A stretch of DNA of 64,000 nt from positions 1 through 64,000 of the forward strand of contig JAEINO010000010.1 of the NCBI GenBank assembly GCA_016342345.1, given 5' to 3'. Positions within the stretch are counted from its first letter, which is position 1. Every line of letters begins with the position of its first letter. Of the stretch, positions 1 to 64,000 are shown piece after piece. This DNA comes from Pseudodesulfovibrio sp. GTDB lineage: Bacteria > Desulfobacterota > Desulfovibrionia > Desulfovibrionales > Desulfovibrionaceae. The position numbers and the translations under genes are program-made. The notes under the pieces were generated by a model that did not search any database, had not been told where the DNA came from, and was given only the letters and a program-made list of their open reading frames with translations.

Positions 1-32
1 CATTTAAGCCGATTATCCAGACAAAGTCGAGA

Positions 33-761
33 CTATTGGTACCCACCGATGGGACGGGCCGTTTTCACCAATATTTCCACGCGCCTGTTCTTGGCCGATT
101 CCATTGGTTTTCCTGCCTCATCCAGAACCGGGAAATTATTCCCGTATGCGGACAGGGAAAACCGCTTGTTTGGCAAACCGGCATCCACTAAAAATGTAAG
201 CACCGACAAGGCCCTGTCGCCCGACAACTGATACGGATTTTCACTGTTATCGGTTTGGTCGGTATATCCGGCCACATTAATGGGAGCCACGGTCTGACTC
301 ATCATGGGGACCAGCCTGTCTATGATAAATTTTCCCTGTTCCGACAACTGACTCCCGCCCGGAACAAAAAGCAGGTTATCGGTAAAGACAAGAGCCACTC
401 CGTCAGGCTTGGCCAGAATGTCGAGATTCTTGTCAAGCTCGGATTTCTTGATTTCCTCGGGCAGGACGTCATCCGGGAACAACAAATCCTTGATACGCTG
501 TTTCTTGTTGAGCACTTCCCACGGCTTGTCCATTAGGTCAACCACCATACGGTCCTTGACGTTTACCCGCCCTGAGCCGCGCTTGTCCAACAAACCAAGG
601 TCTGCTGTGGTCAGGGTCACTGTGGTCAGTATGGCGTTATCCATGGATGCCATGGTCAGGAGCAACACGAAAAAGGTAAGCAGCAAAGTCATGAGATCGG
701 AAAACGTGACCAGCCAGAGGGCCAAAGGCGGACACAGCTCTTTCTTTTTCTTTTTTGCCAT
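33..761 (-). CDS. MotB/OmpA-family stator protein (second paralogue)
   Basis: This 242-residue protein has a basic N-terminus, one membrane helix around residues 12-38 and a C-terminal OmpA-like peptidoglycan-binding domain (about 140-235) with the typical NRRVEI ending. Asp22, in TFSDLMTL, matches the proton-carrying aspartate of MotB. It lies 2 bp downstream of another motB-like gene and is the last gene of a motA-motB-motB operon. In the family, MotB anchors the flagellar stator to peptidoglycan and forms the ion channel with MotA. The OmpA domain is divergent, so it could instead serve a non-flagellar stator-like motor. Family assignment is sure; the partner and motor are inferred. Confidence 0.88.
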   Translation of the reverse strand: MAKKKKKELCPPLALWLVTFSDLMTLLLTFFVLLLTMASMDNAILTTVTLTTADLGLLDKRGSGRVNVKDRMVVDLMDKPWEVLNKKQRIKDLLFPDDVLPEEIKKSELDKNLDILAKPDGVALVFTDNLLFVPGGSQLSEQGKFIIDRLVPMMSQTVAPINVAGYTDQTDNSENPYQLSGDRALSVLTFLVDAGLPNKRFSLSAYGNNFPVLDEAGKPMESAKNRRVEILVKTARPIGGYQ

Positions 762-763
762 GC

Positions 764-1585
764 CTACTCCAATTCAGCCGGAGTGCTGACGTCAAACTCG
801 AATCCGTCCACCTCCATGGTATCAAGGTCTTTTCCTTCCTTTGGAAGCACGTCCATGATCTGTTCGTTCAGTTGGATGGAGCGTTTATCGAGCACGATGT
901 CAACGCGCCGGTTGCGGCGACGGTCCTCCACGGTTTTCTGGGAGTAGTGAGGAGTATATTTGCCAAAGGCCTCCATCCTGAGCATGTCCGGATTCATGCC
1001 ATTGGCCAGCAGGTACTGGTACAGGACAAGAGTCCTGTTCAAGGACAGCTTCCAGGAAAGATCAGGATTCTCGTTGTCGTCTCCGGGCTGATAGTTGAGA
1101 CCCAGTTCATCGCGAAGTTCGGAAGTATGTCCAGCAAGAAGCAATGGATACTGGACCTTCAGAAGCAAGGGAAGAAATGTATCCAATGTAGCGATGCCTT
1201 CAGGCGTCAGGGTTGATCCGGACGGCCCGAAGAGCAGATTGGCGTTGAGAGTCAGAATCTGGACGAATCGGTTGGACCTGAAGTTGATGTCCGCATCCAC
1301 GTTTTCCCATTTCAAGGCTTTGAGCGGCTCAAGATCGCCGGAATCTATAGGACCAGGCTCGACGGTACGTCGAGTGTCAGTCTTGGAAAAGACCTCATAG
1401 CTGGCGTCATGGAACCCGAAAGTACCTATGATAGACCCCAAGGCCACAAGCTTTCGCCTGGAATCGACCGTAGACATGGAAACAAGAAGAATGAAGAACG
1501 TAAGCATCAGCGTCATCACATCCGCGAATGTAATCATCCACGGAGGCATTTCTTCGCAAATGACTGTTTTTTCTTTCTTGGCCAT
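764..1585 (-). CDS. motB: MotB-like flagellar stator protein
   Basis: The protein has 273 residues. The N-terminus carries the PPWMITFADVM motif with the essential channel aspartate at Asp22 inside a single membrane helix. An OmpA-like domain covers roughly residues 110-240 and ends with RRRNRRVDIVLDK. The gene follows motA by 35 bp and precedes a second motB paralogue by 2 bp, so the three are very probably co-transcribed leftward. The protein would anchor the MotA ring to the cell wall. It matches classical MotB better than its neighbour does (PWM.TFADVMTL), so it is the more likely principal partner of MotA. Confidence 0.9.
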   Translation of the reverse strand: MAKKEKTVICEEMPPWMITFADVMTLMLTFFILLVSMSTVDSRRKLVALGSIIGTFGFHDASYEVFSKTDTRRTVEPGPIDSGDLEPLKALKWENVDADINFRSNRFVQILTLNANLLFGPSGSTLTPEGIATLDTFLPLLLKVQYPLLLAGHTSELRDELGLNYQPGDDNENPDLSWKLSLNRTLVLYQYLLANGMNPDMLRMEAFGKYTPHYSQKTVEDRRRNRRVDIVLDKRSIQLNEQIMDVLPKEGKDLDTMEVDGFEFDVSTPAELE

Positions 1586-1620
1586 GACCCGACCCCTCGG
1601 GGCTTATCCATTAAAATCTG

Positions 1621-2382
1621 CTAATCGGAAACAATTCTGTCCTTGGGCGGCAAAAAGCTGTTCAACTTTTCTTCAATGATACGAGGGTTTTCCCCTTTGG
1701 AAATGGACAATATCCCTTCCATTATCATCTCGCGCAACAGAATCTCCTCCTTACTTCGTGCCTTGAGCTTGCCGGACATCGGGTTGAAGACAAGGTTGGC
1801 GAGAATTGCACCGTAAAGCGTGGTCAAAAGAGCCACTGCCATGGCAGGGCCGATGGAAGAAGGGTCGCTCATGGTCTGAAGCATCTGCACCAGACCGATA
1901 ACCGTCCCTATCATGCCCATGGCAGGAGCCAGAACCCCCAGAACTCCCACCACATCGGCACCGGTCCTGTGCCGCTCTTCCAGATAGGACACCTCGGTTT
2001 CAAGGATTTCCTGAATGGTCTGAGGCTCCAGGCCGTCAACCGTAAGCTGAAGACCCTTGCGCATGTAATCGTCATCAATTTCCTTGATCAGTGGTTCCAG
2101 GGACAAAATGCCCTCACGGCGGGCACGGTTGGCGTAGTCCTTGAAACGTTCAATCACATCGGCCGGAGAATCCAGACTGGAAAAAAAGGTATTCTTGATA
2201 ACACCGACCACACCAATGACATAGCTCATGGGGTAGTTGACCAGGGCTGCGCCAATGGTTCCGCCAAGGACAATAAGGAGAGACGGCACGGAAATGAAAA
2301 TGATCAGGCTGGAACCGGTCAAAATAGCCGATAACACCAAGCCGAATGACAGGACGATGCCTATGACGGTTCCTAAATCCAT
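1621..2382 (-). CDS. motA: Flagellar stator protein MotA/PomA
   Basis: This 253-residue membrane protein begins MDLGTVIGIVLSFG, typical of PomA/MotA of the sodium or proton type. It has four predicted membrane helices: two near the N-terminus and two at about 150-175 and 180-205, the latter pair with the conserved LGTVIGLVQM-like segment (here GMIGTVIGLVQML) and AVALLTTLYG. The cytoplasmic loop between helices 2 and 3 is where MotA contacts the rotor. The gene is first in the leftward motA-motB-motB operon. It is clearly a stator subunit; ion specificity cannot be read safely. Confidence 0.93.
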   Translation of the reverse strand: MDLGTVIGIVLSFGLVLSAILTGSSLIIFISVPSLLIVLGGTIGAALVNYPMSYVIGVVGVIKNTFFSSLDSPADVIERFKDYANRARREGILSLEPLIKEIDDDYMRKGLQLTVDGLEPQTIQEILETEVSYLEERHRTGADVVGVLGVLAPAMGMIGTVIGLVQMLQTMSDPSSIGPAMAVALLTTLYGAILANLVFNPMSGKLKARSKEEILLREMIMEGILSISKGENPRIIEEKLNSFLPPKDRIVSD

Positions 2383-2518
2383 ACCTATCCTTTGCCTTGG
2401 CTCTTGTCAGACTGTTCAGGAAAATCAGTTTACCGTGCTCCGAACGTGCAAGAGAGTCACCCGACCCGCCTGTCCTTGTGCCCGTATGCCTTCGCTCTTT
2501 CCGGAACAGCCTCTCTTT

Positions 2519-3235
2519 TTATACCCTTGGGGGACGAACCCCGAAAATCCGTGTTCCTATCCGAACCAATGTCGCCCCCTCCTCCACGGCCGGAACAAAA
2601 TCTCCGGTCATGCCCATGGAAAGATGCGGCAACGCTGTATCCAACTGTCTTTCAAGTGCATCCTTCAACTGCCTAAGCCGGGAAAAAACAGGTCGTGCCA
2701 ACTCCGGTTCATCGAAAAACGGCGGCATTGTCATCAAACCGACAAGTCGAACACCGTCCATTTCCATGACCTCATCGGCCAACCCTGGCAGCACTTCCTC
2801 TGTAATCCCGGACTTTTGCACTTCACCGGCAAGGCTCACCTGAAGAAGAATGTCCTGGACCACTCCGCGCTCCAAGGCCTTTTTATGCAATGCCTGGGCC
2901 AGCTTACGAGAATCCACGCTGTGAACCAAAGCAAAATTGCCGGCAACAAACTTGGCCTTGTTGGACTGCAATCCCCCTATGAAGTGCCAACGCAGGTCGA
3001 GATCCGCCAGATCTTCCTGCTTGCCCATGGCTTCCTGCACATAGCTCTCGCCATAATCAACCTGTCCGGACTGGGCAAGAGCCCGAATATCCGAACCCGG
3101 ATGCAATTTGGAGACAGCTACCAAAGTAATGTCTTCCGGCAACCGGCCAACTCGTCTGGCCGCTTCAGCCAGATCTTCCTTTACCTGGGCCGCACGTTCG
3201 GCCAGTTCATTATTTCTTTCGATCATAAGTCTCAA
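2519..3235 (-). CDS. yggS: YggS-family pyridoxal phosphate homeostasis protein
   Basis: The 238-residue product is a single alanine-racemase-like TIM barrel without the C-terminal racemase domain, the hallmark of YggS/PLPBP. The PLP-binding lysine is in TLVAVSKLHP near residue 44, followed by YGESYVQEA and WHFIGGLQSNKAKF. These proteins bind PLP and buffer vitamin B6 and amino-acid pools rather than catalysing a known reaction. The gene lies upstream of the stator operon on the same strand with a gap of 136 bp. The first codon gives MRLMIERN; the ATG three codons later is possible. Confidence 0.93.
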   Translation of the reverse strand: MRLMIERNNELAERAAQVKEDLAEAARRVGRLPEDITLVAVSKLHPGSDIRALAQSGQVDYGESYVQEAMGKQEDLADLDLRWHFIGGLQSNKAKFVAGNFALVHSVDSRKLAQALHKKALERGVVQDILLQVSLAGEVQKSGITEEVLPGLADEVMEMDGVRLVGLMTMPPFFDEPELARPVFSRLRQLKDALERQLDTALPHLSMGMTGDFVPAVEEGATLVRIGTRIFGVRPPRV

Positions 3236-3788
3236 TGAATCCAGGCCTTAGCTTTCACTTTTCTTTATCGGCCCGATTATTATTTAGTTTAACGAATTAA
3301 TGAAATTATCTTCCAACTGCATTCACAATTGAATGTATAACACGACTTCTCACACTGTAACCACCCGAAATTTCGTCAAAAATGTGAATAAATAAAAAAA
3401 TGCAATTTTTTCACATTTTTATGTCTAGATTTATTCTATAAGCAATCGTTACTCTTGACATTGCCTTTATCGCAAGAACTTTGAGCATTTCATAAAAACC
3501 AATCCCTTTCAAACGCGTGGACACTATTGCAACAACCAATTCAACAGAACCGGATCGCACCTAATCGCTCTGAATATCAATATAAATTCCAAATTTATAA
3601 GCCGTTTACATCGAGTATGAATCAGTTATTCAGGACTTTTGTCTCCTTTTTATGCCACGATTTGCCCATTATCAATAATATAGGAACTTGACGACCTGCC
3701 CCATTAGCGTGCATAGACGGCCCTCAACCAACCAAAGAAACGGACTGGGGTTGCCTATTTCCCCTAAATCCGGCTATGAGTGCCAACT
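3236..3788. other. AT-rich intergenic region upstream of topA
   Basis: About 550 bp between divergent yggS and topA. It is distinctly AT-rich with runs of A and T near 3380-3420. I see no convincing coding sequence, tRNA or hairpin terminator. It must hold promoters for both flanking genes, but no -35/-10 pair stands out. Confidence 0.5.
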
Positions 3789-6206
3789 ATGCCAAAAGAT
3801 TTGATCATCGTTGAGTCCCCTGCCAAGGTGAAGACCATCAGCAAATTCCTGGGTAAAGACTATATTGTCGATGCCTCCGTAGGTCACGTTCGAGACCTGC
3901 CCACCCGCGACCTCGGCGTGGACGAAGAAAACAACTTCGCCCCCCAGTACGAGATCATCAAGGGCAAGGAAGATGTGGTCAAGCGTTTGAAAGCTGCGGC
4001 CAAAAAAGCCGGCACCGTTTACCTGGCTCCTGACCCCGACCGCGAGGGAGAGGCCATTGCATGGCACGTTGCCGAGCTGCTCAAGCCGGTGAACAGCAAC
4101 ATCAGACGCATCCAGTTCAACGAAATTACTGCCCGCGCCGTCAAGGAGGCCCTGGAAAACGCCCAGGATCTCGACAAGAACCTCTTTGACTCCCAGCAGG
4201 CCCGCCGCATTCTGGACAGACTTGTCGGCTATAAGATTTCGCCAATCCTATGGAAAAACGTCAAACGCGGCATTTCCGCCGGACGCGTCCAATCCGTGGC
4301 CCTCAAGATCCTGGTGGAGCGTGAAAAGGAACGTCGCGCCTTCCGGGCTGATGAGTATTGGCCTTTCAAGGTTCTGCTCGAAGGCGCAAACCCGCCGCCC
4401 TTCTGGCTGGAACTGTACAAGCTTTCCGCCAAAACGGTCAAACCCGGCGTCAACCACATTTCCAATCAAACAGAAGCGGAATCCCTCCAAGAGGCCCTTG
4501 AGTCCGGTGAATTTATCGTGGATTCGGTGCAGGAAAAGCAGCGTAAACGCAATCCGTTACCCCCTTACATCACGTCCACCCTTCAGCAGGACGCCAACAG
4601 GCGCATGGGATATTCGGCCAAACGGACCATGTCCATCGCCCAACGGCTGTACGAAGGTGTCGAACTCGGCACTCGCGGCACCACTGCACTGATCACATAT
4701 ATGCGTACCGACTCCGTCCGTATTGCCAAAGACGCACAGGATGCGGCCAAGGAATTGATCTTCGAGAAATTCGGAAGCGACTATTATCCGTCCAAAACAC
4801 GTAATTTCAAGACCAAGGGCAGCGCACAGGATGCGCATGAAGCCGTCCGCCCCGTTGACGTTTCCATCACTCCTGATGACGTAAAGGCCTTCCTGCCCTC
4901 AGAACAGCACAAACTCTACCGCCTCATATGGCAGCGTTTCCTGTCCTCACAGATGGCAGCTGCCACCTTCTGGGACACAGTCGTTCAGGTTCATGCACCA
5001 AAGACCATCTGGCGAGCCAAGGGCGAACGCATGCTCTTCCCCGGCTTCCTGGCAGCCCAGGACAAAGGCAGCAGTGAAAACGACACAGAACTGCCCAAGC
5101 TGGCCGAAGGTGAAGTCCTGAAACTCAACGAGTTAAAGAAAGAACAAAAATTCACCCAGCCTCCGGCACGTTTCTCGGAAGCATCACTGGTCAAGACATT
5201 GGAAGAACTCGGCATCGGCCGACCGTCCACCTATGCAGCCATCATTTCCACACTGCTTGATCGTGAATATGCATGCCAGGAAGAAAAACGCTTTGTCCCC
5301 ACGGAACTGGGTTTTACCGTTTCAGACCAACTCTCCGAACATTTCCAGGCCCTCATGGATGTCACCTTCACGGCACAGATGGAAGGACTGCTCGACGATG
5401 TAGCCTCCGGCAAAAAAGACTGGGCCGACCTGCTCAAGAATTTCGGCGATGATTTCTATCCGACACTCGAAAAAGCCCGCACCGAAATGGCCCGTTCCCA
5501 ACAGGAAACCGACATCAAGTGCGAAAACTGCGGCAAGCCCATGACCATCAAATTCGGCAAAACCGGCGAGTTCCTCGGTTGCACCGGATTCCCAGCTTGT
5601 CGGACCATTAAGAACTTCATTCGTGACGAACAGGGCACCATCCAGATCGTCGAACGCGAAAAGCCTGAAGAAACCGGCGTCAAATGCGAGAAATGCGGCC
5701 GTCCCATGGCCATCAAGCAAAGCAAACGCGGTGAATTCCTCGGCTGTACCGGCTACCCTGATTGCAAGAGCATCGTCAATTTCGAACGTGACGAGGATGG
5801 CAAGATCAAAGTCGTGGAAACGGAAAAGCCCAAGGTCGTCGGGACCTGCCCGGACTGCGGTGGTGAACTTTTGCTCAAGAAGGCCCGCACCGGATCTCGT
5901 TTCATTGCATGTTCCAATTATCCCGACTGCACCCATGCGACCCCCTTCTCCACCGGCGTCCCTTGTCCCCAGGAAGGATGTGACGGAGAACTGGTCGAGA
6001 AATCATCTCGCCGGGGCAAAATCTTCTATTCCTGCTCCACCTATCCCAAATGCGATTATGCGGTCTGGAACTGGCCCATCAACGAGCCCTGTCCCAAATG
6101 CGAACACCCGATCCTCACCCGCAAGACCACCAAGGACAAAGGCGAACACATTGCCTGTCCACAAAAAGGATGCGGATACATCAAGGGTGCTGAAGACGAG
6201 TCATAG
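3789..6206 (+). CDS. topA: DNA topoisomerase I
   Basis: Type IA topoisomerase that relaxes negatively supercoiled DNA. The Toprim domain starts at once (KDLIIVESPAKVKTISKFLG) and includes DPDREGEA. The catalytic tyrosine is Tyr304 in LITYMRTDS. The C-terminus carries five zinc-ribbon modules with CxxC or CxxxxC pairs, such as CENCGKPM...CTGFPAC and CPDCGGEL...CSNYPDC, more than the three of E. coli TopA. I chose the ATG at 3789 because the family starts MPKDL; a GTG three codons upstream is in frame. No strong ribosome-binding site is visible. A dispersed repeat begins 13 bp after the stop. Confidence 0.96.
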   Translation: MPKDLIIVESPAKVKTISKFLGKDYIVDASVGHVRDLPTRDLGVDEENNFAPQYEIIKGKEDVVKRLKAAAKKAGTVYLAPDPDREGEAIAWHVAELLKPVNSNIRRIQFNEITARAVKEALENAQDLDKNLFDSQQARRILDRLVGYKISPILWKNVKRGISAGRVQSVALKILVEREKERRAFRADEYWPFKVLLEGANPPPFWLELYKLSAKTVKPGVNHISNQTEAESLQEALESGEFIVDSVQEKQRKRNPLPPYITSTLQQDANRRMGYSAKRTMSIAQRLYEGVELGTRGTTALITYMRTDSVRIAKDAQDAAKELIFEKFGSDYYPSKTRNFKTKGSAQDAHEAVRPVDVSITPDDVKAFLPSEQHKLYRLIWQRFLSSQMAAATFWDTVVQVHAPKTIWRAKGERMLFPGFLAAQDKGSSENDTELPKLAEGEVLKLNELKKEQKFTQPPARFSEASLVKTLEELGIGRPSTYAAIISTLLDREYACQEEKRFVPTELGFTVSDQLSEHFQALMDVTFTAQMEGLLDDVASGKKDWADLLKNFGDDFYPTLEKARTEMARSQQETDIKCENCGKPMTIKFGKTGEFLGCTGFPACRTIKNFIRDEQGTIQIVEREKPEETGVKCEKCGRPMAIKQSKRGEFLGCTGYPDCKSIVNFERDEDGKIKVVETEKPKVVGTCPDCGGELLLKKARTGSRFIACSNYPDCTHATPFSTGVPCPQEGCDGELVEKSSRRGKIFYSCSTYPKCDYAVWNWPINEPCPKCEHPILTRKTTKDKGEHIACPQKGCGYIKGAEDES

Positions 6207-6218
6207 ACAAACACATTA

Positions 6219-6378
6219 CTAGGGAAGTACTGATTAATTCAATTTTCAGGAAGTGCTGTAGAATTATTCACTGGCAAGGCGCAAGAAAACATAAAGGCCG
6301 ACGCGTACTTCCTGTACGCTAGGATTTGATGTTTTTAAAGCAACGAAGCCAGCGGACAATTATGCAGTGCTTCCCTAG
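6219..6378 (+). repeat. 160-bp terminal-inverted-repeat hairpin element, copy A
   Basis: The element starts CTAGGGAAGTACTG and ends CAGTGCTTCCCTAG, an imperfect terminal inverted repeat that extends inward to about 22 bp. Inside, a second inverted pair (CTGGCAAGGCGCAAG against AAAGCAACGAAGCCAG) flanks a central palindrome, GCGTAC-TTCCT-GTACGC. The whole element can fold into one long hairpin. Close copies lie at 34622, 38707 (inverted) and 40594, and a diverged one at about 45310. This copy sits between the topA stop and a terminator hairpin. Confidence 0.9.
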
Positions 6379-6384
6379 AACAAG

Positions 6385-6414
6385 AAGGGCGCAGTCATCA
6401 GACCGCGCCCTTTT
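6385..6414. terminator. Terminator hairpin between topA and the cytochrome gene
   Basis: Inverted repeat AAGGGCGCaGTC / GACcGCGCCCTT with a 4-base loop, followed on the plus strand by TTCTATTC. It suits the end of topA; the convergent cytochrome gene may also use it. Confidence 0.8.
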
Positions 6415-6436
6415 CTATTCTTTGTCAGATGGATTG

Positions 6437-6988
6437 CTATTGCGCCGCAGCCGCTGCCTTGACCTTGACTATAGGAGCACCAGTGCCGTCAACATTCAGC
6501 TTGATGGCCTGAGCCGCTGCGACCGATTCGGGATCAGACTGGTTGGGATGGCATTTGGCGCAGAAAGTACCCATGTTGCCGCCCTCTTCGGTGGGCAAAA
6601 TCAGATACTTGTAATTGGCATTGGATGGATGCGGGTTGTGACAACTCACGCAGGAGAAAACACCGTCTTTCAACAATTGTCGCGGCACTTTGGTGTAGGT
6701 GGGTGTGACACCAGTCGGATGAGTGGTATGCATGTTGACGGGCAGAATCCCTTCTTCCTCGTTATGGCAGCCGATACACAGGGCATCGATGTCCACGATC
6801 TTTGCGCTCACTCGCGTACGAGCGGGGTTGTCACTGAAAAGCGGTTTCACGCCAACAGCATAATCTCCCTTGGCGTAGTGAGTGCTATGACATTCCATAC
6901 AGTCCATGTCATGGGGCCCGGCAGCAAAGGCGGACGCGGCCATCAATAGAATGCATGCCGTCAGGCACAGCATCAGCAGTCGTTTCAT
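6437..6988 (-). CDS. Periplasmic tetraheme c-type cytochrome
   Basis: The 183-residue precursor has a clear Sec signal peptide (MKRLLMLCLTACILLMAASAFA) and four CxxCH heme-binding motifs: CMECH (30-34), CIGCH (71-75), CVSCH (113-117) and CAKCH (143-147). Extra histidines in HTTH and HNPHP may supply distal ligands. The ending is an Ala/Lys-rich tail. It should be an electron-transfer protein of the periplasm of the doubled-CXXCH/cytochrome c3-like class. It stands alone, with no oxidoreductase gene beside it, so its partners are unknown. The motif spacing differs from classical tetraheme cytochrome c3. Confidence 0.9.
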   Translation of the reverse strand: MKRLLMLCLTACILLMAASAFAAGPHDMDCMECHSTHYAKGDYAVGVKPLFSDNPARTRVSAKIVDIDALCIGCHNEEEGILPVNMHTTHPTGVTPTYTKVPRQLLKDGVFSCVSCHNPHPSNANYKYLILPTEEGGNMGTFCAKCHPNQSDPESVAAAQAIKLNVDGTGAPIVKVKAAAAAQ

Positions 6989-7245
6989 TGCATACTCCCT
7001 CTTGAGTGTGATGTACTTCCCTCAAACAATCCCGTGTGCGATTTGCCCCCGCACCATGGACCTGTTTTTATTCCATTAGAAGCCATTATATTCCCATGCA
7101 TTAAAAGTCAAAGCTATGAAAAAATAATGCCACATGTATCTATCGGACAAATAAATGAAAAGTTTACCCCCCCCCATGAGCACAAAAAAATGTACTGAAC
7201 AGGATTTTCTGGATTGTTGAACGAAAAATCAGTAGTTGGACTTGC

Positions 7246-7938
7246 ATGATGAAAATGAACCCGAAACCAGCGGACGTTGTTGCTGCGTCAAAAAAACTGA
7301 GACGCCCCGTTGAACCGGAACAGGCCGAGCTTCTGGCCGAGTACCTGAACCAGCTTGTCAAATGGAACAAGAAAATGAATCTGGTCGGGCCATCTGACTG
7401 GAAAACCATTTTCGACACACTGGTGGTGGACAGTCTGTTTCTGGCCGACTTCATGACCGGCCTCGACCTCCCGGACAAGCCGCTGTGCCTTGATCTCGGA
7501 GCCGGGGCAGGACTACCGGGCATACCACTCCGAACCCTTTGGCAAAAGGGAGACTATTGGCTGGTGGAAATCCGGGATAAACGGGCCATGTTCATGCGTT
7601 CGGTACTCGGCAAGCTCAACCTGCCCGGAACCAGCGTTTTTCACGGCAAGGCAGAGGACGCCCTGGAACGACTGACCGAATCCGGGTGCGAATCCAGTGC
7701 GGACGTCATTCTCAGCCGGGCATTCATGCCATGGCCCAAACTGCTCGATTTCATCCACCCCATGCTCCGCAATGAAGACTCGCGCTGCGGCGTGGCGATC
7801 ATTCTCGCCAACACGCCGCCTCCCGCAGAATCCGAACTCCCCAAGGGGTGGATTCTGGACAACCCGGCAAGCTATCCGGCAGCGAAAAGGAAACGATTTT
7901 TCTGGTCACTAAGGCCTGTTCCCAATTCAAGAGGATAA
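7246..7938 (+). CDS. rsmG: 16S rRNA 7-methylguanosine-527 methyltransferase
   Basis: The 230-residue protein matches RsmG (GidB). The SAM-binding motif I is LCLDLGAGAGLPGIPL at about residues 84-99, preceded by KWNKKMNLVGPSDW, the family's N-terminal signature. RsmG methylates G527 of 16S rRNA, and its loss gives low-level streptomycin resistance. The start ATG at 7246 has a weak TTGGA upstream; another ATG follows directly. It ends 9 bp before the convergent tex gene. The usual parA-parB neighbours of rsmG are absent here. Confidence 0.92.
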   Translation: MMKMNPKPADVVAASKKLRRPVEPEQAELLAEYLNQLVKWNKKMNLVGPSDWKTIFDTLVVDSLFLADFMTGLDLPDKPLCLDLGAGAGLPGIPLRTLWQKGDYWLVEIRDKRAMFMRSVLGKLNLPGTSVFHGKAEDALERLTESGCESSADVILSRAFMPWPKLLDFIHPMLRNEDSRCGVAIILANTPPPAESELPKGWILDNPASYPAAKRKRFFWSLRPVPNSRG

Positions 7939-7947
7939 TCCTGCCAC

Positions 7948-10110
7948 CTACTGCATGTCGATATTGGGATTCTTCTTCATGCTCAGATTGATGCGGCCCC
8001 GTTTCTCATCAATGCCGATAACCGTCACTTCCACCTCGCGCCCGGCCGCAACCACCTCGGACGGCTCACGAACAAAACGATCGGCAATCTGACTGATGTG
8101 AACCAGTCCATCACGATGAACGCCAAGGTCAACAAACGCGCCGAACTTGGTCACATTGGTAACAATGCCCGGCAGCTTCATGCCAACTTCAAGATCCTTG
8201 ATCTCGTTCACACCCTCGGCAAAGGAAAAAACACTGAACCCGGCACGTGGATCACGGCCCGGCTTGGCAAGCTCGGCCATGATATCCCTGAGAGTGGGCA
8301 ACCCAACCTCCTCCGAAACATACTCCTCCACCCGCACCATTTTCCCGATATCAGGAGCACCAATCAGATCTGCCACCGAGCAGCCCCCGTCCCTGGCCAT
8401 CTGTTTGACCAGACCGTACCGCTCGGGATGCACTGCACTGGCGTCCAGCGGATCTTTGCCTCGCACCCGCAGGAACCCGGCAGCCTGCTCAAAGGCCTTG
8501 GGACCAAGCCGCTTGACCTTGAGAAGCTGCTTGCGCGTGGAAAACGGCCCGTTCTCGTCTCGATGGGCCACTATATTTCCGGCCAGCACCGACCCAAGGC
8601 CGGAAACATACCCAAGCAATTCTGCACTGGCCGTGTTCAAATCCACCCCAACCAGATTGACGCAGCTTTCCACCACATCATCAAGGCCGGATTTGAGTGC
8701 ACCCTGATCAACATCATGCTGATACTGCCCCACGCCGATTGACTTGGGATCGACCTTGACCAATTCGGCCAACGGGTCCATGAGACGCCGCCCGATACTG
8801 ACCGATCCGCGCACTGTCAGATCAAGATCAGGGAATTCCTTGCGAGCCACGTCCGAAGCCGAATAGATGGATGCTCCCGACTCATTGACCAGCATTGCCG
8901 GAATACCGAGATTCACCCCATTCACAAAGGCCTCGGTCTCGCGACCGGCCGTGCCGTTGCCAATGGCAATGGCCTGGACATCGTGTTTCCTGCACAGATT
9001 TCGCAAAGTTTCCGCAGCATCATCCCGTTGTTTCTGCGAACCAACCGGAAAAATCGTGGTGTGGTCCCTGAGTGCTCCCTGAGCATCAAGCACCGTTAGC
9101 TTGGCCCCGGTCCTAAAACCGGGGTCCAGGGCAAGGACCCGCTTCTGCCCAAGAGGGGCAGCCAGCAGCAGTTCACGCAAGTTGGCGGCAAATACCCGTA
9201 TTGCCTCGATGTCGGCACGCTTTTTCACCTCTGCCCGTAATTCGTTTTCGATGGACGGCCCGAGCAGTCGCTTGTAACAATCAGCCAGAGCCACGCCCAC
9301 TTCACGAGAATCAGCCCCGTCTCCACGCAACACCGACCGGTGCATGAGACCCAGAGCATCATCCTCTGGAGGTCGCAGGGAAAGCCTGAGCATGCCTTCG
9401 CGTTCGCCTCGGAACATGGCCAGCGCACGGTGGCCGGGAATCCTGCTCACGGGTTCGTCCCAATCGAACCAGTCTCGATAGGTCTCCCCCTCGTCAACCT
9501 TGCCCTTGACCATGACTGATACGAACCTGCCCCGTTTCGAGAACAGGGTTCGCATGGCGTCCCTCGCCTTGGGATTCTCGCTGACCAGTTCGGCAATAAT
9601 GTCCCGCGCCCCGGCAAGAGCGGTTGCAATATCCGGCACATCCTTGGCCGAATTCACATACTGCTTTGCCTCGGTTGCCGGATTTGCTCCGCGTTGCGCA
9701 AACAGCACGTTTGCCAACGGCTCCAGCCCACGTTCGCGGGCCATGGAGGCACGAGTGCGCCGCTTGGGACGATGGGGTAAATAAATATCTTCAAGCTGTG
9801 CCTTATCTCTGGCGTTCTCGACCGCTTTTTTCAAGTCATCGGTCAGCAGGTCGCGCTCGCTCAGGGAGCCGAGAATAGCCTCGCGTCGCTTGTCCAGCTC
9901 GCCCAATTCGATCAACCGATCACGAATGGCGGCCACAGCCACTTCATCCAGCGAACCGGTGGCCTCCTTGCGGTAGCGGGAAATAAAGGGAACCGTGGCC
10001 CCTTCGTCAAGCAATTTGGCAACAGCGGCCACCTGGTGCGGCTTGTGCGAAAGCTCGCCGGAAATGGCGCGGACATGAGTATCATGTGGTGAAGTTGTAG
10101 AATGTGTCAT
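7948..10110 (-). CDS. tex: Tex-family RNA-binding transcription accessory protein
   Basis: About 720 residues with the Tex architecture: N-terminal helical region (SHKPHQVAAVAKLLDEGATVPFISRYRKEATG), YqgF/RNase H-like domain (LALDPGFRTGAKLTVLD), helix-hairpin-helix repeats (LNTASAELLGYVSGLG...), and a C-terminal S1 RNA-binding domain (LPGIVTNVTKFGAFVDLGVHRDGLVHISQ). Tex proteins bind nucleic acid and affect transcription and stress tolerance; the exact role is unsettled. I use the ATG giving MTHSTTS; an in-frame ATG lies two codons upstream. It is transcribed divergently from nfeD. Confidence 0.95.
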   Translation of the reverse strand: MTHSTTSPHDTHVRAISGELSHKPHQVAAVAKLLDEGATVPFISRYRKEATGSLDEVAVAAIRDRLIELGELDKRREAILGSLSERDLLTDDLKKAVENARDKAQLEDIYLPHRPKRRTRASMARERGLEPLANVLFAQRGANPATEAKQYVNSAKDVPDIATALAGARDIIAELVSENPKARDAMRTLFSKRGRFVSVMVKGKVDEGETYRDWFDWDEPVSRIPGHRALAMFRGEREGMLRLSLRPPEDDALGLMHRSVLRGDGADSREVGVALADCYKRLLGPSIENELRAEVKKRADIEAIRVFAANLRELLLAAPLGQKRVLALDPGFRTGAKLTVLDAQGALRDHTTIFPVGSQKQRDDAAETLRNLCRKHDVQAIAIGNGTAGRETEAFVNGVNLGIPAMLVNESGASIYSASDVARKEFPDLDLTVRGSVSIGRRLMDPLAELVKVDPKSIGVGQYQHDVDQGALKSGLDDVVESCVNLVGVDLNTASAELLGYVSGLGSVLAGNIVAHRDENGPFSTRKQLLKVKRLGPKAFEQAAGFLRVRGKDPLDASAVHPERYGLVKQMARDGGCSVADLIGAPDIGKMVRVEEYVSEEVGLPTLRDIMAELAKPGRDPRAGFSVFSFAEGVNEIKDLEVGMKLPGIVTNVTKFGAFVDLGVHRDGLVHISQIADRFVREPSEVVAAGREVEVTVIGIDEKRGRINLSMKKNPNIDMQ

Positions 10111-10240
10111 ATACACGCATTTGAAACCGTCCCGCCTCTGGAGTCAAGGAATGAGAAGCACCGGAATCCTTTCCTGTCACGCTTTACATCGACAAAACAG
10201 CCCGGCATATGTATCTACTGGCATCAAAGCAGGAGGACTC

Positions 10241-10705
10241 ATGGATTATTTCGCCTCAATGGAAAACATACTCTGGCTCATCTGGCTTGCCGTAGGCGTT
10301 GCCTTTCTCATCGCCGAGATAATGGTTCCCGGATTCATCATGATTTTCTTCGGTATCGGCGCACTCATTGCCGGGGCCACGGCCTTTTTCGGCAGTTCGC
10401 TCCAGCTACAAATCGTGACCTTCGGCGTGTCGTCTCTGGCGCTTATCCTTCTGCTCAGAAGGATGATGGCCTCAACGTTCAGAGGTTCATCGACCACAGA
10501 CACCCCCAGTGAGGAAGACAGTGCCATCGGCGCGCTGGCCGAGGTAGTCGAAGCCATCACTCCGCCGCACCGGGGCAGAATAAAATTCCAGGGAACCTTC
10601 TGGACCGCCGAAGCATCGCAAGAAATCAAAACCGGAATCACTGTTCGCATCATTTCCAGACATGAAAAAGATCACAACACCTTCACAGTTGAAAAGGAGA
10701 GTTAA
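10241..10705 (+). CDS. nfeD: NfeD-family membrane protein
   Basis: The start at 10241 is fixed by an AGGAGG site at 10231-10236. The 154-residue protein has a hydrophobic half with about three membrane helices (LWLIWLAVGVAFLIAEIMVPGFIMIFFGIGALIAGATAFF) and a soluble C-terminal OB-fold-like domain (GRIKFQGTFWTAEASQEIKTGITVRIISR). It matches short NfeD proteins (NfeD1b/YbbK type), which work with SPFH proteins in membrane microdomains. The SPFH gene begins at the base after its stop, so the two are certainly co-transcribed. Confidence 0.9.
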   Translation: MDYFASMENILWLIWLAVGVAFLIAEIMVPGFIMIFFGIGALIAGATAFFGSSLQLQIVTFGVSSLALILLLRRMMASTFRGSSTTDTPSEEDSAIGALAEVVEAITPPHRGRIKFQGTFWTAEASQEIKTGITVRIISRHEKDHNTFTVEKES

Positions 10706-11722
10706 ATGAACCCCGCAACCATGACTTCGTTGGTCACGGTCCTTGTCTTCGTCCTCATTCTGGTGACATTGATCATCAAGACAGCCGTGATCGTGCCCCA
10801 AAAAAGCGAATACGTCATCGAACGACTCGGCAAGTATTCAAAGAGCATCAGTGCAGGCCTGCACATCCTCATCCCGTTTATCGACAAGATCGGGTACAAG
10901 CGCAGTCTCAAGGAAGAGGTCATGGACATTCCGGCGCAATCCTGCATCACCCGAGACAACGTGTCCGTGACCATTGACGGTGTGCTCTACATCCGTGTTG
11001 TCGACGCCATGAAGTCGGCCTACGGCATCGAAAACTACTACATCGCAGCCTCGCAACTGGCCCAGACCTCCCTGCGATCAGCCATCGGCAAAATCGATCT
11101 GGACAAGGCCTTTGAAGAACGCGAATCCATCAACTCCGCCGTGGTCCAGGCTGTTGACGAAGCCGCACAAGAATGGGGCACCAAGGTCATGCGTTACGAA
11201 ATCAAGGACATCACTCCGCCTGCCAATGTCATGGTCGCCATGGAACAACAAATGCGAGCCGAACGCGAAAAAAGGGCTGAAATAGCCATTTCCGAAGGAG
11301 ATCGCCAGTCCCGCATCAACCGTGCCGAAGGATTGAAACAGGAGGCCATGCAGATCTCGGAAGGCGAAAAACAGAAACGCATCAACGAGGCCGAAGGACG
11401 CGCCCAGGAAATACTGCTGGTGGCAGATGCCACAGCCAAGGGTCTGGAAAAAGTCTCCGGGGTCATCAACATGCCCGGCGGTGCAGAAGCCATGAATCTC
11501 AAGGTGGCCGAGCAGTTCATCACCGAATTCGGTAATCTTGCCAAAGTTAACAACACCATGATCATTCCCGCCGACCTTGCCAACATTGGCGGCATGGTGG
11601 CCGCTGCCACGGAAATCATCAAGGGCACATCCATTGCTCCTTGCGCCGGAAAATCCACGCCAGGCCAAAAGCCTGCCACACCCAAGGCGCCAGAATCCCT
11701 GGGCGGATTTGCCGTTGAATAG
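10706..11722 (+). CDS. SPFH/band 7 (stomatin-like, QmcA-type) membrane protein
   Basis: This 338-residue protein has one N-terminal membrane helix (LVTVLVFVLILVTLIIKTAVIV), then the SPFH domain (VPQKSEYVIERLGKYSKSISAGLHILIPFIDKI... EVMDIPAQSCITRDNVSVTIDGVLYIRV), and a long Ala/Glu/Lys-rich coiled coil (about 170-250) with repeats of the type RINRAEGLKQEAMQISEGEKQKRINEAEG. These features match stomatin/QmcA (YbbK) proteins that oligomerise in membrane microdomains and partner with NfeD. It directly follows nfeD and is closed by a terminator 26 bp on. Confidence 0.93.
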   Translation: MNPATMTSLVTVLVFVLILVTLIIKTAVIVPQKSEYVIERLGKYSKSISAGLHILIPFIDKIGYKRSLKEEVMDIPAQSCITRDNVSVTIDGVLYIRVVDAMKSAYGIENYYIAASQLAQTSLRSAIGKIDLDKAFEERESINSAVVQAVDEAAQEWGTKVMRYEIKDITPPANVMVAMEQQMRAEREKRAEIAISEGDRQSRINRAEGLKQEAMQISEGEKQKRINEAEGRAQEILLVADATAKGLEKVSGVINMPGGAEAMNLKVAEQFITEFGNLAKVNNTMIIPADLANIGGMVAAATEIIKGTSIAPCAGKSTPGQKPATPKAPESLGGFAVE

Positions 11723-11747
11723 ATCTCACCATAAGCTTCACTAAGAG

Positions 11748-11781
11748 AAGCCCCCATTCTGCATACGCAGGATGGGGGCTT
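11748..11781 (+). terminator. Terminator hairpin after the nfeD-SPFH operon
   Basis: Inverted repeat AAGCCCCCAT.CTG / CAG.ATGGGGGCTT with a loop of about 7 bases. The following bases are not U-rich on the plus strand, so efficiency is uncertain. Confidence 0.7.
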
Positions 11782-12045
11782 CATACATGCCATCAAGAGA
11801 CTAAAAACAAACCCGAAAAATACTCCCACTACAAAACGGGCAACCGGACAGCTCTGGCCCATTTTCTGTCAAAGGCAATGACTACCTCAGATGAATCAGA
11901 TGCATCACTGTCGGAAAAACAAAGCAAGAGTGACAGGACAGGCCTTTTCTTCATCCATGACAATACCATAAAACAAAATTCGACATGGAGTTAATACAAT
12001 CAATACAACCAATACGACTATGGTGATGCTAATTTTTTTCATTTC

Positions 12046-12270
12046 TTAACGACTACTCGTTGTATTTAGTAATGTTTTCTTCATGTCTAGTTGCGACGGC
12101 TTGGGAGAATCAAGTAGCGGCTCCTCTTTGCTTCCGCAGTGCTTACATTTCATAGCCTTACGCTTTATGGGCTCTGCGCAAAACGGACAGTCTCGTTCGT
12201 CCTTGGCTAAGCCGTTTTGAGGGTCATGCCCGCAATGGGGACAGGTAAGTCGATTCTCGGAATAATACAC
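12046..12270 (-). CDS. Double zinc-ribbon small protein (start uncertain)
   Basis: From the GTG at 12270 the ORF encodes 74 residues with CPHCGHD, CPFCAEP and CKHCGSKEE pairs, so at least one and a half zinc ribbons. The frame stays open upstream and encodes PCQQCGVYY immediately before, completing a CxxC...CxxC ribbon, but no ATG, GTG or TTG occurs there back to within hipT. The real protein may start at a rare ATT at 12372, which has GGGGAG 7 bases upstream, or the gene may be a truncated remnant. The product is probably a zinc-ribbon adaptor of unknown role. It lies downstream of hipT on the same strand. Confidence 0.55.
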   Translation of the reverse strand: MYYSENRLTCPHCGHDPQNGLAKDERDCPFCAEPIKRKAMKCKHCGSKEEPLLDSPKPSQLDMKKTLLNTTSSR

Positions 12271-12388
12271 ACCACATTGCTGGCATGGTAAACGCCGGGG
12301 CGGGGTAAAGGGGGGATGCGCAGTGTCAGGTTTAGATTGATCTGAGATAAAAATAGAGTGCGGGAGGGCAATTGGAGGTCTCCCCGTT

Positions 12389-13324
12389 TTAGGGCCCGGC
12401 GAGAAGGACCGCCACTTTGGAGTCTAGGTACTCTCGATATGATTTCTTCATTGTGTCAGAAAGAAAGCTATGTTCGACCATTGTATGCCAGGTTGAAATC
12501 GCTTGATCGATCTGAATCAGGACTTCAGAGATGACTTTGGGGGACAACCCAAGCCGCTCTTCACCGAGGTAACGGGTAAGATCATCAAGACGAATACGGT
12601 TCTTCCGAGCATTGAGCGTCAAAGCAGTTTCCTCCCCGGAATTCGTGACGATGGCCGAATTCATGAGATCATATGCCGGGGAGAGCCGAACAACTCCTTC
12701 CGCATCAGTGATGAGGGACCAATTCTTTAAATGTGCGTCCTCATTCCCCACCAGGTAATTAAACACGACGCGTCGATAGAAGGCCTGCTTCTCCATAAAT
12801 GGAAACGAGCAATGGTCCAATGCCGAGATTGCCCGCTCCAAGGAGACGTTGTATTTGTCTTCCCGCCCCAGTCCCAGAAGCTGGGAAAAATCTTCAACGT
12901 GTAGCTTCTTCTTTCCCGTGCGATCGAACCGTTTGACGAAATAGACAAAAGACTGATCTGCGGCGTAGACCATACCGTGCAAAGGGACGTCGATGCCGCA
13001 CACGGATGCCATGCGCATGGTCAACGCTTCGTTTTGCGGGGTCTCCAAGAACTCCCCCCACATTTCGGGCTTGAGAATGAAGTGGCCACCCTTTGTAGTA
13101 ATTTCGAACGTCTCGTTCTTGATGCTCAACCGAGCACTCAACTTCGGCTGAACACCGGAAATGGACAAACGAACAGGCCGAGTGGCCGCTTCCGCCCGCA
13201 ACTGATCAGCAGTTAACTCAAGATCTTTAAAATCCTTGAGCTTGGGGCTCAGTCGTTTGAGTCCTTCCATCGAATAACTGACATCACCACAAGGCTCAAA
13301 GGTAATCGGACATCTATTCGACAT
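12389..13324 (-). CDS. hipT: HipT-like toxin kinase (short HipA, split HipA system)
   Basis: The 311-residue protein is a HipA-type Ser/Thr kinase lacking the N-terminal subdomain of full HipA. The glycine-rich loop reads RLSISGVQPK with serines at 54 and 56, like the SxS autophosphorylation motif of E. coli O127 HipT. The catalytic loop is GNEDAHLKNW and the metal-binding segment is YDLMNSAI. I chose the ATG at 13324 because AAGGAG precedes it by 9 bases and the family starts near S-x-R-C-P; upstream ATGs are unlikely. It overlaps hipS by 11 nt. In E. coli the homologue phosphorylates tryptophanyl-tRNA synthetase; the target here is inferred only. Confidence 0.9.
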   Translation of the reverse strand: MSNRCPITFEPCGDVSYSMEGLKRLSPKLKDFKDLELTADQLRAEAATRPVRLSISGVQPKLSARLSIKNETFEITTKGGHFILKPEMWGEFLETPQNEALTMRMASVCGIDVPLHGMVYAADQSFVYFVKRFDRTGKKKLHVEDFSQLLGLGREDKYNVSLERAISALDHCSFPFMEKQAFYRRVVFNYLVGNEDAHLKNWSLITDAEGVVRLSPAYDLMNSAIVTNSGEETALTLNARKNRIRLDDLTRYLGEERLGLSPKVISEVLIQIDQAISTWHTMVEHSFLSDTMKKSYREYLDSKVAVLLAGP

Positions 13325-13649
13325 CGCGGTCATCTCCTTCATCAATGGACTCGACCGTCACTGCACCAACCAGATCCGCACCGACTTCCATGAGCTGCGA
13401 AAAGTAGTCATCTGCGTTGATCTTACATCTGGTAAGAAGGCCGGAAAGCATCACGCCTTCGGGAAGCACTCCCTCGAAAAACGGCGGAAAGCGATCATAG
13501 GTAAACAGCTTTTGCGAAGTGGGCATGACAAGCGAAATGGGAGGCCCGGCATAACCGCCCTCATACTCCACCTGGAACTCCCTGCCTCCCTCCAACTCCC
13601 GGAACTCAGCAGCAGAGACGCCATGGACGAAGACTTTAGCCTTGCGCAT
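13314..13649 (-). CDS. hipS: HipS-like small antitoxin (HipA N-terminal subdomain)
   Basis: This 111-residue protein equals the N-subdomain-1 (Couple_hipA) of HipA: GPPISLVMPTSQKLFTYDRFPPFFEGVLPEGVML, followed by LMEVGADLVGAVTVE. It is encoded separately between hipB and hipT, the layout of tripartite HipBST systems, in which HipS is the direct inhibitor of the kinase. The ATG at 13649 has GGAGG six bases upstream; the preceding TTG is not needed. It overlaps hipB by 14 nt and hipT by 11 nt, so translation is coupled. The sequence contains no tryptophan. Confidence 0.87.
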   Translation of the reverse strand: MRKAKVFVHGVSAAEFRELEGGREFQVEYEGGYAGPPISLVMPTSQKLFTYDRFPPFFEGVLPEGVMLSGLLTRCKINADDYFSQLMEVGADLVGAVTVESIDEGDDRDVE

Positions 13650-13878
13650 CAAACGCCTCCATCAAAGGACTCACAAATTCCATCCGTATATTCAAAACAC
13701 CAAAAATGGCGAACAGGCTGGACAGCTTTGGATTGCCATTACCTTTCTCAATGGCAATAAGCACCCCGCGACTGACCCCCGCGAACTCACAGAGTTTCTC
13801 ACGGGTCAATCCGGCCTTTTTCCGATGAAACAAAACGATCTGACCAAGTCGCTTGGTTAATCCTTTTTGCATGCCCAT
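13636..13878 (-). CDS. hipB: HipB-like Xre-family repressor
   Basis: An 80-residue helix-turn-helix protein: KRLGQIVLFHRKKAGLTREKLCEFAGVSRGVLIAIEKGNGNPKLSSLFAIFGVLNIRMEFV is a full Cro/C1 fold with recognition helix SRGVLIAIEKG. It is first in the hipB-hipS-hipT operon and should repress it. I prefer the ATG at 13878, five bases after an AGAGG; a second ATG lies two codons on. Its last codons overlap the start of hipS. Operator-like palindromes lie just upstream. Confidence 0.88.
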   Translation of the reverse strand: MGMQKGLTKRLGQIVLFHRKKAGLTREKLCEFAGVSRGVLIAIEKGNGNPKLSSLFAIFGVLNIRMEFVSPLMEAFDAQG

Positions 13879-13917
13879 TTTCACCTCTTAAATATACTTT
13901 TTCATCATCCTGTGTCA

Positions 13918-13987
13918 TAAATAGAACAACAGATCGTTCAGGTCAACAAAAAAACACTTTTAGATATACTTTTTGTTCAACCTGAAC
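13918..13987 (-). promoter_or_regulatory. hipBST promoter with overlapping operator palindromes
   Basis: On the minus strand TTGACC (13946-13941), a 17-bp spacer and TATTTA (13923-13918) form a good sigma-70-type promoter. The sequence GTTCAACCTGAAC at 13975-13987 is a perfect palindrome (GTTCA/TGAAC), and GTTCAGGTCAAC at 13936-13947 repeats its half-sites across the -35 box. ATATACTTTTT also occurs twice as a direct repeat (13892 and 13964). These are good candidates for HipB binding. Confidence 0.6.
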
Positions 13988-14198
13988 AGTCGCAGTTTGA
14001 ACAATAACGCGCAACACTCCATTAGGATTTAGTAGCTGCGTTAATAAAGCGCTCAGAAAGAAGAAACCCTGCGCACATTTAATACAGAAAAAAGCCTTTA
14101 AACCAACAACTTATACAAATCATAAATCCGCTCACCTAAACGCTCAAAATCACGCAACCGGCACCCCACGATCTTCCTTCTACAACACAAAAATCGAG

Positions 14199-14212
14199 TG
14201 CAAGCGATTGCA
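14199..14212. promoter_or_regulatory. Operator-like palindrome upstream of acetyltransferase gene
   Basis: TGCAA-GCGA-TTGCA is a 14-bp inverted repeat with a central CG, the shape of LacI/GalR-family operators. It lies directly upstream of a possible -35 TTGACT (14214-14219) and about 65 bp before the gene. A near-identical copy lies after the gene at 15292. Confidence 0.5.
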
Positions 14213-14277
14213 ATTGACTTATCAACGCAGGCTGCACATTCTGACGCACCTGTTGTCACTCTATCCAGGAAACTCTT

Positions 14278-15279
14278 GTGGACTTCAAACTCTATTCTCA
14301 AAACTCACTCCCCGCCCATCACGCCCCCTGGAATAAAATTGCAATCAGCACAAACCAGGCTGATCCATTCTGTTCCACCCCGGCGTGGCAGATGGCTTTT
14401 CATGATGCTTTTGGTCCTGAACGCCGCCTTCTTATAAAGTCGTCTTCCAACTCGTTGGTTGCCTTCGCCGAGCATTCCCCCTCGCCGGAAGAGGTCTATC
14501 TGACACCTATCGAAGTGCATTGGTGTTTCGGATGCCCACTCCTAGGGAAAGATGCCGTTAATTTGCTTGCAGAGGCTCTTCCTAAAATCGAAAAACTATA
14601 TGCGCCGACATTCCCCAAAATCCTCATTAGTGGCATCTGTCCCGGAGGAGTGTTGTCTCAACGACTTATCCAAACCCTTGCTCCGCACTTCGACATCTAC
14701 CTGTACTCTTCGAGTGTACAAGGTGCAGCTTCACTGAAGGACGGGGTAGACGGCTACCTTTCTCGACGGTCTGGTAATCACCGTAAGAAGCTCAAGAAGC
14801 AGATTCGGCGAGCCGCTGAAATGGAAATCCAATACGAAAGAGTCTCCCCGACTTCTATCGAGGAATCTGAAGCTGTGTATTCCCGCATAATTCAGGTGGA
14901 GCTCGCAAGTTGGAAAGGGGTCGATAAGTGCGGCATGGCTGAACCCGGCTCAAAGGAGTTTTACGACTCCATGCTCAAGCGTCTTTCGATGTCAGGAGAC
15001 GGAAGAATCATCTTCGCCCAACATGAAGATAAGGACATCGGTTTCATCTTCGGAGGTTTGGCGGGGAGAATCTACCGCGGGCAGCAGTTCAGTTACGACG
15101 AAAAATGGAAGGACTACTCCATTGGCAACCTGATGCAGGTGGAGCAGATCAAATGGCTCTGTGAGGATGGAGCTAAGCGCTACGACATGGGGCCAGTGTC
15201 AGGCCCTAAGATGGGGTACAAAACACACTGGACGGAGAAGCAGTCCCACATTCAGACTTGGCTTTTAGTCAGGAGATAG
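14278..15279 (+). CDS. GNAT-type (FemAB/BioF2-like) acetyltransferase
   Basis: The 333-residue protein begins at a GTG preceded by CCAGGA eight bases upstream. Residues about 160-300 resemble the C-terminal GNAT fold of the FemAB/CelD group (Acetyltransf_6): RRSGNHRKKLKKQIRRAAE, then GRIIFAQHEDKDIGFIFGGLAGRIYRGQQFSYDEKWKDYSIGNLMQVEQIKWLCEDGAKRYDMGP. Such proteins transfer acyl or aminoacyl groups to cell-wall, polysaccharide or protein substrates; the substrate here is unknown. It is monocistronic, flanked by two nearly identical palindromes, and lies in the accessory region between hipBST and the Fic gene. Confidence 0.72.
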   Translation: MDFKLYSQNSLPAHHAPWNKIAISTNQADPFCSTPAWQMAFHDAFGPERRLLIKSSSNSLVAFAEHSPSPEEVYLTPIEVHWCFGCPLLGKDAVNLLAEALPKIEKLYAPTFPKILISGICPGGVLSQRLIQTLAPHFDIYLYSSSVQGAASLKDGVDGYLSRRSGNHRKKLKKQIRRAAEMEIQYERVSPTSIEESEAVYSRIIQVELASWKGVDKCGMAEPGSKEFYDSMLKRLSMSGDGRIIFAQHEDKDIGFIFGGLAGRIYRGQQFSYDEKWKDYSIGNLMQVEQIKWLCEDGAKRYDMGPVSGPKMGYKTHWTEKQSHIQTWLLVRR

Positions 15280-15291
15280 CCCCACACGAAG

Positions 15292-15305
15292 TGCAAACGA
15301 TTGCA
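15292..15305. promoter_or_regulatory. Second copy of the operator-like palindrome
   Basis: TGCAA-ACGA-TTGCA, differing from the copy at 14199 by one base. It starts 12 bp after the acetyltransferase stop and 270 bp before the Fic gene, so it could help form a DNA loop or mark a cassette boundary. Confidence 0.45.
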
Positions 15306-15382
15306 TCTTCTAAGGCGACCAACCAAGCCAGACCGGCAGCCCTTTCCGTCAAACAACCAACTAAGCTTACAAAGCACTTTAA

Positions 15383-15502
15383 ACTAGTGACATAAAAGCG
15401 CTCTAGACTAGCGATCATAAAGCACCATAGACTAGTAATACCTAAGCAACCTAGACTAGTTTTACAAAGTCATCAAAAACTAGTAAATAGAATCGAAGCG
15501 TA
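15383..15502. repeat. Five tandem 24-bp repeats (iteron-like) before the Fic gene
   Basis: ACTAG recurs at 15383, 15407, 15431, 15455 and 15479, exactly every 24 bp. The first three units also share AAGC at unit positions 14-17 and TAG at 22-24, making CTAGACTAG across junctions. A partial unit precedes the array (15359-15382, with AAAGCAC). The last two units are more diverged. The array ends 61 bp before the Fic start codon. The fixed register suggests a row of protein-binding sites; there are no spacers, so it is not a CRISPR. Confidence 0.85.
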
Positions 15503-15563
15503 CTCACAAAGCACAACCAAATTAACAAATAATTCAGTTGAATAAGCACTATTTGGAGAAAAC

Positions 15564-17099
15564 ATGGCCACTTACAGCGAGAAGCTAACTGCCTCTTTAA
15601 AAAAGCTAAGACAACTTCAAAGGGGCGGGAAAAAAGTACTCCAATCAAACGATCTTTCTAGGGTTCATCGCGACCGATTGAAAGGTGCAGGATACCTTGA
15701 AAAAATCATCCCCAAATGGCTCATGTCAAAATCACCTGAGGTGGCAAAAGGCGATACCACTCCTTGGTACTCTTGCTGTTGGGAGTTTTGCAAAAGATAT
15801 TGCGACTCTCGGTTTGCTAAATCGTGGCACTTATCGCCTGAACAATCTTTATTGATCCACTCAGGGGATATGAGTATTCCCTATCAAATCATTATCTACG
15901 CCAAGAAAGGGCAGCAAAACTTACTGGAACTTCCTTTTGATGTGAAACTAATCGATCTTGCCTTTCCTAAAACACACAAAATCACTTCAAAAGATATTGA
16001 AGAAGTTAATGGCGTCAACGTACTAAACCTCCCCTTAGCTCTCTCGATTGTTCAACCAGCCTTCTTTCAAAACAAACCCGCAGAGGCTGAAATGATCTTG
16101 GGCACCATAGAAGATGCTTCAAGGATCCTCCCCCCACTTCTGGCAAGAGGGAGAACAACAGCTGCAGGTCGCTTGGCGGGGGCATTTCGCCATATAGGCC
16201 GTGAGAGTATCGCAGATGAAATTTGCGACACAATGAAAGATGCTGGTCACGAAATTATCGAAGATAATCCCTTTACGGGCAAACAGACTATCCGGACCTG
16301 GACTCAAGCCGAAAGCCCCGTCGTTGCGCGCATCAAAACCCTGTGGGGAAAAGCTAGACCTTTTGTGATAAAAGAATGCGCCAATGAGCCATTAGCGGAG
16401 AACGACACCAATGAATATCTCGCCTCTGTGGACGAAGCTTATACTCATGATGCTTATCATTCGCTCTCCATAGAAGGTTATATGGTATCCGACGTTCTCA
16501 TAAATCGCGTCGCTGCAGGAAATTGGAATCCTGAAGACGCCCCCCATGATGAAAATGAGAAGAACGCGATGGCTTGCCGGGGGTATTGGGAGTGCTTCAC
16601 AAAAGTCAAAGACAGCGTAAAAGATGTGCTGGCCGGAGAGCAAGCAGGGGCTGTGGCAAGAAGAGACCATCGTTCCTGGTATAGAGCACTCTTCTCGCCA
16701 CATGTTAAAGCTGGCTTACTGGACGGCGTCGTTTTGGCCGGATACCGAAATCACCCGGTCTTTATCAAAGGCTCAAGACATGTGCCGATTAATGAGGCAT
16801 CCGTCTTGGATGCGATGAATGCTTTGTTCGACTGTTTGAAAAATGAAACTTCTCCTTTCGTTGCAGCCACCCTTGGCCACTGGCTCTTCGGCTACATTCA
16901 CCCATACACTGATGGCAATGGCAGAATGGCACGCTTCCTCATGAACCTAATGCTAGCGTCTGGTGGGTACTCCTGGACAACTATTGAGGTTGGAAAGCGC
17001 GATGACTACATGGCTGCTCTCGACGCAGCAAGTGTTGAAAGCGACATTAAACCATTTGCCCAATTCATTTCACAATGTGTCTTCAAAGATGACAGCTAG
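15564..17099 (+). CDS. Fic-domain AMP-transferase with N-terminal regulatory region
   Basis: This 511-residue protein carries the Fic motif HPYTDGNGRMAR starting at His446, with all catalytic residues present. An inhibitory-helix motif of the (S/T)xxxE(G/N) type, SLSIEG, lies upstream at Ser300-Gly305, so it is a class II, self-inhibited Fic enzyme that would AMPylate proteins when released. Residues 1-130 (DLSRVHRDRLKGAGYLEKIIPKWLM...) resemble the winged-helix region of AbiEi-type type IV antitoxins, hinting at DNA binding; this is a tentative reading. No strong Shine-Dalgarno beyond GGAG at 15554. The gene stands alone behind a 24-bp repeat array. Confidence 0.88.
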   Translation: MATYSEKLTASLKKLRQLQRGGKKVLQSNDLSRVHRDRLKGAGYLEKIIPKWLMSKSPEVAKGDTTPWYSCCWEFCKRYCDSRFAKSWHLSPEQSLLIHSGDMSIPYQIIIYAKKGQQNLLELPFDVKLIDLAFPKTHKITSKDIEEVNGVNVLNLPLALSIVQPAFFQNKPAEAEMILGTIEDASRILPPLLARGRTTAAGRLAGAFRHIGRESIADEICDTMKDAGHEIIEDNPFTGKQTIRTWTQAESPVVARIKTLWGKARPFVIKECANEPLAENDTNEYLASVDEAYTHDAYHSLSIEGYMVSDVLINRVAAGNWNPEDAPHDENEKNAMACRGYWECFTKVKDSVKDVLAGEQAGAVARRDHRSWYRALFSPHVKAGLLDGVVLAGYRNHPVFIKGSRHVPINEASVLDAMNALFDCLKNETSPFVAATLGHWLFGYIHPYTDGNGRMARFLMNLMLASGGYSWTTIEVGKRDDYMAALDAASVESDIKPFAQFISQCVFKDDS

Positions 17100-17155
17100 C
17101 CCCAAAAGTAAGCCCCGTCCTAGCAGGGCTTACTCAATATTGCGGCCACTCAATA

Positions 17156-17428
17156 CTACTCTGGAGACAAATAAGAAGGCTCAACATCGATGCCTCGGTA
17201 CTTGAAGTTGAGATTAAGAAACATCAGCCCTTCTGTCCCTTGAATCTCCCGAAAACCCAGCCGGGCATAATGCTGTCTAAGCGGTTGGTCGCTGACACCC
17301 TGAACAGTCGTGAATCCTTCATCCAGAAAATCCAGGCTCGCTTCATCGAAGATTTGTGAAGATGGTCTGATGAGCGCCGTGTTGCACACCTCATTGCGAA
17401 CAAACCGCTCAATAAAATCCTGCATCAT
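17156..17428 (-). CDS. Unknown small protein, GNAT-like C-terminus
   Basis: A 90-residue protein without a clear family. The segment QPLRQHYARLGFREIQG resembles the C-terminal end of GNAT acetyltransferases (FYxxLGF), but there is no room for a complete acetyl-CoA site, so it may be a fragment or chance likeness. It begins 21 bp after the stop of the next gene, with GGGCAGGA upstream, and is probably the second gene of a two-gene leftward operon. It lies 56 bp from the convergent Fic gene. Confidence 0.5.
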   Translation of the reverse strand: MMQDFIERFVRNEVCNTALIRPSSQIFDEASLDFLDEGFTTVQGVSDQPLRQHYARLGFREIQGTEGLMFLNLNFKYRGIDVEPSYLSPE

Positions 17429-17449
17429 GAAAAATCCGAAATCCTGCCC

Positions 17450-17830
17450 TCAACATATCTCCTTCAGACCTTGCATGTAGAAGTAGCAAATACCATCGCC
17501 GTGCAGAACATCAATAGCGGCCTCTAGGGGGTCACCTTTGAGATCAAGAAGTACAAACTCTTCTTCATTCTGAATGTATGGCAGGTAGAAATCCTCATAC
17601 AGCCAAAGGATCTCCTCGCGATTCTCATTGAACAGGTCGTATACCTTATAAGGCCAATCGCGAACCGGCAGCACATCTCCCTCAATCGCCCCAAGTTGAG
17701 TAAAAGGGTCATTTCTCGCAAAAAGGATACCTCGAACAGACAAAACGAATTCCTCCGGGGCTGTCGACAGCATGTCTTGATTCACCACGTAAGCAACAAA
17801 ATACTGTTCTTTAAACTCCCAATACTCCAT
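17450..17830 (-). CDS. Unknown 126-residue acidic protein
   Basis: The start is well supported by AGGAGG eight bases before the ATG. The protein is acidic and rich in Phe, Tyr and Trp (MEYWEFKEQYFVAYVVNQDML; REEILWLYEDFYLPYIQNEEEFVLLDL). I see no signal peptide, membrane helix, cysteine pair or known motif. It could be an immunity-type or antitoxin-like protein given its size, acidity and neighbourhood (Fic, HipBST), but that is only a guess from context. Confidence 0.6.
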   Translation of the reverse strand: MEYWEFKEQYFVAYVVNQDMLSTAPEEFVLSVRGILFARNDPFTQLGAIEGDVLPVRDWPYKVYDLFNENREEILWLYEDFYLPYIQNEEEFVLLDLKGDPLEAAIDVLHGDGICYFYMQGLKEIC

Positions 17831-17915
17831 TTCACATTCCTCCTGATTTCAATTTCAACCTTAAACAATTATCACCTTTTTGCTGATATTGTAAACGGTT
17901 AGACCGATATTGAGA

Positions 17916-17977
17916 GGTGCGCAGGGGAGGAGACTCGATATCCCACAGCCTTACAGCCGGCGGATTTTAAATCAACG
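17916..17977 (-). other. tRNA-Leu(UAA) 3'-half-like fragment, possible att scar
   Basis: On the minus strand the sequence runs GATTTAAAATC (anticodon loop with UAA), then CCGGCTGTAAGGCTGTG (a long class II variable arm), ATCGAGTCTCC (T-loop region) and CTGCGCACC (acceptor end). This aligns in order with the 3' half of bacterial tRNA-Leu(UAA), while no 5' half is present. Integrating elements that use tRNA genes leave such 3' fragments, so this may be an old attachment site. Confidence 0.55.
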
Positions 17978-18062
17978 ACTGGGAGAGTCTTGGCAAAGGC
18001 TCTCCTTGGTGCGATCTCACAAAAGTGGTGGGAAAGTGGTGGGATTTCGACGTCTAAAGAAA

Positions 18063-18094
18063 AAGGGTTTACATCAATTCTGATGTAAACCCTT
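18063..18094 (-). terminator. Terminator of tRNA-Phe
   Basis: On the minus strand a 14-bp inverted repeat (AAGGGTTTACATCA / TGATGTAAACCC) with loop GAAT is followed by TTTTTCTTT, a textbook rho-independent terminator 9 bp after the tRNA. Confidence 0.9.
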
Positions 18095-18102
18095 GATTTC
18101 AG

Positions 18103-18179
18103 TGGTGCTCGGGGACGGAATTGAACCGCCGACACGGGGATTTTCAGTCCCCTGCTCTACCGACTGAGCTACCCGAGCA
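18103..18179 (-). tRNA. tRNA-Phe (anticodon GAA)
   Basis: The minus strand reads TGCTCGGGTAGCTCAG... with D-arm, anticodon stem-loop GGGGA-CTGAAAA-TCCCC (anticodon GAA), T-loop GTTCAATTC and acceptor CCGAGCA followed by an encoded CCA. All four arms pair. The TGCTCGG/CCGAGCA acceptor is complete. Confidence 0.97.
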
Positions 18180-18251
18180 ACCGTTGAGAGGTGTGAATTA
18201 CCGAAATGCTCGGTAGTTGGCAACACCTTTCTGGCTTATACTTCATTTTTT

Positions 18252-20006
18252 TTATTCATCATCCTCGATTGGCGCACCCAAATCCATGATTCTGGCGGCG
18301 TATCCGGTACGCAATGCATCCATGTAATCCATGTCTATAGGGCCCTTCCATGTAGTAACTTCGCTATATCTTTTCGGAATCTTTACCTTGTTCGGATCGT
18401 AGCCCATGCCCAAGCGGAGCCGCCAACGCATTTTTTGAACCCGTTTGCCTATTTCGGGCATCTTGCCCTTGAGGCCGGTGTATCCAACCGATTCAAGGGC
18501 CTCGGCCAGAAGGTCATCATTGTACACGCCACGGGAGAACAGACAACCCACCATGCAGTTGAGCACAATCCGGTCACGGGCATCATCGATCAAAAAATCA
18601 AGAGCGGCCTTCACGTCCTTGTCTTCATGTTTCTGGTCCCAGGAGTAGCCTCCTGCGTCCAGATGAGCATGTCTGAAGCCCAGAGCCTCGGACACGAAGA
18701 AAACTTCGCCTGTAGCGTATCCGGCCATCTCCTGACCGAGAACACAGGCATAATCCTTGCCGCCGTATACTTCAGCACATTTGAGCGTGCCTTGGGCCAG
18801 CAGTTTGTAAAAGTCATTGGGTGGCCGACTGATGTACTCCACGGCCTGCATGTAGCTTTCCGTGTCGCCCCAGGTGAGCTTGACGACTGTCTCCTTCTCG
18901 CTGATGACGCCCTTTTCCAGTGCCTCGGTAGCCCAGGCCATGGCCACACCGGAAGACATGTTGTCCAGCCCCTCCTTCTCGATCACATCCAGAATGCGCA
19001 GAACTTCTCCGGTGTCCGTGACCTCCAGCATGCCACCACAAGCAAAGATCGGCTCGTAGTCATAGCCTACCTGACGATACAGATACTGATTATTGGTCTG
19101 AAACTGCTCGCGCACAAAGCCAACGTGAATGCAACCCACCGGACAACCTGCACACGCGGCATTCCTGAGCAGGGTGTCATCGGCAAACCGTTCGCCCGAG
19201 ATATTGTCGGCCTCAGGACTGCTGGTCTGCTGCATGTTCTTCCACGGCAGGCTCTTCAGTTCATTGAGCGGGTTGATATTCACCGCCGTTCCCAGACCAT
19301 GATATTTGGCCATCATTTCCGTGGTGGTAAGCTGCTTGAAAATATCCTTATATAATTTGCTGTAGGCCTTGCCCTCGGGCAAGGCAAAACCTCTGTCACC
19401 CAAAATACAGATGGCCTTGAGATTCTTGACCCCCATGGCCGTACCGCCGCCCATACGCCCGAAATGGCGATAGGTATCAACATTGATACACGCATAGGCT
19501 GACAGATTCTCGGCAGCCGGACCGATACGCAGGATGGATCGACGACCTGATCCGGGAAACATCTTCCTCAACACACGGCCCGTCTGAAGGGCATCAAAGC
19601 CACGCATGTACTCGACATCACGAGTCTCCACACGGCGAGAACCAACGCACAGAGCCGTCAGTCGCTTGGCCTTGCCAACGATGACCAATGCATCAAGGTC
19701 GGCAAATCGAAGAGACAACGCGGATTTACCGCCAGCGTAACTCTCGGTGTACTGATTGTGATAAGGTGAACGAAAGGAACAGCAGGTTTTGCTCATGAGC
19801 GGGAAGTAGCCGGTCAGGGGACCAATGGCGAAAATAACTGGCTGCTCCGGGTCGTCCCAATCGCGGTCCATGTGACCGAATTCCTCGAAAAGCATGGCTG
19901 CCAGACCAGAACCGCCCAGATACTCGTTTCGACCGGGACGATCAAGGATACTGGTCTTGCCAGTGGTCAGGTTGGCCACCATGATGCGGAAATGATCTCT
20001 AATCAT
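18252..20006 (-). CDS. aor: Aldehyde:ferredoxin oxidoreductase (tungsten type)
   Basis: The 584-residue protein is an AOR-family enzyme that binds tungsten (or molybdenum) bis-pyranopterin and one [4Fe-4S] cluster and interconverts aldehydes and carboxylates with ferredoxin. The N-terminal domain shows YLGGSGLAAMLFEE, ESYAGGKSALSLRFADLDALVIVGKA and GRMGGGTAMGVKNLKAI. Cluster ligands CAGCPVGC sit at Cys285, 288 and 292, with a further cysteine near 510 (RIVLNCMVGC). It overlaps by 8 nt the upstream polyferredoxin gene, so both are one unit. Substrate specificity cannot be told. Confidence 0.93.
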   Translation of the reverse strand: MIRDHFRIMVANLTTGKTSILDRPGRNEYLGGSGLAAMLFEEFGHMDRDWDDPEQPVIFAIGPLTGYFPLMSKTCCSFRSPYHNQYTESYAGGKSALSLRFADLDALVIVGKAKRLTALCVGSRRVETRDVEYMRGFDALQTGRVLRKMFPGSGRRSILRIGPAAENLSAYACINVDTYRHFGRMGGGTAMGVKNLKAICILGDRGFALPEGKAYSKLYKDIFKQLTTTEMMAKYHGLGTAVNINPLNELKSLPWKNMQQTSSPEADNISGERFADDTLLRNAACAGCPVGCIHVGFVREQFQTNNQYLYRQVGYDYEPIFACGGMLEVTDTGEVLRILDVIEKEGLDNMSSGVAMAWATEALEKGVISEKETVVKLTWGDTESYMQAVEYISRPPNDFYKLLAQGTLKCAEVYGGKDYACVLGQEMAGYATGEVFFVSEALGFRHAHLDAGGYSWDQKHEDKDVKAALDFLIDDARDRIVLNCMVGCLFSRGVYNDDLLAEALESVGYTGLKGKMPEIGKRVQKMRWRLRLGMGYDPNKVKIPKRYSEVTTWKGPIDMDYMDALRTGYAARIMDLGAPIEDDE

Positions 20007-20433
20007 CGGAACCTCCCTCCCCGTCCGTCTGGCTGGTCAATTCCACCATTTCAAGACAGTCGTGCGGGCAGAATTCCACACATTGGCCGCAGTGGATGCA
20101 CACATACGGATTGACCTGATGATCCAGGAATATGGCGTCCACGGGACACGCCGCAGCGCATTCTCCGCAACGGATACATAACTTCTTCTTCTGGATGACG
20201 CCCCCGCCCTTGCGCTGGAAAAGGGCACCAGTAGGACAGGCCTCGGCGCACGGTGCAGGATTGCAGGCCAGACAAATCCTGGCTTCAAACCCAGTGGACA
20301 ATCCACCCGCCGAAGAAATACGAATACCTGCCTTGTTCCAGGACAAGGATTTGTGGACCTGTCTGGCACAGGCCAGGGAACACGAATGGCATCCGATACA
20401 TCGTTCCATCCGCGCAGCTCTCAGCACTTTCAT
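19999..20433 (-). CDS. Four-cluster ferredoxin, electron partner of AOR
   Basis: A 144-residue HycB/DmsB-like iron-sulfur protein with four cysteine groups: CIGCHSCSLAC, CLACNPAPCAEACP, CIRCGECAAACP and CIHCGQCVEFCP. These can bind up to four [4Fe-4S] clusters. No signal peptide is present, so it acts in the cytoplasm. It precedes and overlaps the aor gene, a common arrangement in which it links AOR to soluble ferredoxin or a membrane complex. Confidence 0.92.
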   Translation of the reverse strand: MKVLRAARMERCIGCHSCSLACARQVHKSLSWNKAGIRISSAGGLSTGFEARICLACNPAPCAEACPTGALFQRKGGGVIQKKKLCIRCGECAAACPVDAIFLDHQVNPYVCIHCGQCVEFCPHDCLEMVELTSQTDGEGGSDD

Positions 20434-20461
20434 TATTTGCCTCCAACCTTATGTAAGTTGG

Positions 20462-22141
20462 TTATTTAACGTGTTCCAAAATGTCATGCTTGAGTGCCCA
20501 AAGAACATGATTTTCTGCTTCCCCATCGCCAATGTCCGGGGCCACGGCGACAAGCTTGCGTATCAAGGTAGCAGTGTCAATTGCTTTACGGGCAAAAAAC
20601 ACCATCTTCTTGACGACATCAAGATCAATGACGGATTTGATCCCTTCATAAAGCGTAGGAAAATCCTTGCCCCTGTAAAAGGCCTCACCAGTACGCCCGG
20701 CCTTGAGCATGGTATCGGAAGCAAGAGTCTGACTCGTGTAATGGCCAAAGGTTCTTCCGTATGGAATGGCCTGAGGGTGAGCACAATTGCGAACAACTTC
20801 TTCATCAACCGGTTCAGCCCAAAGCTCATCCCATAAAGCAACATAGCCTTGGATGACTGTGCTCCATGTGAACTTGTCGAGCACACGCTCCCTGGCTGCC
20901 TTGCCCATGATTTGACGAAGACCCGGAGATTCGATGAGTTTTTTCAATGCAGCGGCCAGAGCGGGAATCTCCACCACGGTTCGTTGCGCAAGCATCAGAT
21001 GATACTGGTTGTCGTAGGTAATGGGTGACAAAATATCCACGTCCGGGGTCTCTGCCGGCCCCATGGTTGGCACCAGCAAACCGGTCTCTCCATCAACAAT
21101 GATGTCACGATATCCATCATACTCAGAAGCTATGGTTGGCAACCCGAAAGCTCCGGCCTCGATCAATGTTATGCCAAAAGTCTCCTGGGGATTGTCGGCT
21201 ATTGATATGAAGATATCCGAAGATTGGAAAAGCGCGACTTTTTCAGCCTCGTCAGGTCGGGCATGGACCGTGAGCGACACGCCCACATTGGCGACCATGC
21301 CCTTGAATTTCGGCAGAAACTCATCCTTGTCATCCACCCAACCGGCCAGAACCAACTCCAGTGAACCGGGGTCCATGCCGTCCTGCACAAGCCGATGCAA
21401 TCCCCTCACAAGCGGCACAAGATCCATCTTGGAATAGTGGGAAATCCTCCCGAAGACCAGCAATCGCACCACTCCGTCTTCCGAACGACTTTTGCCCGGC
21501 AAAAACTCTTCTGCAGTCACGCCCAAGGGGATTTGTGACAGTTGCGGGGCAGGATGGGTGGCCTGGGTCAATCCATACCCCTCACGCAGCCATGCAAAAA
21601 AATTCTCCACGGTTTGCAGGCCGAGACTGGACGTGCAGACAATGGCATCACGTCTGGTCGTCCCCGGCCACAAGTGGCGCAACAAGGCACTTCCGAAATT
21701 GGCATAACTCAAGGAATGAATGGTACCGGTGACAGGAAAAATACAACGACTGACCTTGTTGCGCATACGGGTCATGTAAGGCTGACTTGTCATGCAATCC
21801 GACAAATGAAAACAATGGAAATCAATGGAAGCAAGCTTTTCAGGGAGATCGCGCCGATGATGCAACTTGATCCTGCCAGCTTTCATCATTTCCGGGGCAA
21901 TCTTTTTCACATGTTTTTCGAGCGACTTTATCTGCCCGTCATCCATAAGAAAAAAATGATATTCATCAAACGGGTTCTCGCTCAAGAGCGCACCCAGGAA
22001 CTTGATATTAGCCACTTTTCGACCCAGAACCGGACCGGGCTCATAAAAAGGGTCAAGGGTTCCCCATATTCGCTTTATTTCAGGCATACCTAGGTCAAAA
22101 CCGTATTCCCACATTTTGTCAATGAATTTGCCGGTAAACAC
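20462..22141 (-). CDS. Glycosyltransferase family 4 protein with C-terminal extension
   Basis: A 559-residue protein. Residues about 210-420 form the GT-B donor-binding half: RLLVFGRISHYSKMDLVPLVRGLHRL, LVLAGWVDD, then SIADNPQETFGITLIEAGAFGLPTIASEYDGYRDIIVDGETGLLVPT, the E(x7)E segment of GT4. A roughly 100-residue helical extension follows. The start is uncertain: a GTG at 22141 has no close Shine-Dalgarno, and the ATG nine codons on (MWEYGFDLG) is possible. It probably adds sugars to an exopolysaccharide or lipopolysaccharide; the acceptor is unknown. Alone on this strand upstream of the ferredoxin gene. Confidence 0.85.
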   Translation of the reverse strand: MFTGKFIDKMWEYGFDLGMPEIKRIWGTLDPFYEPGPVLGRKVANIKFLGALLSENPFDEYHFFLMDDGQIKSLEKHVKKIAPEMMKAGRIKLHHRRDLPEKLASIDFHCFHLSDCMTSQPYMTRMRNKVSRCIFPVTGTIHSLSYANFGSALLRHLWPGTTRRDAIVCTSSLGLQTVENFFAWLREGYGLTQATHPAPQLSQIPLGVTAEEFLPGKSRSEDGVVRLLVFGRISHYSKMDLVPLVRGLHRLVQDGMDPGSLELVLAGWVDDKDEFLPKFKGMVANVGVSLTVHARPDEAEKVALFQSSDIFISIADNPQETFGITLIEAGAFGLPTIASEYDGYRDIIVDGETGLLVPTMGPAETPDVDILSPITYDNQYHLMLAQRTVVEIPALAAALKKLIESPGLRQIMGKAARERVLDKFTWSTVIQGYVALWDELWAEPVDEEVVRNCAHPQAIPYGRTFGHYTSQTLASDTMLKAGRTGEAFYRGKDFPTLYEGIKSVIDLDVVKKMVFFARKAIDTATLIRKLVAVAPDIGDGEAENHVLWALKHDILEHVK

Positions 22142-22343
22142 AGGGCAGTTTTTTCCCCTGCCGTCATCTTTGAAGAACTCGATTTACAAGAATATCATTT
22201 TGTTAAACAAGTGACTTGCATGTCAATTTTTCATTTTTTTCACTCTTGATCAAAGCAACGGCAAACGTTGGCCCCGATCTTGCTCATTCTCTTGTGCGGA
22301 CGCGCAGAGCGTCAGCGTTTTGACGTCAAGGAGAACCGGAGAC

Positions 22344-23840
22344 ATGCAGAAGCAAACGATGAAGCGGGGAAAAAGGCCTGAACTCATGTGGGGACTGGGT
22401 CTTGACGACACCCTCATGCAACAGATCAAAGAGGGAGTAGGCCCCGGTTTTTACATCAAAAACTTCCCTACCGGCTCTTTTCCATGGGTCAAGGAACTGG
22501 AACAGGACGAACAGCCTTCTGCCGCCTGGATTACATGGTCTGTCTGGAGCGATTTACCCGAATATCGCAAAGAGGAATATCGCAATCAGGACTCCACCCA
22601 GCGAATCCTGATTCAGGACGATGGCGACGAACCACTTGAAATGGACACGGTCCTTTCCGAGGGATTCCTCACAGTGGTGCGCACGCCATTGACGCGGCCC
22701 AAGGTTCAGGATGTCATGTTCCGGGCCAAGGAAGTGACAAGTATGTATTCCGACATCTACCGGATGACCGAGGAAATTCTTCTTGAACGAGAACTCCTGG
22801 CCCGCAAAACCGATCAGCTCATGTTCCTGAACAAGATTCTGGCCTCGGCCACGGAAAGTCTGGACGCATCGACCATTCTCGTGAACGCCAAGGAAACCCT
22901 TGGACTCATCCTGCCCATCAAGATGCTGCATGCTGCGTTCTGGAGTCAGCAACAGGATTCCGAAGTGGCGGACGTTGATATTTTTCTCAATGGCAAGATG
23001 ACCCCGGAAACCGAAAGTGCCTGGGTGGAAAACCTCATGACTTCAGCCGTTGGCATGGGCAGCGGTTCGGTGAACGGGTTTCAGGTTCTCCACACCGATC
23101 CGGCCCGCAGACCCGAATACACACTGACTCCGAAAGACGGCAAACTCGTGACCGTACCCCTGACCGCCGGACAGACGACCTTTGGCTGTCTGGCTCTGCT
23201 GTGCGAACCTGATTATCGGCTCGGCAAGGATCAGGTCGAGACCTTCCGCTCCGCAGTCAACCACCTCGGACTGGCCCTGCGCAATGCCCTGGCCTTCAAG
23301 GAGGTCAAGCTCCGTGCCGACCGGGATGGCCTGACACGCATATACAACCGCCATTCCTTTGAAGAGCGACTGGTATACGAAATCAAACGACGCCGTCGCT
23401 ACAATCACGATCTTTCCCTGCTCATGGTCGATCTCGACCATTTCAAGCAAATCAATGACACATACGGCCACAAGGCCGGTGACTTGGTGCTCAGAAAAAT
23501 AGGAGATATTCTCACCCAAACCTTCCGAGGCACCGACCTCGCCGCACGATACGGAGGCGAAGAATTCGTCGTGCTGCTCCCGCACACCACGGAAATAGCG
23601 GCATGGAAACTCGCTGAACGAGTCCGGGAAATTATCGAAGCCTGCAAATTCCATTTTGACGGGCATGATTTCTCGATCACCGCATCCATCGGCGTGGCCT
23701 CGGTAGAAGCAGGAGCACTGACCAAGGATGATGACCTCATTCTCAAGGCAGACAAGGCTCTCTATAAGGCCAAGCACAATGGCCGAAATACTGTCGTCAT
23801 CTCCGGTCAGGAAAATACGACGCAGACTGCCGTACAATAA
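22344..23840 (+). CDS. Diguanylate cyclase with GAF-like sensor
   Basis: About 498 residues from the ATG at 22344, which has AAGGAG upstream. The C-terminal GGDEF domain is complete: DRDGLTRIYNRHSFEERL, LMVDLDHFKQINDTYGH and the active site ARYGGEEFVVLLP. An RxxD product-inhibition site (RGTD) sits five residues before GGEEF. The middle region (170-320) looks GAF-like, preceded by a helical linker (ELLARKTDQLMFLNKILASATES). It has no membrane helix, so it makes cyclic di-GMP in the cytoplasm in response to an unknown signal. Confidence 0.93.
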   Translation: MQKQTMKRGKRPELMWGLGLDDTLMQQIKEGVGPGFYIKNFPTGSFPWVKELEQDEQPSAAWITWSVWSDLPEYRKEEYRNQDSTQRILIQDDGDEPLEMDTVLSEGFLTVVRTPLTRPKVQDVMFRAKEVTSMYSDIYRMTEEILLERELLARKTDQLMFLNKILASATESLDASTILVNAKETLGLILPIKMLHAAFWSQQQDSEVADVDIFLNGKMTPETESAWVENLMTSAVGMGSGSVNGFQVLHTDPARRPEYTLTPKDGKLVTVPLTAGQTTFGCLALLCEPDYRLGKDQVETFRSAVNHLGLALRNALAFKEVKLRADRDGLTRIYNRHSFEERLVYEIKRRRRYNHDLSLLMVDLDHFKQINDTYGHKAGDLVLRKIGDILTQTFRGTDLAARYGGEEFVVLLPHTTEIAAWKLAERVREIIEACKFHFDGHDFSITASIGVASVEAGALTKDDDLILKADKALYKAKHNGRNTVVISGQENTTQTAVQ

Positions 23841-23862
23841 CGTTCACCCACCAATACAAACC

Positions 23863-23896
23863 AAATGGCTGACAGATTTCTTTTGTCAGCCATTTT
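23863..23896 (+). terminator. Terminator after the diguanylate cyclase gene
   Basis: Inverted repeat AAATGGCTGAC / GTCAGCCATTTT with a loop of about 11 bases; the 3' arm ends in TTTTCTAT. Confidence 0.8.
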
Positions 23897-23994
23897 CTAT
23901 TTCCAACCCGAACCTCAGGTTTCCAAAATCCCGCCCTTTTGCTAGAAAAGATTGACCGGTGCACCGGCAACAACGCTAGCAAACAAGAAAACAC

Positions 23995-25122
23995 ATGAAA
24001 ATAGCCGTAATCGGCGGGTACGCCCCGTCCCTCATCAATTTCAGAGGCCCGCTCCTCAAACGTCTCGTGGACCTCGGCCATGATGTTCATGCCCTGGCCC
24101 CCGGACATATTCCCGATGTCTCCCCGCAGCTTGAAGCCATGGGCGTGGAATACTCCATGTTCCCATTGGGCCGACGGGGATTCAATCCCATCGCGGACAT
24201 CGGCAGCCTGCTCCATCTCAAACAGATATTGTACCGCATCAGGCCCGATCTGATACTCTCATATACGTTCAAACCAGTGGTCTACGGGTCCATGGCCGCC
24301 CGCATGGCATGGGTGGGAGACAAAAAGCGCGTCTACGCCATGATCACAGGACTGGGCTACGCCTTTACCGAGGACACAGGACTCAAACGCCGCATACTCT
24401 TCAACATCGCCAAGGGCATGTACCGTTCCGGCCTCAAATCCTGCGACGGCGTCATCTTCCAGAACCCGGACGACAAAGCCTTTTTCCAAAAACTCGATGT
24501 TCTGCCGCAGGACATGAAAACCACGGTGGTCGGCGGGTCCGGTATTGATCTGAACCATTTCAATGTCGTCCCACTGCCGGACACACCTGTTTTCCTATGT
24601 CTGTCCCGGTTGGTGCGTTCCAAGGGAGTTGCCCTATTCGTAGAGGCTGCTCAACAGCTCAAGGAAAAATATCCCGAAGCAATTTTTCGCATAGCAGGCC
24701 CCATGGAAGAAGGCGGCGATGGTATCAAACCCGAAGAAATTGCCCTCTGGAAGAAAAACGGTGCAGTGGAGATTCTCGATCCGGTGAACGATGTTCGTCC
24801 GCTCATCGGAGGATCAAGCGTTTATGTCCTGCCCAGCTACTACCGCGAAGGCACGCCTCGCTCCATACTGGAAGCCATGAGCATGGGGCGGGCCATCGTC
24901 ACCACCGATGCTCCGGGTTGCCGCGAGACCGTGACAGAGGGGCTGAATGGCTTTCTCACACCACTCAAGGACATGGATGCCCTTGCCCGATCCATGGAAA
25001 AATTCATCGTTGACCCCGGCCTGGCAAAAACCATGGGCGCAACCAGCAGAAGAATTGCCGAAGAAAAATTCGACGTGGACAAAGTCAATGATGCCATCCT
25101 GTCCTTCATGGAACTGACATGA
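23995..25122 (+). CDS. Glycosyltransferase family 4 (WbuB/TuaC-like)
   Basis: This 375-residue GT-B enzyme starts MKIAVIGGYAPSLINFRGPLLKRLVDLGHDVHAL, an acceptor-side Rossmann fold, and carries the donor half FLCLSRLVRSKGVALFVEAAQQLKEKYPEAIFRIAGP and YVLPSYYREGTPRSILEAMSMGRAIVTTDAPGCRETVTEGLNGFL. Enzymes with this form transfer N-acetyl or deoxy sugars to lipid-linked O-antigen or capsule precursors. It overlaps by 4 nt the gene for the initiating sugar transferase, so the pair likely makes the first two sugars of a surface glycan. Confidence 0.92.
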   Translation: MKIAVIGGYAPSLINFRGPLLKRLVDLGHDVHALAPGHIPDVSPQLEAMGVEYSMFPLGRRGFNPIADIGSLLHLKQILYRIRPDLILSYTFKPVVYGSMAARMAWVGDKKRVYAMITGLGYAFTEDTGLKRRILFNIAKGMYRSGLKSCDGVIFQNPDDKAFFQKLDVLPQDMKTTVVGGSGIDLNHFNVVPLPDTPVFLCLSRLVRSKGVALFVEAAQQLKEKYPEAIFRIAGPMEEGGDGIKPEEIALWKKNGAVEILDPVNDVRPLIGGSSVYVLPSYYREGTPRSILEAMSMGRAIVTTDAPGCRETVTEGLNGFLTPLKDMDALARSMEKFIVDPGLAKTMGATSRRIAEEKFDVDKVNDAILSFMELT

Positions 25123-25721
25123 AACGGTTCTTCGACCTGATCCTCACCATTCCCGCACTCCTGCTGCTGTGGCCGGTGCTGCTGATCCTCGGCCTGCTGG
25201 TGCGGATCAAGCTCGGCAGTCCGGTTCTCTTTCGCCAGACACGACCGGGCCTGCATGGCAAACCATTTCAAATCATCAAGTTCCGAACCATGCGTGATGC
25301 CTTCAATCCGGACGGCACCCTCCTACCCGATTGCGACCGCCTCACGCCCTTTGGCCGGTTCCTGCGTTCCACGTCCCTGGACGAACTGCCCGAACTCATC
25401 AACGTGCTCAAAGGGGAAATGTCCCTGGTCGGCCCACGCCCCCTGCTCATGCAATACCTCGAACGCTACTCGCCACTACAGGCTCGCCGCAATGAGGTTA
25501 TACCCGGCATCACCGGATGGGCACAGGTCAATGGCCGCAACGCTCTTTCCTGGAATGATAAATTTGCGCTTGATGTCTGGTACGTTGACAATCAATCAGG
25601 TATGCTGGACCTGAAAATCCTCTGGCTGACCATCGGCTCCATCCTGAAGCCGAACGACGTCTGCCAGCCCGGGCACGCCACCATGGAGGAATTCATGGGC
25701 AACAACGACCCGGAAAACTAA
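25119..25721 (+). CDS. Initiating lipid-phosphate sugar transferase (PglC-like)
   Basis: A 200-residue monotopic phosphoglycosyl transferase of the short PglC/WcaJ-C type. The N-terminus is a re-entrant membrane helix (FFDLILTIPALLLLWPVLLILGLLVRIKLGSPVLF), followed by KFRTMRDA, LRSTSLDELPELINVLKGEMSLVGPRPLL with the catalytic DE pair, and a PGITGWAQVNGRNALSWNDK segment. It transfers a sugar phosphate from UDP-sugar to undecaprenyl phosphate at the inner membrane. The ATGA overlap with the preceding glycosyltransferase shows coupled translation. Confidence 0.95.
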   Translation: MKRFFDLILTIPALLLLWPVLLILGLLVRIKLGSPVLFRQTRPGLHGKPFQIIKFRTMRDAFNPDGTLLPDCDRLTPFGRFLRSTSLDELPELINVLKGEMSLVGPRPLLMQYLERYSPLQARRNEVIPGITGWAQVNGRNALSWNDKFALDVWYVDNQSGMLDLKILWLTIGSILKPNDVCQPGHATMEEFMGNNDPEN

Positions 25722-25733
25722 GGAGGTCTCCTC

Positions 25734-26156
25734 ATGAACGTCACCAGAATACTCCTGCCTGTCGATGGCTCCCGCCTTTCCGATGCCGCCGCTGACATGG
25801 CCATCGACCTTGCAGGCACCTACAACGCATCTGTAGTCCTGCTGCACGTACGCAGGCCCGTGCCCACAGGTCTCGGGCAACCCAATGCCAGTGAACTGCT
25901 CGATTATCTGACCAAAAAGGCCGAAGAAACCATAGCCCACTATAGGGACAAGCTGGGCGATGCCAAGGTCGACTTCCTTGATCTCATCATCGGCGGAGAC
26001 GTTGCCGAGGTCATCACCAACGTCACGGACGTTGAAAAATGCGACCTGATTGTCATAGGTTCCAAGGGCAAATCAGATCTTGAAGGACTCTTCCTCGGTT
26101 CCGTCACGCACAGAGTGCTGCACACTGCGCCTTGCCCCGTGCTCGTGGTCAAATGA
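25734..26156 (+). CDS. Universal stress protein (UspA family)
   Basis: A 140-residue single-domain Usp. It starts ILLPVDGSRLSDAAADMAIDLA and ends with the nucleotide-binding signature VIGSKGKSDLEGLFLGSVTHRVLHTAPCPVLVVK (G-2x-G-9x-G-S/T), so it should bind ATP. AGGAGG lies six bases before the ATG. Its 12-bp distance from the sugar transferase gene suggests read-through, and a terminator follows. Confidence 0.93.
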   Translation: MNVTRILLPVDGSRLSDAAADMAIDLAGTYNASVVLLHVRRPVPTGLGQPNASELLDYLTKKAEETIAHYRDKLGDAKVDFLDLIIGGDVAEVITNVTDVEKCDLIVIGSKGKSDLEGLFLGSVTHRVLHTAPCPVLVVK

Positions 26157-26162
26157 ATTGGA

Positions 26163-26213
26163 AAGCAATCCGGGGACTGTTTTCAAAAACGAACTTTCCC
26201 GGGATTGCCTTTT
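26163..26213 (+). terminator. Terminator after the usp gene
   Basis: Inverted repeat AAAGCAATCC-GGG / CCC-GGGATTGCCTTTTT with a long loop of about 27 bases, which itself holds TTTTC/GAAAA. The plus-strand 3' arm ends in five T. Confidence 0.65.
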
Positions 26214-26488
26214 TCAACTTCCGTCTCCTTTGATGGATTGCAAGTGAAAGAAAGATTCGCCAAGACTGACACAGGGACTTTTTTTCTATCAAAAAGAGAA
26301 AAACAACTTCAATACACCCGATTTTTACCGGTATTCCTGACATGACAACAAAAAAAATCACAAAATTGTTTTCCAAGCCCATTTTTTTTCATTCTTTTTT
26401 ACATTTTTGTGTTTCATTCTGAGTGATTTCTTCGGTCTGTTACAGTTTATCAGGGCTAAGCTGTATACATTTCTGACCTTTATAATTA

Positions 26489-26504
26489 TGGCATGAAGCT
26501 TGTT
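26489..26504 (+). promoter_or_regulatory. Candidate sigma-54 promoter of glnA
   Basis: TGGCATG-AAGC-TTGTT agrees with the -24/-12 consensus TGGCACG-N4-TTGCW at 10 of the 12 defined positions; the -24 GG is intact and the -12 GC is GT. It lies about 57 bp before the glnA start codon. glnA is a classic nitrogen-regulated sigma-54 target. Confidence 0.45.
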
Positions 26505-26561
26505 ATGATCTTTAGCCACAAGCGCAATCTGCCGGAAAACTCTAATTTTGGAGGACCTGAT

Positions 26562-27905
26562 ATGAGTATCCCTGTTTTCAATTGCAAAAATGCCGACGAC
26601 GTGATGAAAGCGGTCAAGGATTATAACGTCAGCTTCATCCAGTACTGGTTCCTCGACATTCTCGGAACGCTGAAAAGCTTCCAGATCACACCAAGTGAAC
26701 TGGAAACCTCATTTGAAGAAGGCATGGGCTTTGACGGCTCGTCCATTCTCGGATTCTGCCGCATAGATGAATCCGACATGGTGGCAATGCCTGACCCGAC
26801 GACCTTCCAGATATGTTCATGGAGACCTTCAGAACGTCCGGTAGCCCGCATGTTCTGCGACGTTGTCAACACCGATGGAAGCCCGTTTGAAGCCGATTCC
26901 CGCTACATTTTGAAAAAAATCATGGGGCAGGCCGCAGAAAAAGGGTTCACCTTCTATGTTGGACCGGAACTTGAATTCTTCCTCTTTGCCGACGACAAGA
27001 GCACCAAGCCTCTCGATGCCGGCGGCTATTTCGACGCCCCGCCGCTGGACCTCGGCAACAACATCCGCCGAGACATAATCTTTGCCCTTGAAGCCATGGG
27101 CATCCAGGTGGAATATTCCCACCATGAGGTCGCACCTTCGCAACATGAAATCGACCTGCGCTATCAGGAAGGCATGACCATGGCCGATGCCTCCATGACC
27201 TACCGCGTGGTAGTCAAGGAAACCGCGCGCAAACACGGTTGCTACGCCACTTTCATGCCCAAGCCCATTCTCGGTGAAAACGGCTCCGGCATGCATGTCC
27301 ATCAATCGCTTTTCAAAAATGGCAGAAATGTTTTTTACGATGCCAGCGACGAGTATCACCTGTCCGCAGAAGGCAAATCATACATCGCAGGCATCCTGAA
27401 ACACGCCCCTGAATTCGTGGCCATCACCAACCAGTGGGTCAATTCATACAAACGGTTGGTACCCGGCTACGAAGCTCCTGTTTACATCGCCTGGGCGCGC
27501 CGCAACCGTTCTGCACTCATCCGGGTACCCATGTACAAACCCGGCAAGGAAGCTGCCACCCGCATGGAATTGCGCTGCCCGGACCCGGCGGCCAACCCGT
27601 ACCTCTGCTTTGCCGTCCAGTTGGCTGCAGGCCTCAAGGGCATGGATGAAAACTACGTTCTGGCCGACCCGGTTGAAGAAGACATCTTCTCCATGAATGA
27701 TCGCCAACTCAAGCGCAACAGGATCAAGGCACTGCCAGGCTCCCTCTATGAGGCCACCAACAACCTGCGCAAGTCCACTTTCATGCAGGAAACATTGGGT
27801 GAACACCTGCACTCGGCCCTGGTAGACAACAAGCTTGCCGAATGGGACGAATATCGCACCCAGGTTACGGAATACGAACTCAAAAAATATCTTCCAATCC
27901 TGTAA
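26562..27905 (+). CDS. glnA: Type I glutamine synthetase (GSI-alpha-like)
   Basis: The start at 26562 (MSIPVFNCKNADDVM) is set by a GGAGG site at 26550. The 447-residue enzyme joins ammonia to glutamate using ATP. It shows the N-terminal beta-grasp (YWFDILGTLKSFQITPSEL), FDGSSILGF, the catalytic GPELEFFLF, HHEVAPSQHEIDLRY, NGSGMHVHQSLF, and PVYIAWARRNRSALIRVP with RMELRCPDPAANPYL. The short length and the direct run NRIKALPGSLYEATNNL without the KNLYDLPPEE adenylylation loop suggest the GSI-alpha class, regulated by feedback rather than adenylylation. Confidence 0.96.
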   Translation: MSIPVFNCKNADDVMKAVKDYNVSFIQYWFLDILGTLKSFQITPSELETSFEEGMGFDGSSILGFCRIDESDMVAMPDPTTFQICSWRPSERPVARMFCDVVNTDGSPFEADSRYILKKIMGQAAEKGFTFYVGPELEFFLFADDKSTKPLDAGGYFDAPPLDLGNNIRRDIIFALEAMGIQVEYSHHEVAPSQHEIDLRYQEGMTMADASMTYRVVVKETARKHGCYATFMPKPILGENGSGMHVHQSLFKNGRNVFYDASDEYHLSAEGKSYIAGILKHAPEFVAITNQWVNSYKRLVPGYEAPVYIAWARRNRSALIRVPMYKPGKEAATRMELRCPDPAANPYLCFAVQLAAGLKGMDENYVLADPVEEDIFSMNDRQLKRNRIKALPGSLYEATNNLRKSTFMQETLGEHLHSALVDNKLAEWDEYRTQVTEYELKKYLPIL

Positions 27906-27938
27906 ACCGACATCTTGTAAACAAAATCATAAGTCAAA

Positions 27939-27976
27939 ATAAAGGGAGGAGCTTGTCGACAAGCTCCTCCCTTTAT
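27939..27976. terminator. Perfect 38-bp palindrome, bidirectional terminator
   Basis: ATAAAGGGAGGAGCTTGTC and its exact complement meet at a central GTCGAC. Both strands end in CCTCCCTTTAT, so it can stop both glnA and the convergent HD-GYP gene. Confidence 0.9.
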
Positions 27977-28022
27977 CATTGGATTTTCTGAACGCATTCA
28001 GGCCAACGCTGGTCAATGCCAG

Positions 28023-29090
28023 CTACTGAATCAATTCGTACACATCTATCTTGTATTTGTCCGGATTGACGACATCGGTAATCGTTAGCTCGCGGGTTTC
28101 ATCGACCAGACTGATTTCGGTCACCGGAATTCGGTGCATTTCGTGATCATAGGCCACACGCACGCACGGGCGTAGTGGATCAAGCGGATTGTGGTCTACC
28201 ACCACTCCGTGTTCACCCGAACTGAGACGGACAAAGCTGCCCACCGGATACACGCCCAGGCTCTTGATAAACTCTTCCACTATGTTGGGATGAAAATCAG
28301 TCACCCGCCATTTGTACATCATGGCCAGAACCTTGCCGGGTGGCATGGGGTCCTTGTACACCCGCTTGCTGGTCAGGGCATCATAGACATCCACCACAGT
28401 GAGCAGACGAGAAAAATCACTTATCTCATCACCCTTCAAACCACGCGGATAACCACTGCCATCAAATTTTTCATGATGTTCCAGACAGCCACGCAACACT
28501 TCCGGGGGAATCCCAGGCTGATCCCTGAGAATCTGATATCCACGCAAGGGATGGGTACGCATGATATCCATTTCCTGGTCAGAAAGCTTACCCGGCTTGT
28601 TGAGAATGTGATCCGGTATGACCACCTTGCCGACATCATGAAAAAGGCCGGCAATGCCAAGCATCTCCAGTCTCTCACGTGAATAGCCAAGTTTCTTGCC
28701 GAGAATCACAGCCAGAATGGAAACATTAATGCAATGGGTGTAGGAATATTCATCGAACGCCTTGAGCTTGCTTATGGCAGCCGCAGCCGATTCGTTCCTG
28801 AACACCGAGTCAATGAACTCACCCACCATCGGGGTGGCATCGTTGAAGTCAAAAGGCTTGCCGTTCTTGATGTCATTAATAAATTCGTGAGCATATCCCA
28901 AAGCTTCGCCGTAAAGCTTGTCCACACGGCGAAGTTCTTCCTGAATGGAGACCTTGGAGACCTCGTCAGCTGTCGGCACAATTTCGGAAGGCGTGCCAGC
29001 CGAAGGCTCTTCCCAAAGAAGGTCCGGGTCCTTCTCCATGGCCTTCCGCGACTCATCGGCGGACATGGCTGCTTTCCAGGATTCGGTCAT
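28023..29090 (-). CDS. HD-GYP-domain cyclic di-GMP phosphodiesterase
   Basis: The 355-residue protein has an HD-GYP domain at about 110-290 with the metal-binding HDVGKVVIPDHILNKPGKL, the HH pair in LEHHEKFDGSGYPRGLKGDEI (the GYP motif as GSGYP) and DVYDALTSKRVYK. It should hydrolyse cyclic di-GMP. There is no receiver or membrane segment; the N-terminus (40-110) is a helical region with no recognised fold and the C-terminal 60 residues look beta-rich. It probably opposes the diguanylate cyclase 5 kb away, though they are not linked in an operon. Confidence 0.94.
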   Translation of the reverse strand: MTESWKAAMSADESRKAMEKDPDLLWEEPSAGTPSEIVPTADEVSKVSIQEELRRVDKLYGEALGYAHEFINDIKNGKPFDFNDATPMVGEFIDSVFRNESAAAAISKLKAFDEYSYTHCINVSILAVILGKKLGYSRERLEMLGIAGLFHDVGKVVIPDHILNKPGKLSDQEMDIMRTHPLRGYQILRDQPGIPPEVLRGCLEHHEKFDGSGYPRGLKGDEISDFSRLLTVVDVYDALTSKRVYKDPMPPGKVLAMMYKWRVTDFHPNIVEEFIKSLGVYPVGSFVRLSSGEHGVVVDHNPLDPLRPCVRVAYDHEMHRIPVTEISLVDETRELTITDVVNPDKYKIDVYELIQ

Positions 29091-29287
29091 ATTTTTGCCA
29101 ATATTACTAATTAAGAACCATTCTCAAATCAAACTAGACCTTCCCTGAAAAGCTTGCAAGAGGGTTATAATCAGATATAAATATTTACAACAATGAACTG
29201 ACACGTTCATACGGCAGGACAAACGTTTTCAAAAACGATGAAATGGAAAATTTGCATCAACACAAAGATCAAACAACTTCAACAGTC

Positions 29288-29956
29288 CTATACCAGACCG
29301 TCCCGTTCGAGTTCAATCATGAGTTCGCCCACGTCCGCTGCCAGATAATCCGGTGTCATGGATCTGAACACTTCGCCCCCGGTCCTGCCGCTTGTCACGG
29401 CAGCAGACAGGCTTCCGGCTGCCTTGGCAGTCTCGATATCCATGGGGTGATCGCCAACCATGAGCGACCGGGCCGGGTCTGCCCCGAGGCATTCAAGAGC
29501 GCTGAGCAAATGATCGGGGTCGGGCTTCACGCACCGAGCCAGTTCGCGGGGAATGAAGACCTGAGTCAATTCCTCAATATCAGGGAATACAATCTTGACC
29601 GCAGCTGAAATATTGCGAGTGATGACACCGGCACCCACAGCGCGAGACCTCAGAGTCTCAAGGGCCGGACGAGTGAACTTGAACAATGTCCCTTCACGGG
29701 CCGCGTCCAGTTCCATGGCCGCAATCACCAACCTTCCGCGCGTACGAAATTCCATGCCTTCGTCCCTGTCACGCCGGGACGTTTCCTGAACCAGATCTTC
29801 AAGCCATTCCAGGGCAGGCGTCGATCCCGGCTCAGGTCGCTCACCGAGAAAGACCTCGCCCAAAGCAGCTATCTTGCGTTTCATGAGATCAAAATCAATG
29901 GTCAGTTCGGCCAGGGTGCCGTCAAAATCAAAAATAATCGCGTCCAGTTTTCTCAT
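29288..29956 (-). CDS. HAD-superfamily hydrolase (phosphoglycolate-phosphatase-like)
   Basis: From the ATG at 29956 the protein is about 222 residues and starts MRKLDAIIFDFDGTLAEL, holding the nucleophile motif DFDGT. Motif II is VITRN, and the C-terminal motifs are KPDPDHLLSALECLGADPARSLMVGDHPMDIETAKAAG. A helical cap lies at 20-100. It is a class I HAD phosphatase of the Gph/PpaX kind; substrate unknown. It starts 19 bp after the end of nfo on the same strand, so the pair is likely one operon. Confidence 0.9.
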   Translation of the reverse strand: MRKLDAIIFDFDGTLAELTIDFDLMKRKIAALGEVFLGERPEPGSTPALEWLEDLVQETSRRDRDEGMEFRTRGRLVIAAMELDAAREGTLFKFTRPALETLRSRAVGAGVITRNISAAVKIVFPDIEELTQVFIPRELARCVKPDPDHLLSALECLGADPARSLMVGDHPMDIETAKAAGSLSAAVTSGRTGGEVFRSMTPDYLAADVGELMIELERDGLV

Positions 29957-29975
29957 GAATCCAACCTCTCGCCCT

Positions 29976-30824
29976 TCAGCTTTTCGCAAGCGAACGCAAA
30001 AGATTCAAATTGATGATGTCGTCTTTCAAATCCTTGTCCTTAGGCGTTTCAAGAACCTTGGGAATATCGGCAAAACGACAATCACACATCAGATTCCTGA
30101 ACCCTTCCAGCCCGATCTCGCCTTTTCCTATATGCTCGTGACGGTCCCGGTGCGCACCAAAATCGGTCTTGGAATCATTGAGATGAAAGAACTTGAGCCG
30201 ATCCAGGCCGACGATGCGATCAAAGGCGTCAAAGGTGGCACCATAGGTTTCCGGTGTACGAATGTCATAACCAGCAGCAAACGCATGACACGTGTCATAG
30301 CAGATGCCAAGACGATCGGAGTGGTCGGAAAGCTCGATGATCATGGCCAATTCCTCGAATGTTGATCCGAGATTGGTGCCCTGACCGGCTGTGGTTTCAA
30401 GCAGAATCAGCCCCTGCTTTGTCCCGGACATTTCAATGGCGCGGTCCAGATTGGCTGCATACCGCTTGATACCAGCATCCACTCCCGCCCCCAGATGCGA
30501 ACCGGGATGAGTGACAAGAAAGGTAACAGACAAGGCTTCGATACGCCTCAGTTCCTCGGAAAACGCAGACAGGGAACGTTTGACCTGTTCCTGGTCATTG
30601 GAGGCAAGATTGATCAGGTAGGAGTCGTGGGCTGCCACAGGATAGTCACCCCATTGCTCCCAGGCCATCGCAAAAAGTTCGATGTCGTACCTTGAAAGCA
30701 ACGGGATTCTCCATTGACGCTGGTTGCGGGTAAATATCTGCAACGCTGTGCCGCCAACGGACTTGATATGCTCGAAGGCCATGTGCAGGCCTCCGGCTAT
30801 GGACATATGTGAACCAAGATACAT
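29976..30824 (-). CDS. nfo: Endonuclease IV (AP endonuclease)
   Basis: About 282 residues from the ATG at 30824, the start giving MYLGSHMSIAGGLHMAFEHI as usual for the family. It is a TIM-barrel zinc enzyme: the metal-binding segments include HDSYLINLAS, THPGSHLGAG, LLETTAGQGTNLGSTFEELAMI, GICYDTCHAFAAGYDIRT, FHLNDSKTDFGAHRDRHEHIGKGEIG and VLETPKD. It cuts DNA 5' of abasic sites in base-excision repair. Upstream in-frame codons exist but lie outside the family domain. Confidence 0.96.
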   Translation of the reverse strand: MYLGSHMSIAGGLHMAFEHIKSVGGTALQIFTRNQRQWRIPLLSRYDIELFAMAWEQWGDYPVAAHDSYLINLASNDQEQVKRSLSAFSEELRRIEALSVTFLVTHPGSHLGAGVDAGIKRYAANLDRAIEMSGTKQGLILLETTAGQGTNLGSTFEELAMIIELSDHSDRLGICYDTCHAFAAGYDIRTPETYGATFDAFDRIVGLDRLKFFHLNDSKTDFGAHRDRHEHIGKGEIGLEGFRNLMCDCRFADIPKVLETPKDKDLKDDIINLNLLRSLAKS

Positions 30825-30989
30825 GGACGCGCCCTGTTCCCTTTCTGTCGCTACAGCAATGAAAAGACGTCCCCGGAAGAACCTTGAAAACCGCGCTGAC
30901 ACAGCAAACACAGAGTTGAAATCCGACTCGCAGCCAGGACTTCAACTCTATGCAACAGCACTGCCAACATCAAAAACTGAACGGTCTGC

Positions 30990-31271
30990 TTAATCGATCC
31001 AGCCGTTCAAGGCCTCGACGATCTTCTGCGCCTGAGCCTGGCTTGAAATATTGAACTTGGACTTGGGGCGGTAAGTGCCATCAACTTTCTGATAACGGCG
31101 AATGGTGAATTTTTCCGGACCGTACTCACCTTTGGCCCGGTTGAGTTCCTGATATCGAAAAATGATTGTGGTCCATGCGCCCTTGGAAAGGACTACCTTG
31201 TCCAGCTCCTTGACGATGAGCTGATTTTCTTCGGAATAATTGATGGTGATTTCGTCCACATTGGTTGCCAT
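30990..31271 (-). CDS. Conserved small protein of unknown function (PC4-like?)
   Basis: The ATG at 31271 has AAGGAG five bases upstream and gives 93 residues. The pattern KGAWTTIIFRYQELNRAKGEYGPEKFTIRRYQKVDGTYRPKSKFNISSQAQAQKIVEALNGWID is a beta-strand-rich half followed by a helix, which recalls small ssDNA-binding PC4-type proteins, but I cannot confirm that. No signal peptide or cysteine. It stands alone, with about 500 bp of non-coding DNA upstream. Confidence 0.75.
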   Translation of the reverse strand: MATNVDEITINYSEENQLIVKELDKVVLSKGAWTTIIFRYQELNRAKGEYGPEKFTIRRYQKVDGTYRPKSKFNISSQAQAQKIVEALNGWID

Positions 31272-31796
31272 GATGACTCCTTGAATATATATTGTCCGCT
31301 CGCTAAAGCGGCAGGGGCTACCCATACATATGTAGCCTACAAAGGGCAAGCGCGGGTTTCCAGGGTACAGAATGTTGACATGACCTGCATTTCGCCGGAT
31401 GATCCCATAATCTCAAATGACTGACAATTCCCCAAAATGAGAAACTGAAGTACTGATTCAATATGTCCCCAAACGGAAACTCCCAGATGAATTGAATCAA
31501 AAACACATCTCTCCAACTGGCACGATCCCGCCAGAAAACAAGACTCGAGCTCAACTCTGCCAAGGCCATAACCGGAAAGAACTCCTGCATTTTTTGAAAT
31601 TGGGTTGACGAATTATTCAACGTGACGTAACGGCTAAGATATTCCGTTGGCCGTGTTGCAGCGTGCATTGGTTTGTGGTTGACGGCGATTCCAGTGGCTC
31701 GAGGATAAAATAATTGGTTACCATGTGCCCTTATGGGCCAAAATCGGAACCCAATGCCCCTCCTGTCACGCAGATTTTCAGTTGGAGTCTTTCGAG
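31272..31796. other. Intergenic region before the RRM gene
   Basis: About 525 bp between divergent genes. No credible gene, tRNA or terminator is visible. It must contain the promoters of both neighbours and a possibly long leader of the RNA-binding protein gene. Confidence 0.4.
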
Positions 31797-32057
31797 ATGA
31801 AGAGCATTTATGTTGGCAACCTTCCCTTCAGCGCCTCAGAAGATGACGTCCGCGACATGTTTTCATCCCATGGTGAAGTCACGTCCGTGAAGCTCATCGA
31901 AGATCGCGAGACAGGACGCTTCCGTGGTTTCGGTTTTGTCGAAATGGATGACAATGGTGCCGTGTCGGCCATCGAGGCCCTGGACGGCAAAGATATGGGT
32001 GGTCGCACCTTGAAGGTCAACGAAGCCAAACCCCGCGCACCCCGCCCAAAATACTAG
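31797..32057 (+). CDS. Single-RRM RNA-binding protein
   Basis: An 86-residue RNA-recognition-motif protein starting at the ATG at 31797 behind TTGGAG. RNP2 is SIYVGNLPF and RNP1 is FRGFGFVEM, and the fold is complete (EALDGKDMGGRTLKVNEAKPR). A short basic tail, APRPKY, replaces the glycine-rich tail of cyanobacterial Rbp proteins. Such proteins bind single-stranded RNA, often under cold or stress conditions. No operon partner. Confidence 0.94.
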   Translation: MKSIYVGNLPFSASEDDVRDMFSSHGEVTSVKLIEDRETGRFRGFGFVEMDDNGAVSAIEALDGKDMGGRTLKVNEAKPRAPRPKY

Positions 32058-32206
32058 GCGGACTAAACTCTCTCTCGATTGCCTGTCCGCGATAGTGGAC
32101 AGGTGACGAGCCATCCCCGACTCCAGCCGGTGCCGGAAATATTTTTTGCGCCTTACCGTTTCTCTGGTGACGGCAGCACCTCCCGCCTCCAGGGCGACCC
32201 TGATCT

Positions 32207-33865
32207 CTACTCGTCAACCGGCCCGTATTTGACGATTACAAGCGTGATGTCATCTTCGGGTCGTGCGCCGTGCGTATACTCCCGAACTGCTTCAAAAACT
32301 GCATCCAGAATATTCTGGGCGCATTTTTCCGCATTCTTGCGCAAGACTTCCTTGAACCGTACCTTGCCAAACATCTCACCCTCGATACTCCTGGCTTCCC
32401 ATATGCCATCGGTGCCAATGGCAATGATCTGCCCCGGCAACAATTGATTGTCCAGCTCTTCATACCGCGATTCCCGGATTATACCCAGTGGCAAACTTGA
32501 ATCCGTTCCGCTCAGTTCGGTAAACTGGTCGTGTTTTGGACAATAAATCAATGCGGGATCATGACCTGCGCGCACCCAAGTGACCCGTTTATTATCCGGA
32601 TCAAGCTTGAGATAGAATAGAGTCATGAATCGACCCGAACCATAAAGATCATTGGCCAGATGGCGGTTCATCTCAGTCACTATCTGCGACGGATTTCCCG
32701 ATTGAGCCGCTCTCATTCGCAAGAAACCCCGAGCCGTGGTCATGAGCAGGGCTGCGTCCACACCGTGGCCGGAGATATCACCCACGACAACGGACAAGGT
32801 AGGATGCTCGGGGTCGTGGTCTTCCAGATAGTCGAAATAGTCACCGCCCGCGATTTCGCTGGCAACGGATGCACCGGCCACGTCCAGTCCTGGCATTGAA
32901 GGCGCAGAACCGGGTTGAAGGCTTTTCTGCACCTCTCCTGCCAGTTCAACGGCCTTTTTCTGCTCGGTAAGGTCTGCCACAAAAGCCACGTTACCTAGGA
33001 ATTCGCCGTCCGCATCAAACAGAATGTTGTCGTTGACCAACACAGGCACCACATGCCCATCCTTATGAACCACACTGGCCTCGAAACGACGAAACTCCTG
33101 TCTTTGGAACCGCTCCAGGTTGGCCTCCAGAAAACGGCGGTGTTCCACAGTGGCAAAATCGAAGACCCCTCTGCCTACAAGTTCTTCCCTGTCATAGCCC
33201 AACATGCGGCAATACGCGTCATTGACTTCCTGTATCACCAAATTCACATCAAGCAGGATGTACCCCTCACCCGTACCTTCAACAGTCCTCCGAAATTTGA
33301 ACTCGCTCCGAGTCAAAGCTTCTTCAGCCTTTTTGCGTCGGGTGATATCAATGACCACGCCCTGGTTGAAAAGCGGGGTGCCATCTTCAGTTCGAACCAC
33401 AGACGTTTCATCGGAAATCCAACGGACTTTTCCATCACGGGTCTTGATACGGTATTCCTGGGTGTACTCGTCATGATCCAGCCGCTTGTAGAGTTCAACC
33501 TCCTCACGAAGCCGCCCCATGTCGTCGGGATGAATGATCTCCCTGAACGTTGCCTTGCCTGACAGCAACTCCGACGCAGAATATCCCCACTGACTGATGT
33601 TTTCGGAAATATATACCAGTTCGGGATTCTCGCCAGCCAAACGACGAAACAGCACTGCGGGTGAATTCTCCACGATCATGTTCGCCAGACCAAGCTTCTC
33701 CTTGACCTCCATGAGTTGCTCGATTTCATTGCCACAGGCCGCATCACTGGCTGCCGCCTGCTGCTTTTTGTCAGCGATCACTTCTTCACAGACATACAAT
33801 CTGGCCCGAAGCCCGGCCAACTCCATGATCAGTTCATCATTGGTCTTGTCACTATCTCTGGTCAT
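32207..33865 (-). CDS. PAS-PAS-SpoIIE/PP2C serine phosphatase
   Basis: About 552 residues from the ATG at 33865. The order is a short coiled coil (ELIMELAGLRARLYVCEEV), a PAS with PAC (NSPAVLFRRLAGENPELVYISENISQWGYSASELL ... WISDETSVVRTEDGTPLFNQGVVIDITRRK), a second PAS (YILLDVNLVIQEVNDAYCRMLGYDREEL), and a C-terminal PP2C/SpoIIE domain (GDYFDYLEDHD, VVGDISGHGVDAALLM, IGTDGIWEAR, DDITLVIVKY) with the metal aspartates. It likely dephosphorylates an anti-anti-sigma-type partner in response to a signal sensed by PAS; no such partner gene is nearby. Confidence 0.93.
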   Translation of the reverse strand: MTRDSDKTNDELIMELAGLRARLYVCEEVIADKKQQAAASDAACGNEIEQLMEVKEKLGLANMIVENSPAVLFRRLAGENPELVYISENISQWGYSASELLSGKATFREIIHPDDMGRLREEVELYKRLDHDEYTQEYRIKTRDGKVRWISDETSVVRTEDGTPLFNQGVVIDITRRKKAEEALTRSEFKFRRTVEGTGEGYILLDVNLVIQEVNDAYCRMLGYDREELVGRGVFDFATVEHRRFLEANLERFQRQEFRRFEASVVHKDGHVVPVLVNDNILFDADGEFLGNVAFVADLTEQKKAVELAGEVQKSLQPGSAPSMPGLDVAGASVASEIAGGDYFDYLEDHDPEHPTLSVVVGDISGHGVDAALLMTTARGFLRMRAAQSGNPSQIVTEMNRHLANDLYGSGRFMTLFYLKLDPDNKRVTWVRAGHDPALIYCPKHDQFTELSGTDSSLPLGIIRESRYEELDNQLLPGQIIAIGTDGIWEARSIEGEMFGKVRFKEVLRKNAEKCAQNILDAVFEAVREYTHGARPEDDITLVIVKYGPVDE

Positions 33866-34084
33866 GATTCCCACTCGTGTATGAATATCCGCATTATCAA
33901 GTATTGCAGGATACTGTCTTCGACGGAAGACGCAAGAAATTTCACGGGATCTCAAAAATTGACACCCACCATCTGTACACGGCGGAACTCCCTGATATTT
34001 TCGAGAACGTGAAACAGGAATCTGGCCCGTACAAAATGATCAGGATAAATCGTACAGAAGACATACCTCAAATTGACAGCATCC

Positions 34085-34097
34085 TGACATTATGTCA
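34085..34097. promoter_or_regulatory. Palindromic operator candidate for the MarR gene
   Basis: TGACAT-T-ATGTCA is a perfect inverted repeat just before the marR-like start codon. GCATCCTG(A/T)CAT is repeated directly after it, giving two overlapping half-sites. MarR proteins usually repress their own promoters through such sites. Confidence 0.55.
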
Positions 34098-34110
34098 GCA
34101 TCCTGTCATA

Positions 34111-34578
34111 ATGAACCAAACAATGAACCCGGACCGAACTCGATCTGGCGAGGAAATGACCCACCTCATGCTGGAGACCTTCCGTTTGCACGATGCACTC
34201 CTTGTTGCAGGGGATGGATTGGCCGCCGAGTTCGGCCTGACACGTGCGCGCTGGCAGGTGCTCATCACCATAAGTGACAGTGAGCGAACCGTGTCCGGCA
34301 TTGCCAGGGCCATGAGCCTGAGCAGGCAAAGCGTTCAGGGAACCACGCGACGCCTCAAAAGGGATGGATTTATCGAGTTGAAAGATAACCCTGACCACGC
34401 ACGGGCCAAGCTGGTCTTCCTGACGGAAACAGGTGAAACCGCACTCCGAAAACTCTTTGAGAAACAAGCGATATGGGTGGAAAATCTGGCCGAAGGCATG
34501 GAGCCTGCCAACATCCGCATCGGCGTGGGCATGATGCGTGGCCTGATCAGCAGACTGACCGAGACTGACCGAGACTGA
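34111..34578 (+). CDS. MarR-family transcriptional regulator
   Basis: About 155 residues if started at the ATG at 34111; ATGs at 34123 and 34156 are alternatives, and none has a good ribosome-binding site. The winged helix is clear: LTRARWQVLITISDSERTVSGIARAMSLSRQSVQGTTRRLKRDGFIELKDNPDHARAKLVFLTETGETALRKL. The ligand is unknown. The 3' end runs through three tandem copies of GAGACTGACC, and the TGA stop lies inside the last. The frame stays open far upstream towards the phosphatase gene, but that part looks non-coding. Confidence 0.85.
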   Translation: MNQTMNPDRTRSGEEMTHLMLETFRLHDALLVAGDGLAAEFGLTRARWQVLITISDSERTVSGIARAMSLSRQSVQGTTRRLKRDGFIELKDNPDHARAKLVFLTETGETALRKLFEKQAIWVENLAEGMEPANIRIGVGMMRGLISRLTETDRD

Positions 34579-34621
34579 CCGAGACTGACAAATAATTATC
34601 AATAAAAAGGGAAAACAGCCA

Positions 34622-34782
34622 GTTAGCGAAGTACTGATTAATTCAATTTTCAGGAAGTGCTGTAGAATTATTCGCTGGCAAGGCGCAAGAAAACATCAAG
34701 GCCGACGAGTACTTCCTGTACGCTAGGATTTGAGGTTTTTAAAGCAACGAAGCCAGCGGACAATTATGCAGTGCTTCCTTAG
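34622..34782 (+). repeat. 160-bp terminal-inverted-repeat hairpin element, copy B
   Basis: Nearly identical to copy A at 6219 and in the same orientation, starting TTAGCGAAGTACTG and ending GTGCTTCCTTAG. Its last four bases overlap the lysE-like gene: the stop codon TAA of that minus-strand gene is the element's terminal CTAAGG. Confidence 0.9.
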
Positions 34783-35417
34783 ACGGAATCCGTCAAGGCG
34801 AGCTTCACACCCAGCCCGACAAAAAGACTGCCAGCCGCACGCTTGCCCCACAAAGCCCGCTTTCCGCCACCGCCAAACATGGCTGAAATTCTGGAGGCTG
34901 ACCATGCCCACAACAGGTTCACCATTGCCCCATTGACTGTGAAGACAGCCCCGAGAAAGAAAAATGCCAGCGGCTTGTATTGTGCATCTGCGCTCACGAA
35001 ATGGGGCAAAAAGGCAAGAAAGAACAACGCCACTTTCGGATTCAAGGCATTGGTCAAAAAACCCTGTGAAAATATCTTGCGCCTGGAAGTCTGGGACAAC
35101 TTCCTGTCCGGTCCGGCCTGCTTTTCAGCTCCATTACCCAGAAACATGGTTACACCTATCCAGACGAGATAGGCCGCACCAGCCAGCTTGACTATGGTAA
35201 AGGCCATAGCCGAAGTTGCAAGGATGGCTGACAAACCAAGCGCGGCGGCAAAGACATGCACAAAACATCCTGCCCCCACTCCCAAAGCAGCAACAGCCCC
35301 GTCACGCCAACCCTGCGATGCGCTCCGGCTGACGATATAGGCCACATCCTGGCCCGGCATGAGGTTCAGGAGCAATCCCGAAACAATGAATAATGAGAGA
35401 TCCTGTACTCCCAACAT
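34779..35417 (-). CDS. LysE/RhtB-family amino-acid exporter
   Basis: A 212-residue membrane protein with about six helices and the LysE signature at the start: LFIVSGLLLNLMPGQDVAYIVSRSASQGWRDGAVAALGVGAGCFVHVFAAALGLSAIL, then GAAYLVWIGVTMFLG and FSQGFLTNALNPKVALFFLAFLPHFV. It would export amino acids or homoserine lactone-type compounds. It ends exactly at a dispersed repeat that supplies its stop codon, so the native C-terminus may have been altered. Confidence 0.92.
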   Translation of the reverse strand: MLGVQDLSLFIVSGLLLNLMPGQDVAYIVSRSASQGWRDGAVAALGVGAGCFVHVFAAALGLSAILATSAMAFTIVKLAGAAYLVWIGVTMFLGNGAEKQAGPDRKLSQTSRRKIFSQGFLTNALNPKVALFFLAFLPHFVSADAQYKPLAFFFLGAVFTVNGAMVNLLWAWSASRISAMFGGGGKRALWGKRAAGSLFVGLGVKLALTDSV

Positions 35418-35506
35418 GGCAGATCCTTGCTTCTGTTATCAAGTCATCCAAAATCGATACTGTGCCACATCCTGTAACGAACCGTCTTCAGCACAGTCTG
35501 TCAACG

Positions 35507-35941
35507 TCATGCCTGCTCTTTCACTTCGATGGGCATAGGGAAAACCAGATCATAGGCCCAATTGTAAATAAAGGCATAGACCAAAAAAAACAGTGCAAAT
35601 CCAATATCAGTCATGAACGCCTGCCACAAGTTCATTTTAAGCCACCAAGCCACAACCGGAACAGCCAAGATGATCAGGCTCGCCTCAAACATGATGGCAT
35701 GAAGGACACGCATCCACACAGGACGAACATGCACCGGATGCCCCAACCGCTTGAGCGTGTGGTCAAAGACAAGGTTGAAAAAGTAATTGCACCCCATGGC
35801 AGTTACGGAAAGAAAAAGCGACAAGGGAACAATTGTGGCCATGGACCTGTCGAGCACCCACGAAGCAAGCGGCGTGCAGGTCATGAGTCCTATCAATTCA
35901 AAAAGTATGGTATGGCGAAGCCGATCAATTTGTGTACGCAT
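35507..35941 (-). CDS. PACE-family efflux transporter (AceI-like)
   Basis: The 144-residue protein from the ATG at 35941 carries two tandem bacterial transmembrane-pair repeats: RTQIDRLRHTILFELIGLMTCTPLASWVLDRSM and RPVWMRVLHAIMFEASLIILAVPVVAWWLKMNLWQAFMTDIGFALFFLVYAFIYNWAYDLVFP. The RxxHxxxFE motifs with the membrane glutamate (RHTILFE, LHAIMFE) identify PACE transporters, which export chlorhexidine and short-chain diamines. No good ribosome-binding site is visible. The frame continues upstream into a comM-derived fragment, which is not part of this gene. Confidence 0.88.
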   Translation of the reverse strand: MRTQIDRLRHTILFELIGLMTCTPLASWVLDRSMATIVPLSLFLSVTAMGCNYFFNLVFDHTLKRLGHPVHVRPVWMRVLHAIMFEASLIILAVPVVAWWLKMNLWQAFMTDIGFALFFLVYAFIYNWAYDLVFPMPIEVKEQA

Positions 35942-36001
35942 GGGAGGGGTGACTACACTCGAAGCAAAGCGTTGTCCATGGGCAAATAATGGTAAATCCA
36001 C

Positions 36002-36091
36002 TTGCAAATCGGTGCGCCCGGGCAACAGCCCTGAACTGCGAGACAGACAGTACAGCATGGCCAAAGGCGAACATTCGCACGGCTGTATTTC
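36002..36091 (-). pseudogene. Fragment of comM (Mg-chelatase-like ATPase gene)
   Basis: Ninety bases align without gaps to 37373-37462 inside the intact comM, with 64 identities (about 71%). In translation PCECSPLA is shared, followed by SR.SG and DLQVD(L/V)P. The fragment is in the same orientation as comM, has no start or rest of the gene, and lies between the PACE gene and the DUF2975 pair. Confidence 0.75.
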
Positions 36092-36162
36092 AAGCCGTAC
36101 GAACAAAGATTCGTTCCTTTTTTTGACGGCAGGAGAGTAAAGATAATCTTTTTACTTTCCTT

Positions 36163-36197
36163 ATTGACAAACAGCATTTTATTATTGTTTAATAATA
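36163..36197 (+). promoter_or_regulatory. Promoter and operator-like palindrome of the DUF2975-Cro pair
   Basis: TTGACA at 36163-36168 and TTTAAT at 36187-36192 are separated by 18 bp. The -10 box lies in a perfect inverted repeat, TTATTATT-GTTT-AATAATAA (36178-36197), which the downstream Cro-like protein may bind to repress its own operon. Confidence 0.6.
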
Positions 36198-36228
36198 ATT
36201 ATTCGTCGCCAAACAATAAGGACTATTT

Positions 36229-36774
36229 ATGGACAAGATCACAAAACCCAGCAAACGATTTTCCATTCTTTTTCGCATTCTTTTTTTCGCTAATCCTATA
36301 GTATTATTAGCTTTATGGGTACACTTAGACCCAGCTGACACCACAGGCTGGATAGCTTTTGAAGTCATAGAAACTGTGTCTAGGAATGGCAAAATTCCTG
36401 ACATCGATCTGTGGCAGCGCATTGCTTGCTTTGGGGCGTCAATGGTCCCGGGTGCAGCAATCATGTATGTGTATTGGACCCTTTCCCGACTTTTCGACCT
36501 CTACGCACGCGGTGTCTTTTTCGGAAAAGAAAATGTTTCCTGCTACCGCGCAATCGGATACGGACTCATCTGTCAGCAGCTTCTGTTCACAGTGGAAGAA
36601 GTATTGCAAACGTTTTTCCTGACCATGCACAATCTCGAAGGAGAAAAGATAATTTCCATTAGTTTCGACGACACCAACGCTTCGCTGCTCGTCGTAGGAC
36701 TCATGATTATCCTTATCTCCAGAATCATGGATGAAGGACGCAAGATTCAAGAAGAACAAAGTCTCACTGTTTAG
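36229..36774 (+). CDS. DUF2975 membrane protein
   Basis: A 181-residue protein with about four membrane helices: ILFRILFFANPIVLLALWVHL, the region ASMVPGAAIMYVYWTLSRLFDLYARGVFFGKENVSCYRAIGYGLICQQLLFT, and SLLVVGLMIILISRIMDEGRKIQEEQSLTV. The motif LYARGVFFGKENVxxYR and the ending IMDEGRKIQEEQSLTV are typical of DUF2975. These genes usually stand next to a small Cro-like regulator, as here (9 bp downstream). Function is unknown; a role in membrane stress sensing is only inferred. Confidence 0.88.
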   Translation: MDKITKPSKRFSILFRILFFANPIVLLALWVHLDPADTTGWIAFEVIETVSRNGKIPDIDLWQRIACFGASMVPGAAIMYVYWTLSRLFDLYARGVFFGKENVSCYRAIGYGLICQQLLFTVEEVLQTFFLTMHNLEGEKIISISFDDTNASLLVVGLMIILISRIMDEGRKIQEEQSLTV

Positions 36775-36782
36775 GAATAGCC

Positions 36783-37004
36783 ATGGCAATACTCATCAAT
36801 CTCGACATCATGCTTGCAAAACGAAAGGTGAACTCCAAAGCGTTGGCAGAAGCAATCGGAATTACTCAGCAAAACCTTTCCATACTTAAGACGAGTAAAG
36901 CCAAGGCTGTGCGTTTCTCGACCCTGAATGCCATATGCCGCTATCTGAATTGCCAGCCCGGCGATATTCTTGAATATCATCAAGATATTGATGAAGAGAA
37001 ATAG
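36783..37004 (+). CDS. Cro/C1-type regulator, YozG-like
   Basis: A 73-residue protein that is nearly all helix-turn-helix: MAILINLDIMLAKRKVNSKALAEAIGITQQNLSILKTSKAKAVRFSTLNAICRYLNCQPGDILEYH. The ending QPGDILEY is typical of the YozG group found with DUF2975. It is co-transcribed with the membrane protein and probably represses the pair through the palindrome at 36178. It ends 8 bp from the convergent comM. Confidence 0.92.
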   Translation: MAILINLDIMLAKRKVNSKALAEAIGITQQNLSILKTSKAKAVRFSTLNAICRYLNCQPGDILEYHQDIDEEK

Positions 37005-37012
37005 TCTTTGGA

Positions 37013-38542
37013 TTACCCCTGGCGGTCCATGGTGCGATAATTAATCGCCTCGGCCAGATGCTCCACCCCGATGGTGTCCACACCTTCAAGGTCTGCGATG
37101 GTACGCGAGATTCTGAGCACCCGTGTATAAGCACGAGCCGACAATCCCAACGACTCCACGGCTTGTTTCAGGAACGCATGTTCAGCCTCGCCGATCGTAC
37201 AATATTGCTCCAAAGCCGACCCTTCTAATTCGGAATTGGTCAGGATGGGCATAGCCGCGTATCGCTCTTCCTGAATCAGACGAGCACGGGCAATTCGCTC
37301 TCGCATGGTGCCAGAATCCACATTGCTTCGAACCTGCTTGAGATCGTCATACGGTACTGCCGGAACATCCACCTGCAAATCGATTCGATCGAGTAGTGGC
37401 CCGGAAATACGGGACCGATACCGCTGCACCGCCAACGGCGAACATTCGCACGGGTGGGTTTCGTCGGTCAGATAACCGCACGGGCACGGATTCATGGCTG
37501 CCACCAGCATGACGTCTGCCGGGTATTTGAGCGTCACCAATGAACGGGAAATGTTGACTTCACCGTCTTCAAGAGGCTGACGCAGAACCTCCAGCACGTT
37601 TTTCTTGAATTCCGGCATCTCATCCAGAAACAAAACACCCCGATGAGCCAACGAAGTCTCGCCGGGCTGGGGATATCTCCCGCCACCTATAAGTCCAACA
37701 TCGGAAATGGTATGATGCGGAGTGCGAAACGGGCGGGTCACCATGAGTGCACGGTCCTTGGGAAGCTGCCCGGCAACCGAATATATCTTGGTGACCTCAA
37801 GGGCCTCCTCAAAGCGCAGCGGCGGCAGCACCGTCGGAATGCGCTTGGCAAGCATGGTCTTGCCCGATCCGGGGGGACCGATAAAAAGCAGATTGTGCGC
37901 TCCGGCAGCGGCAATTTCAATGGCGCGTTTGGCGTGTTCCTGGCCCTTGACCTCGGCAAAATCGTTGAAAAAGGATTGCCGCTCGTTCCAAAGCGTATCG
38001 ATATCCACAGTGGCGGGTTCCACCACCTCCTCACCCAGCAGAAAACGCACCACCTGACCAAGATCGTTGGCCGCAATAACAGAAAGATCTTTGACCACCG
38101 CCCCCTCGCTCCCATTGGCCACCGGAACGACAAGCCCCCTAGCCGAACTCTCGCGAGCAGCCATGGCCAAAGGCAGAACCCCTGGAACCGACTTCAATTC
38201 TCCGGTCAGAGACAGCTCGCCAGCCATGTACCAACCGTCTATTTTCTCCTGATCGATGATTCCCATGGCGCACAAAATGCCCACGGCCAACGGCAAATCA
38301 TAGGCACTTCCCGCCTTGCGCACATCTGCGGGAGCCAGATTCACGGTAATACGGGCAGGCGGCACCTTGAATCCGCAATTCTTGAGAGCCGGAAAAACAC
38401 GTTCCTTCGATTCCTTGACCGCACCCTCGGCCAGACCGACCATGGTAAAACACGGCATACCGGAACGAGAAAAATCAACTTCAAGTTCGACTTTGAATGC
38501 ATCTATGCCCATGAGGGCAGCGCAGGAGACTTTGGCTATCAT
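37013..38542 (-). CDS. comM: ComM/YifB-family Mg-chelatase-like ATPase
   Basis: The 509-residue protein has the Lon-like N-terminal domain (GIDAFKVELEVDFSRSGMPCFTMVGLAEGAVKESKERVFPALKNCGFKVPPARITVNLAPADVRKAG), the AAA+ core with Walker A GPPGSGKTMLAKRIP, Walker B VLFLDEMPEF, a zinc-like CPCGY...HPCECSP cluster and DRIDLQVDVP, and a C-terminal helical lid. ComM is a hexameric helicase that drives branch migration in natural transformation and recombination. In Acinetobacter comM is an integration hotspot, which fits the partial copy found 1 kb away. Confidence 0.95.
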   Translation of the reverse strand: MIAKVSCAALMGIDAFKVELEVDFSRSGMPCFTMVGLAEGAVKESKERVFPALKNCGFKVPPARITVNLAPADVRKAGSAYDLPLAVGILCAMGIIDQEKIDGWYMAGELSLTGELKSVPGVLPLAMAARESSARGLVVPVANGSEGAVVKDLSVIAANDLGQVVRFLLGEEVVEPATVDIDTLWNERQSFFNDFAEVKGQEHAKRAIEIAAAGAHNLLFIGPPGSGKTMLAKRIPTVLPPLRFEEALEVTKIYSVAGQLPKDRALMVTRPFRTPHHTISDVGLIGGGRYPQPGETSLAHRGVLFLDEMPEFKKNVLEVLRQPLEDGEVNISRSLVTLKYPADVMLVAAMNPCPCGYLTDETHPCECSPLAVQRYRSRISGPLLDRIDLQVDVPAVPYDDLKQVRSNVDSGTMRERIARARLIQEERYAAMPILTNSELEGSALEQYCTIGEAEHAFLKQAVESLGLSARAYTRVLRISRTIADLEGVDTIGVEHLAEAINYRTMDRQG

Positions 38543-38706
38543 TGAATTCCTTATAGTTCTATAACGTTATTAGCACACTATAGAGTTCAATTACGTACAT
38601 CAAGCGCAATGCTCTCCGGGTATGCATAATTATAGAATTTTTTTGAAAGCACTCAATGACTGCGGACACATGCAAATCTGTTCAGGGTTGAATCAGCAAT
38701 CCAGCT

Positions 38707-38866
38707 TTAGGGAAGTACTGCATAATTGTCCGCTGGCTTCGTTGCTTTAAAAACCTCAAATCCTAGCGTACAGGAAGTACGCGTCGGCCTTGATGTTTTC
38801 TTGCGCCTTGCCAGCGAATAATTCTACAGCACTTCCTGAAAATTGAATTAATCAGTACTTCCTTAG
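38707..38866 (-). repeat. 160-bp terminal-inverted-repeat hairpin element, copy C (inverted)
   Basis: Reverse complement of copies A, B and D. It begins TTAGGGAAGTACTGCATAATTG and ends AATCAGTACTTCCTTAG. The last four bases contain the TAA stop of the adjacent minus-strand glycosyltransferase gene. Confidence 0.9.
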
Positions 38867-39579
38867 CTGAAGTCACAAGGGAAAAACCTGATGTGCTCAT
38901 TTCCGTCAATCCTTTGCCCACGAACATAGTTATACACGTTTATGTCGTGAACATTTTGCAACCACAAGGGCTGCGTTTCTGCCTGAATTACAGGTGCCAC
39001 ATCATAGATCGCCGGATGATCCACCCAAAAAACCGTATGCGGATTCTCGCGACGTTCCACCAGACTCACAAACGCGTTGGTGACATCCTTGAAATCGTAA
39101 AAACATCCATCATGCAACTGCAACCCATTGGGGAAATTGATGTAAAGCTTATCAGAAGGCTTAAGACCCTCTGCATCCAATGAATCCACAATCTCATGCA
39201 AACAACGGACAAAACCGACCGAGAGTGCGTCGTCATTGTCCAGTCTGGTCGTCACGAACCATTCCGAATCCGGCGCGATCTTTTGCATGTGATCCACAAC
39301 AGTGGGCATTATGGTTTCATAGGCACCGCAATAAACAGGAACAAAATTATGATATCCGGAAAAGGCCCTGATGAGTCCGAGAAAATATGCCGGTGTCTGC
39401 TCGTCAAAAAGAACCAACCAGCTAAAGTCCTGTTCTTGCTGAGCTTGAACAGTGGGAAAGCAATACTTTTGGAACAATTCAAACCGCAGGGAAAGCCACG
39501 TATCCTCAAGGCGTTCCGGGAAATCAATAGGATAAATATTAACGTTGAAACGTGTAATAATAAAATTATGGAAATTCAT
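38863..39579 (-). CDS. Putative rhamnosyltransferase-type glycosyltransferase
   Basis: From the ATG at 39579, with GGAG six bases upstream, the protein has 238 residues. NFHNFIITRFNV at the start, WLSLRFELFQKYCFPTVQAQQEQDFSWLVLFDEQTP, and the acidic motif TRLDNDDALSVGFVRCL match the family annotated as putative rhamnosyl transferase (Pfam PF11316). The DNDD stretch probably binds metal and nucleotide sugar. Its stop codon lies in the adjoining 160-bp repeat, so the original C-terminus may be truncated or extended. No other glycan genes are adjacent. Confidence 0.85.
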   Translation of the reverse strand: MNFHNFIITRFNVNIYPIDFPERLEDTWLSLRFELFQKYCFPTVQAQQEQDFSWLVLFDEQTPAYFLGLIRAFSGYHNFVPVYCGAYETIMPTVVDHMQKIAPDSEWFVTTRLDNDDALSVGFVRCLHEIVDSLDAEGLKPSDKLYINFPNGLQLHDGCFYDFKDVTNAFVSLVERRENPHTVFWVDHPAIYDVAPVIQAETQPLWLQNVHDINVYNYVRGQRIDGNEHIRFFPCDFS

Positions 39580-39612
39580 AGTTTTCTCCAATGCATAGAG
39601 TTGGCATCAGGA

Positions 39613-39741
39613 TTAATTGCCATGAATAGCATCAAGCTCGTCAAGCAATAATAGGAATCCAATATCATAATATTGCCATCCATTCTTCACCCTGTTAAAT
39701 AAAGGTTCATCGGAATTGAGAATACTTTTCAAAAAAGACAT
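39613..39741 (-). CDS. Possible 42-residue ORF upstream of the glycosyltransferase
   Basis: ATG at 39741 to TAA at 39613 encodes a product beginning MSFLKSILNSDEPLFNRVKN and ending DELDAIHGN. There is no strong ribosome-binding site and no family. It could be a remnant of a larger gene or chance. Confidence 0.25.
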   Translation of the reverse strand: MSFLKSILNSDEPLFNRVKNGWQYYDIGFLLLLDELDAIHGN

Positions 39742-40117
39742 TAATACGATTTGACCGGATGAACCCTCTTTAACTGCTCAGTGATCGCCCATATATTTTC
39801 GTAAAAACGGGATGCACGATATGAGGTCCAGGCCGTGCGGCATACTTCTGAAATGCAGGTCAAGGAACTAGGTGTATCCAGACAACAAGTGGTTCGATAA
39901 TAAACCATTATCACGCCTTTGACCGTTCACCAAAGTAAAATCACCTGCAACGCGTAAGGCATGATCGCCATAAACACTGATCAACAACCGCCCGGATGTC
40001 TGGAGCAGTATCCGAACAGCCATAATGCCCCGGACAAAGCGGCATACAGCCTATGGATTCTCCGTCCATTACCTGATAGACCCGAATCACAATCATGAAA
40101 ACATTTTCGGAGGACCC
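39742..40117. other. Intergenic region without recognisable genes
   Basis: About 375 bp between divergent genes. It holds only short ORFs with no family likeness and no repeat. The last 80 bp precede the secreted-protein gene and include its CGGAGG ribosome-binding site. Confidence 0.4.
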
Positions 40118-40597
40118 ATGCGGACCATAATTCTCACATTGATGCTCCTGTTGACCTTCACGGCCCCGGCTTTTGCCCAAGAAGAATCAATTACCGAGGA
40201 AAACCCGGCGACAGACGAAATTGCCGAAGAAGCAGAATACGCCGGACCGGTCGGAAACATCCGGCTCAAGGACGGATCGGCCGTTGAAATCACAGAACTA
40301 GAAAAACTCGGCAAATATTACATCTATATTTCAGGAAAACTCAATGGCCGATCCTCAACAGTCATAAGCCTGACCCGCCTGAAAGATCTCAAACGTTGGG
40401 CTTCCTTCACTTTCAAGGACCCATACAATTTCATCATCACCACTAAAAACGGCAAGGATCTGCGCTTTCTCGACTCCCGCATCTACTTAGGCAGCGACAG
40501 CCACGAAACCTTCTCATTCTACACCACCACAGACGACTACGAAAAAAAACTCATTGAAATCAACAAAGCCGATGTCACTTCCATCAACATCAATTAG
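40118..40597 (+). CDS. Unknown secreted (periplasmic) protein
   Basis: The ATG at 40118 follows CGGAGG by six bases. The 159-residue product has a signal peptide (MRTIILTLMLLLTFTAPAFA) with an AxA cleavage site, an acidic linker (EESITEENPATDEIAEEAEY) and a beta-rich domain (GNIRLKDGSAVEITELEKLGKYYIYISGK ... TFKDPYNFIITTKNGKDLRFLDSRIYLGSDSHETFSF). No cysteine or lipobox. Its stop TAG is the first three bases of a 160-bp repeat. Confidence 0.72.
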   Translation: MRTIILTLMLLLTFTAPAFAQEESITEENPATDEIAEEAEYAGPVGNIRLKDGSAVEITELEKLGKYYIYISGKLNGRSSTVISLTRLKDLKRWASFTFKDPYNFIITTKNGKDLRFLDSRIYLGSDSHETFSFYTTTDDYEKKLIEINKADVTSININ

Positions 40598-40753
40598 GGA
40601 AACTCTGATTAATTCAATCTTCAGGAAGTGCTGTAGAATTATTCGCTGGCAAGGCGCGCAAAAAAGTCAAGACTGACGCGTGCTTCCTGCACGCTAGGGT
40701 TTGATTTTTTTGCAGCAACGAAGCCAGAGGGCAATTATGCAATGCTTCCTTAG
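40594..40753 (+). repeat. 160-bp terminal-inverted-repeat hairpin element, copy D
   Basis: Starts TTAGGGAAACTCTG and ends ATGCTTCCTTAG. More diverged than A-C in the middle (GCGCGCAAAAAAGTCAAGACTG) but with compensating changes in the central palindrome (GCGTGC-TTCCT-GCACGC), so the hairpin is kept. The upstream gene's TAG stop is the element's TTAGGG end. Confidence 0.9.
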
Positions 40754-40778
40754 CACAATCTCAGACCAAGGATATCTC

Positions 40779-41168
40779 ATGACACAAGCCCGACGATTCG
40801 CTGCCATGCTTCTCATATGCGCCATGTCCATTTCTGCTGCAGGTTGCGGAGCCATCATTGTGGGCGGCGCAGCAGCGGCAGGCACCTATTTCTATTTGGA
40901 TGGACAGTCCAGGGGGACATACAACGTCAGCCTGAACAAGGCCTATGAAGCTTCGCTGGCAGCCTGTAAGGAACTTGAAATTCCGGTTACCGAACAGAGC
41001 AAGAAACTTTCGTCCGCAACCGTCACTGGCAAACTCTCCGGCGATACAGTCACCATTTCCCTCAAACTTGTGGGTGACGACATCACCGAAATTACGGTCC
41101 GCGTCGGACTGATGGGTGATGAATCAGCATCATACCGCATCCAGAAAACCATCAGTAAACGATTTTAG
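40779..41168 (+). CDS. Lipoprotein of DUF3568 type
   Basis: From the ATG at 40779 the product has 129 residues with a lipoprotein signal (MTQARRFAAMLLICAMSISAAGC) whose lipobox is SAAGC. After a glycine/alanine-rich hydrophobic stretch (AIIVGGAAAAGTYFYLDGQSRGTYN) comes a compact domain (LNKAYEASLAACKELEIPVTEQSKKLSSATVTGKLSGDTVTISLKLVGDDITEITVRVGLMGDESASYRIQKTISKRF) as in DUF3568. The role is unknown. In-frame codons upstream lie in the repeat and are not coding. A terminator follows. Confidence 0.85.
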   Translation: MTQARRFAAMLLICAMSISAAGCGAIIVGGAAAAGTYFYLDGQSRGTYNVSLNKAYEASLAACKELEIPVTEQSKKLSSATVTGKLSGDTVTISLKLVGDDITEITVRVGLMGDESASYRIQKTISKRF

Positions 41169-41183
41169 CCAGCCACAGCCAAC

Positions 41184-41237
41184 AAAAGGCCAGACCCCGA
41201 ACGGTGTTCCCGCGCACACGGGTTTGGCCTTTTTCAC
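41184..41237 (+). terminator. Terminator after the DUF3568 lipoprotein gene
   Basis: AAAAGGCCAGACCC and GGGTTTGGCCTTTTT form a stem of about 12 bp around a 25-base loop; the 3' arm is T-rich. Confidence 0.8.
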
Positions 41238-41317
41238 CACGCTGACACCATCCTTCAAATCATCCTGCCACCCGGCCGCCCCTCAGGGCCACACACGCCA
41301 CAAAAACAACTGGCCTC

Positions 41318-41346
41318 TTGACGTCTAGATGTTTTCTAGATAAAAA
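41318..41346 (+). promoter_or_regulatory. Candidate promoter of the MerR-like gene
   Basis: TTGACG, a 17-bp spacer and TAAAAA. The spacer contains TCTAGA twice, separated by TGTTT, an arrangement that would suit a dimeric regulator. It lies about 200 bp before the start codon. Confidence 0.45.
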
Positions 41347-41543
41347 GATCGGTAAGTTTTGTTCTCTAATTTTCTTTGCATTGCAAGGGTGACGATTGGT
41401 GACGATACAAGTAAGTGCGGGCAGCAGCATTCAACTTGCTTTTGGCCTCATCCCCCGCAAAGCAGCTATCAAGTTCGGCAAAACAACCAGACTTGCCAGA
41501 CCCGGAAACCCTGACACTCTCAAACCAGGAACAGGCATATATC

Positions 41544-42530
41544 ATGGCCGACACATATACACATAAAAATCTTGCCGAACTCTGCGGTGTTTCCGAAACC
41601 ACCATCAAAAGCTACCGTCGCAAATTCCCAGGATTCATCCCGGTCCTCACGCGCGGCAAACCCATCCGCTTCAAAAGCGAGGCCGCAGCCGTCTGTCTCA
41701 GAATTCGCGACTGTTTTGAAAAAGGCATGTCTGTCAACGAAACAGACAAAGTATTAAAGGAAAACTTTAAGGGACAATCAGCAGAATCACCCCGACGCGC
41801 TGCTGCCGCACCCACAGAAAGCAGCACTGTTTCCCCTGAGTATCTGGAAAAATTCTTCAAGACAGCGGGCCAGATGATGCAGGGAATGGCTTCTCTTGCC
41901 ACTGCTCAGGTCAAGGCCGGGCAACGACTTGCACAGGTCGAAACCACTCTTGAAAAACTTGTCGAGATAGAAACCAGAAACAGCGAGGTCTTCAGCCAGC
42001 TGCTGACACATCTCAAGGCCCCATCCGCGAGTATTTCTCCGACTCCATCGCAAGCCGAAGCCGAATTTCCTGCACCTGAAAAAATTCGGGCGCGCAAGAT
42101 CGTCAATGTCCGAAGTCCGGAAGGGGACGTCAAATCCTATTCCATTGAAAAGAACAAGACCGAGGTCGAGGTCGAGAGCAAATATGAACGGCCGTCCGAT
42201 GCCTTCCTCAACACACCCATAGTCATCAGAAACGAACAGAGTGAATTTCTCGGCGTTCCCGGTCGACTCCCCCTGTCCGGCTTCATTGAAATTCTGGTGC
42301 GTGAGGCCGAGGAAGGCGGCGTGACCATGTCTCACTGGAAACACAAGGAAGACGTCTGGGTCTTTTTCATGGAAATCCCTGGCGGCGACTCTCACGAACT
42401 TCATTTTGCTTCCACGACCACACCAAAAGGAAATCTCGTGGTCCTTCTCAATCGTCTCGACGTGAACCAGAAACAGACAACGCCCCAGTTCCTCCAGGAA
42501 TTCTTCCGTCAGGTGAAAGACAAGATATAA
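41544..42530 (+). CDS. MerR-like HTH protein with coiled coil, function unknown
   Basis: The likely start is the ATG at 41544, giving 328 residues. Residues 1-75 form a MerR-like helix-turn-helix: HKNLAELCGVSETTIKSYRRKFPGFIPVLTRGKPIRFKSEAAAVCLRIRDCFEKGMSVNETDKVL. A Ser/Ala/Pro linker leads to a helical stretch (EYLEKFFKTAGQMMQGMASLATAQVKAGQRLAQVETTLEKLVEIETRNSEVF), then a C-terminal beta-rich domain (PIVIRNEQSEFLGVPGRLPLSGFIEILVREA). I do not recognise the C-terminal domain. It lies just ahead of the pab operon but looks separately transcribed. Confidence 0.75.
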   Translation: MADTYTHKNLAELCGVSETTIKSYRRKFPGFIPVLTRGKPIRFKSEAAAVCLRIRDCFEKGMSVNETDKVLKENFKGQSAESPRRAAAAPTESSTVSPEYLEKFFKTAGQMMQGMASLATAQVKAGQRLAQVETTLEKLVEIETRNSEVFSQLLTHLKAPSASISPTPSQAEAEFPAPEKIRARKIVNVRSPEGDVKSYSIEKNKTEVEVESKYERPSDAFLNTPIVIRNEQSEFLGVPGRLPLSGFIEILVREAEEGGVTMSHWKHKEDVWVFFMEIPGGDSHELHFASTTTPKGNLVVLLNRLDVNQKQTTPQFLQEFFRQVKDKI

Positions 42531-42578
42531 CCGGCTCGCACGAGTTCATCTGTTTCACTCTCCGGTGAAAAGGAATTC

Positions 42579-43118
42579 ATGGACATTCTGCTTATCGACA
42601 ACAACGACAGCTTTACGCATAATCTCGAACACCTGCTGGCGATATCCACCAAGAGTGCTTCCATTATAGTGGAATCTCATGCCAATTTGACAACTCTTGC
42701 CTTCTCCCGCTTTGATCTGATTGTCATATCGCCCGGTCCGGGTGCACCAGTTGAATATCCCGGATATGAACGCATTTTCGCATCAGGCAAGCCCGTACTG
42801 GGCATTTGTCTCGGCATGCAGATCATGAATGAATATTGCGGGGGCAGAACCGGTCGCCTTCAGAAATGCATGCACGGCAAAACAGACACAATCGTGTTCA
42901 ACGGAACAGAGCATATTGTGGCCCGATATCATTCCCTGTACGTCACACAACTCGGCAACGGATTGGAAATTCTCGCTGAAAATGCGGACTTTGTGCCCAT
43001 GTGTCTTGGCAACCGCTCAAACCGGTGGCTCGGCTACCAGTTCCACCCGGAATCATTTCTGACCCCTCACGGAGGCGCATTCATTGACCATGCTCTCGAC
43101 TATCTCGATCTCGGCTGA
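42579..43118 (+). CDS. pabA: Aminodeoxychorismate/anthranilate synthase glutaminase subunit
   Basis: A 179-residue class I glutamine amidotransferase: MDILLIDNNDSFTHNLEHLL, VISPGPGAPVEYPGYERIF, nucleophile cysteine in VLGICLGMQIMNEYCGG, and the His-Glu pair in GYQFHPESFLTPHG. It feeds ammonia to the synthase subunit. The following gene overlaps it by 29 nt and an aminotransferase-lyase comes next, so PabA of p-aminobenzoate synthesis is favoured over TrpG. Confidence 0.92.
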   Translation: MDILLIDNNDSFTHNLEHLLAISTKSASIIVESHANLTTLAFSRFDLIVISPGPGAPVEYPGYERIFASGKPVLGICLGMQIMNEYCGGRTGRLQKCMHGKTDTIVFNGTEHIVARYHSLYVTQLGNGLEILAENADFVPMCLGNRSNRWLGYQFHPESFLTPHGGAFIDHALDYLDLG

Positions 43119-44364
43119 TCAAAGCCGTTTCGTCGCATTTGCCGGGTACCTGGCCCGTGAAAAAGGAGCGGATCTGCTGCTTTCCTCATCAGGCTATCCA
43201 GCGAAAACACCCTCTGTAGCCGGGGTCCACCCCATGGCCGAATTGATAATAGAAAAAGACACGACGCCAGACGAAATCAAGAAATTCTGTTTCGGCACCC
43301 CTGCCCTGACCATGGGATTCGTGAGCTACTCCTACGGCATGAAATTACGCGGTGTGGCTTCGAACAAGGCAAGCGATTTTCCCATGGGGCACCTGAAAAA
43401 ATATGAGGCAACAGCGGAATACCACCCGACCACCAATCAGGTTGTTTTCACATCCGAGAACAACCCCCTGATCACGGAATTGACGGAACGACTCGCCGCA
43501 TTATCCGATGCTGCACCGAAAATGAAACTTCACGGCCTGCCTCACGCTCCGCCTGCGGCATCACTCAACCATGCAGAATACAAAGCAGGCGTACGCGAGA
43601 CTCTGGAACGCATCCGGTCCGGCCACACCTACCAGCTCAATCTTTCCACCAGGTTCACCTGGAATTGTCCAAACCTCGACCCTCTTGCCCTCTTTTTCGA
43701 CATGCGAAACAACCACCCCGCACCCTTTTACGCCTGGCTGAATTCCGGGTCCAGCCGGATACTCTCCACCTCGCCCGAACGATTCCTGCGCGTCACGGAC
43801 GGGCATGTCCTGTCCCAACCCATCAAGGGAACCTTGAAATTCGACAAATATACCCCCGAGCTTGCCAGTCTCCTGACCGAATCACTCAAGGAAAGTGCCG
43901 AGCTGTCCATGATCGTGGACCTGATCAGAAACGACATTTCCGCCAATTGCACATACGGTTCGGTCTTCGTGGAAAATCACAAATCCGTGTTCGCAGTGGA
44001 CACTCTTCTCCAAATGTATGCGGATGTTCATGGAGACCTGAAAAAAGATCGGGACTGTCTTGATCTCTTTTTCGATGCATTTCCCGGCGGGTCTGTCACC
44101 GGATGTCCCAAGCAAAACTCCATGTCCATCATCGAGGAATTGGAACCTCACAGCCGGGATGTCTATTGCGGTTCGGTGGTCGTTATCCGCGATACAATGA
44201 ACATGGATTCCTCCATTGCCATCCGCACTGCTGCCTACGATATCAGCACAGGTAGCCTCGACTACTGGGCCGGAAGCGGCATCGTGGTGGACTCCAACCC
44301 CGCAAGCGAGTATCAGGAAACACTTGCCAAGGCGGAAAAATTTCTCACACTGGGGGGGCAATGA
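43090..44364 (+). CDS. pabB: Aminodeoxychorismate synthase component I
   Basis: About 424 residues from the ATG at 43090; a TTG two codons upstream is in frame. The chorismate-binding domain is complete: YKAGVRETLERIRSGHTYQLNLSTRF, FYAWLNSGSSRILSTSPERFLRVTDGHVLSQPIKGTLKFD, SAELSMIVDLIRNDISANCTYGSV and FFDAFPGGSVTGCPKQNSMSIIEELEPHSRDVYCGSVVVI, ending YWAGSGIVVDSNPASEYQETLAKAE. PIKGT carries the lysine typical of PabB. It makes 4-amino-4-deoxychorismate with PabA for folate synthesis. Confidence 0.93.
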   Translation: MLSTISISADQSRFVAFAGYLAREKGADLLLSSSGYPAKTPSVAGVHPMAELIIEKDTTPDEIKKFCFGTPALTMGFVSYSYGMKLRGVASNKASDFPMGHLKKYEATAEYHPTTNQVVFTSENNPLITELTERLAALSDAAPKMKLHGLPHAPPAASLNHAEYKAGVRETLERIRSGHTYQLNLSTRFTWNCPNLDPLALFFDMRNNHPAPFYAWLNSGSSRILSTSPERFLRVTDGHVLSQPIKGTLKFDKYTPELASLLTESLKESAELSMIVDLIRNDISANCTYGSVFVENHKSVFAVDTLLQMYADVHGDLKKDRDCLDLFFDAFPGGSVTGCPKQNSMSIIEELEPHSRDVYCGSVVVIRDTMNMDSSIAIRTAAYDISTGSLDYWAGSGIVVDSNPASEYQETLAKAEKFLTLGGQ

Positions 44365-45125
44365 TCCATTATTTCAAAAACGAATACAACCGTGAAGGAT
44401 TATGTCTGGACCCTGCTGCCCCGGCATTTCGCTACGGTGCGGGGTTTTTTGAAACCATCTACTACAACGGCTCCAGAATCTGCCATCTCGACATGCATCT
44501 TGATCGACTGCTCGGCTCCCTCCGCGCCTATCAGATCGACTACGAAACCATTGATTTCGAACCCATCATCCGACAGATCATCAACCGCAACGGTCTTGAG
44601 GGACAAACCGCCCGCATCAACATATTCTATCCCATCGAATCCGACTCGGCCCACCCCGTTGTCATGGCAACACGACACGAACCCAGACCATACAAGGCAT
44701 ACCGTCTCTGCATCTGCAAGGATCACCACATCTCCTCACTCAACGCCCAGAAGACCACCAGCTACATGTTCTTCCATCTGGCCATGAAAAAGGCCTTGTC
44801 CCGGGGATTCGATGACGCTGCCCTGACCGATTTCGACAATACTCTTCTCGAAACCACCACCGGGGCGATTGTTCTTGAAAAAAACGGCGACTTCTTCCAA
44901 ATGGACTCACCCTACCGACTCCCATCCACAGCCCTGGCCCTGGCCGAAACCGTCCTTGAAATACTCCCGGCAACCATTACCCTCGACTCCCTCCCAACAT
45001 ATCGCCACGCCTACATCCTCAATTCCATCATCGGAATGCGACCCATCGTTGCCATCGGCGAAACCGCCTTTGTACCGGACGAGGAAGCCTGTCGCACCGT
45101 GACCGAACTGGTCATTGAAGAGTAA
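44361..45125 (+). CDS. pabC: Aminodeoxychorismate lyase (class IV aminotransferase)
   Basis: The 254-residue PLP enzyme starts at ATGA overlapping the pabB stop, with a GGGGGG run upstream. Class IV features include FRYGAGFFETIYYNGSRICHLDMHLDRLLGSLRAYQI, a catalytic lysine most likely in FFHLAMKKALSRGFDDAALTD, and LETTTGAIVLEKNGDFF. It releases pyruvate from aminodeoxychorismate to give p-aminobenzoate. It closes the pabA-pabB-pabC operon and is followed by a strong hairpin. Confidence 0.92.
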   Translation: MIHYFKNEYNREGLCLDPAAPAFRYGAGFFETIYYNGSRICHLDMHLDRLLGSLRAYQIDYETIDFEPIIRQIINRNGLEGQTARINIFYPIESDSAHPVVMATRHEPRPYKAYRLCICKDHHISSLNAQKTTSYMFFHLAMKKALSRGFDDAALTDFDNTLLETTTGAIVLEKNGDFFQMDSPYRLPSTALALAETVLEILPATITLDSLPTYRHAYILNSIIGMRPIVAIGETAFVPDEEACRTVTELVIEE

Positions 45126-45137
45126 TGCCCCCGGCGG

Positions 45138-45165
45138 CTCAAGGAACCTTTCGAGAAAGGTTCCT
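45138..45165 (+). terminator. Hairpin after the pab operon
   Basis: CAAGGAACCTTTC-GA-GAAAGGTTCCTTG is a perfect 13-bp stem. The T run (CTTTTTTCC) follows only 20 bases later, so it may be an attenuating hairpin rather than a classical terminator. Confidence 0.65.
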
Positions 45166-45309
45166 TGAGAATCCTCCGAAGCTTTTTTCCTCTACACCGC
45201 CTGCAAGGAATACGTCCCCATTTGAACCGGATGGCGGTGTAGCTCGCTCTTCCGAATCCAAGGAACTTCCGCTTTGACAAATTATTACCAGATACAACGC
45301 GTACTCTTC

Positions 45310-45420
45310 TAAAGAAGGTTCGAGAGCAAGGCGCAAAAAAAAGAACAAGGCCGACGCGCACTCCTGTACGCAAGGGTTTGATCTTTTTGAAGCAACGCCG
45401 CTATCGGACCTTTTTCAACA
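45310..45420 (+). repeat. Diverged relative of the 160-bp hairpin elements, copy E
   Basis: The core from 45326 (GCAAGGCGCAAAAAA) through GGCCGACGCG and CCTGTACGCAAGGGTTTGAT to AAGCAACG at about 45397 matches copies A-D. The ends differ: AAAGAAGGTTC and GGACCTTTTTCA form its own inverted pair. It stops 2 bp before the ftsX stop codon on the opposite strand. Confidence 0.75.
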
Positions 45421-45422
45421 GC

Positions 45423-46298
45423 CTACTTGACGGCAACCCAACTGCTGGCCATTGACACCAAAGTTACTGCGCCTGCTATAATGCCAAGCTGATCATATGG
45501 AAGGAATTGAATTTCAATAAAAAAAGGAGGGAAGTTAAGAGTTTGTGCTGTCACTGAATGAACAAGTGCCAACAATCCTATTCCCAATGCCGAACCAAAC
45601 ACGCCCTGAATGAAGCCTCCGGTAAGCAGGGGCCAACGAACATAGGCCGGACTGGCTCCCACCAGCGACAGGATTTCCACTTCGTCCAGGCGCGTCAGGA
45701 GCGAAAGCTTGATGGTATTATAGACCACCAGTGAAACGATGAGGGCAAGAAATCCGATAATAGGCCAGACAATTACCCGTGTAATAGTCATCCATCCCTG
45801 AGCAAGATCCGCCTGAAACGGGGTGTAATGGACCTTGTCCACGCCGGGCAGACTCTTGAGTTCGGTCAGCAGCCTTGCTGCCCATCCCTCGTCCTGGGCT
45901 TCGGGCGGCACGGCAAATGATGCCAGCCCGGAATACGGAAGCGGATTGTTATCTGCCAGCCAGGAAAAGTCGCCGGTCTCGCCAAGGGTGGTGGCAAGTT
46001 CGGTCAAAGCATTTTCAGGAGTAAATGTCTTGAAATCCTTGAGGTAATCCAATTTTCTAACAACCGCCCAATCCTTGAGTACGTCCTCGGTCTTGGTGTC
46101 TGCCTTCCAGTAAACCTGAAATTCAACTTCACCGCGGGACTTGAGCAGTTCGACATTGATATTGTGCAATCCAATAATGATGAGACCTGTCAGGAGAGTG
46201 ACCATGCCAACCGCCACCAAGGTCAGCAACTGGGCCACGGGATGCAGACCGAAATCCGCAATACCGCGCAAAGTAAGTCGGAAGAGTTGACCGATCAT
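45423..46298 (-). CDS. ftsX: Cell division ABC transporter permease FtsX
   Basis: A 291-residue membrane protein with an N-terminal helix (PVAQLLTLVAVGMVTLLTGLIIIGLHNINVELLKS), a periplasmic domain (about 60-165: VEFQVYWKADTKTEDVLKDW ... PEAQDEGWAARLLTELKSLPGVDKVHY) and three C-terminal helices with the FtsX permease motif RLDEVEILSLVGASPAYVRWPLLTGGFIQGVFG. With FtsE it activates cell-wall hydrolases at the septum from the inner membrane. The ATG overlaps the ftsE stop by one base (TAATG). Confidence 0.94.
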   Translation of the reverse strand: MIGQLFRLTLRGIADFGLHPVAQLLTLVAVGMVTLLTGLIIIGLHNINVELLKSRGEVEFQVYWKADTKTEDVLKDWAVVRKLDYLKDFKTFTPENALTELATTLGETGDFSWLADNNPLPYSGLASFAVPPEAQDEGWAARLLTELKSLPGVDKVHYTPFQADLAQGWMTITRVIVWPIIGFLALIVSLVVYNTIKLSLLTRLDEVEILSLVGASPAYVRWPLLTGGFIQGVFGSALGIGLLALVHSVTAQTLNFPPFFIEIQFLPYDQLGIIAGAVTLVSMASSWVAVK

Positions 46299-46996
46299 TA
46301 GTCGTCCTCCTCGTTCTCTTCATTAATAGAACTTTCACCATCAGTGACTATGCAGCCGTCCTGTAAATGAAGGATGCGCGCCTCGGGTACGCAGTCGAGC
46401 ACTTCGCGGCTATGCGTGGCCATGATGACTGATGTGCCATAGGTGTGAAACTGCTTGAATATATCCATGAGGTGCATGGTCAGATCAAAGTCGAGGTTTC
46501 CGGTCGGTTCGTCAGCCAGGATCAGCTCCGGGTTGGCAACCATGGACCGGGCAATGGCTACGCGTTGCTGCTCACCGCCAGACAGTCTCTCGCAGGTGGA
46601 ATAGCTCTTGGTCTCAAGTCCCATGGCACGGACAATGGCGCGCACCCGTCTCTCCAGGTTCATCCTCGGCATACCCCGGACTTCCAGAGCCATGGCAACA
46701 TTGTCGAACACCGTGCGTTTCGGAAGAATCTTGAAATCCTGAAAGACAACCCCAACCTTGCGGCGCAGTTGCGGAATTTGACGTTTTCTGAGGTTGTTGA
46801 GCTGAAATCCGGCCACTGATGCCCGGCCGCGATTGACCGGCAATGCGCCATACAACATGCGCAACAATGTGGTCTTGCCCGCGCCGGAATGTCCGGTCAG
46901 GAACAGAAACTCACCCTTGCCCAGAGTGAACGAAATATCCTTCAGAGCCCAATATGCCCCGAAATTATAGGAGAGGCGATCCACTTTAACCATCAT
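46298..46996 (-). CDS. ftsE: Cell division ATP-binding protein FtsE
   Basis: About 232 residues from one of two adjacent ATGs (46996 or 46993). Motifs: [41 protein letters not shown] (Walker A), [25 protein letters not shown] (Q-loop), [33 protein letters not shown] (signature and Walker B) and MATHSREV (H-loop). It is the cytoplasmic ATPase of FtsEX. In-frame sequence upstream of the start does not resemble the family. Confidence 0.95.
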
Positions 46997-47230
46997 GCGT
47001 GACTTTGTACCTGCCTGAACGCAATATTGCAAGAATACCTGCAACAATCCAATTACCTTCAGCGTCTCATCCGCTTTGAAGTGAAATTGATCCTTGTCTT
47101 CGCTCGTGGTGACAATGGATTGCCCTGAAAACAATTTAAGGGCCTTGCTTGAAAAGACTGTCAACAGGATTAGTTGCCCTTTTTTCGATCCTTCTTATCC
47201 CCCTGACGCCCGTTTTTGCCCGAGTCCGAA

Positions 47231-47314
47231 AACCGGGGTTATGCTTCTCGCGATTCCCGAAGAGTGGCTTCGGGAACACGCATCCCGGTTCGGGGCGGGC
47301 TTAGAGTCCGCCCC
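47231..47314. other. Structured intergenic sequence, possible RNA or protein-binding site
   Basis: An outer stem AACCGGG..ATGC (47231-47244) / GCAT-CCCGGTT (47280-47290) encloses a perfect 9-bp hairpin TTCCCGAAG / CTTCGGGAA (47254-47276). A third hairpin GGGGCGG / CCGCCCC follows (47292-47314). The block is GC-rich, unlike the AT-rich DNA beside it. No family recognised. Confidence 0.45.
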
Positions 47315-47394
47315 ATTTCAAAGCCAAAAAAAAAACCATGGGAGAAAGGGCCATGAAGTAGACTATGGAGCCATTCCAGGCCATATTTTATTTG

Positions 47395-47560
47395 ACTAAA
47401 TGTTACCCCAAATAGCCTCTGTGACAAATTCATAATAGCACCAAAAAAATATTTTTTTATAAATAAAACTAATATTTCTTACAATTTTAACATAAAATCA
47501 GTACTTTATTAATTTATATGCTTTTTCGTACAAAATCATCACAAACACCACACAATCCAC
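47395..47560. other. AT-rich stretch, candidate unwinding region near the origin
   Basis: About 165 bp of strongly AT-rich DNA (for example AAAAAAATATTTTTTTATAAATAA) between ftsE and the DUF39 gene. The adjoining CAATCCACA (47557) matches seven of nine bases of the DnaA box TTATCCACA. dnaA lies 1.5 kb away. No cluster of exact DnaA boxes is visible. Confidence 0.3.
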
Positions 47561-47561
47561 A

Positions 47562-47604
47562 AAGAAAGGCCTGCCGAAATATTTCCGACAGACCTTTCTG
47601 ATAG
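47562..47604 (-). terminator. Terminator of the DUF39 gene
   Basis: On the minus strand AGAAAGGTCTGTCGG and CCGGCAGGCCTTTCT-like arms flank AAATATTT; the 3' arm ends CTTTCTTTGTGG. Only two mismatches in the stem. Confidence 0.75.
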
Positions 47605-47618
47605 TATGTCTTTTCGGG

Positions 47619-48788
47619 CTAGAAACTCGGAATATCGTCCACCTTCTCGGACAGCAGGAAATTGCCCTCCTGAATCCACTTCTTGAGCTTGTCAGCCACT
47701 TCCAGGGACATGGAATAGCTGGTGATAGGCACGGTCGAGGTCTTCTTGCCGTTGACCTCTATTTCGCCACTTCTAAGCTCTTCGAATGTGACCCGAGCCA
47801 ATTCGCGTGAGATGCCGTTGGGGTAATCGTATCCATAGTCCTTGACCGGCATGGTGATATCCGCATCGGATACCCCGGTGAACCAGGCCATTTCCTCGTT
47901 GAGCATGGGAATGGGAATACCCACGCCTACTGCGAGAGATACGCCATAACCGAGCAAAGACTGGGCGCGCACATAGTGGGCATCCATCTGCTTGAAATCG
48001 CCCTTGACCATCAATGTGCCTGAGGGATTTTTCGGCAACCCGCGCTCGTCGCGCTGGGGTTTCTGCACATGCTGGGTCCCTTCCCCTATGACGTAGCCGA
48101 CGCCGCCGCCAAGGAAAATGCGGGTGCCCATGCCTATGGTCTTGTAATACGGATCATTGAACAGCGGTGAAAGCTGTCCGGCAGTGGCAAAATTGGCATT
48201 GGAACAATTGGATTTCAACGGTCCCATGTATGTATAAATAGTCCGGCTGGTCAGGTTAACGGCACAATTATAATTCTGGTAGCAATTGCGCGGATTGAGC
48301 ATAACGGCATTGGGCAGATCTGCCAAAGTGATGTCCTTGTCCAATTCCCGGCGCGGGTAGCAGTCGGTACCATATGCCTTGGCCCTGAGATGAACAGCCT
48401 TGCCACGAAGCAAATCTTCCATAACATGGGCTCCACCGTACGAAAAACGTCCGGGATGAACCTTGTTAAGGGGATCGTCCTCGCTGGGCTCTGCACACCC
48501 CAAATACGCATCCACAGCGGCAATGCCCGAATAACATGGAACGTTGTTGAGCCACATGCTGGATACTTTCATGACCGGGGGCTGCTGCCCAATATTAAAA
48601 AGCAATCCAGAGGAACACATGGGTGAAAAGGTTCCGGTTGTGACAACATCGACCTCCTGGGCCGCACGAACCTTTCCTTCCTTTCTGACGATCTCAATCA
48701 TTTCCTCGGCATTGACCACAACAGCTTTACCCTTGCGGATGCGCTCGTTGATTTCCTTGATCGTCTTATTTACCTGGTGTTGGACCAT
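47619..48788 (-). CDS. DUF39 homocysteine biosynthesis protein
   Basis: The 389-residue protein matches the DUF39 family (homocysteine biosynthesis; L-aspartate semialdehyde sulfurtransferase of methanogens and sulfate reducers). Typical segments are VDVVTTGTFSPMCSSGLLFN, YLGCAEPSEDDPLNKVHPGRFSYGGAHVMEDLLRGKAV, LNPRNCYQNYNCAVNLTSRTIYTYMGPLK and RIFLGGGVGYVIGEGTQH, with several conserved cysteines. In that pathway sulfide-derived sulfur is added to aspartate semialdehyde to give homocysteine, helped by a ferredoxin-like partner. That partner (MA1822-like) is not adjacent here. Confidence 0.9.
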   Translation of the reverse strand: MVQHQVNKTIKEINERIRKGKAVVVNAEEMIEIVRKEGKVRAAQEVDVVTTGTFSPMCSSGLLFNIGQQPPVMKVSSMWLNNVPCYSGIAAVDAYLGCAEPSEDDPLNKVHPGRFSYGGAHVMEDLLRGKAVHLRAKAYGTDCYPRRELDKDITLADLPNAVMLNPRNCYQNYNCAVNLTSRTIYTYMGPLKSNCSNANFATAGQLSPLFNDPYYKTIGMGTRIFLGGGVGYVIGEGTQHVQKPQRDERGLPKNPSGTLMVKGDFKQMDAHYVRAQSLLGYGVSLAVGVGIPIPMLNEEMAWFTGVSDADITMPVKDYGYDYPNGISRELARVTFEELRSGEIEVNGKKTSTVPITSYSMSLEVADKLKKWIQEGNFLLSEKVDDIPSF

Positions 48789-49032
48789 GGTCCCTCCAAA
48801 CGTATTTTGGGCATTTTCACTATGTTTTCAACAGGAATCGCATCATGTCTCAAAAATTGAGTGAAATCAACGAATTTGTCCGGCAAAACCGACCATGAAG
48901 GCTTGGCTTTAGCTATATTTTAAGGTATAGATTCGAAGGAAATGAGGAAATATTTCAAGGCTTGGTTTTTGTATTTTTTTTAACAATTATACTAAATAGT
49001 TACAGTATGACTTTGAATCAAAAGAATATAGA

Positions 49033-50331
49033 GTGAAACAGTCCCTTCGCCAGCATCTCATCCAGACCTGCACGGAAGAAGAACTCAATCGTTGGTTCGA
49101 CCCTCTTCATTTCGTATATACTGAGGAAAACAAACGGATAACCGTTGGTTTTCCCCATGCATTCTTTGCAAAATGGTTTGAAAACGAAATCCAGGATAAG
49201 TTTGAAGCCCAACTCAACATGTTTTTGGGTAACGGCTATCTTGTCAGTTACCAGAATAATGGTTCATCCGACCGAACCATGGGTGTTCAACCATCTGAAG
49301 TTATAAAACGAATTGATTTTCCGTTCGGTCAGGAATTCACTTTTGAAACTTTTCTGATCAATAAAAAGAATTACTTTCCCATAGCCTCAGCCAAAGAGGT
49401 TGCCAAACAATCTGGTTCCCTGTTTAACCCATTCATAATATGTGGTCCCGGCGGCTCAGGAAAAACCCACCTCTTGAAGTCAGTGGGTAACGAGATCAGC
49501 AAGAAAAACGATTACTCCACCATTTTCATGGGTTCCATGGATGAACTCAATTCACTGTACACGATCCGTTTCAAGGGAGATCCTTTCAAGGCGCGTAATC
49601 ATCTGCTCGAATATGATTTTCTTTTTATTGATGATTTCCACAAAATCAGGGAATACCCACATTTTCAGCAAGAATTAATAAATATTTTCAATCATTTCTA
49701 CGATAATAAAAAACAAATGATGTTCGCCTGTCGCGACAAGGTCACTACATACGATTTTCTGGACAGCAGCTTACAGTCCCGCCTTGGTTGGGGACTTATT
49801 GTCACCCTGAAAGAACCTGACCTGGAAATCAGGGTCGGATATATTCAGCACCAGGTCCGCATGAAACAACTTTCCTTGAGTAAGGAACAAATTCTGACTT
49901 TGGCCCAACGATTTTCGGACTTCCGCTATCTTCAGGGCATCCTTCTTAAATTGTTTGCCTACAAGGAATTGGTAAAAAAAGACCTGACCCAAAAAGATTT
50001 CGATCACATTCTTGCTAATACCGAAGAAAAAGCCACAGACGATTTAACGGCAAAGAAAATCATGCTTGTGGTAAGTGAACATTTCAATATCCACATCAAG
50101 GATCTGGTCGGAACAAAACGACATCAGCATATAGCCCAGGCAAGACAGGTAGCCATGTATCTCTGTCGTCAAATGCTGAGTTTTTCCTACCCTTCCCTTG
50201 GACGTTCATTTGGTGGTAAAGACCATTCAACTGTCTTGTACTCGGTTAAAAAAATAGAACAATTACAGGAAGATGATTTCGAATTGAAACAACTGTTGAA
50301 AACTTTGAAGAATAAATGTCGTATGTCGTGA
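49033..50331 (+). CDS. dnaA: Chromosomal replication initiator DnaA
   Basis: The 432-residue protein starts at GTG 49033. Domain I is short (SLRQHLIQTCTEEELNRWFDPLHFVY). The AAA+ core has Walker A GPGGSGKTHLLKSVG near residue 138, Walker B FLFIDDFHKI and the box VII arginine in QSRLGWGLIVTLKEPDLEIR. Domain IV is canonical: IKDLVGTKRHQHIAQARQVAMYLCRQMLSFSYPSLGRSFGGKDHSTVLYSVKKIEQL. The Walker A and B sequences deviate from the usual GGVGLGKT/IDDIQF, but the DNA-binding signature is fully DnaA. dnaN follows 147 bp on. Confidence 0.95.
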   Translation: MKQSLRQHLIQTCTEEELNRWFDPLHFVYTEENKRITVGFPHAFFAKWFENEIQDKFEAQLNMFLGNGYLVSYQNNGSSDRTMGVQPSEVIKRIDFPFGQEFTFETFLINKKNYFPIASAKEVAKQSGSLFNPFIICGPGGSGKTHLLKSVGNEISKKNDYSTIFMGSMDELNSLYTIRFKGDPFKARNHLLEYDFLFIDDFHKIREYPHFQQELINIFNHFYDNKKQMMFACRDKVTTYDFLDSSLQSRLGWGLIVTLKEPDLEIRVGYIQHQVRMKQLSLSKEQILTLAQRFSDFRYLQGILLKLFAYKELVKKDLTQKDFDHILANTEEKATDDLTAKKIMLVVSEHFNIHIKDLVGTKRHQHIAQARQVAMYLCRQMLSFSYPSLGRSFGGKDHSTVLYSVKKIEQLQEDDFELKQLLKTLKNKCRMS

Positions 50332-50478
50332 CTTGAGAGTAAATTGACTTTTTTAAGAACAATTGGTTTATAAATCCCGACAGGGAGTGTTCGAATAAAT
50401 TTATTTGATTCCTGCTACTTAAGGCGAAAAGGAACAAAGGAACCGAGACAATAAGTCTCAATTAAGGAGAACTTATTT

Positions 50479-51648
50479 ATGTTTCTGAAAGTGAACAGAG
50501 ATGAGATCATTGAAGGCTTGCAGAAGTCGGCAAACATTATCCCGGCCAAAACCGGTGCTGCATTCCTTCGTACCATCTGGCTCCAGTGCGAAAAAGGAAA
50601 CCTCAATATCATGAGCACGGATTCAAATCTTGAGTTCATGGGTTCCTATCCGGCAACCATCGACGAAGAAGGTTTGGCCGGAGTACAAGGTCGTGCATTC
50701 TATGATCTGGTAAAGCAGCTCAGAAGCAACCAGGGAGAATTGACTATCCGCACCGATAATGAGAGTCAGAACGTGTTGGTCGAGCAAAAGGTAAGAAAAT
50801 ACAAATTCCCGGTAAACGATCCGGAATGGTTTCAGAAATTTTCCACTTTCCCGGATAATGGCACCGTATTCTGGTCAGGTGATTTCCTGCATGAGATTAT
50901 CGATAAAATTTCATTTTGCATTTCCGATGAAGATTCCATGGAAGCCATTGCTTGTATTTTCATAGCTCCCCGTGAAGTTATGGGAATAAAAAAGGTCGAA
51001 GTGTGTGGACTTAACGGGCATCAGTTTGCAATGTTTAATTTTGTAAATGATGATATTTACAATATGCTTCCTGAAGAGGGAGTGCTGATCCAGAAAAAAT
51101 ATCTGGCTGAACTCAAGAAATGGCTCACTGCTGATGAAATAGAATTGGCAATCAGCGAAAAGCGTCTGTTTTTCCGTACCGGTGACAAAAGGGAAACCTT
51201 CACTTTACCGCTGTCATATTATCAGTATCCGAATTATCATAACTTCCTGGCCAAATTGGGTGACGATGATGTCTCCACCCTGGAAGTAAACATACTTGAG
51301 ATGGTGGATGCCCTTTCCCGAGTGGCATTATTCAACACTGATTCAAATCGTTGTGCCTACTTTTCCTTTGACGAAAGTGAATTGACGATTTCTGCCCAGG
51401 GCCAGGAAACCGGAATGGCCCGTGAATCCATTGATGCCACCTTTAGCGGCGACATGAAACGGATCGCATTTCCAACAAGAAATCTGATCGATATATTGAA
51501 CCATTTGAATTCCGAAACTGTGAAGTTCACCCTCACCGGCACAGAAGCCCCCTGCGGCCTGACCGGTACCGATGATCGTGATTATCAGGTAATCGTCATG
51601 CCCATGATGATTCAGGAAGAGACTTACTACACCGAGGAAAACGCCTAG
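50479..51648 (+). CDS. dnaN: DNA polymerase III beta subunit (sliding clamp)
   Basis: A 389-residue clamp protein: MFLKVNRDEIIEGLQKSANIIPAKTGAAFLRTIWLQCEKGNLNIMSTDSNLEFMGSYPA, three repeated domains, and the ending GLTGTDDRDYQVIVMPMMI near the family's conserved YVxMPMR (here VIVMPMMI). It tethers polymerase III to DNA. It overlaps nothing upstream but abuts gyrB with no gap (TAG-ATG). AAGGAG lies eight bases upstream of its start. Confidence 0.95.
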   Translation: MFLKVNRDEIIEGLQKSANIIPAKTGAAFLRTIWLQCEKGNLNIMSTDSNLEFMGSYPATIDEEGLAGVQGRAFYDLVKQLRSNQGELTIRTDNESQNVLVEQKVRKYKFPVNDPEWFQKFSTFPDNGTVFWSGDFLHEIIDKISFCISDEDSMEAIACIFIAPREVMGIKKVEVCGLNGHQFAMFNFVNDDIYNMLPEEGVLIQKKYLAELKKWLTADEIELAISEKRLFFRTGDKRETFTLPLSYYQYPNYHNFLAKLGDDDVSTLEVNILEMVDALSRVALFNTDSNRCAYFSFDESELTISAQGQETGMARESIDATFSGDMKRIAFPTRNLIDILNHLNSETVKFTLTGTEAPCGLTGTDDRDYQVIVMPMMIQEETYYTEENA

Positions 51649-54048
<2,400 letters not shown>

Positions 54049-54136
54049 ATTACGCATATCCAACCACGCCGCCAATCCGAAGTTGTACGTTGGCAGAAAT
54101 TGGCAGGCGGTGTGGACATAAAAGTTTAGGAGATTC

Positions 54137-54163
54137 CTGAGAATCATTAAAAAATGATTTTCA
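54137..54163 (+). other. Hairpin in the gyrB-gyrA spacer, beside the gyrA ribosome-binding site
   Basis: CTGA-AATCATT / AATGATT-TCAG, with four to five A between, forms an 11-bp stem directly before CCGCCGGAGG, the gyrA ribosome-binding site. It has no T run, so it may be a leader structure affecting translation or RNA stability rather than a terminator. Confidence 0.5.
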
Positions 54164-54179
54164 GGCCGCCGGAGGCAAA

Positions 54180-56630
54180 ATGATTGAAGGTACGGTTACA
54201 ATCGAAAGTGAACTCAAGAAAAGTTATCTTGAGTATTCCCTTTCGGTCATTATTGGGCGTGCAATTCCCGATGTACGTGATGGGCTGAAGCCTGTTCACA
54301 GGCGTATTCTGTTCGCCATGCACGATCTGGGAAACTATCACAACCGGGCGTACAAGAAATCCGCTCGTGTGGTCGGTGATGTCATCGGTAAATACCATCC
54401 GCATGGTGATTCGTCAGTGTATGACGCATTGGTCAGAATGGCGCAGGATTTTTCCATGCGCGACATGTTGGTGGATGGTCAGGGTAACTTTGGTTCCATT
54501 GATGGCGATTCCGCGGCTGCCATGCGTTATACTGAAGTCCGCATGGCTAAGCTTTGCTCGGAATTTCTTGGAGACATCGAGAAGCAGACGGTTGATTTCA
54601 GGCCGAATTACGACAACACCATGCAGGAACCGTCGGTGCTTCCCACCAAGGTTCCGAACCTGCTGCTCAATGGTACAACCGGTATTGCAGTTGGTATGGC
54701 GACAAATATCCCGCCACACAACCTGAGTGAACTTATTGATGGCTGCATGCATTTGCTGGACAACCGCGAGTGTACAGTCGAAGACCTGATGCAGTTTGTA
54801 AAAGGTCCGGATTTTCCGACCGGAGGCATGGTCTTTGGCGGGCAGGGTTTGTACGATGCGTACACCACTGGTCGCGGCTCCATCAAAATGCGTGGAGTGG
54901 TCGAAGTTGAAGAGGCCGCAAAGGGAAAGAAAGAGTGCATCGTTATCAAGGAAATTCCTTATGCGCTCAACAAATCCACCCTGGTTGAAAAGATTGCGGC
55001 CCTGGTCCACGAAAAGAAGATCGACGGTATTTCCGATCTGCGTGATGAATCTGACCGCAACGGAATTCGTATCGCCATTGATCTGAAACGTGGTGCCATC
55101 GCTGATATCATCATAAATTCCCTGTACAAATATACACAGCTTGAATCCAGCTTTGGCATCAACATGATGGCGGTTGTTGGCAAGCGGCCCATGCTTCTCA
55201 ATTTGAAGACCGCTCTGTCACATTTTCTGGATCATCGTCGTGAAGTGGTTATCCGCCGCACCAAGTTCGATCTCGACAAGTGTGAAAAGCGCGTCCACAT
55301 TTTGGAAGGTTTGCGCATTGCGCTCGATAACATCGACGAAGTGGTCAAGCTCATCCGCGCATCCCAGTCGCCGGAGGAAGCTCGCGAAGCACTTATGAAT
55401 CGTTTTGAGTTGTCCGAGATTCAGGCCAGAGCCATTCTCGATATGCGCTTGCAGAAGCTCACTGGTCTGGAGAGTGACAAATTACTCGCCGAACTGGCCG
55501 AGTTGATGAAGATGATTGAGTACTTCGAGTCCATTTTGGGCAACGAAGAAGTTTTGAGAGGCGTTATTCGTGACGAATTGAAAGAGATCAAGGAAGTTCA
55601 CTCCACTCCGCGTAAATCGGAATTGCTTCTGACAAACCCGGATTCCATTGATATCGAAGATCTCATTCCGGACGAGGAAACGGTCATTACCCTGAGCAAG
55701 CGCGGCTACATCAAGCGTACGCCGCTGTCCAACTACACGGCCCAGCGTCGTGGTGGAAAGGGTATTTCGGGCGTTCAGACTGGTGACGGAGACTTTATTC
55801 ACACCTTCATGATGACCACCAATCATCAGCACTTGGTGCTGTTCACCAATATGGGCAAGATGTTCAAGATCAAAGCTCATCAGGTGCCTGAAGGCAGTCG
55901 TTACGCCAAGGGCGGCCATGTGGCCAACCTGCTGCCGCTGGACAAGGAAGAGCATATCACCACAGCCCTGTCTCTGCGTGAGTTCGACGATGACCGCTTC
56001 TTCCTGTTTGTGACCAAGAAGGGCATGATCAAGCGATCCTCCATTGGTCTGTACGGCAATTGCCGCGCTACGGGCATACGGGCCGTTAATCTGCGTGAAG
56101 GTGACGAACTGATGATGGTTCGCGAGATTGATCCTGATGTTGATTGCATCCTCGTTACCCGCGATGGCTCGGCCATTCGTTTCAATATCAATGATGCACG
56201 GCCCCTTGGTCGCGCCACCGCAGGAGTCAAGGGCGTTGCCCTTCGTGGCGATGATCAGGTTGTTTCCTGCGTTGTCACGGGTGATCCTGATCGCGATCAG
56301 CTACTGACCGTTTCGGAAGGCGGCTTTGGCAAGCGTACCGGCATCGATCAGTACCGTGTCCAGGCGCGTGGCGGAATGGGCATCCTGAACATGCGTTTGA
56401 CCAACAAGACCGGCAGGGTCATTGGGGCACGCATGGTCAATGAAAGCGATGACGTCATCCTGCTGACTACGGCCAACAAGGTCATTCGAATGAGTGTCTC
56501 CGAAGTCAGTCAGACCCGTGGTCGTGCCACTCAGGGTGTCCGTCTGGTCCGCATGGGCGGCGACAATCTCGTTGCCGGGTTTGACCTAGTCATGGATGAT
56601 GATGACACGCTTAAGGACGTTGAAGTTTAA
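54180..56630 (+). CDS. gyrA: DNA gyrase subunit A
   Basis: An 816-residue protein. The catalytic tyrosine is Tyr117 in [13 protein letters not shown]. The quinolone-binding region reads [17 protein letters not shown], keeping the serine and aspartate (Ser78, Asp82; E. coli Ser83, Asp87) of susceptible enzymes. The C-terminal pinwheel carries the GyrA box QRRGGKG, which separates it from ParC, and ends in the acidic tail [17 protein letters not shown] is four bases before the ATG. It lies 131 bp after gyrB and likely shares its transcript. Confidence 0.97.
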
Positions 56631-56637
56631 GGTTCAA

Positions 56638-57468
56638 ATGAAACGCATATTATTGCTGATATTACTGGCCACGGCGATAAGTATCGCCGTGGCCTGTTCC
56701 AATCAGTCGTCTCCCGGACGGGAGGATATTGATCAAGCTCGCGAGGCTTATTCCAAAGGATTTTATCTTGAAGCTGAAAAGGATTACGAGCGGTATCTTC
56801 AGGTGGAACCTCAGGGAGAATTTCGCAAGGAAGCCTGGGACAGGCTGAGTGAAATTTCCGTGACCATCAAAGGCGACTATGACCGTGCTGTTGTCCTGTT
56901 GGAAGCCATGTATCTTGAATTGAGTGCGAACAATGATGAAGCATGGCAGATCATGTTTCAGCTTGGCGAAATATTCGAAGAACTCGGCAATCAGCAAAAA
57001 GCAATAGAGTCCTTTGAAAAATGCTATATCCATGCGGCTGATTCTCCTGACAATATGTACAAGACTCAGTTGCGCATGGCCCGACTGTATCGTTCCATGG
57101 GAAATTATGATCTGGTGACGATTACACTGGAAGGTTGTGCCGCTTCGGATATTGATTCCGAATACAAGGCCAGGTGTCTGTACGAGTTGGCTCAGAGTTA
57201 CACTTTCATCAGCAGCTGGAATCAGGCCAAAAGGCCTTTGGAAATGTTGTTTGAGTTGGAAAATGTATCCGAAGAAATCAAAGCTATGGCAGTTTTTCTT
57301 TTGGCCGATATCTACGAAAATGAACGAGACTATGCCAAGACAAGGGAATTATTGGAATCCATTTTGACTACCTATCCCAATCCGAAGGTTGTTGAATCAA
57401 GGTTGGCCAGCTTGCAGCATGCTCCCCCGCCACCCGATGTCCCTGTGCCTCCAGTTGTGAATAAATAA
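56638..57468 (+). CDS. TPR-repeat lipoprotein
   Basis: From the ATG at 56638 the product is 276 residues with a lipoprotein signal (MKRILLLILLATAISIAVAC, lipobox AVAC). The rest is helical with tetratricopeptide-like repeats: REAYSKGFYLEAEKDYERYLQVEP, LGEIFEELGNQQKAIESFEKCY, ARLYRSMGNYDLVTITLEGC and LADIYENERDYAKTRELLESIL. A proline-rich tail (PPPPDVPVPPVVNK) may cross or touch the cell wall. It resembles BamD/YbgF-type scaffold lipoproteins in general form only. It begins 7 bp after gyrA, so it is probably transcribed with it; a terminator follows. Confidence 0.85.
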   Translation: MKRILLLILLATAISIAVACSNQSSPGREDIDQAREAYSKGFYLEAEKDYERYLQVEPQGEFRKEAWDRLSEISVTIKGDYDRAVVLLEAMYLELSANNDEAWQIMFQLGEIFEELGNQQKAIESFEKCYIHAADSPDNMYKTQLRMARLYRSMGNYDLVTITLEGCAASDIDSEYKARCLYELAQSYTFISSWNQAKRPLEMLFELENVSEEIKAMAVFLLADIYENERDYAKTRELLESILTTYPNPKVVESRLASLQHAPPPPDVPVPPVVNK

Positions 57469-57527
57469 AATCCTCTTTAAATTAGTATGTTGTCAACCGT
57501 AATCACGGTGACTTTGTCAGTACTCTG

Positions 57528-57561
57528 AAAAAACCTGATGCAAGTCGGGTTTTTTCAGGCA
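57528..57561 (+). terminator. Terminator after the TPR lipoprotein gene
   Basis: CTGAAAAAACC / GGGTTTTTTCAG is an 11-bp stem around TGATGCAAGTC; the 3' arm holds six T. Confidence 0.85.
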
Positions 57562-57680
57562 TAGGCATTTTTTTAAGAGGTATGTGCCTTATTCAAAATA
57601 GCCATTGCATTATTTTGGCAAGCCGGATAATACATTTATAAAGTTATTAAGATTTACAGCTTCAGGCGGTTATGATTTAA

Positions 57681-59678
57681 GTGTTGCGTAAAAAACCACG
57701 GCGCACCCTGCTTCATTCAATCAAGGCTTTCGGCTTCTTGTCCGGGCTTCTTTGGTTGATGGTTCTTTTTTCTGCACCCCCTGTTTTCGCTCAGCCCATT
57801 CGTCAGGTTCTTATTCTCAATTCTTACAATTATTCCGCCCAATGGACCTACTCAATTACCAGAGGTGTGGAAGAAACTCTTCTCGCCCATGATCCGTCCA
57901 CTAAAATAATGGTGGAGTTCATGGACACGAAAAAGCATGTAGATCCTGAATATTACAAGATACTTGCAGATCAGTTTCGTATAAAATACGGCCGGATGAA
58001 ACTGGATGCCGTGATAACTTCCGATGACAATGCTGTTAATTTTGCCCTTAAGTACCGCACGAGTCTGTTTCACGATGCCCCAATTATTTTTTGCGGTGTG
58101 AATAATCACAATTTGCCAACGGACACGTTGTTCACGAACATCACCGGTATTTTTGAGGCCCCTGATATTGCAGGATCTCTCAATGCTGCCTTGAGCCTCG
58201 ACCAGAAGATCGAAACTTTTTATATTGTCATAGACGAAACCACATCGGGAAAGAGTATTCGGGCCGATGAGGAAAGATTAGTCAATCTTTACAAGGGCCG
58301 TATTGGTCTGGTCTGGCTGCAGGGATTGTCAATGGGTGAGTTGGAGGAAAAGCTGTCAAGTCTGCCGGAGCAAAGTGCAGTTTTGTTTGTTACCTTCAAC
58401 AGGGACAGGCTTGGTCAGACATTTACGTTCCATGAAATACTCAAACGTATCCATGCTGTATGTCAGCGGCCCATATATGGCCTGTTTGATTTCTATCTTG
58501 GTAACGGCATAGTCGGTGGCATGCTGACATCTGGGAAGTATCAGGGAATAATGGCTGCCGAGTTGGCTATTCGTATCATGAACGGTGAAAATCCGGATTC
58601 CATTCCGGTTGTATTGCAAAAGGCAAACCGGTATATGTTCGATTTTTCAGAAATGCGGCGATTTGGGTACATTCAAGAAAACCTTCCACCTGAAAGCATT
58701 GTTATAAATGCGCCTCGCCCTATCTACGAAACGAACAAATATGAACTAATGATTGTGGTTGTTCTGATTGTTTTCCTGTCCGTGGTTATTGTTATTCTTC
58801 TTGCCAGTATTCGGGCCCGTAAAAATGCCGAAATCGAACTTGAACAACTCAACAGCTATCAGGAAACCCTGATCGAGCAACGAACTGAGGAACTTACCGA
58901 ACGTTCCAAGGAATTGGAAATAGCCAACTATGAATTGAAACAACTTGGTGATCTTAAAACTGCTGTACTCAATACCGTTTCGCACGATTTACGTACGCCT
59001 CTGACTTCGGTACTTGGTTTTTGCAAGATCATTGATCGCGACTTCAAACGATTTTTTCTGCCATTGTGCGAAGGTGTCGATGAATTGGAAGGAAAAGGCG
59101 GACGCATCCGGAAAAATCTCAGCATAATTGAGGAAGAAGGTGAACGCCTTACCCGTCTTATTAACGATTTTCTTGATCTTTCGAAAATTGAATCCGGACA
59201 CATGGTCTGGAATAATACCCTGATTGACGCAACTGAACTTCTCAAGCAGGTCGAACCGGTTCTGCATGGATACTTTCCTGATTCAAGGGTTTCCCTGAAT
59301 ATCGATATTGGACATGGTCTGCCCAGGATTGTGGCTGACCGGGACCGGTTGTTTCAGGTCTTTAATAATCTGGTTGGAAATGCCGCCAAATTTACCGAGG
59401 AAGGCATGGTCTCGGTCGTTGCCGATACCACCGAAGAAGGTTGGCTCAAGGTGGTCATTTCGGATACAGGTGTGGGTATTCCTCCCGATGTAGTGAATCG
59501 TATTTTTGAAAAATTCTATCAGGTCTGCCAAGATGAAAGCGCTACGGAAATATCACGTGGAAGCGGCATGGGCCTGGCCATTTCCAAGCGAATAATCGAG
59601 CACTATGGCGGACAGATTTTTGCCAGCAGTACAGTCGACAAAGGTTCGTCCTTTACTTTTACCATTCCTTCGACCTGA
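57681..59678 (+). CDS. Sensor histidine kinase with periplasmic ABC-type binding domain
   Basis: The 665-residue protein begins at GTG 57681 with a signal anchor (FGFLSGLLWLMVLFSAPPVFA). Residues about 40-330 resemble the ABC-transporter substrate-binding-like fold (QVLILNSYNYSAQWTYSITRGVEETLL, DAVITSDDNAVNFAL, APIIFCGVNNHN). A membrane helix (LMIVVVLIVFLSVVIVILLA) and a coiled coil lead to HisKA with phospho-acceptor His435 in VSHDLRTPLTS and an HATPase domain (NLVGNAAKFTEEG, DTGVGIP, GSGMGLAISKRIIEHYGG). It should sense a small periplasmic ligand. No response regulator is adjacent, so it is an orphan kinase. Confidence 0.93.
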   Translation: MLRKKPRRTLLHSIKAFGFLSGLLWLMVLFSAPPVFAQPIRQVLILNSYNYSAQWTYSITRGVEETLLAHDPSTKIMVEFMDTKKHVDPEYYKILADQFRIKYGRMKLDAVITSDDNAVNFALKYRTSLFHDAPIIFCGVNNHNLPTDTLFTNITGIFEAPDIAGSLNAALSLDQKIETFYIVIDETTSGKSIRADEERLVNLYKGRIGLVWLQGLSMGELEEKLSSLPEQSAVLFVTFNRDRLGQTFTFHEILKRIHAVCQRPIYGLFDFYLGNGIVGGMLTSGKYQGIMAAELAIRIMNGENPDSIPVVLQKANRYMFDFSEMRRFGYIQENLPPESIVINAPRPIYETNKYELMIVVVLIVFLSVVIVILLASIRARKNAEIELEQLNSYQETLIEQRTEELTERSKELEIANYELKQLGDLKTAVLNTVSHDLRTPLTSVLGFCKIIDRDFKRFFLPLCEGVDELEGKGGRIRKNLSIIEEEGERLTRLINDFLDLSKIESGHMVWNNTLIDATELLKQVEPVLHGYFPDSRVSLNIDIGHGLPRIVADRDRLFQVFNNLVGNAAKFTEEGMVSVVADTTEEGWLKVVISDTGVGIPPDVVNRIFEKFYQVCQDESATEISRGSGMGLAISKRIIEHYGGQIFASSTVDKGSSFTFTIPST

Positions 59679-59833
59679 TAGGAAAACCAGCCGAGCCTGT
59701 TTGGTTTTTCACAATGACAGTTTTGTTGTTTTTCTTTTGTCATGTACCGGAATCAACAGGTTGCGAAACCTTTCGGGCTGGGATACGGTGCTTTCCGCGT
59801 ATGTAAAATATTAAGTGTGAGTCCCCGAAATAT

Positions 59834-60286
59834 ATGAAAATTCGTATTGCAACATCTTTATTTGTCCTTTTCCTGATCGCCCCCATGGTTTATGCGGAAG
59901 ATACTGATTATCTGTCACTTCTGGCGCAGGAATCAGAGATTCAGGCCATTGCCACGGTTGGCGAAGTTCTGATCATGAGCAACAATGCCGATGGAACGTT
60001 CAAAAGGATAAAGTTCAACCGGGTCTATGCCGTAACACCTTACACCCCCATGTCTTTTGTCGGAGGCTGCAAGACCCTGAAGTATTCCTGGCAGAAAAGA
60101 ACTCCGGGAATGGTCTATTTCAAGCCTCGCCCTGGTCAGCGTGTGTATGTGACCATTACCACCAATGGCGGAGCTATCACCAGCTATACCCCCATCAATG
60201 CCGAACTTGATCACGTGGTCCGCAAGGAACCACATCGGCTTGCGTACAGCAAGGGCCGGGCAAGCATCATACCCAATCAGGACTGA
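59834..60286 (+). CDS. Unknown secreted protein
   Basis: A 150-residue protein with a signal peptide (MKIRIATSLFVLFLIAPMVYA) and a beta-rich mature part (IQAIATVGEVLIMSNNADGTFKRIKFNRVYAVTP, MVYFKPRPGQRVYVTITTNGGAITSYTPI), ending basic. There is one cysteine (GGCKTLKYSW). I do not recognise a family. The ribosome-binding site is weak. It has its own terminator and is not clearly in an operon. Confidence 0.75.
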   Translation: MKIRIATSLFVLFLIAPMVYAEDTDYLSLLAQESEIQAIATVGEVLIMSNNADGTFKRIKFNRVYAVTPYTPMSFVGGCKTLKYSWQKRTPGMVYFKPRPGQRVYVTITTNGGAITSYTPINAELDHVVRKEPHRLAYSKGRASIIPNQD

Positions 60287-60348
60287 TGGCGATAGCAGTT
60301 TGGCTGAAGCGTGATCATTGATTCGTCTTTATCAAGCACATCATTTTG

Positions 60349-60382
60349 AGATGTTCCGGCAACAGCCGGGGCATCTTTTTTC
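60349..60382 (+). terminator. Terminator between convergent genes
   Basis: AGATG-CCGGC / GCCGG-CATCT hairpin with loop AACA; the plus strand then reads TTTTTTCG. It ends the secreted-protein gene and lies about 40 bp before the DUF1858 stop. Confidence 0.85.
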
Positions 60383-60422
60383 GTGCAAGCAATTTCGGCG
60401 CGAGAATATGGCTGTTGGTTAT

Positions 60423-60632
60423 TTACGCGGAAGCTTTTTCCAGATCGGCAAGGAGTTGTTTTCTGTCTAATCCATAGCGGCGGACGACTTCGTCGATGGT
60501 TTCAAAGAGGGCTTTGCACAACAGGCACTCGCCGGCCTGTTCATCTCTGGAACGGAATACCGCTTCGGTGTTCGGATAGCGATGGACGATGTCAAGAAGT
60601 GTCATGTCCCGCGAAATGCGCTCAGTATTCAT
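60423..60632 (-). CDS. DUF1858 small protein
   Basis: A 69-residue protein with the DUF1858 pattern: ISRDMTLLDIVHRYPNTEAVFRSRDEQAGECLLCKALFETIDEVVRRYGLDRKQLLADLE. The CxxC pair (CLLC) is the family's conserved site, often linked to redox or hybrid-cluster proteins. Its ATG overlaps the stop of the kinase-like gene by 4 nt, making it the last gene of the five-gene yedE operon. Confidence 0.88.
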   Translation of the reverse strand: MNTERISRDMTLLDIVHRYPNTEAVFRSRDEQAGECLLCKALFETIDEVVRRYGLDRKQLLADLEKASA

Positions 60633-61510
60633 GGATCAGTGCCCTTGTCGGGGGTTCCGTGTATTGCTTCGGACAAGGCGGATGGAATATGGGGGACCAG
60701 TTCGAATATGTGTGAGCCGGGGTTGGGCTTGGCTTGAGAGCCTGCAAAACGGTTGGCCTGAGCCGCAATGCGAGCGGATTCTGGTATGGAACGGCCAGAC
60801 TCTATAAGGGCTGAGACAATGCCTGTCACGGTGTCTCCCGTTCCTCCCATTGCTTCCATGGCTTCTTCTACAGGTTCGGACACTGTTGCCAGGATGCCAT
60901 CACCATTGGCAATGTAGTCGATGTTTCCCTTGACCAGCAGGAAGGAAGCGGCATTGTCGTTGGCATAGGCCCGGGTAATCAGATCAGGGGTGTTATTGCC
61001 ATCATGCAGGATGAATCCCCGGGTGTAAAAGGGATGGGGCGCGGTTTCGTCTGCAAGGAAGGCCAACTCCCCGGCATCAGGGGTGAAAAGATCATAGGCC
61101 GAGGACTGACCGCTCATTTTTGCGGCATACATGAACCCGGCATCGGCAATGAGTCTGGGTTTTGCGGACATGGACTGAATGGTCAATATGATTCTGTTGT
61201 GCCAGTCCACGTCCGGTTGGAGATAATGGAAAACAATGGTTGAATACAGCCTTTGGGGCAGGACTTCGACCAGGTGGCGATACAATTCCCGGCTCCCGGC
61301 TCCCAGACCCTGATCGCCTATCAAAAAAGCATGGGGAAAGGGTAGTCCCAAATGGCTGGAGGCTCGTACCGCAGCCATTAGCAGGGCTGGAGTTCCCCGG
61401 TCCGGGGCAATCGCATGTCCGTCGACCATGAGCGTATCGCCTTCAAGGGTCACTGGACCATCCAGAAGCGGAATTGTCAGGTCCGGTACTGTTCCTACAA
61501 TGGCAAGCAT
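60629..61510 (-). CDS. Ribokinase-fold kinase, NAD(P)HX-dehydratase-like
   Basis: A 293-residue protein of the ribokinase/YjeF-C superfamily. It shows FLIGDQGLGAGSRELYRHL, LIADAGFMYAAKM, AYDLFTPDAGELAFLADE, SFLLVKGNIDYIANGDGILATVSEP and the anion-hole motif MGGTGDTVTGIVSALIESGRS with the catalytic aspartate. The family acts on NAD(P)H hydrates or small sugars; the substrate here is unknown. The start overlaps the DUF3343 gene by 16 nt. Its conserved place in a sulfur/selenium operon is the main hint to its job. Confidence 0.8.
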   Translation of the reverse strand: MLAIVGTVPDLTIPLLDGPVTLEGDTLMVDGHAIAPDRGTPALLMAAVRASSHLGLPFPHAFLIGDQGLGAGSRELYRHLVEVLPQRLYSTIVFHYLQPDVDWHNRIILTIQSMSAKPRLIADAGFMYAAKMSGQSSAYDLFTPDAGELAFLADETAPHPFYTRGFILHDGNNTPDLITRAYANDNAASFLLVKGNIDYIANGDGILATVSEPVEEAMEAMGGTGDTVTGIVSALIESGRSIPESARIAAQANRFAGSQAKPNPGSHIFELVPHIPSALSEAIHGTPDKGTDP

Positions 61511-62049
61511 TTTCGTTTCATCTCCTCAAAGGCCAAATCCAGGGCATAGCCGCATAGCGTGTGTCCTATTTCTCGCGGGCTGGGGGCATCAAACAGGGAG
61601 TGTCCGATCATGCGTGAGGCAAGAAACGGTACATCTGGGCAGCCGCCACCGGAAACATTGACAATGATGTAGGTCCTTTTTTCCACGGTCAACTTCATGT
61701 TTGCGGCGCGAATCATGATGTGTTCGCCAAAATCCTTGATCTGAAACAGGTCCACCGGGGTGAGCAGCGGACCAGTTACAGGGACTACCTCCAGAGGTGA
61801 AGATCCTGAACCCATCAGACTTCGCAGAATGTTCAATTCTTCGATGAGCGGAAATTCGACCACCAGATCACATCCGGTTTGTATTTCGGGAGGAGGGCCC
61901 ATGACCTTGATGTCCCAGCCCTCCTCCTTCAGGATTATCTCTGCCTGAATGACTTCGCTGGTGTTTTCAAAAATGAGCAAGCCTCTGTCAGCGCGACGAC
62001 AGCTTTTTCGCCGGGCCTGCCATTTCCTGAAAAAACCGAAGAGAGTCAT
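61495..62049 (-). CDS. DUF3343-containing putative Se/S carrier protein
   Basis: From the ATG at 62049 the product has 184 residues. Residues about 20-90 match DUF3343 (GLLIFENTSEVIQAEIILKEEGWDIKVMGPPPEIQTGCDLVVEFPL), a family noted with selenium and persulfide-carrier genes. The C-terminal half (TYIIVNVSGGGCPDVPFLASRMIGHSLFDAPSPREIGHTLCGYALDLAFEEM) has a GGGCPD cysteine motif and no family I recognise. The ATG lies 2 bp after the tusA-like stop. Confidence 0.8.
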   Translation of the reverse strand: MTLFGFFRKWQARRKSCRRADRGLLIFENTSEVIQAEIILKEEGWDIKVMGPPPEIQTGCDLVVEFPLIEELNILRSLMGSGSSPLEVVPVTGPLLTPVDLFQIKDFGEHIMIRAANMKLTVEKRTYIIVNVSGGGCPDVPFLASRMIGHSLFDAPSPREIGHTLCGYALDLAFEEMKRKCLPL

Positions 62050-62051
62050 GA

Positions 62052-62270
62052 TTAATTTCCAATAAGTATGAGACGGTACTCGTCTCCATTTTCGGTGACG
62101 GATTCCACATGCCACCCTTTGCCCTGTGCGGAGCGAGAAACGTTTTCCTTGGCAGCTTCGGTGTCTACCATAACTTCAAGTTTGCCAGATCCCATACTTT
62201 CAATCTTGGCCAATGTATCCAGAACCGGCTGAGGGCAGGACAGCCCGCGTGCGTCAATAACTTCACTCAT
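62052..62270 (-). CDS. TusA/YedF-family sulfur- or selenium-carrier protein
   Basis: A 72-residue SirA-fold protein with the active CPxP motif at Cys12 (DARGLSCPQPVLDTLAKIE) and the usual fold (KLEVMVDTEAAKENVSRSAQGKGWHVESVTENGDEYRLIL). TusA-type proteins hand sulfur, or selenium in the YedF group, along as a cysteine persulfide. It sits 23 bp after the YedE transporter gene. It lacks the YedF C-terminal DsrE-like domain, so the DUF3343 protein next door may take that part. Confidence 0.92.
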   Translation of the reverse strand: MSEVIDARGLSCPQPVLDTLAKIESMGSGKLEVMVDTEAAKENVSRSAQGKGWHVESVTENGDEYRLILIGN

Positions 62271-62293
62271 GACCTTTTCTCCTTACCAATCCG

Positions 62294-63376
62294 TTATGCT
62301 TTCTTGCGCATTGTAAAACCGATGAACAGGCATACCGCCAGACCGATGAATACGGCTGCAATTCCGTGAGGGCCGACACCCTTGGGTGAGCTGGCAAGCC
62401 CAAAATTATGGGCAAAAGCTGCGCCAACGATCATGCCGAATACGAATACGGCAGAGTCGCCATCGCCTTCACCGGCCATAAAGAGCTGTCTGCCGGGACA
62501 ACCACCTGCCAAGGCAAAGCACAGTCCGGCCAGAAGCATGCCTGCAAAGTTCCAGACTGCCTGGGAATGAGCCACGGGCTGGCCTTCAAAGCCTACATTG
62601 ACCTGCCCCAGGACGAGGTTCATGGCGAACGCGGCTACCAGAAGGGCCAGAACACCGGAAAACAGGTGTACCTGCCTGAAAAGTATCAGGTCACGGAAGG
62701 CACCCATGGTGCAGAAGCGACTCCTTTGGGCAAGTGCACCCACCAGCAAGCCCACGGCCAAGGCAATGAGCATAGGGGCGTGCATGGCTCCTGGGCCTTT
62801 GAGGCTATAAAGCAAAATGCCGGATTTGGCTTCGCCTTGAATCTGGGGGAATAAAAATAGCAGAACTAGAAAACCTGCCATTATCAGGGGCATGAGCAGA
62901 CCGACCGAGGTGTAAGTCTTCTGGCTTCGGCCAAGGTTGTAGCCCTTGCGGAAGAACAGGGTTCCGATCCAGACTCCGACCACAAGACCGAGGATTCCGA
63001 AAATGGCATTGAGATCGCCGCCAGCCAGTCTGAGCAGTGCTCTCCAGGGGCATCCCAGAAAGACAAGTGCGCCGATCATGGCAAAGACTCCGAGTACGAA
63101 CCGGACTATCGGTGCAGATCCAGCCCTTGGCCGGAAATCCCGACCGATGAAAGCGGCGACCATGGATCCGAGCACGAAGCCCATGATTTCAGGTCGCATG
63201 TACTGGACCACTCCTGCGCGGTGCATGCCCACGGCACCGGCGATGTCTCTTTCAAAACAGGCCACACAAATGCCCATGTTTCCCGGATTGCCCCAGTACT
63301 GGAGCAGTGCTGCGAAAACACCGATAACCAGCCCGACAAAGATGATGCCTTTTCGTGTGGCAAAGAAATTTTTCAT
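62294..63376 (-). CDS. yedE: YedE/YeeE-type sulfur or selenium transporter
   Basis: A 360-residue membrane protein with about nine helices and the duplicated YeeE/YedE layout. Conserved cysteine motifs include GICVACFERDI, VFLGCPWRALLRLAGGD, RFCTMGAFRDLILFR and LAGGCPGRQLFMAGEGDGDS. YeeE of this family takes up thiosulfate through cysteines in the channel; YedE with TusA/YedF is linked to selenium. It heads the operon yedE-tusA-DUF3343-kinase-DUF1858. Its length and the GGDLNA.FG segment fit the long selenium-associated form. Confidence 0.9.
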   Translation of the reverse strand: MKNFFATRKGIIFVGLVIGVFAALLQYWGNPGNMGICVACFERDIAGAVGMHRAGVVQYMRPEIMGFVLGSMVAAFIGRDFRPRAGSAPIVRFVLGVFAMIGALVFLGCPWRALLRLAGGDLNAIFGILGLVVGVWIGTLFFRKGYNLGRSQKTYTSVGLLMPLIMAGFLVLLFLFPQIQGEAKSGILLYSLKGPGAMHAPMLIALAVGLLVGALAQRSRFCTMGAFRDLILFRQVHLFSGVLALLVAAFAMNLVLGQVNVGFEGQPVAHSQAVWNFAGMLLAGLCFALAGGCPGRQLFMAGEGDGDSAVFVFGMIVGAAFAHNFGLASSPKGVGPHGIAAVFIGLAVCLFIGFTMRKKA

Positions 63377-63396
63377 GCCTCCGTCCCCTTTCCTGT

Positions 63397-63410
63397 GTGA
63401 TTTAAGTCAA
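63397..63410. promoter_or_regulatory. FNR/CRP-like box upstream of yedE
   Basis: On the minus strand TTGAC-TTAA-ATCAC differs at two positions from the FNR-type consensus TTGAT-N4-ATCAA. It lies about 20 bp before the yedE start codon, close enough to act as a repressor site. The match is weak. Confidence 0.3.
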
Positions 63411-63663
63411 ACCTCAACACGTACTATCTGTATTCAACTATGAATTAGGGGGAAATTATCAGAAAGAACACACCAAAACCAATTGTTTGGTACGGCTATG
63501 AGAGATGTCATCTATAGATAATATCTATTCAAAAAATTTGCCTTATGTATGACATTCCTTTGCATTCATCCTGTCGGGGACTGAAAAAGTGTCCGGGATA
63601 TTTGTTTGATATCCCGAGAAATGCAGAGGCTGTGCTCTTGTTCTTTATATCACTGACTGATAC

Positions 63664-64000
63664 ATGCTCTTGATAATGAGTATTACCGATTGCACGCGAT
63701 TGACGACAGGGCTGGCCTTTGCACTGGTCGTTATCCTTTTCTCCTCGGGTGCGTTTGCCCAGAACCTGAGTCTCTTGGCACCGTCTCTTGCCAATATATC
63801 CGGTGTGCTTACTGCCCGTTTTGGTGTTATTGTTGAAGAAAAGCCCATTCTCAAGGGAGAATTGCTGGACGGGGCGGAACTCGTGCTCAAGTGCGAGTTG
63901 GAATTGTACACGGTGAACGAATACTGGTTTGATCAACAGGTCTCTTTTGCCTCATTCGAGAGCGCGTTGAAATACGATGCCCTGACCAAGGATTTTACAT
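63664..64000 (+). CDS. DUF4390-like secreted protein, runs off the window
   Basis: An open frame starts at ATG 63664 (or 63676) and has no stop before 64000. It encodes a hydrophobic signal (LTTGLAFALVVILFSSGAFAQ) then LLAPSLANISGVLTARFGVIVEEKPILKGELLDGAELVLKCELELYTVNEYWFDQQVSFASFESALKYDALTKDFT. The pattern of a signal followed by a beta-rich domain fits DUF4390 proteins. The C-terminus is missing. The minus-strand ORFs over the same bases look like shadows. Confidence 0.75.
   Translation, partial: MLLIMSITDCTRLTTGLAFALVVILFSSGAFAQNLSLLAPSLANISGVLTARFGVIVEEKPILKGELLDGAELVLKCELELYTVNEYWFDQQVSFASFESALKYDALTKDFT

Follow-up and report, generated by a model that had tools for sequence, protein, structure and literature searches.

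Our results show that an anonymous palindromic repeat of Pseudodesulfovibrio sp. is an IS5-type MITE with a stop codon inside its 4-bp target. Since the target contains the stop codon, the MITE can increase in number at the ends of genes and leave proteins intact. The identification of this repeat, here called family I, as a MITE is secure. Family I is probably a non-autonomous IS5-type element that was moved in trans and whose core forms a module of its own, under selection as a single strand in folded form.

Family I in the window

The window is the whole stretch of 64,000 nucleotides analysed here (Pseudodesulfovibrio sp., GCA_016342345.1, contig JAEINO010000010.1, positions 1–64,000, forward strand). 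The elements, with their target duplications (TSD) and neighbours, and the structured cores are as follows.

6219–6378, + strand: copy A, family I (subfamily Ia); TSD CTAG at 6219–6222 and 6375–6378; topA stop (6206) on one side, GC-rich hairpin downstream (from 6386)
34623–34782, + strand: copy B, family I (subfamily Ia); TSD TTAG at either side, the right one containing the stop codon of a LysE-type ORF (34779–35417, − strand)
38707–38866, − strand: copy C, family I (subfamily Ia); TSD CTAA at either side (element strand), containing the stop codon of a rhamnosyltransferase-like ORF (38863–39591, − strand)
40594–40753, + strand: copy D, family I (subfamily Ib, apex GCGTGC/GCACGC); TSD TTAG at either side, the left one containing the stop codon of an ORF (40025–40597, + strand)
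45303–45427, + strand: copy E, family II (other arms, core alone in common with family I); adjoins the end of an FtsX-like gene (45423–46298, − strand)
6263–6361, + strand: 99-nt structured core in copy A, 97.8 bits
34667–34765, + strand: 99-nt core in copy B, 99.0 bits
38724–38822, − strand: 99-nt core in copy C, 106.3 bits
40638–40736, + strand: 99-nt core in copy D, 96.7 bits
45315–45413, + strand: 99-nt core in copy E, 93.0 bits

An earlier note on this DNA had described four close copies with inverted ends and no transposase of their own. Both statements hold: copies A to D are each 160 bp long, B and C are 96–97% and D is 85–86% identical to A, and no ORF of at least 100 aa lies inside any copy. 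The end quoted at that time, TTAG GGAAGTACTG, combines two things; the inverted ends are real, but TTAG is target duplication and the true terminal repeat is GGAAGTACTG... Copy E had been taken for a diverged member of the same family. It lacks the ends of A to D and matches the consensus at nt 56–139 only, with 82% identity. We therefore rejected this assignment: copy E is a different element with only the middle in common, and it belongs to family II, the right end of which is ...TTTTTCAACAGCCTA.

The repeats are not limited to the window. In the examined genome loci 92 full copies of family I were verified, and 82 of them are exactly 160 bp long; for genome counts we relied on searches together with 103 stretches of ~1–4 kb. 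About 33 copies make up subfamily Ib. All 150 scored candidates in this genome carry the core, so there are at least 150 cores of all kinds. Thus, the spread through the genome that the earlier note had expected is found, while its figure of hundreds per genome is bounded from below only. A gyrB scan of viral contigs gave a single distant locus.

Target duplications and empty sites

The ends of family I are GGAA(G/A)YNCTGATTAATT and AATTATGCAGTGCTTCC, and 14 of the 17 terminal letters of the consensus are complementary. The copies are flanked by 4-bp duplications of TTAG, CTAG, CTAA or TTAA (YTAR-type), and the 4-mers on both sides are identical in 72 of the 92 verified copies. In a set of 61 copies the TSDs were identical in 50, while control 4-mers at equal distance were identical in 0–2 of 61. 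YTAR is the published duplication motif of IS5 (PMC10359306).

Sister genomes provide empty sites at one locus, that of copy C, where the element is absent from the 180 nt past the stop codon in 6 of 6 genomes. The protein encoded there ends within 1–2 residues of the Pseudodesulfovibrio sp. end in three of them (G046, G139 and G148); G198 is comparable, and the C-terminus is different in G589 and G590.

Between the two identities that had been offered before, MITE and REP-type element, these features decide for the former: terminal repeats, identical duplications, element-free sister genomes at one locus, 92 copies and an IS5-family parent type elsewhere. REP/BIME elements with RAYT transposases are, like family I, many-copy intergenic palindromes with conserved mismatches, but a REP is a palindrome of 20–40 nt with no target duplication. 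A REP/RAYT identity was rejected on structure, because the elements here are 160 bp long and carry YTAR-type duplications.

An IS5-family parent type

A complete IS5-family insertion sequence with ends similar to those of family I was found in a Nitrosomonas sp. MAG (L241). It measures 1191 bp between its TTAA repeats, and 15 of the 16 terminal letters of its two ends match each other. These ends, TTAA plus GGAARCTCTGATTAAG, are similar but non-identical to the ends of the window copies. Its transposase, with domains DUF772 and DDE_Tnp_1, matches NF033581 at 305 bits (cut-off 140). A strict test of the ends was passed by this element alone among 60 loci, and a looser one was also passed by L220, L225, L229 and L236.

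A transposase with matching ends, as the earlier note had suggested looking for, was thus found with similar ends in Nitrosomonas and not in the genome that holds the copies. Because relatives of the L241 transposase were not found in the Pseudodesulfovibrio sp. genome at E ≤ 1e-10, mobilisation in trans is something we can only infer: an IS5-group transposase, since lost from the genome or missing from the assembly, may have moved the copies into YTAR sites. A PF01609 search of the same genome gave three matches, only other IS5- and IS4-type remnants. As cognate transposases, two were rejected as parts of IS elements with different ends, of the GTGTAGTCACGAGA type, and the third as IS4-like and broken. 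IS5 relatives from the taxonomic family of this genome (L250–L279) showed no end pairs with YTAR repeats. Some of these relatives have GAGACCTCTGCA-type ends, a type resembling that on one core element (L097).

Family I shares with IS5-group MITEs (NF033581) the GGAA...CTGATTAA type of ends, the 4-bp YTAR duplication, the lack of coding capacity and the many similar copies. It differs from them in that no parent was found in its genome, its structured core is common to other-ended elements, and its seating on stop codons is strong. QMITE2 of Coxiella and SPRITE, BOX and RUP of pneumococcus are likewise MITE-like repeats; their descriptions report stable hairpin transcripts, some of them proposed to act on mRNA (PMC10969869, PMC5896051, PMC3049150), and give duplications of 7–9 bp for QMITE2 (PMC10969869), versus 4 bp in family I. 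The Geobacter multicopy palindromic families, compared by description (PMC2700814, PMC2996986), are abundant intergenic palindromes of bacteria that are related within the wider group.

Seating on stop codons

Of the 92 family I copies, 44 lie exactly on a stop codon; among 611 control YTAR sites, 48 do. YTAR contains TAG or TAA, so an on-stop insertion duplicates the stop codon and the protein stays intact. By a crude coding score, 2 of the 92 copies are inside genes, versus 187 of the 611 control sites. Sites on the stop codon and sites up to 150 nt downstream of it stand at 44:23 for the copies and 48:93 for the controls (odds ratio 3.7, p = 2e-5). On-stop seating is weaker in elements of many lineages (6 of 32 versus 312 of 3628, p = 0.054; p = 0.35 at 60 codons), and as a general IS5-MITE trait it is only weakly supported. 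Our searches of the open-licence literature showed neither the core nor stop-codon seating by an IS5-type MITE described.

The stop-codon excess could reflect survival only, with other insertions lost and no target choice beyond YTAR, a reading to which we give slightly less than an even chance. The scarcity of copies inside genes fits it, as does the weak excess in other elements. However, per available YTAR sites, on-stop seating exceeds just-downstream seating 3.7-fold, though both should be tolerated.

A folded core with conserved mismatches

Both the fold of the ~99-nt core and some of its unpaired letters, AGGCG...CAACG and CCGA...GAGG, are conserved. In 38 diverse copies, 95.3% of cells are paired, versus 29–43% in slid structures. 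Two-sided changes occur at 27 of 34 pairs; the shuffle control, which does not preserve relatedness, gave a mean of 11.8 such pairs, and 0 of 500 shuffles reached 27. Covariation thus persists when more copies are aligned. The pairs also show an asymmetry: G-U outnumbers A-C by 37 to 11 at pairs with a Watson–Crick majority and by 75 to 0 at three pairs with a G-U majority, counts that are partly favoured by the picking of pairs by RNAalifold on the top strand. An excess of G-U over A-C points to the folding of one strand. In RNA folds of the consensus, the top strand reaches −67.7 versus −53.7 kcal/mol for the bottom strand in Ia, and −73.8 versus −56.5 kcal/mol in Ib. Selection may therefore act on the core in the form of one folded strand, the top strand as given.

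That the fold matters had been proposed from the compensating changes in copy D. The proposal is supported, by the covariation in 38 copies and the G-U asymmetry and not mainly by copy D. The paired apex change of that copy is real, but GCGTGC/GCACGC is the common state of subfamily Ib; copy D counts as one event, and we rejected it as independent evidence of covariation.

Spread of the core

The same core is present in 60 of 395 genomes of the phylum and in elements with unrelated ends, where three or more unrelated sets of arms surround it. It may thus be a separate module that was captured by differing MITE ends. Less securely, it occurs beyond the phylum, in some Pseudomonadota and Bacillota. 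In other lineages 12 of 20 genomes had no core match, and the cross-phylum matches come from six independent genera, two of them under about 40 bits. With R1, one of two covariance models built here (R1 and R2), reverse strands of true copies score 22–36 bits, so that below about 40 bits the score by itself is weak evidence for a cross-phylum match. On 99 of 113 loci, R1 gave 19 matches at E ≤ 1, the best at 34 bits and many in Nitrosomonas MITEs; reverse strands score equally.

It is tempting to speculate, though we give it about one chance in three, that the core is a Bacteria-wide structured module with a function of its own that does not depend on any single transposon, captured repeatedly by various MITE ends in bacteria of Desulfobacterota type, in Pseudomonadota and in Bacillota, and that a factor of the host or the transposon reads the folded strand through the AGGCG/CAACG mismatch motif. 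Anonymous palindromic repeats abound in bacterial genomes, and the interior of the one described here is a structured module that is found again in other bacteria between unrelated transposon ends. If the module is functional, one testable biochemical partner may be common to a large class of "junk" repeats; R1 and R2 are a route to further members.

Possible roles of the core

A role of the core as folded RNA or as single-stranded DNA would be consistent with these features; most likely it would act as folded DNA during mobilisation or replication, or as a hairpin in a transcript. The core can be likened to IS200/IS605 ends and integron attC sites, which work through one folded DNA strand with conserved extrahelical bases, whereas the ends and duplications of the elements differ and are of DDE type. 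Somewhat doubtful in itself is a single-stranded DNA structure that replication or transposition uses or avoids and that various transposon ends carry. It would account for the far greater stability of the top strand (by RNA parameters), for the mismatches AGG[CA]/[AG]ACG conserved across lineages and for the several end types with the same core. Among 134 collapsed copies from eight relatives, moreover, 88 have the top strand oriented against the fork (p = 4e-4; 150 of 290 matches listed), but this orientation assumes the origin at dnaA and the terminus opposite, and 24 of the 88 come from one genome. Moreover, the duplications and ends belong to the double-strand DDE transposase type.

A transcribed hairpin that caps or processes mRNA 3′ ends, and so makes insertions past the stop codon harmless or useful to the host, is rather unlikely to the same degree. 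Such an RNA module agrees with the placement of the copies, 44 of 92 on a stop codon and 23 within 150 nt downstream, and with the G-U bias of the folded strand. In relatives, moreover, genes reading only into the left end, which transcribe the top strand, number 16 versus 5 of 34. In the genome studied here, however, on-stop genes enter the right end (34 versus 11) and transcribe the less stable bottom strand, and the orientation bias is absent in 10 of its family II elements and in 21 phylum loci. Because orientation to genes differs between families, one simple mRNA role fits badly. Rfam (4227 models) reached its gathering score in the window for a tRNA only, and three matches on 6 loci, searched to E 1, all lie below that score; one of the three, BcKCsr2 with 24.5 bits versus 40 needed, coincides in part with the element of L085, at its left end.

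It is unlikely that the core has no function and that template-switch repair keeps the palindromes complementary, with letters common through descent and capture: such repair can preserve complementarity without selection and would give outer arms that are wholly different yet complementary, as in L079, L097, L099 and L105, but the conserved mismatches, which it would also erase, are retained next to pairs that covary (A4 columns 20–88 and 21–87), and it is strand-symmetric, yet G-U exceeds A-C.

An IS5-type MITE family

The mobile part of the window's repeats is an IS5-type MITE, ordinary in kind; more unusual are its position on stop codons and the structured module in its interior. The four 160-bp copies described in the earlier note lie where it placed them and form family I:

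6219-6378, plus strand, copy A
34623-34782, plus strand, copy B
38707-38866, minus strand, copy C
40594-40753, plus strand, copy D

The fifth element (E), taken there for a diverged copy, matches the consensus only at positions 56-139 (82%) and has different arms, and is therefore another element, family II. In fetched stretches of the window's own genome (a 4.15-Mb draft in 149 contigs, window included), 92 full family I copies were verified, 82 of them exactly 160 bp long. The DNA search gave 41 matches from the 40 of 154 candidates that were scored (40 of 154-160 nt, one of 70 nt), the end pattern with at most two mismatches gave 67, and a core covariance model of families I and II found at least 150 cores, all 150 scored candidates matching. 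By the apex of the core, about 59 of the 92 copies belong to subfamily Ia (GCGTAC/GTACGC) and about 33, including copy D, to Ib (GCGTGC/GCACGC), with two assignment rules disagreeing by one copy. The two consensuses are 87.5% identical, and copies of exactly 160 bp diverge from their own consensus by a mean of 3.4% (Ia, n=57) or 2.5% (Ib, n=25).

The family I terminal repeat reads GGAAGTACTGATTAATT on the left and, reversed, GGAAGCACTGCATAATT on the right (14/17 letters agree), and a repeat of the left arm, occupying 31-47, agrees with the right arm in 13/17 letters. The ends are bordered by a 4-bp direct duplication whose two sides are identical in 50/61 copies of a first set and 72/92 of the larger one, while control 4-mers at equal distance match in just 0-2/61. 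The 72 identical duplications comprise 40 CTAG, 16 CTAA, 11 TTAG, 4 TTAA and 1 CAAG; the IS5 duplication motif published in PMC10359306 is YTAR. The target is shared with another IS5-type element: at the CTAG duplication of one family I copy stands an IS5_3-type insertion sequence with inverted repeat GTGGTGTAGTCACGAGA, CTAG on both sides and broken transposase frames (L056:1179-2044, G000:C59). At the end of the same contig (L057:2140-2412), a family II core has a family I end lying in its CTAG, giving nested insertions; the sequence beyond it resembles what we take to be an IS1595-type end, and there the contig stops.

A transposase of the kind that the earlier note suggested seeking was found elsewhere, in an element whose ends are similar, though not identical, to those of the window copies. 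This complete IS5-family element in a Nitrosomonas MAG (L241) spans 1191 bp between TTAA repeats, its two ends agree with each other in 15/16 letters, and its transposase is intact (NF033581 at 305 bits, with DUF772 and DDE_Tnp_1); L220, L225, L229 and L236 have similar ends under a looser test. Relatives of this transposase occur in 21/199 genomes of the window's taxonomic family (E ≤ 1e-10). None was found in the own genome at that threshold, so the window copies are either orphans there or their parent is missing from the assembly. A contig scan across genomes with YTAR and a degenerate left end gave at least 113 stretches from many lineages, many of them MITEs, 107-355 bp long, that combine these ends and matched YTAR duplications with different interiors, and PF01609, sought in ten of these genomes, was matched in nine.

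The palindromic repeats GTCATTGCGAG..., CCGTTCG...GGGCGAACGG and CGTTCCCGCG... are common in bacteria. At five loci of other bacteria (L128, L131, L134, L137, L140) such repeats are framed by YTAR and GGAA..CTGATTAA ends, and because of this shared frame more palindromic repeats of other bacteria may be IS5-type MITEs.

Seating on stop codons

With genes called by a codon score trained on the window, the duplication falls exactly on a stop codon in 44/92 copies; of the other 48, 23 follow a stop at a distance of at most 150 nt, another 23 are intergenic elsewhere and 2 lie within genes. The 611 control YTAR sites, taken from the same stretches, divide into 48 on stops, 93 within 150 nt downstream, 283 elsewhere and 187 within genes, giving an odds ratio of 3.7 for on-stop versus just-downstream (p = 2e-5). 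The same comparison restricted to CTAG gives 25:9 for copies and 17:20 for controls (p = 0.03). Earlier counts on 61 copies were 29/61 versus 15/216 window sites and, under another rule, 32/61 versus 38/508. Copies B, C and D are seated on stops, and A has the topA stop on one side and a GC-rich hairpin on the other.

The gene at copy C is matched in 7/21 genus genomes, own genome among them. Empty sites in sister genomes, also proposed for comparison, appear at this locus: all six others lack the element in the 180 nt past the stop. Three of their proteins (G046, G139, G148) end at most 1-2 residues from the end of the own protein, G198 is comparable, and the C-termini of G589 and G590 differ. 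Among 32 of 44 paired elements with enough flank, from the at least 113 loci and mostly of other lineages, the on-stop excess is weak: 6/32 versus 312/3628 at 100 codons (p = 0.054), 8/32 versus 660/3628 at 60 (p = 0.35) and 6/32 versus 195/3628 at 150 (p = 0.007).

Where a family I copy of the own genome sits on a stop, the gene reads into its right end in 34 cases and into its left in 11 (p = 8e-4); for downstream copies the counts are 14 right and 18 left. The sense is opposite in relatives' elements (n=34; 16 left only, 5 right only, 1 both, 12 neither). No bias is seen in own family II (n=10; 2 left, 2 right, 4 both) or at phylum loci (n=21; 6 left, 5 right, 3 both). In eight relatives whose assemblies comprise one or two contigs, the top strand of the core opposes the replication fork at 88/134 places (p = 4e-4), counted on the best 150 of 290 matches with tandem copies collapsed, dnaA taken as the origin, the terminus placed opposite it and two of the lengths approximate; one genome (G072) supplies 24 of the 88, and 7 the other way.

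A structured core with different arms

Consensus positions ~45-143, the core, recur in elements of the taxonomic family with unrelated arms. The arm sets include CAG(G/A)CTGTT(G/C)AAAAA, GAGACCTTTGCA and, at L099 and L105, unique arms, and the two sides remain complementary. The structured module has apparently been passed among different MITE ends. When up to four candidates were scored in each genome, the 160-nt consensus was matched in 49/199 genomes of the taxonomic family, own included, chiefly through the core. Outside the own genome, GGAA..CTGATTAA-type ends accompany the core at L081 (76%, CTTG at either end), L178, L296 (TTAG at either end) and in Nitrosomonas (L371 and others). The MAG of Pseudodesulfovibrio sp. 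MC-06 has family I ends at L178 and L210 and the same core at L178, where the element (6240-6421) carries ~50 extra bases near the core apex.

The earlier note read compensating changes in copy D as a sign that the fold matters, and covariation persists with more copies aligned: 34 pairs, 95.3% of cells paired and two-sided changes in 27. This alignment holds 38 cores from 61, near-duplicates and tandem repeats left out; in the 61, family I copies were already thinned and six places without anchors dropped. Two-sided changes fill 185 cells versus a mean of 53.3 in shuffles that do not preserve relatedness (0/500 as high), and sliding the partner lowers pairing to 29-43% of cells, a comparison favouring the actual version since the structure derives from the same alignment. 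In Watson-Crick-majority pairs, G-U occupies 37 cells versus 11 for A-C, and in the three G-U-majority pairs 75 versus 0; 19 of the 38 sequences lean to G-U, 5 to A-C and 14 to neither, the pairs having been picked on the top strand, which partly biases the count. RNA folds of the Ia and Ib consensuses favour the top strand, by 14 and 17 kcal/mol. This excess of G-U over A-C and the greater top-strand stability point to a single folded strand, of RNA or DNA, as the target of selection.

That the module works as folded DNA is a possibility we hold tentatively, and its working as RNA stands no higher and no lower; no Rfam model scored up to its gathering threshold on the core. A module without function is somewhat less likely, and combinations of these readings take up the rest. 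Literature searches among the main texts of open-licence papers turned up no description of the core.

Family II cores are also found arrayed head to tail, repeating every ~120-160 nt (L034:1325-1684, L096:1501-1851; contigs C10, C15, C21, C24, C48). At L318, L329 and L334 (~900-1000), family II copies have a terminator-like hairpin on either side, the two resembling each other as though a duplication of the terminator had accompanied the element.

Distribution of the core

A first covariance model (R1), applied to up to ten candidates in each genome, matched 60/395 genomes of the phylum, own included (E ≤ 1e-5), in 40/246 genera. The loci shown mostly retain AGGCG, CAACG and the apical GAG-type motif; at L300, L305 and L308, AGGAA with GACG-type partners replaces the usual motif. 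An alignment of 20 earlier cores, 29 of these phylum loci and four Nitrosomonas sequences has 25 pairs, 22 with two-sided changes, including pairs adjoining conserved mismatches. The model built from it (R2) was run on 20 genomes picked for holding IS5-type ends and at E ≤ 1e-4 matched eight, two being the Nitrosomonas whose sequences entered the model, with no match in the other 12. Scores were 57.1 bits in Methylotenera, 50.4 in Sinanaerobacter, 44.5 in Ruminococcus, 42.3 in Pseudomonas abyssi, 36.4 in Sedimenticola and 32.7 in Thiobacillus. Because reverse strands of true copies reach 22-36 bits with R1, only matches above ~40 bits are secure on score. The unpaired letters that the loci share are the better argument for cross-lineage cores.

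Other features of the window

15564-17099, plus strand, a Fic/DOC-domain protein of 511 aa
35991-36091, overlapping a minus-strand BTP-family ORF, 72% alike to the next stretch
37362-37462, within a yifB-like gene
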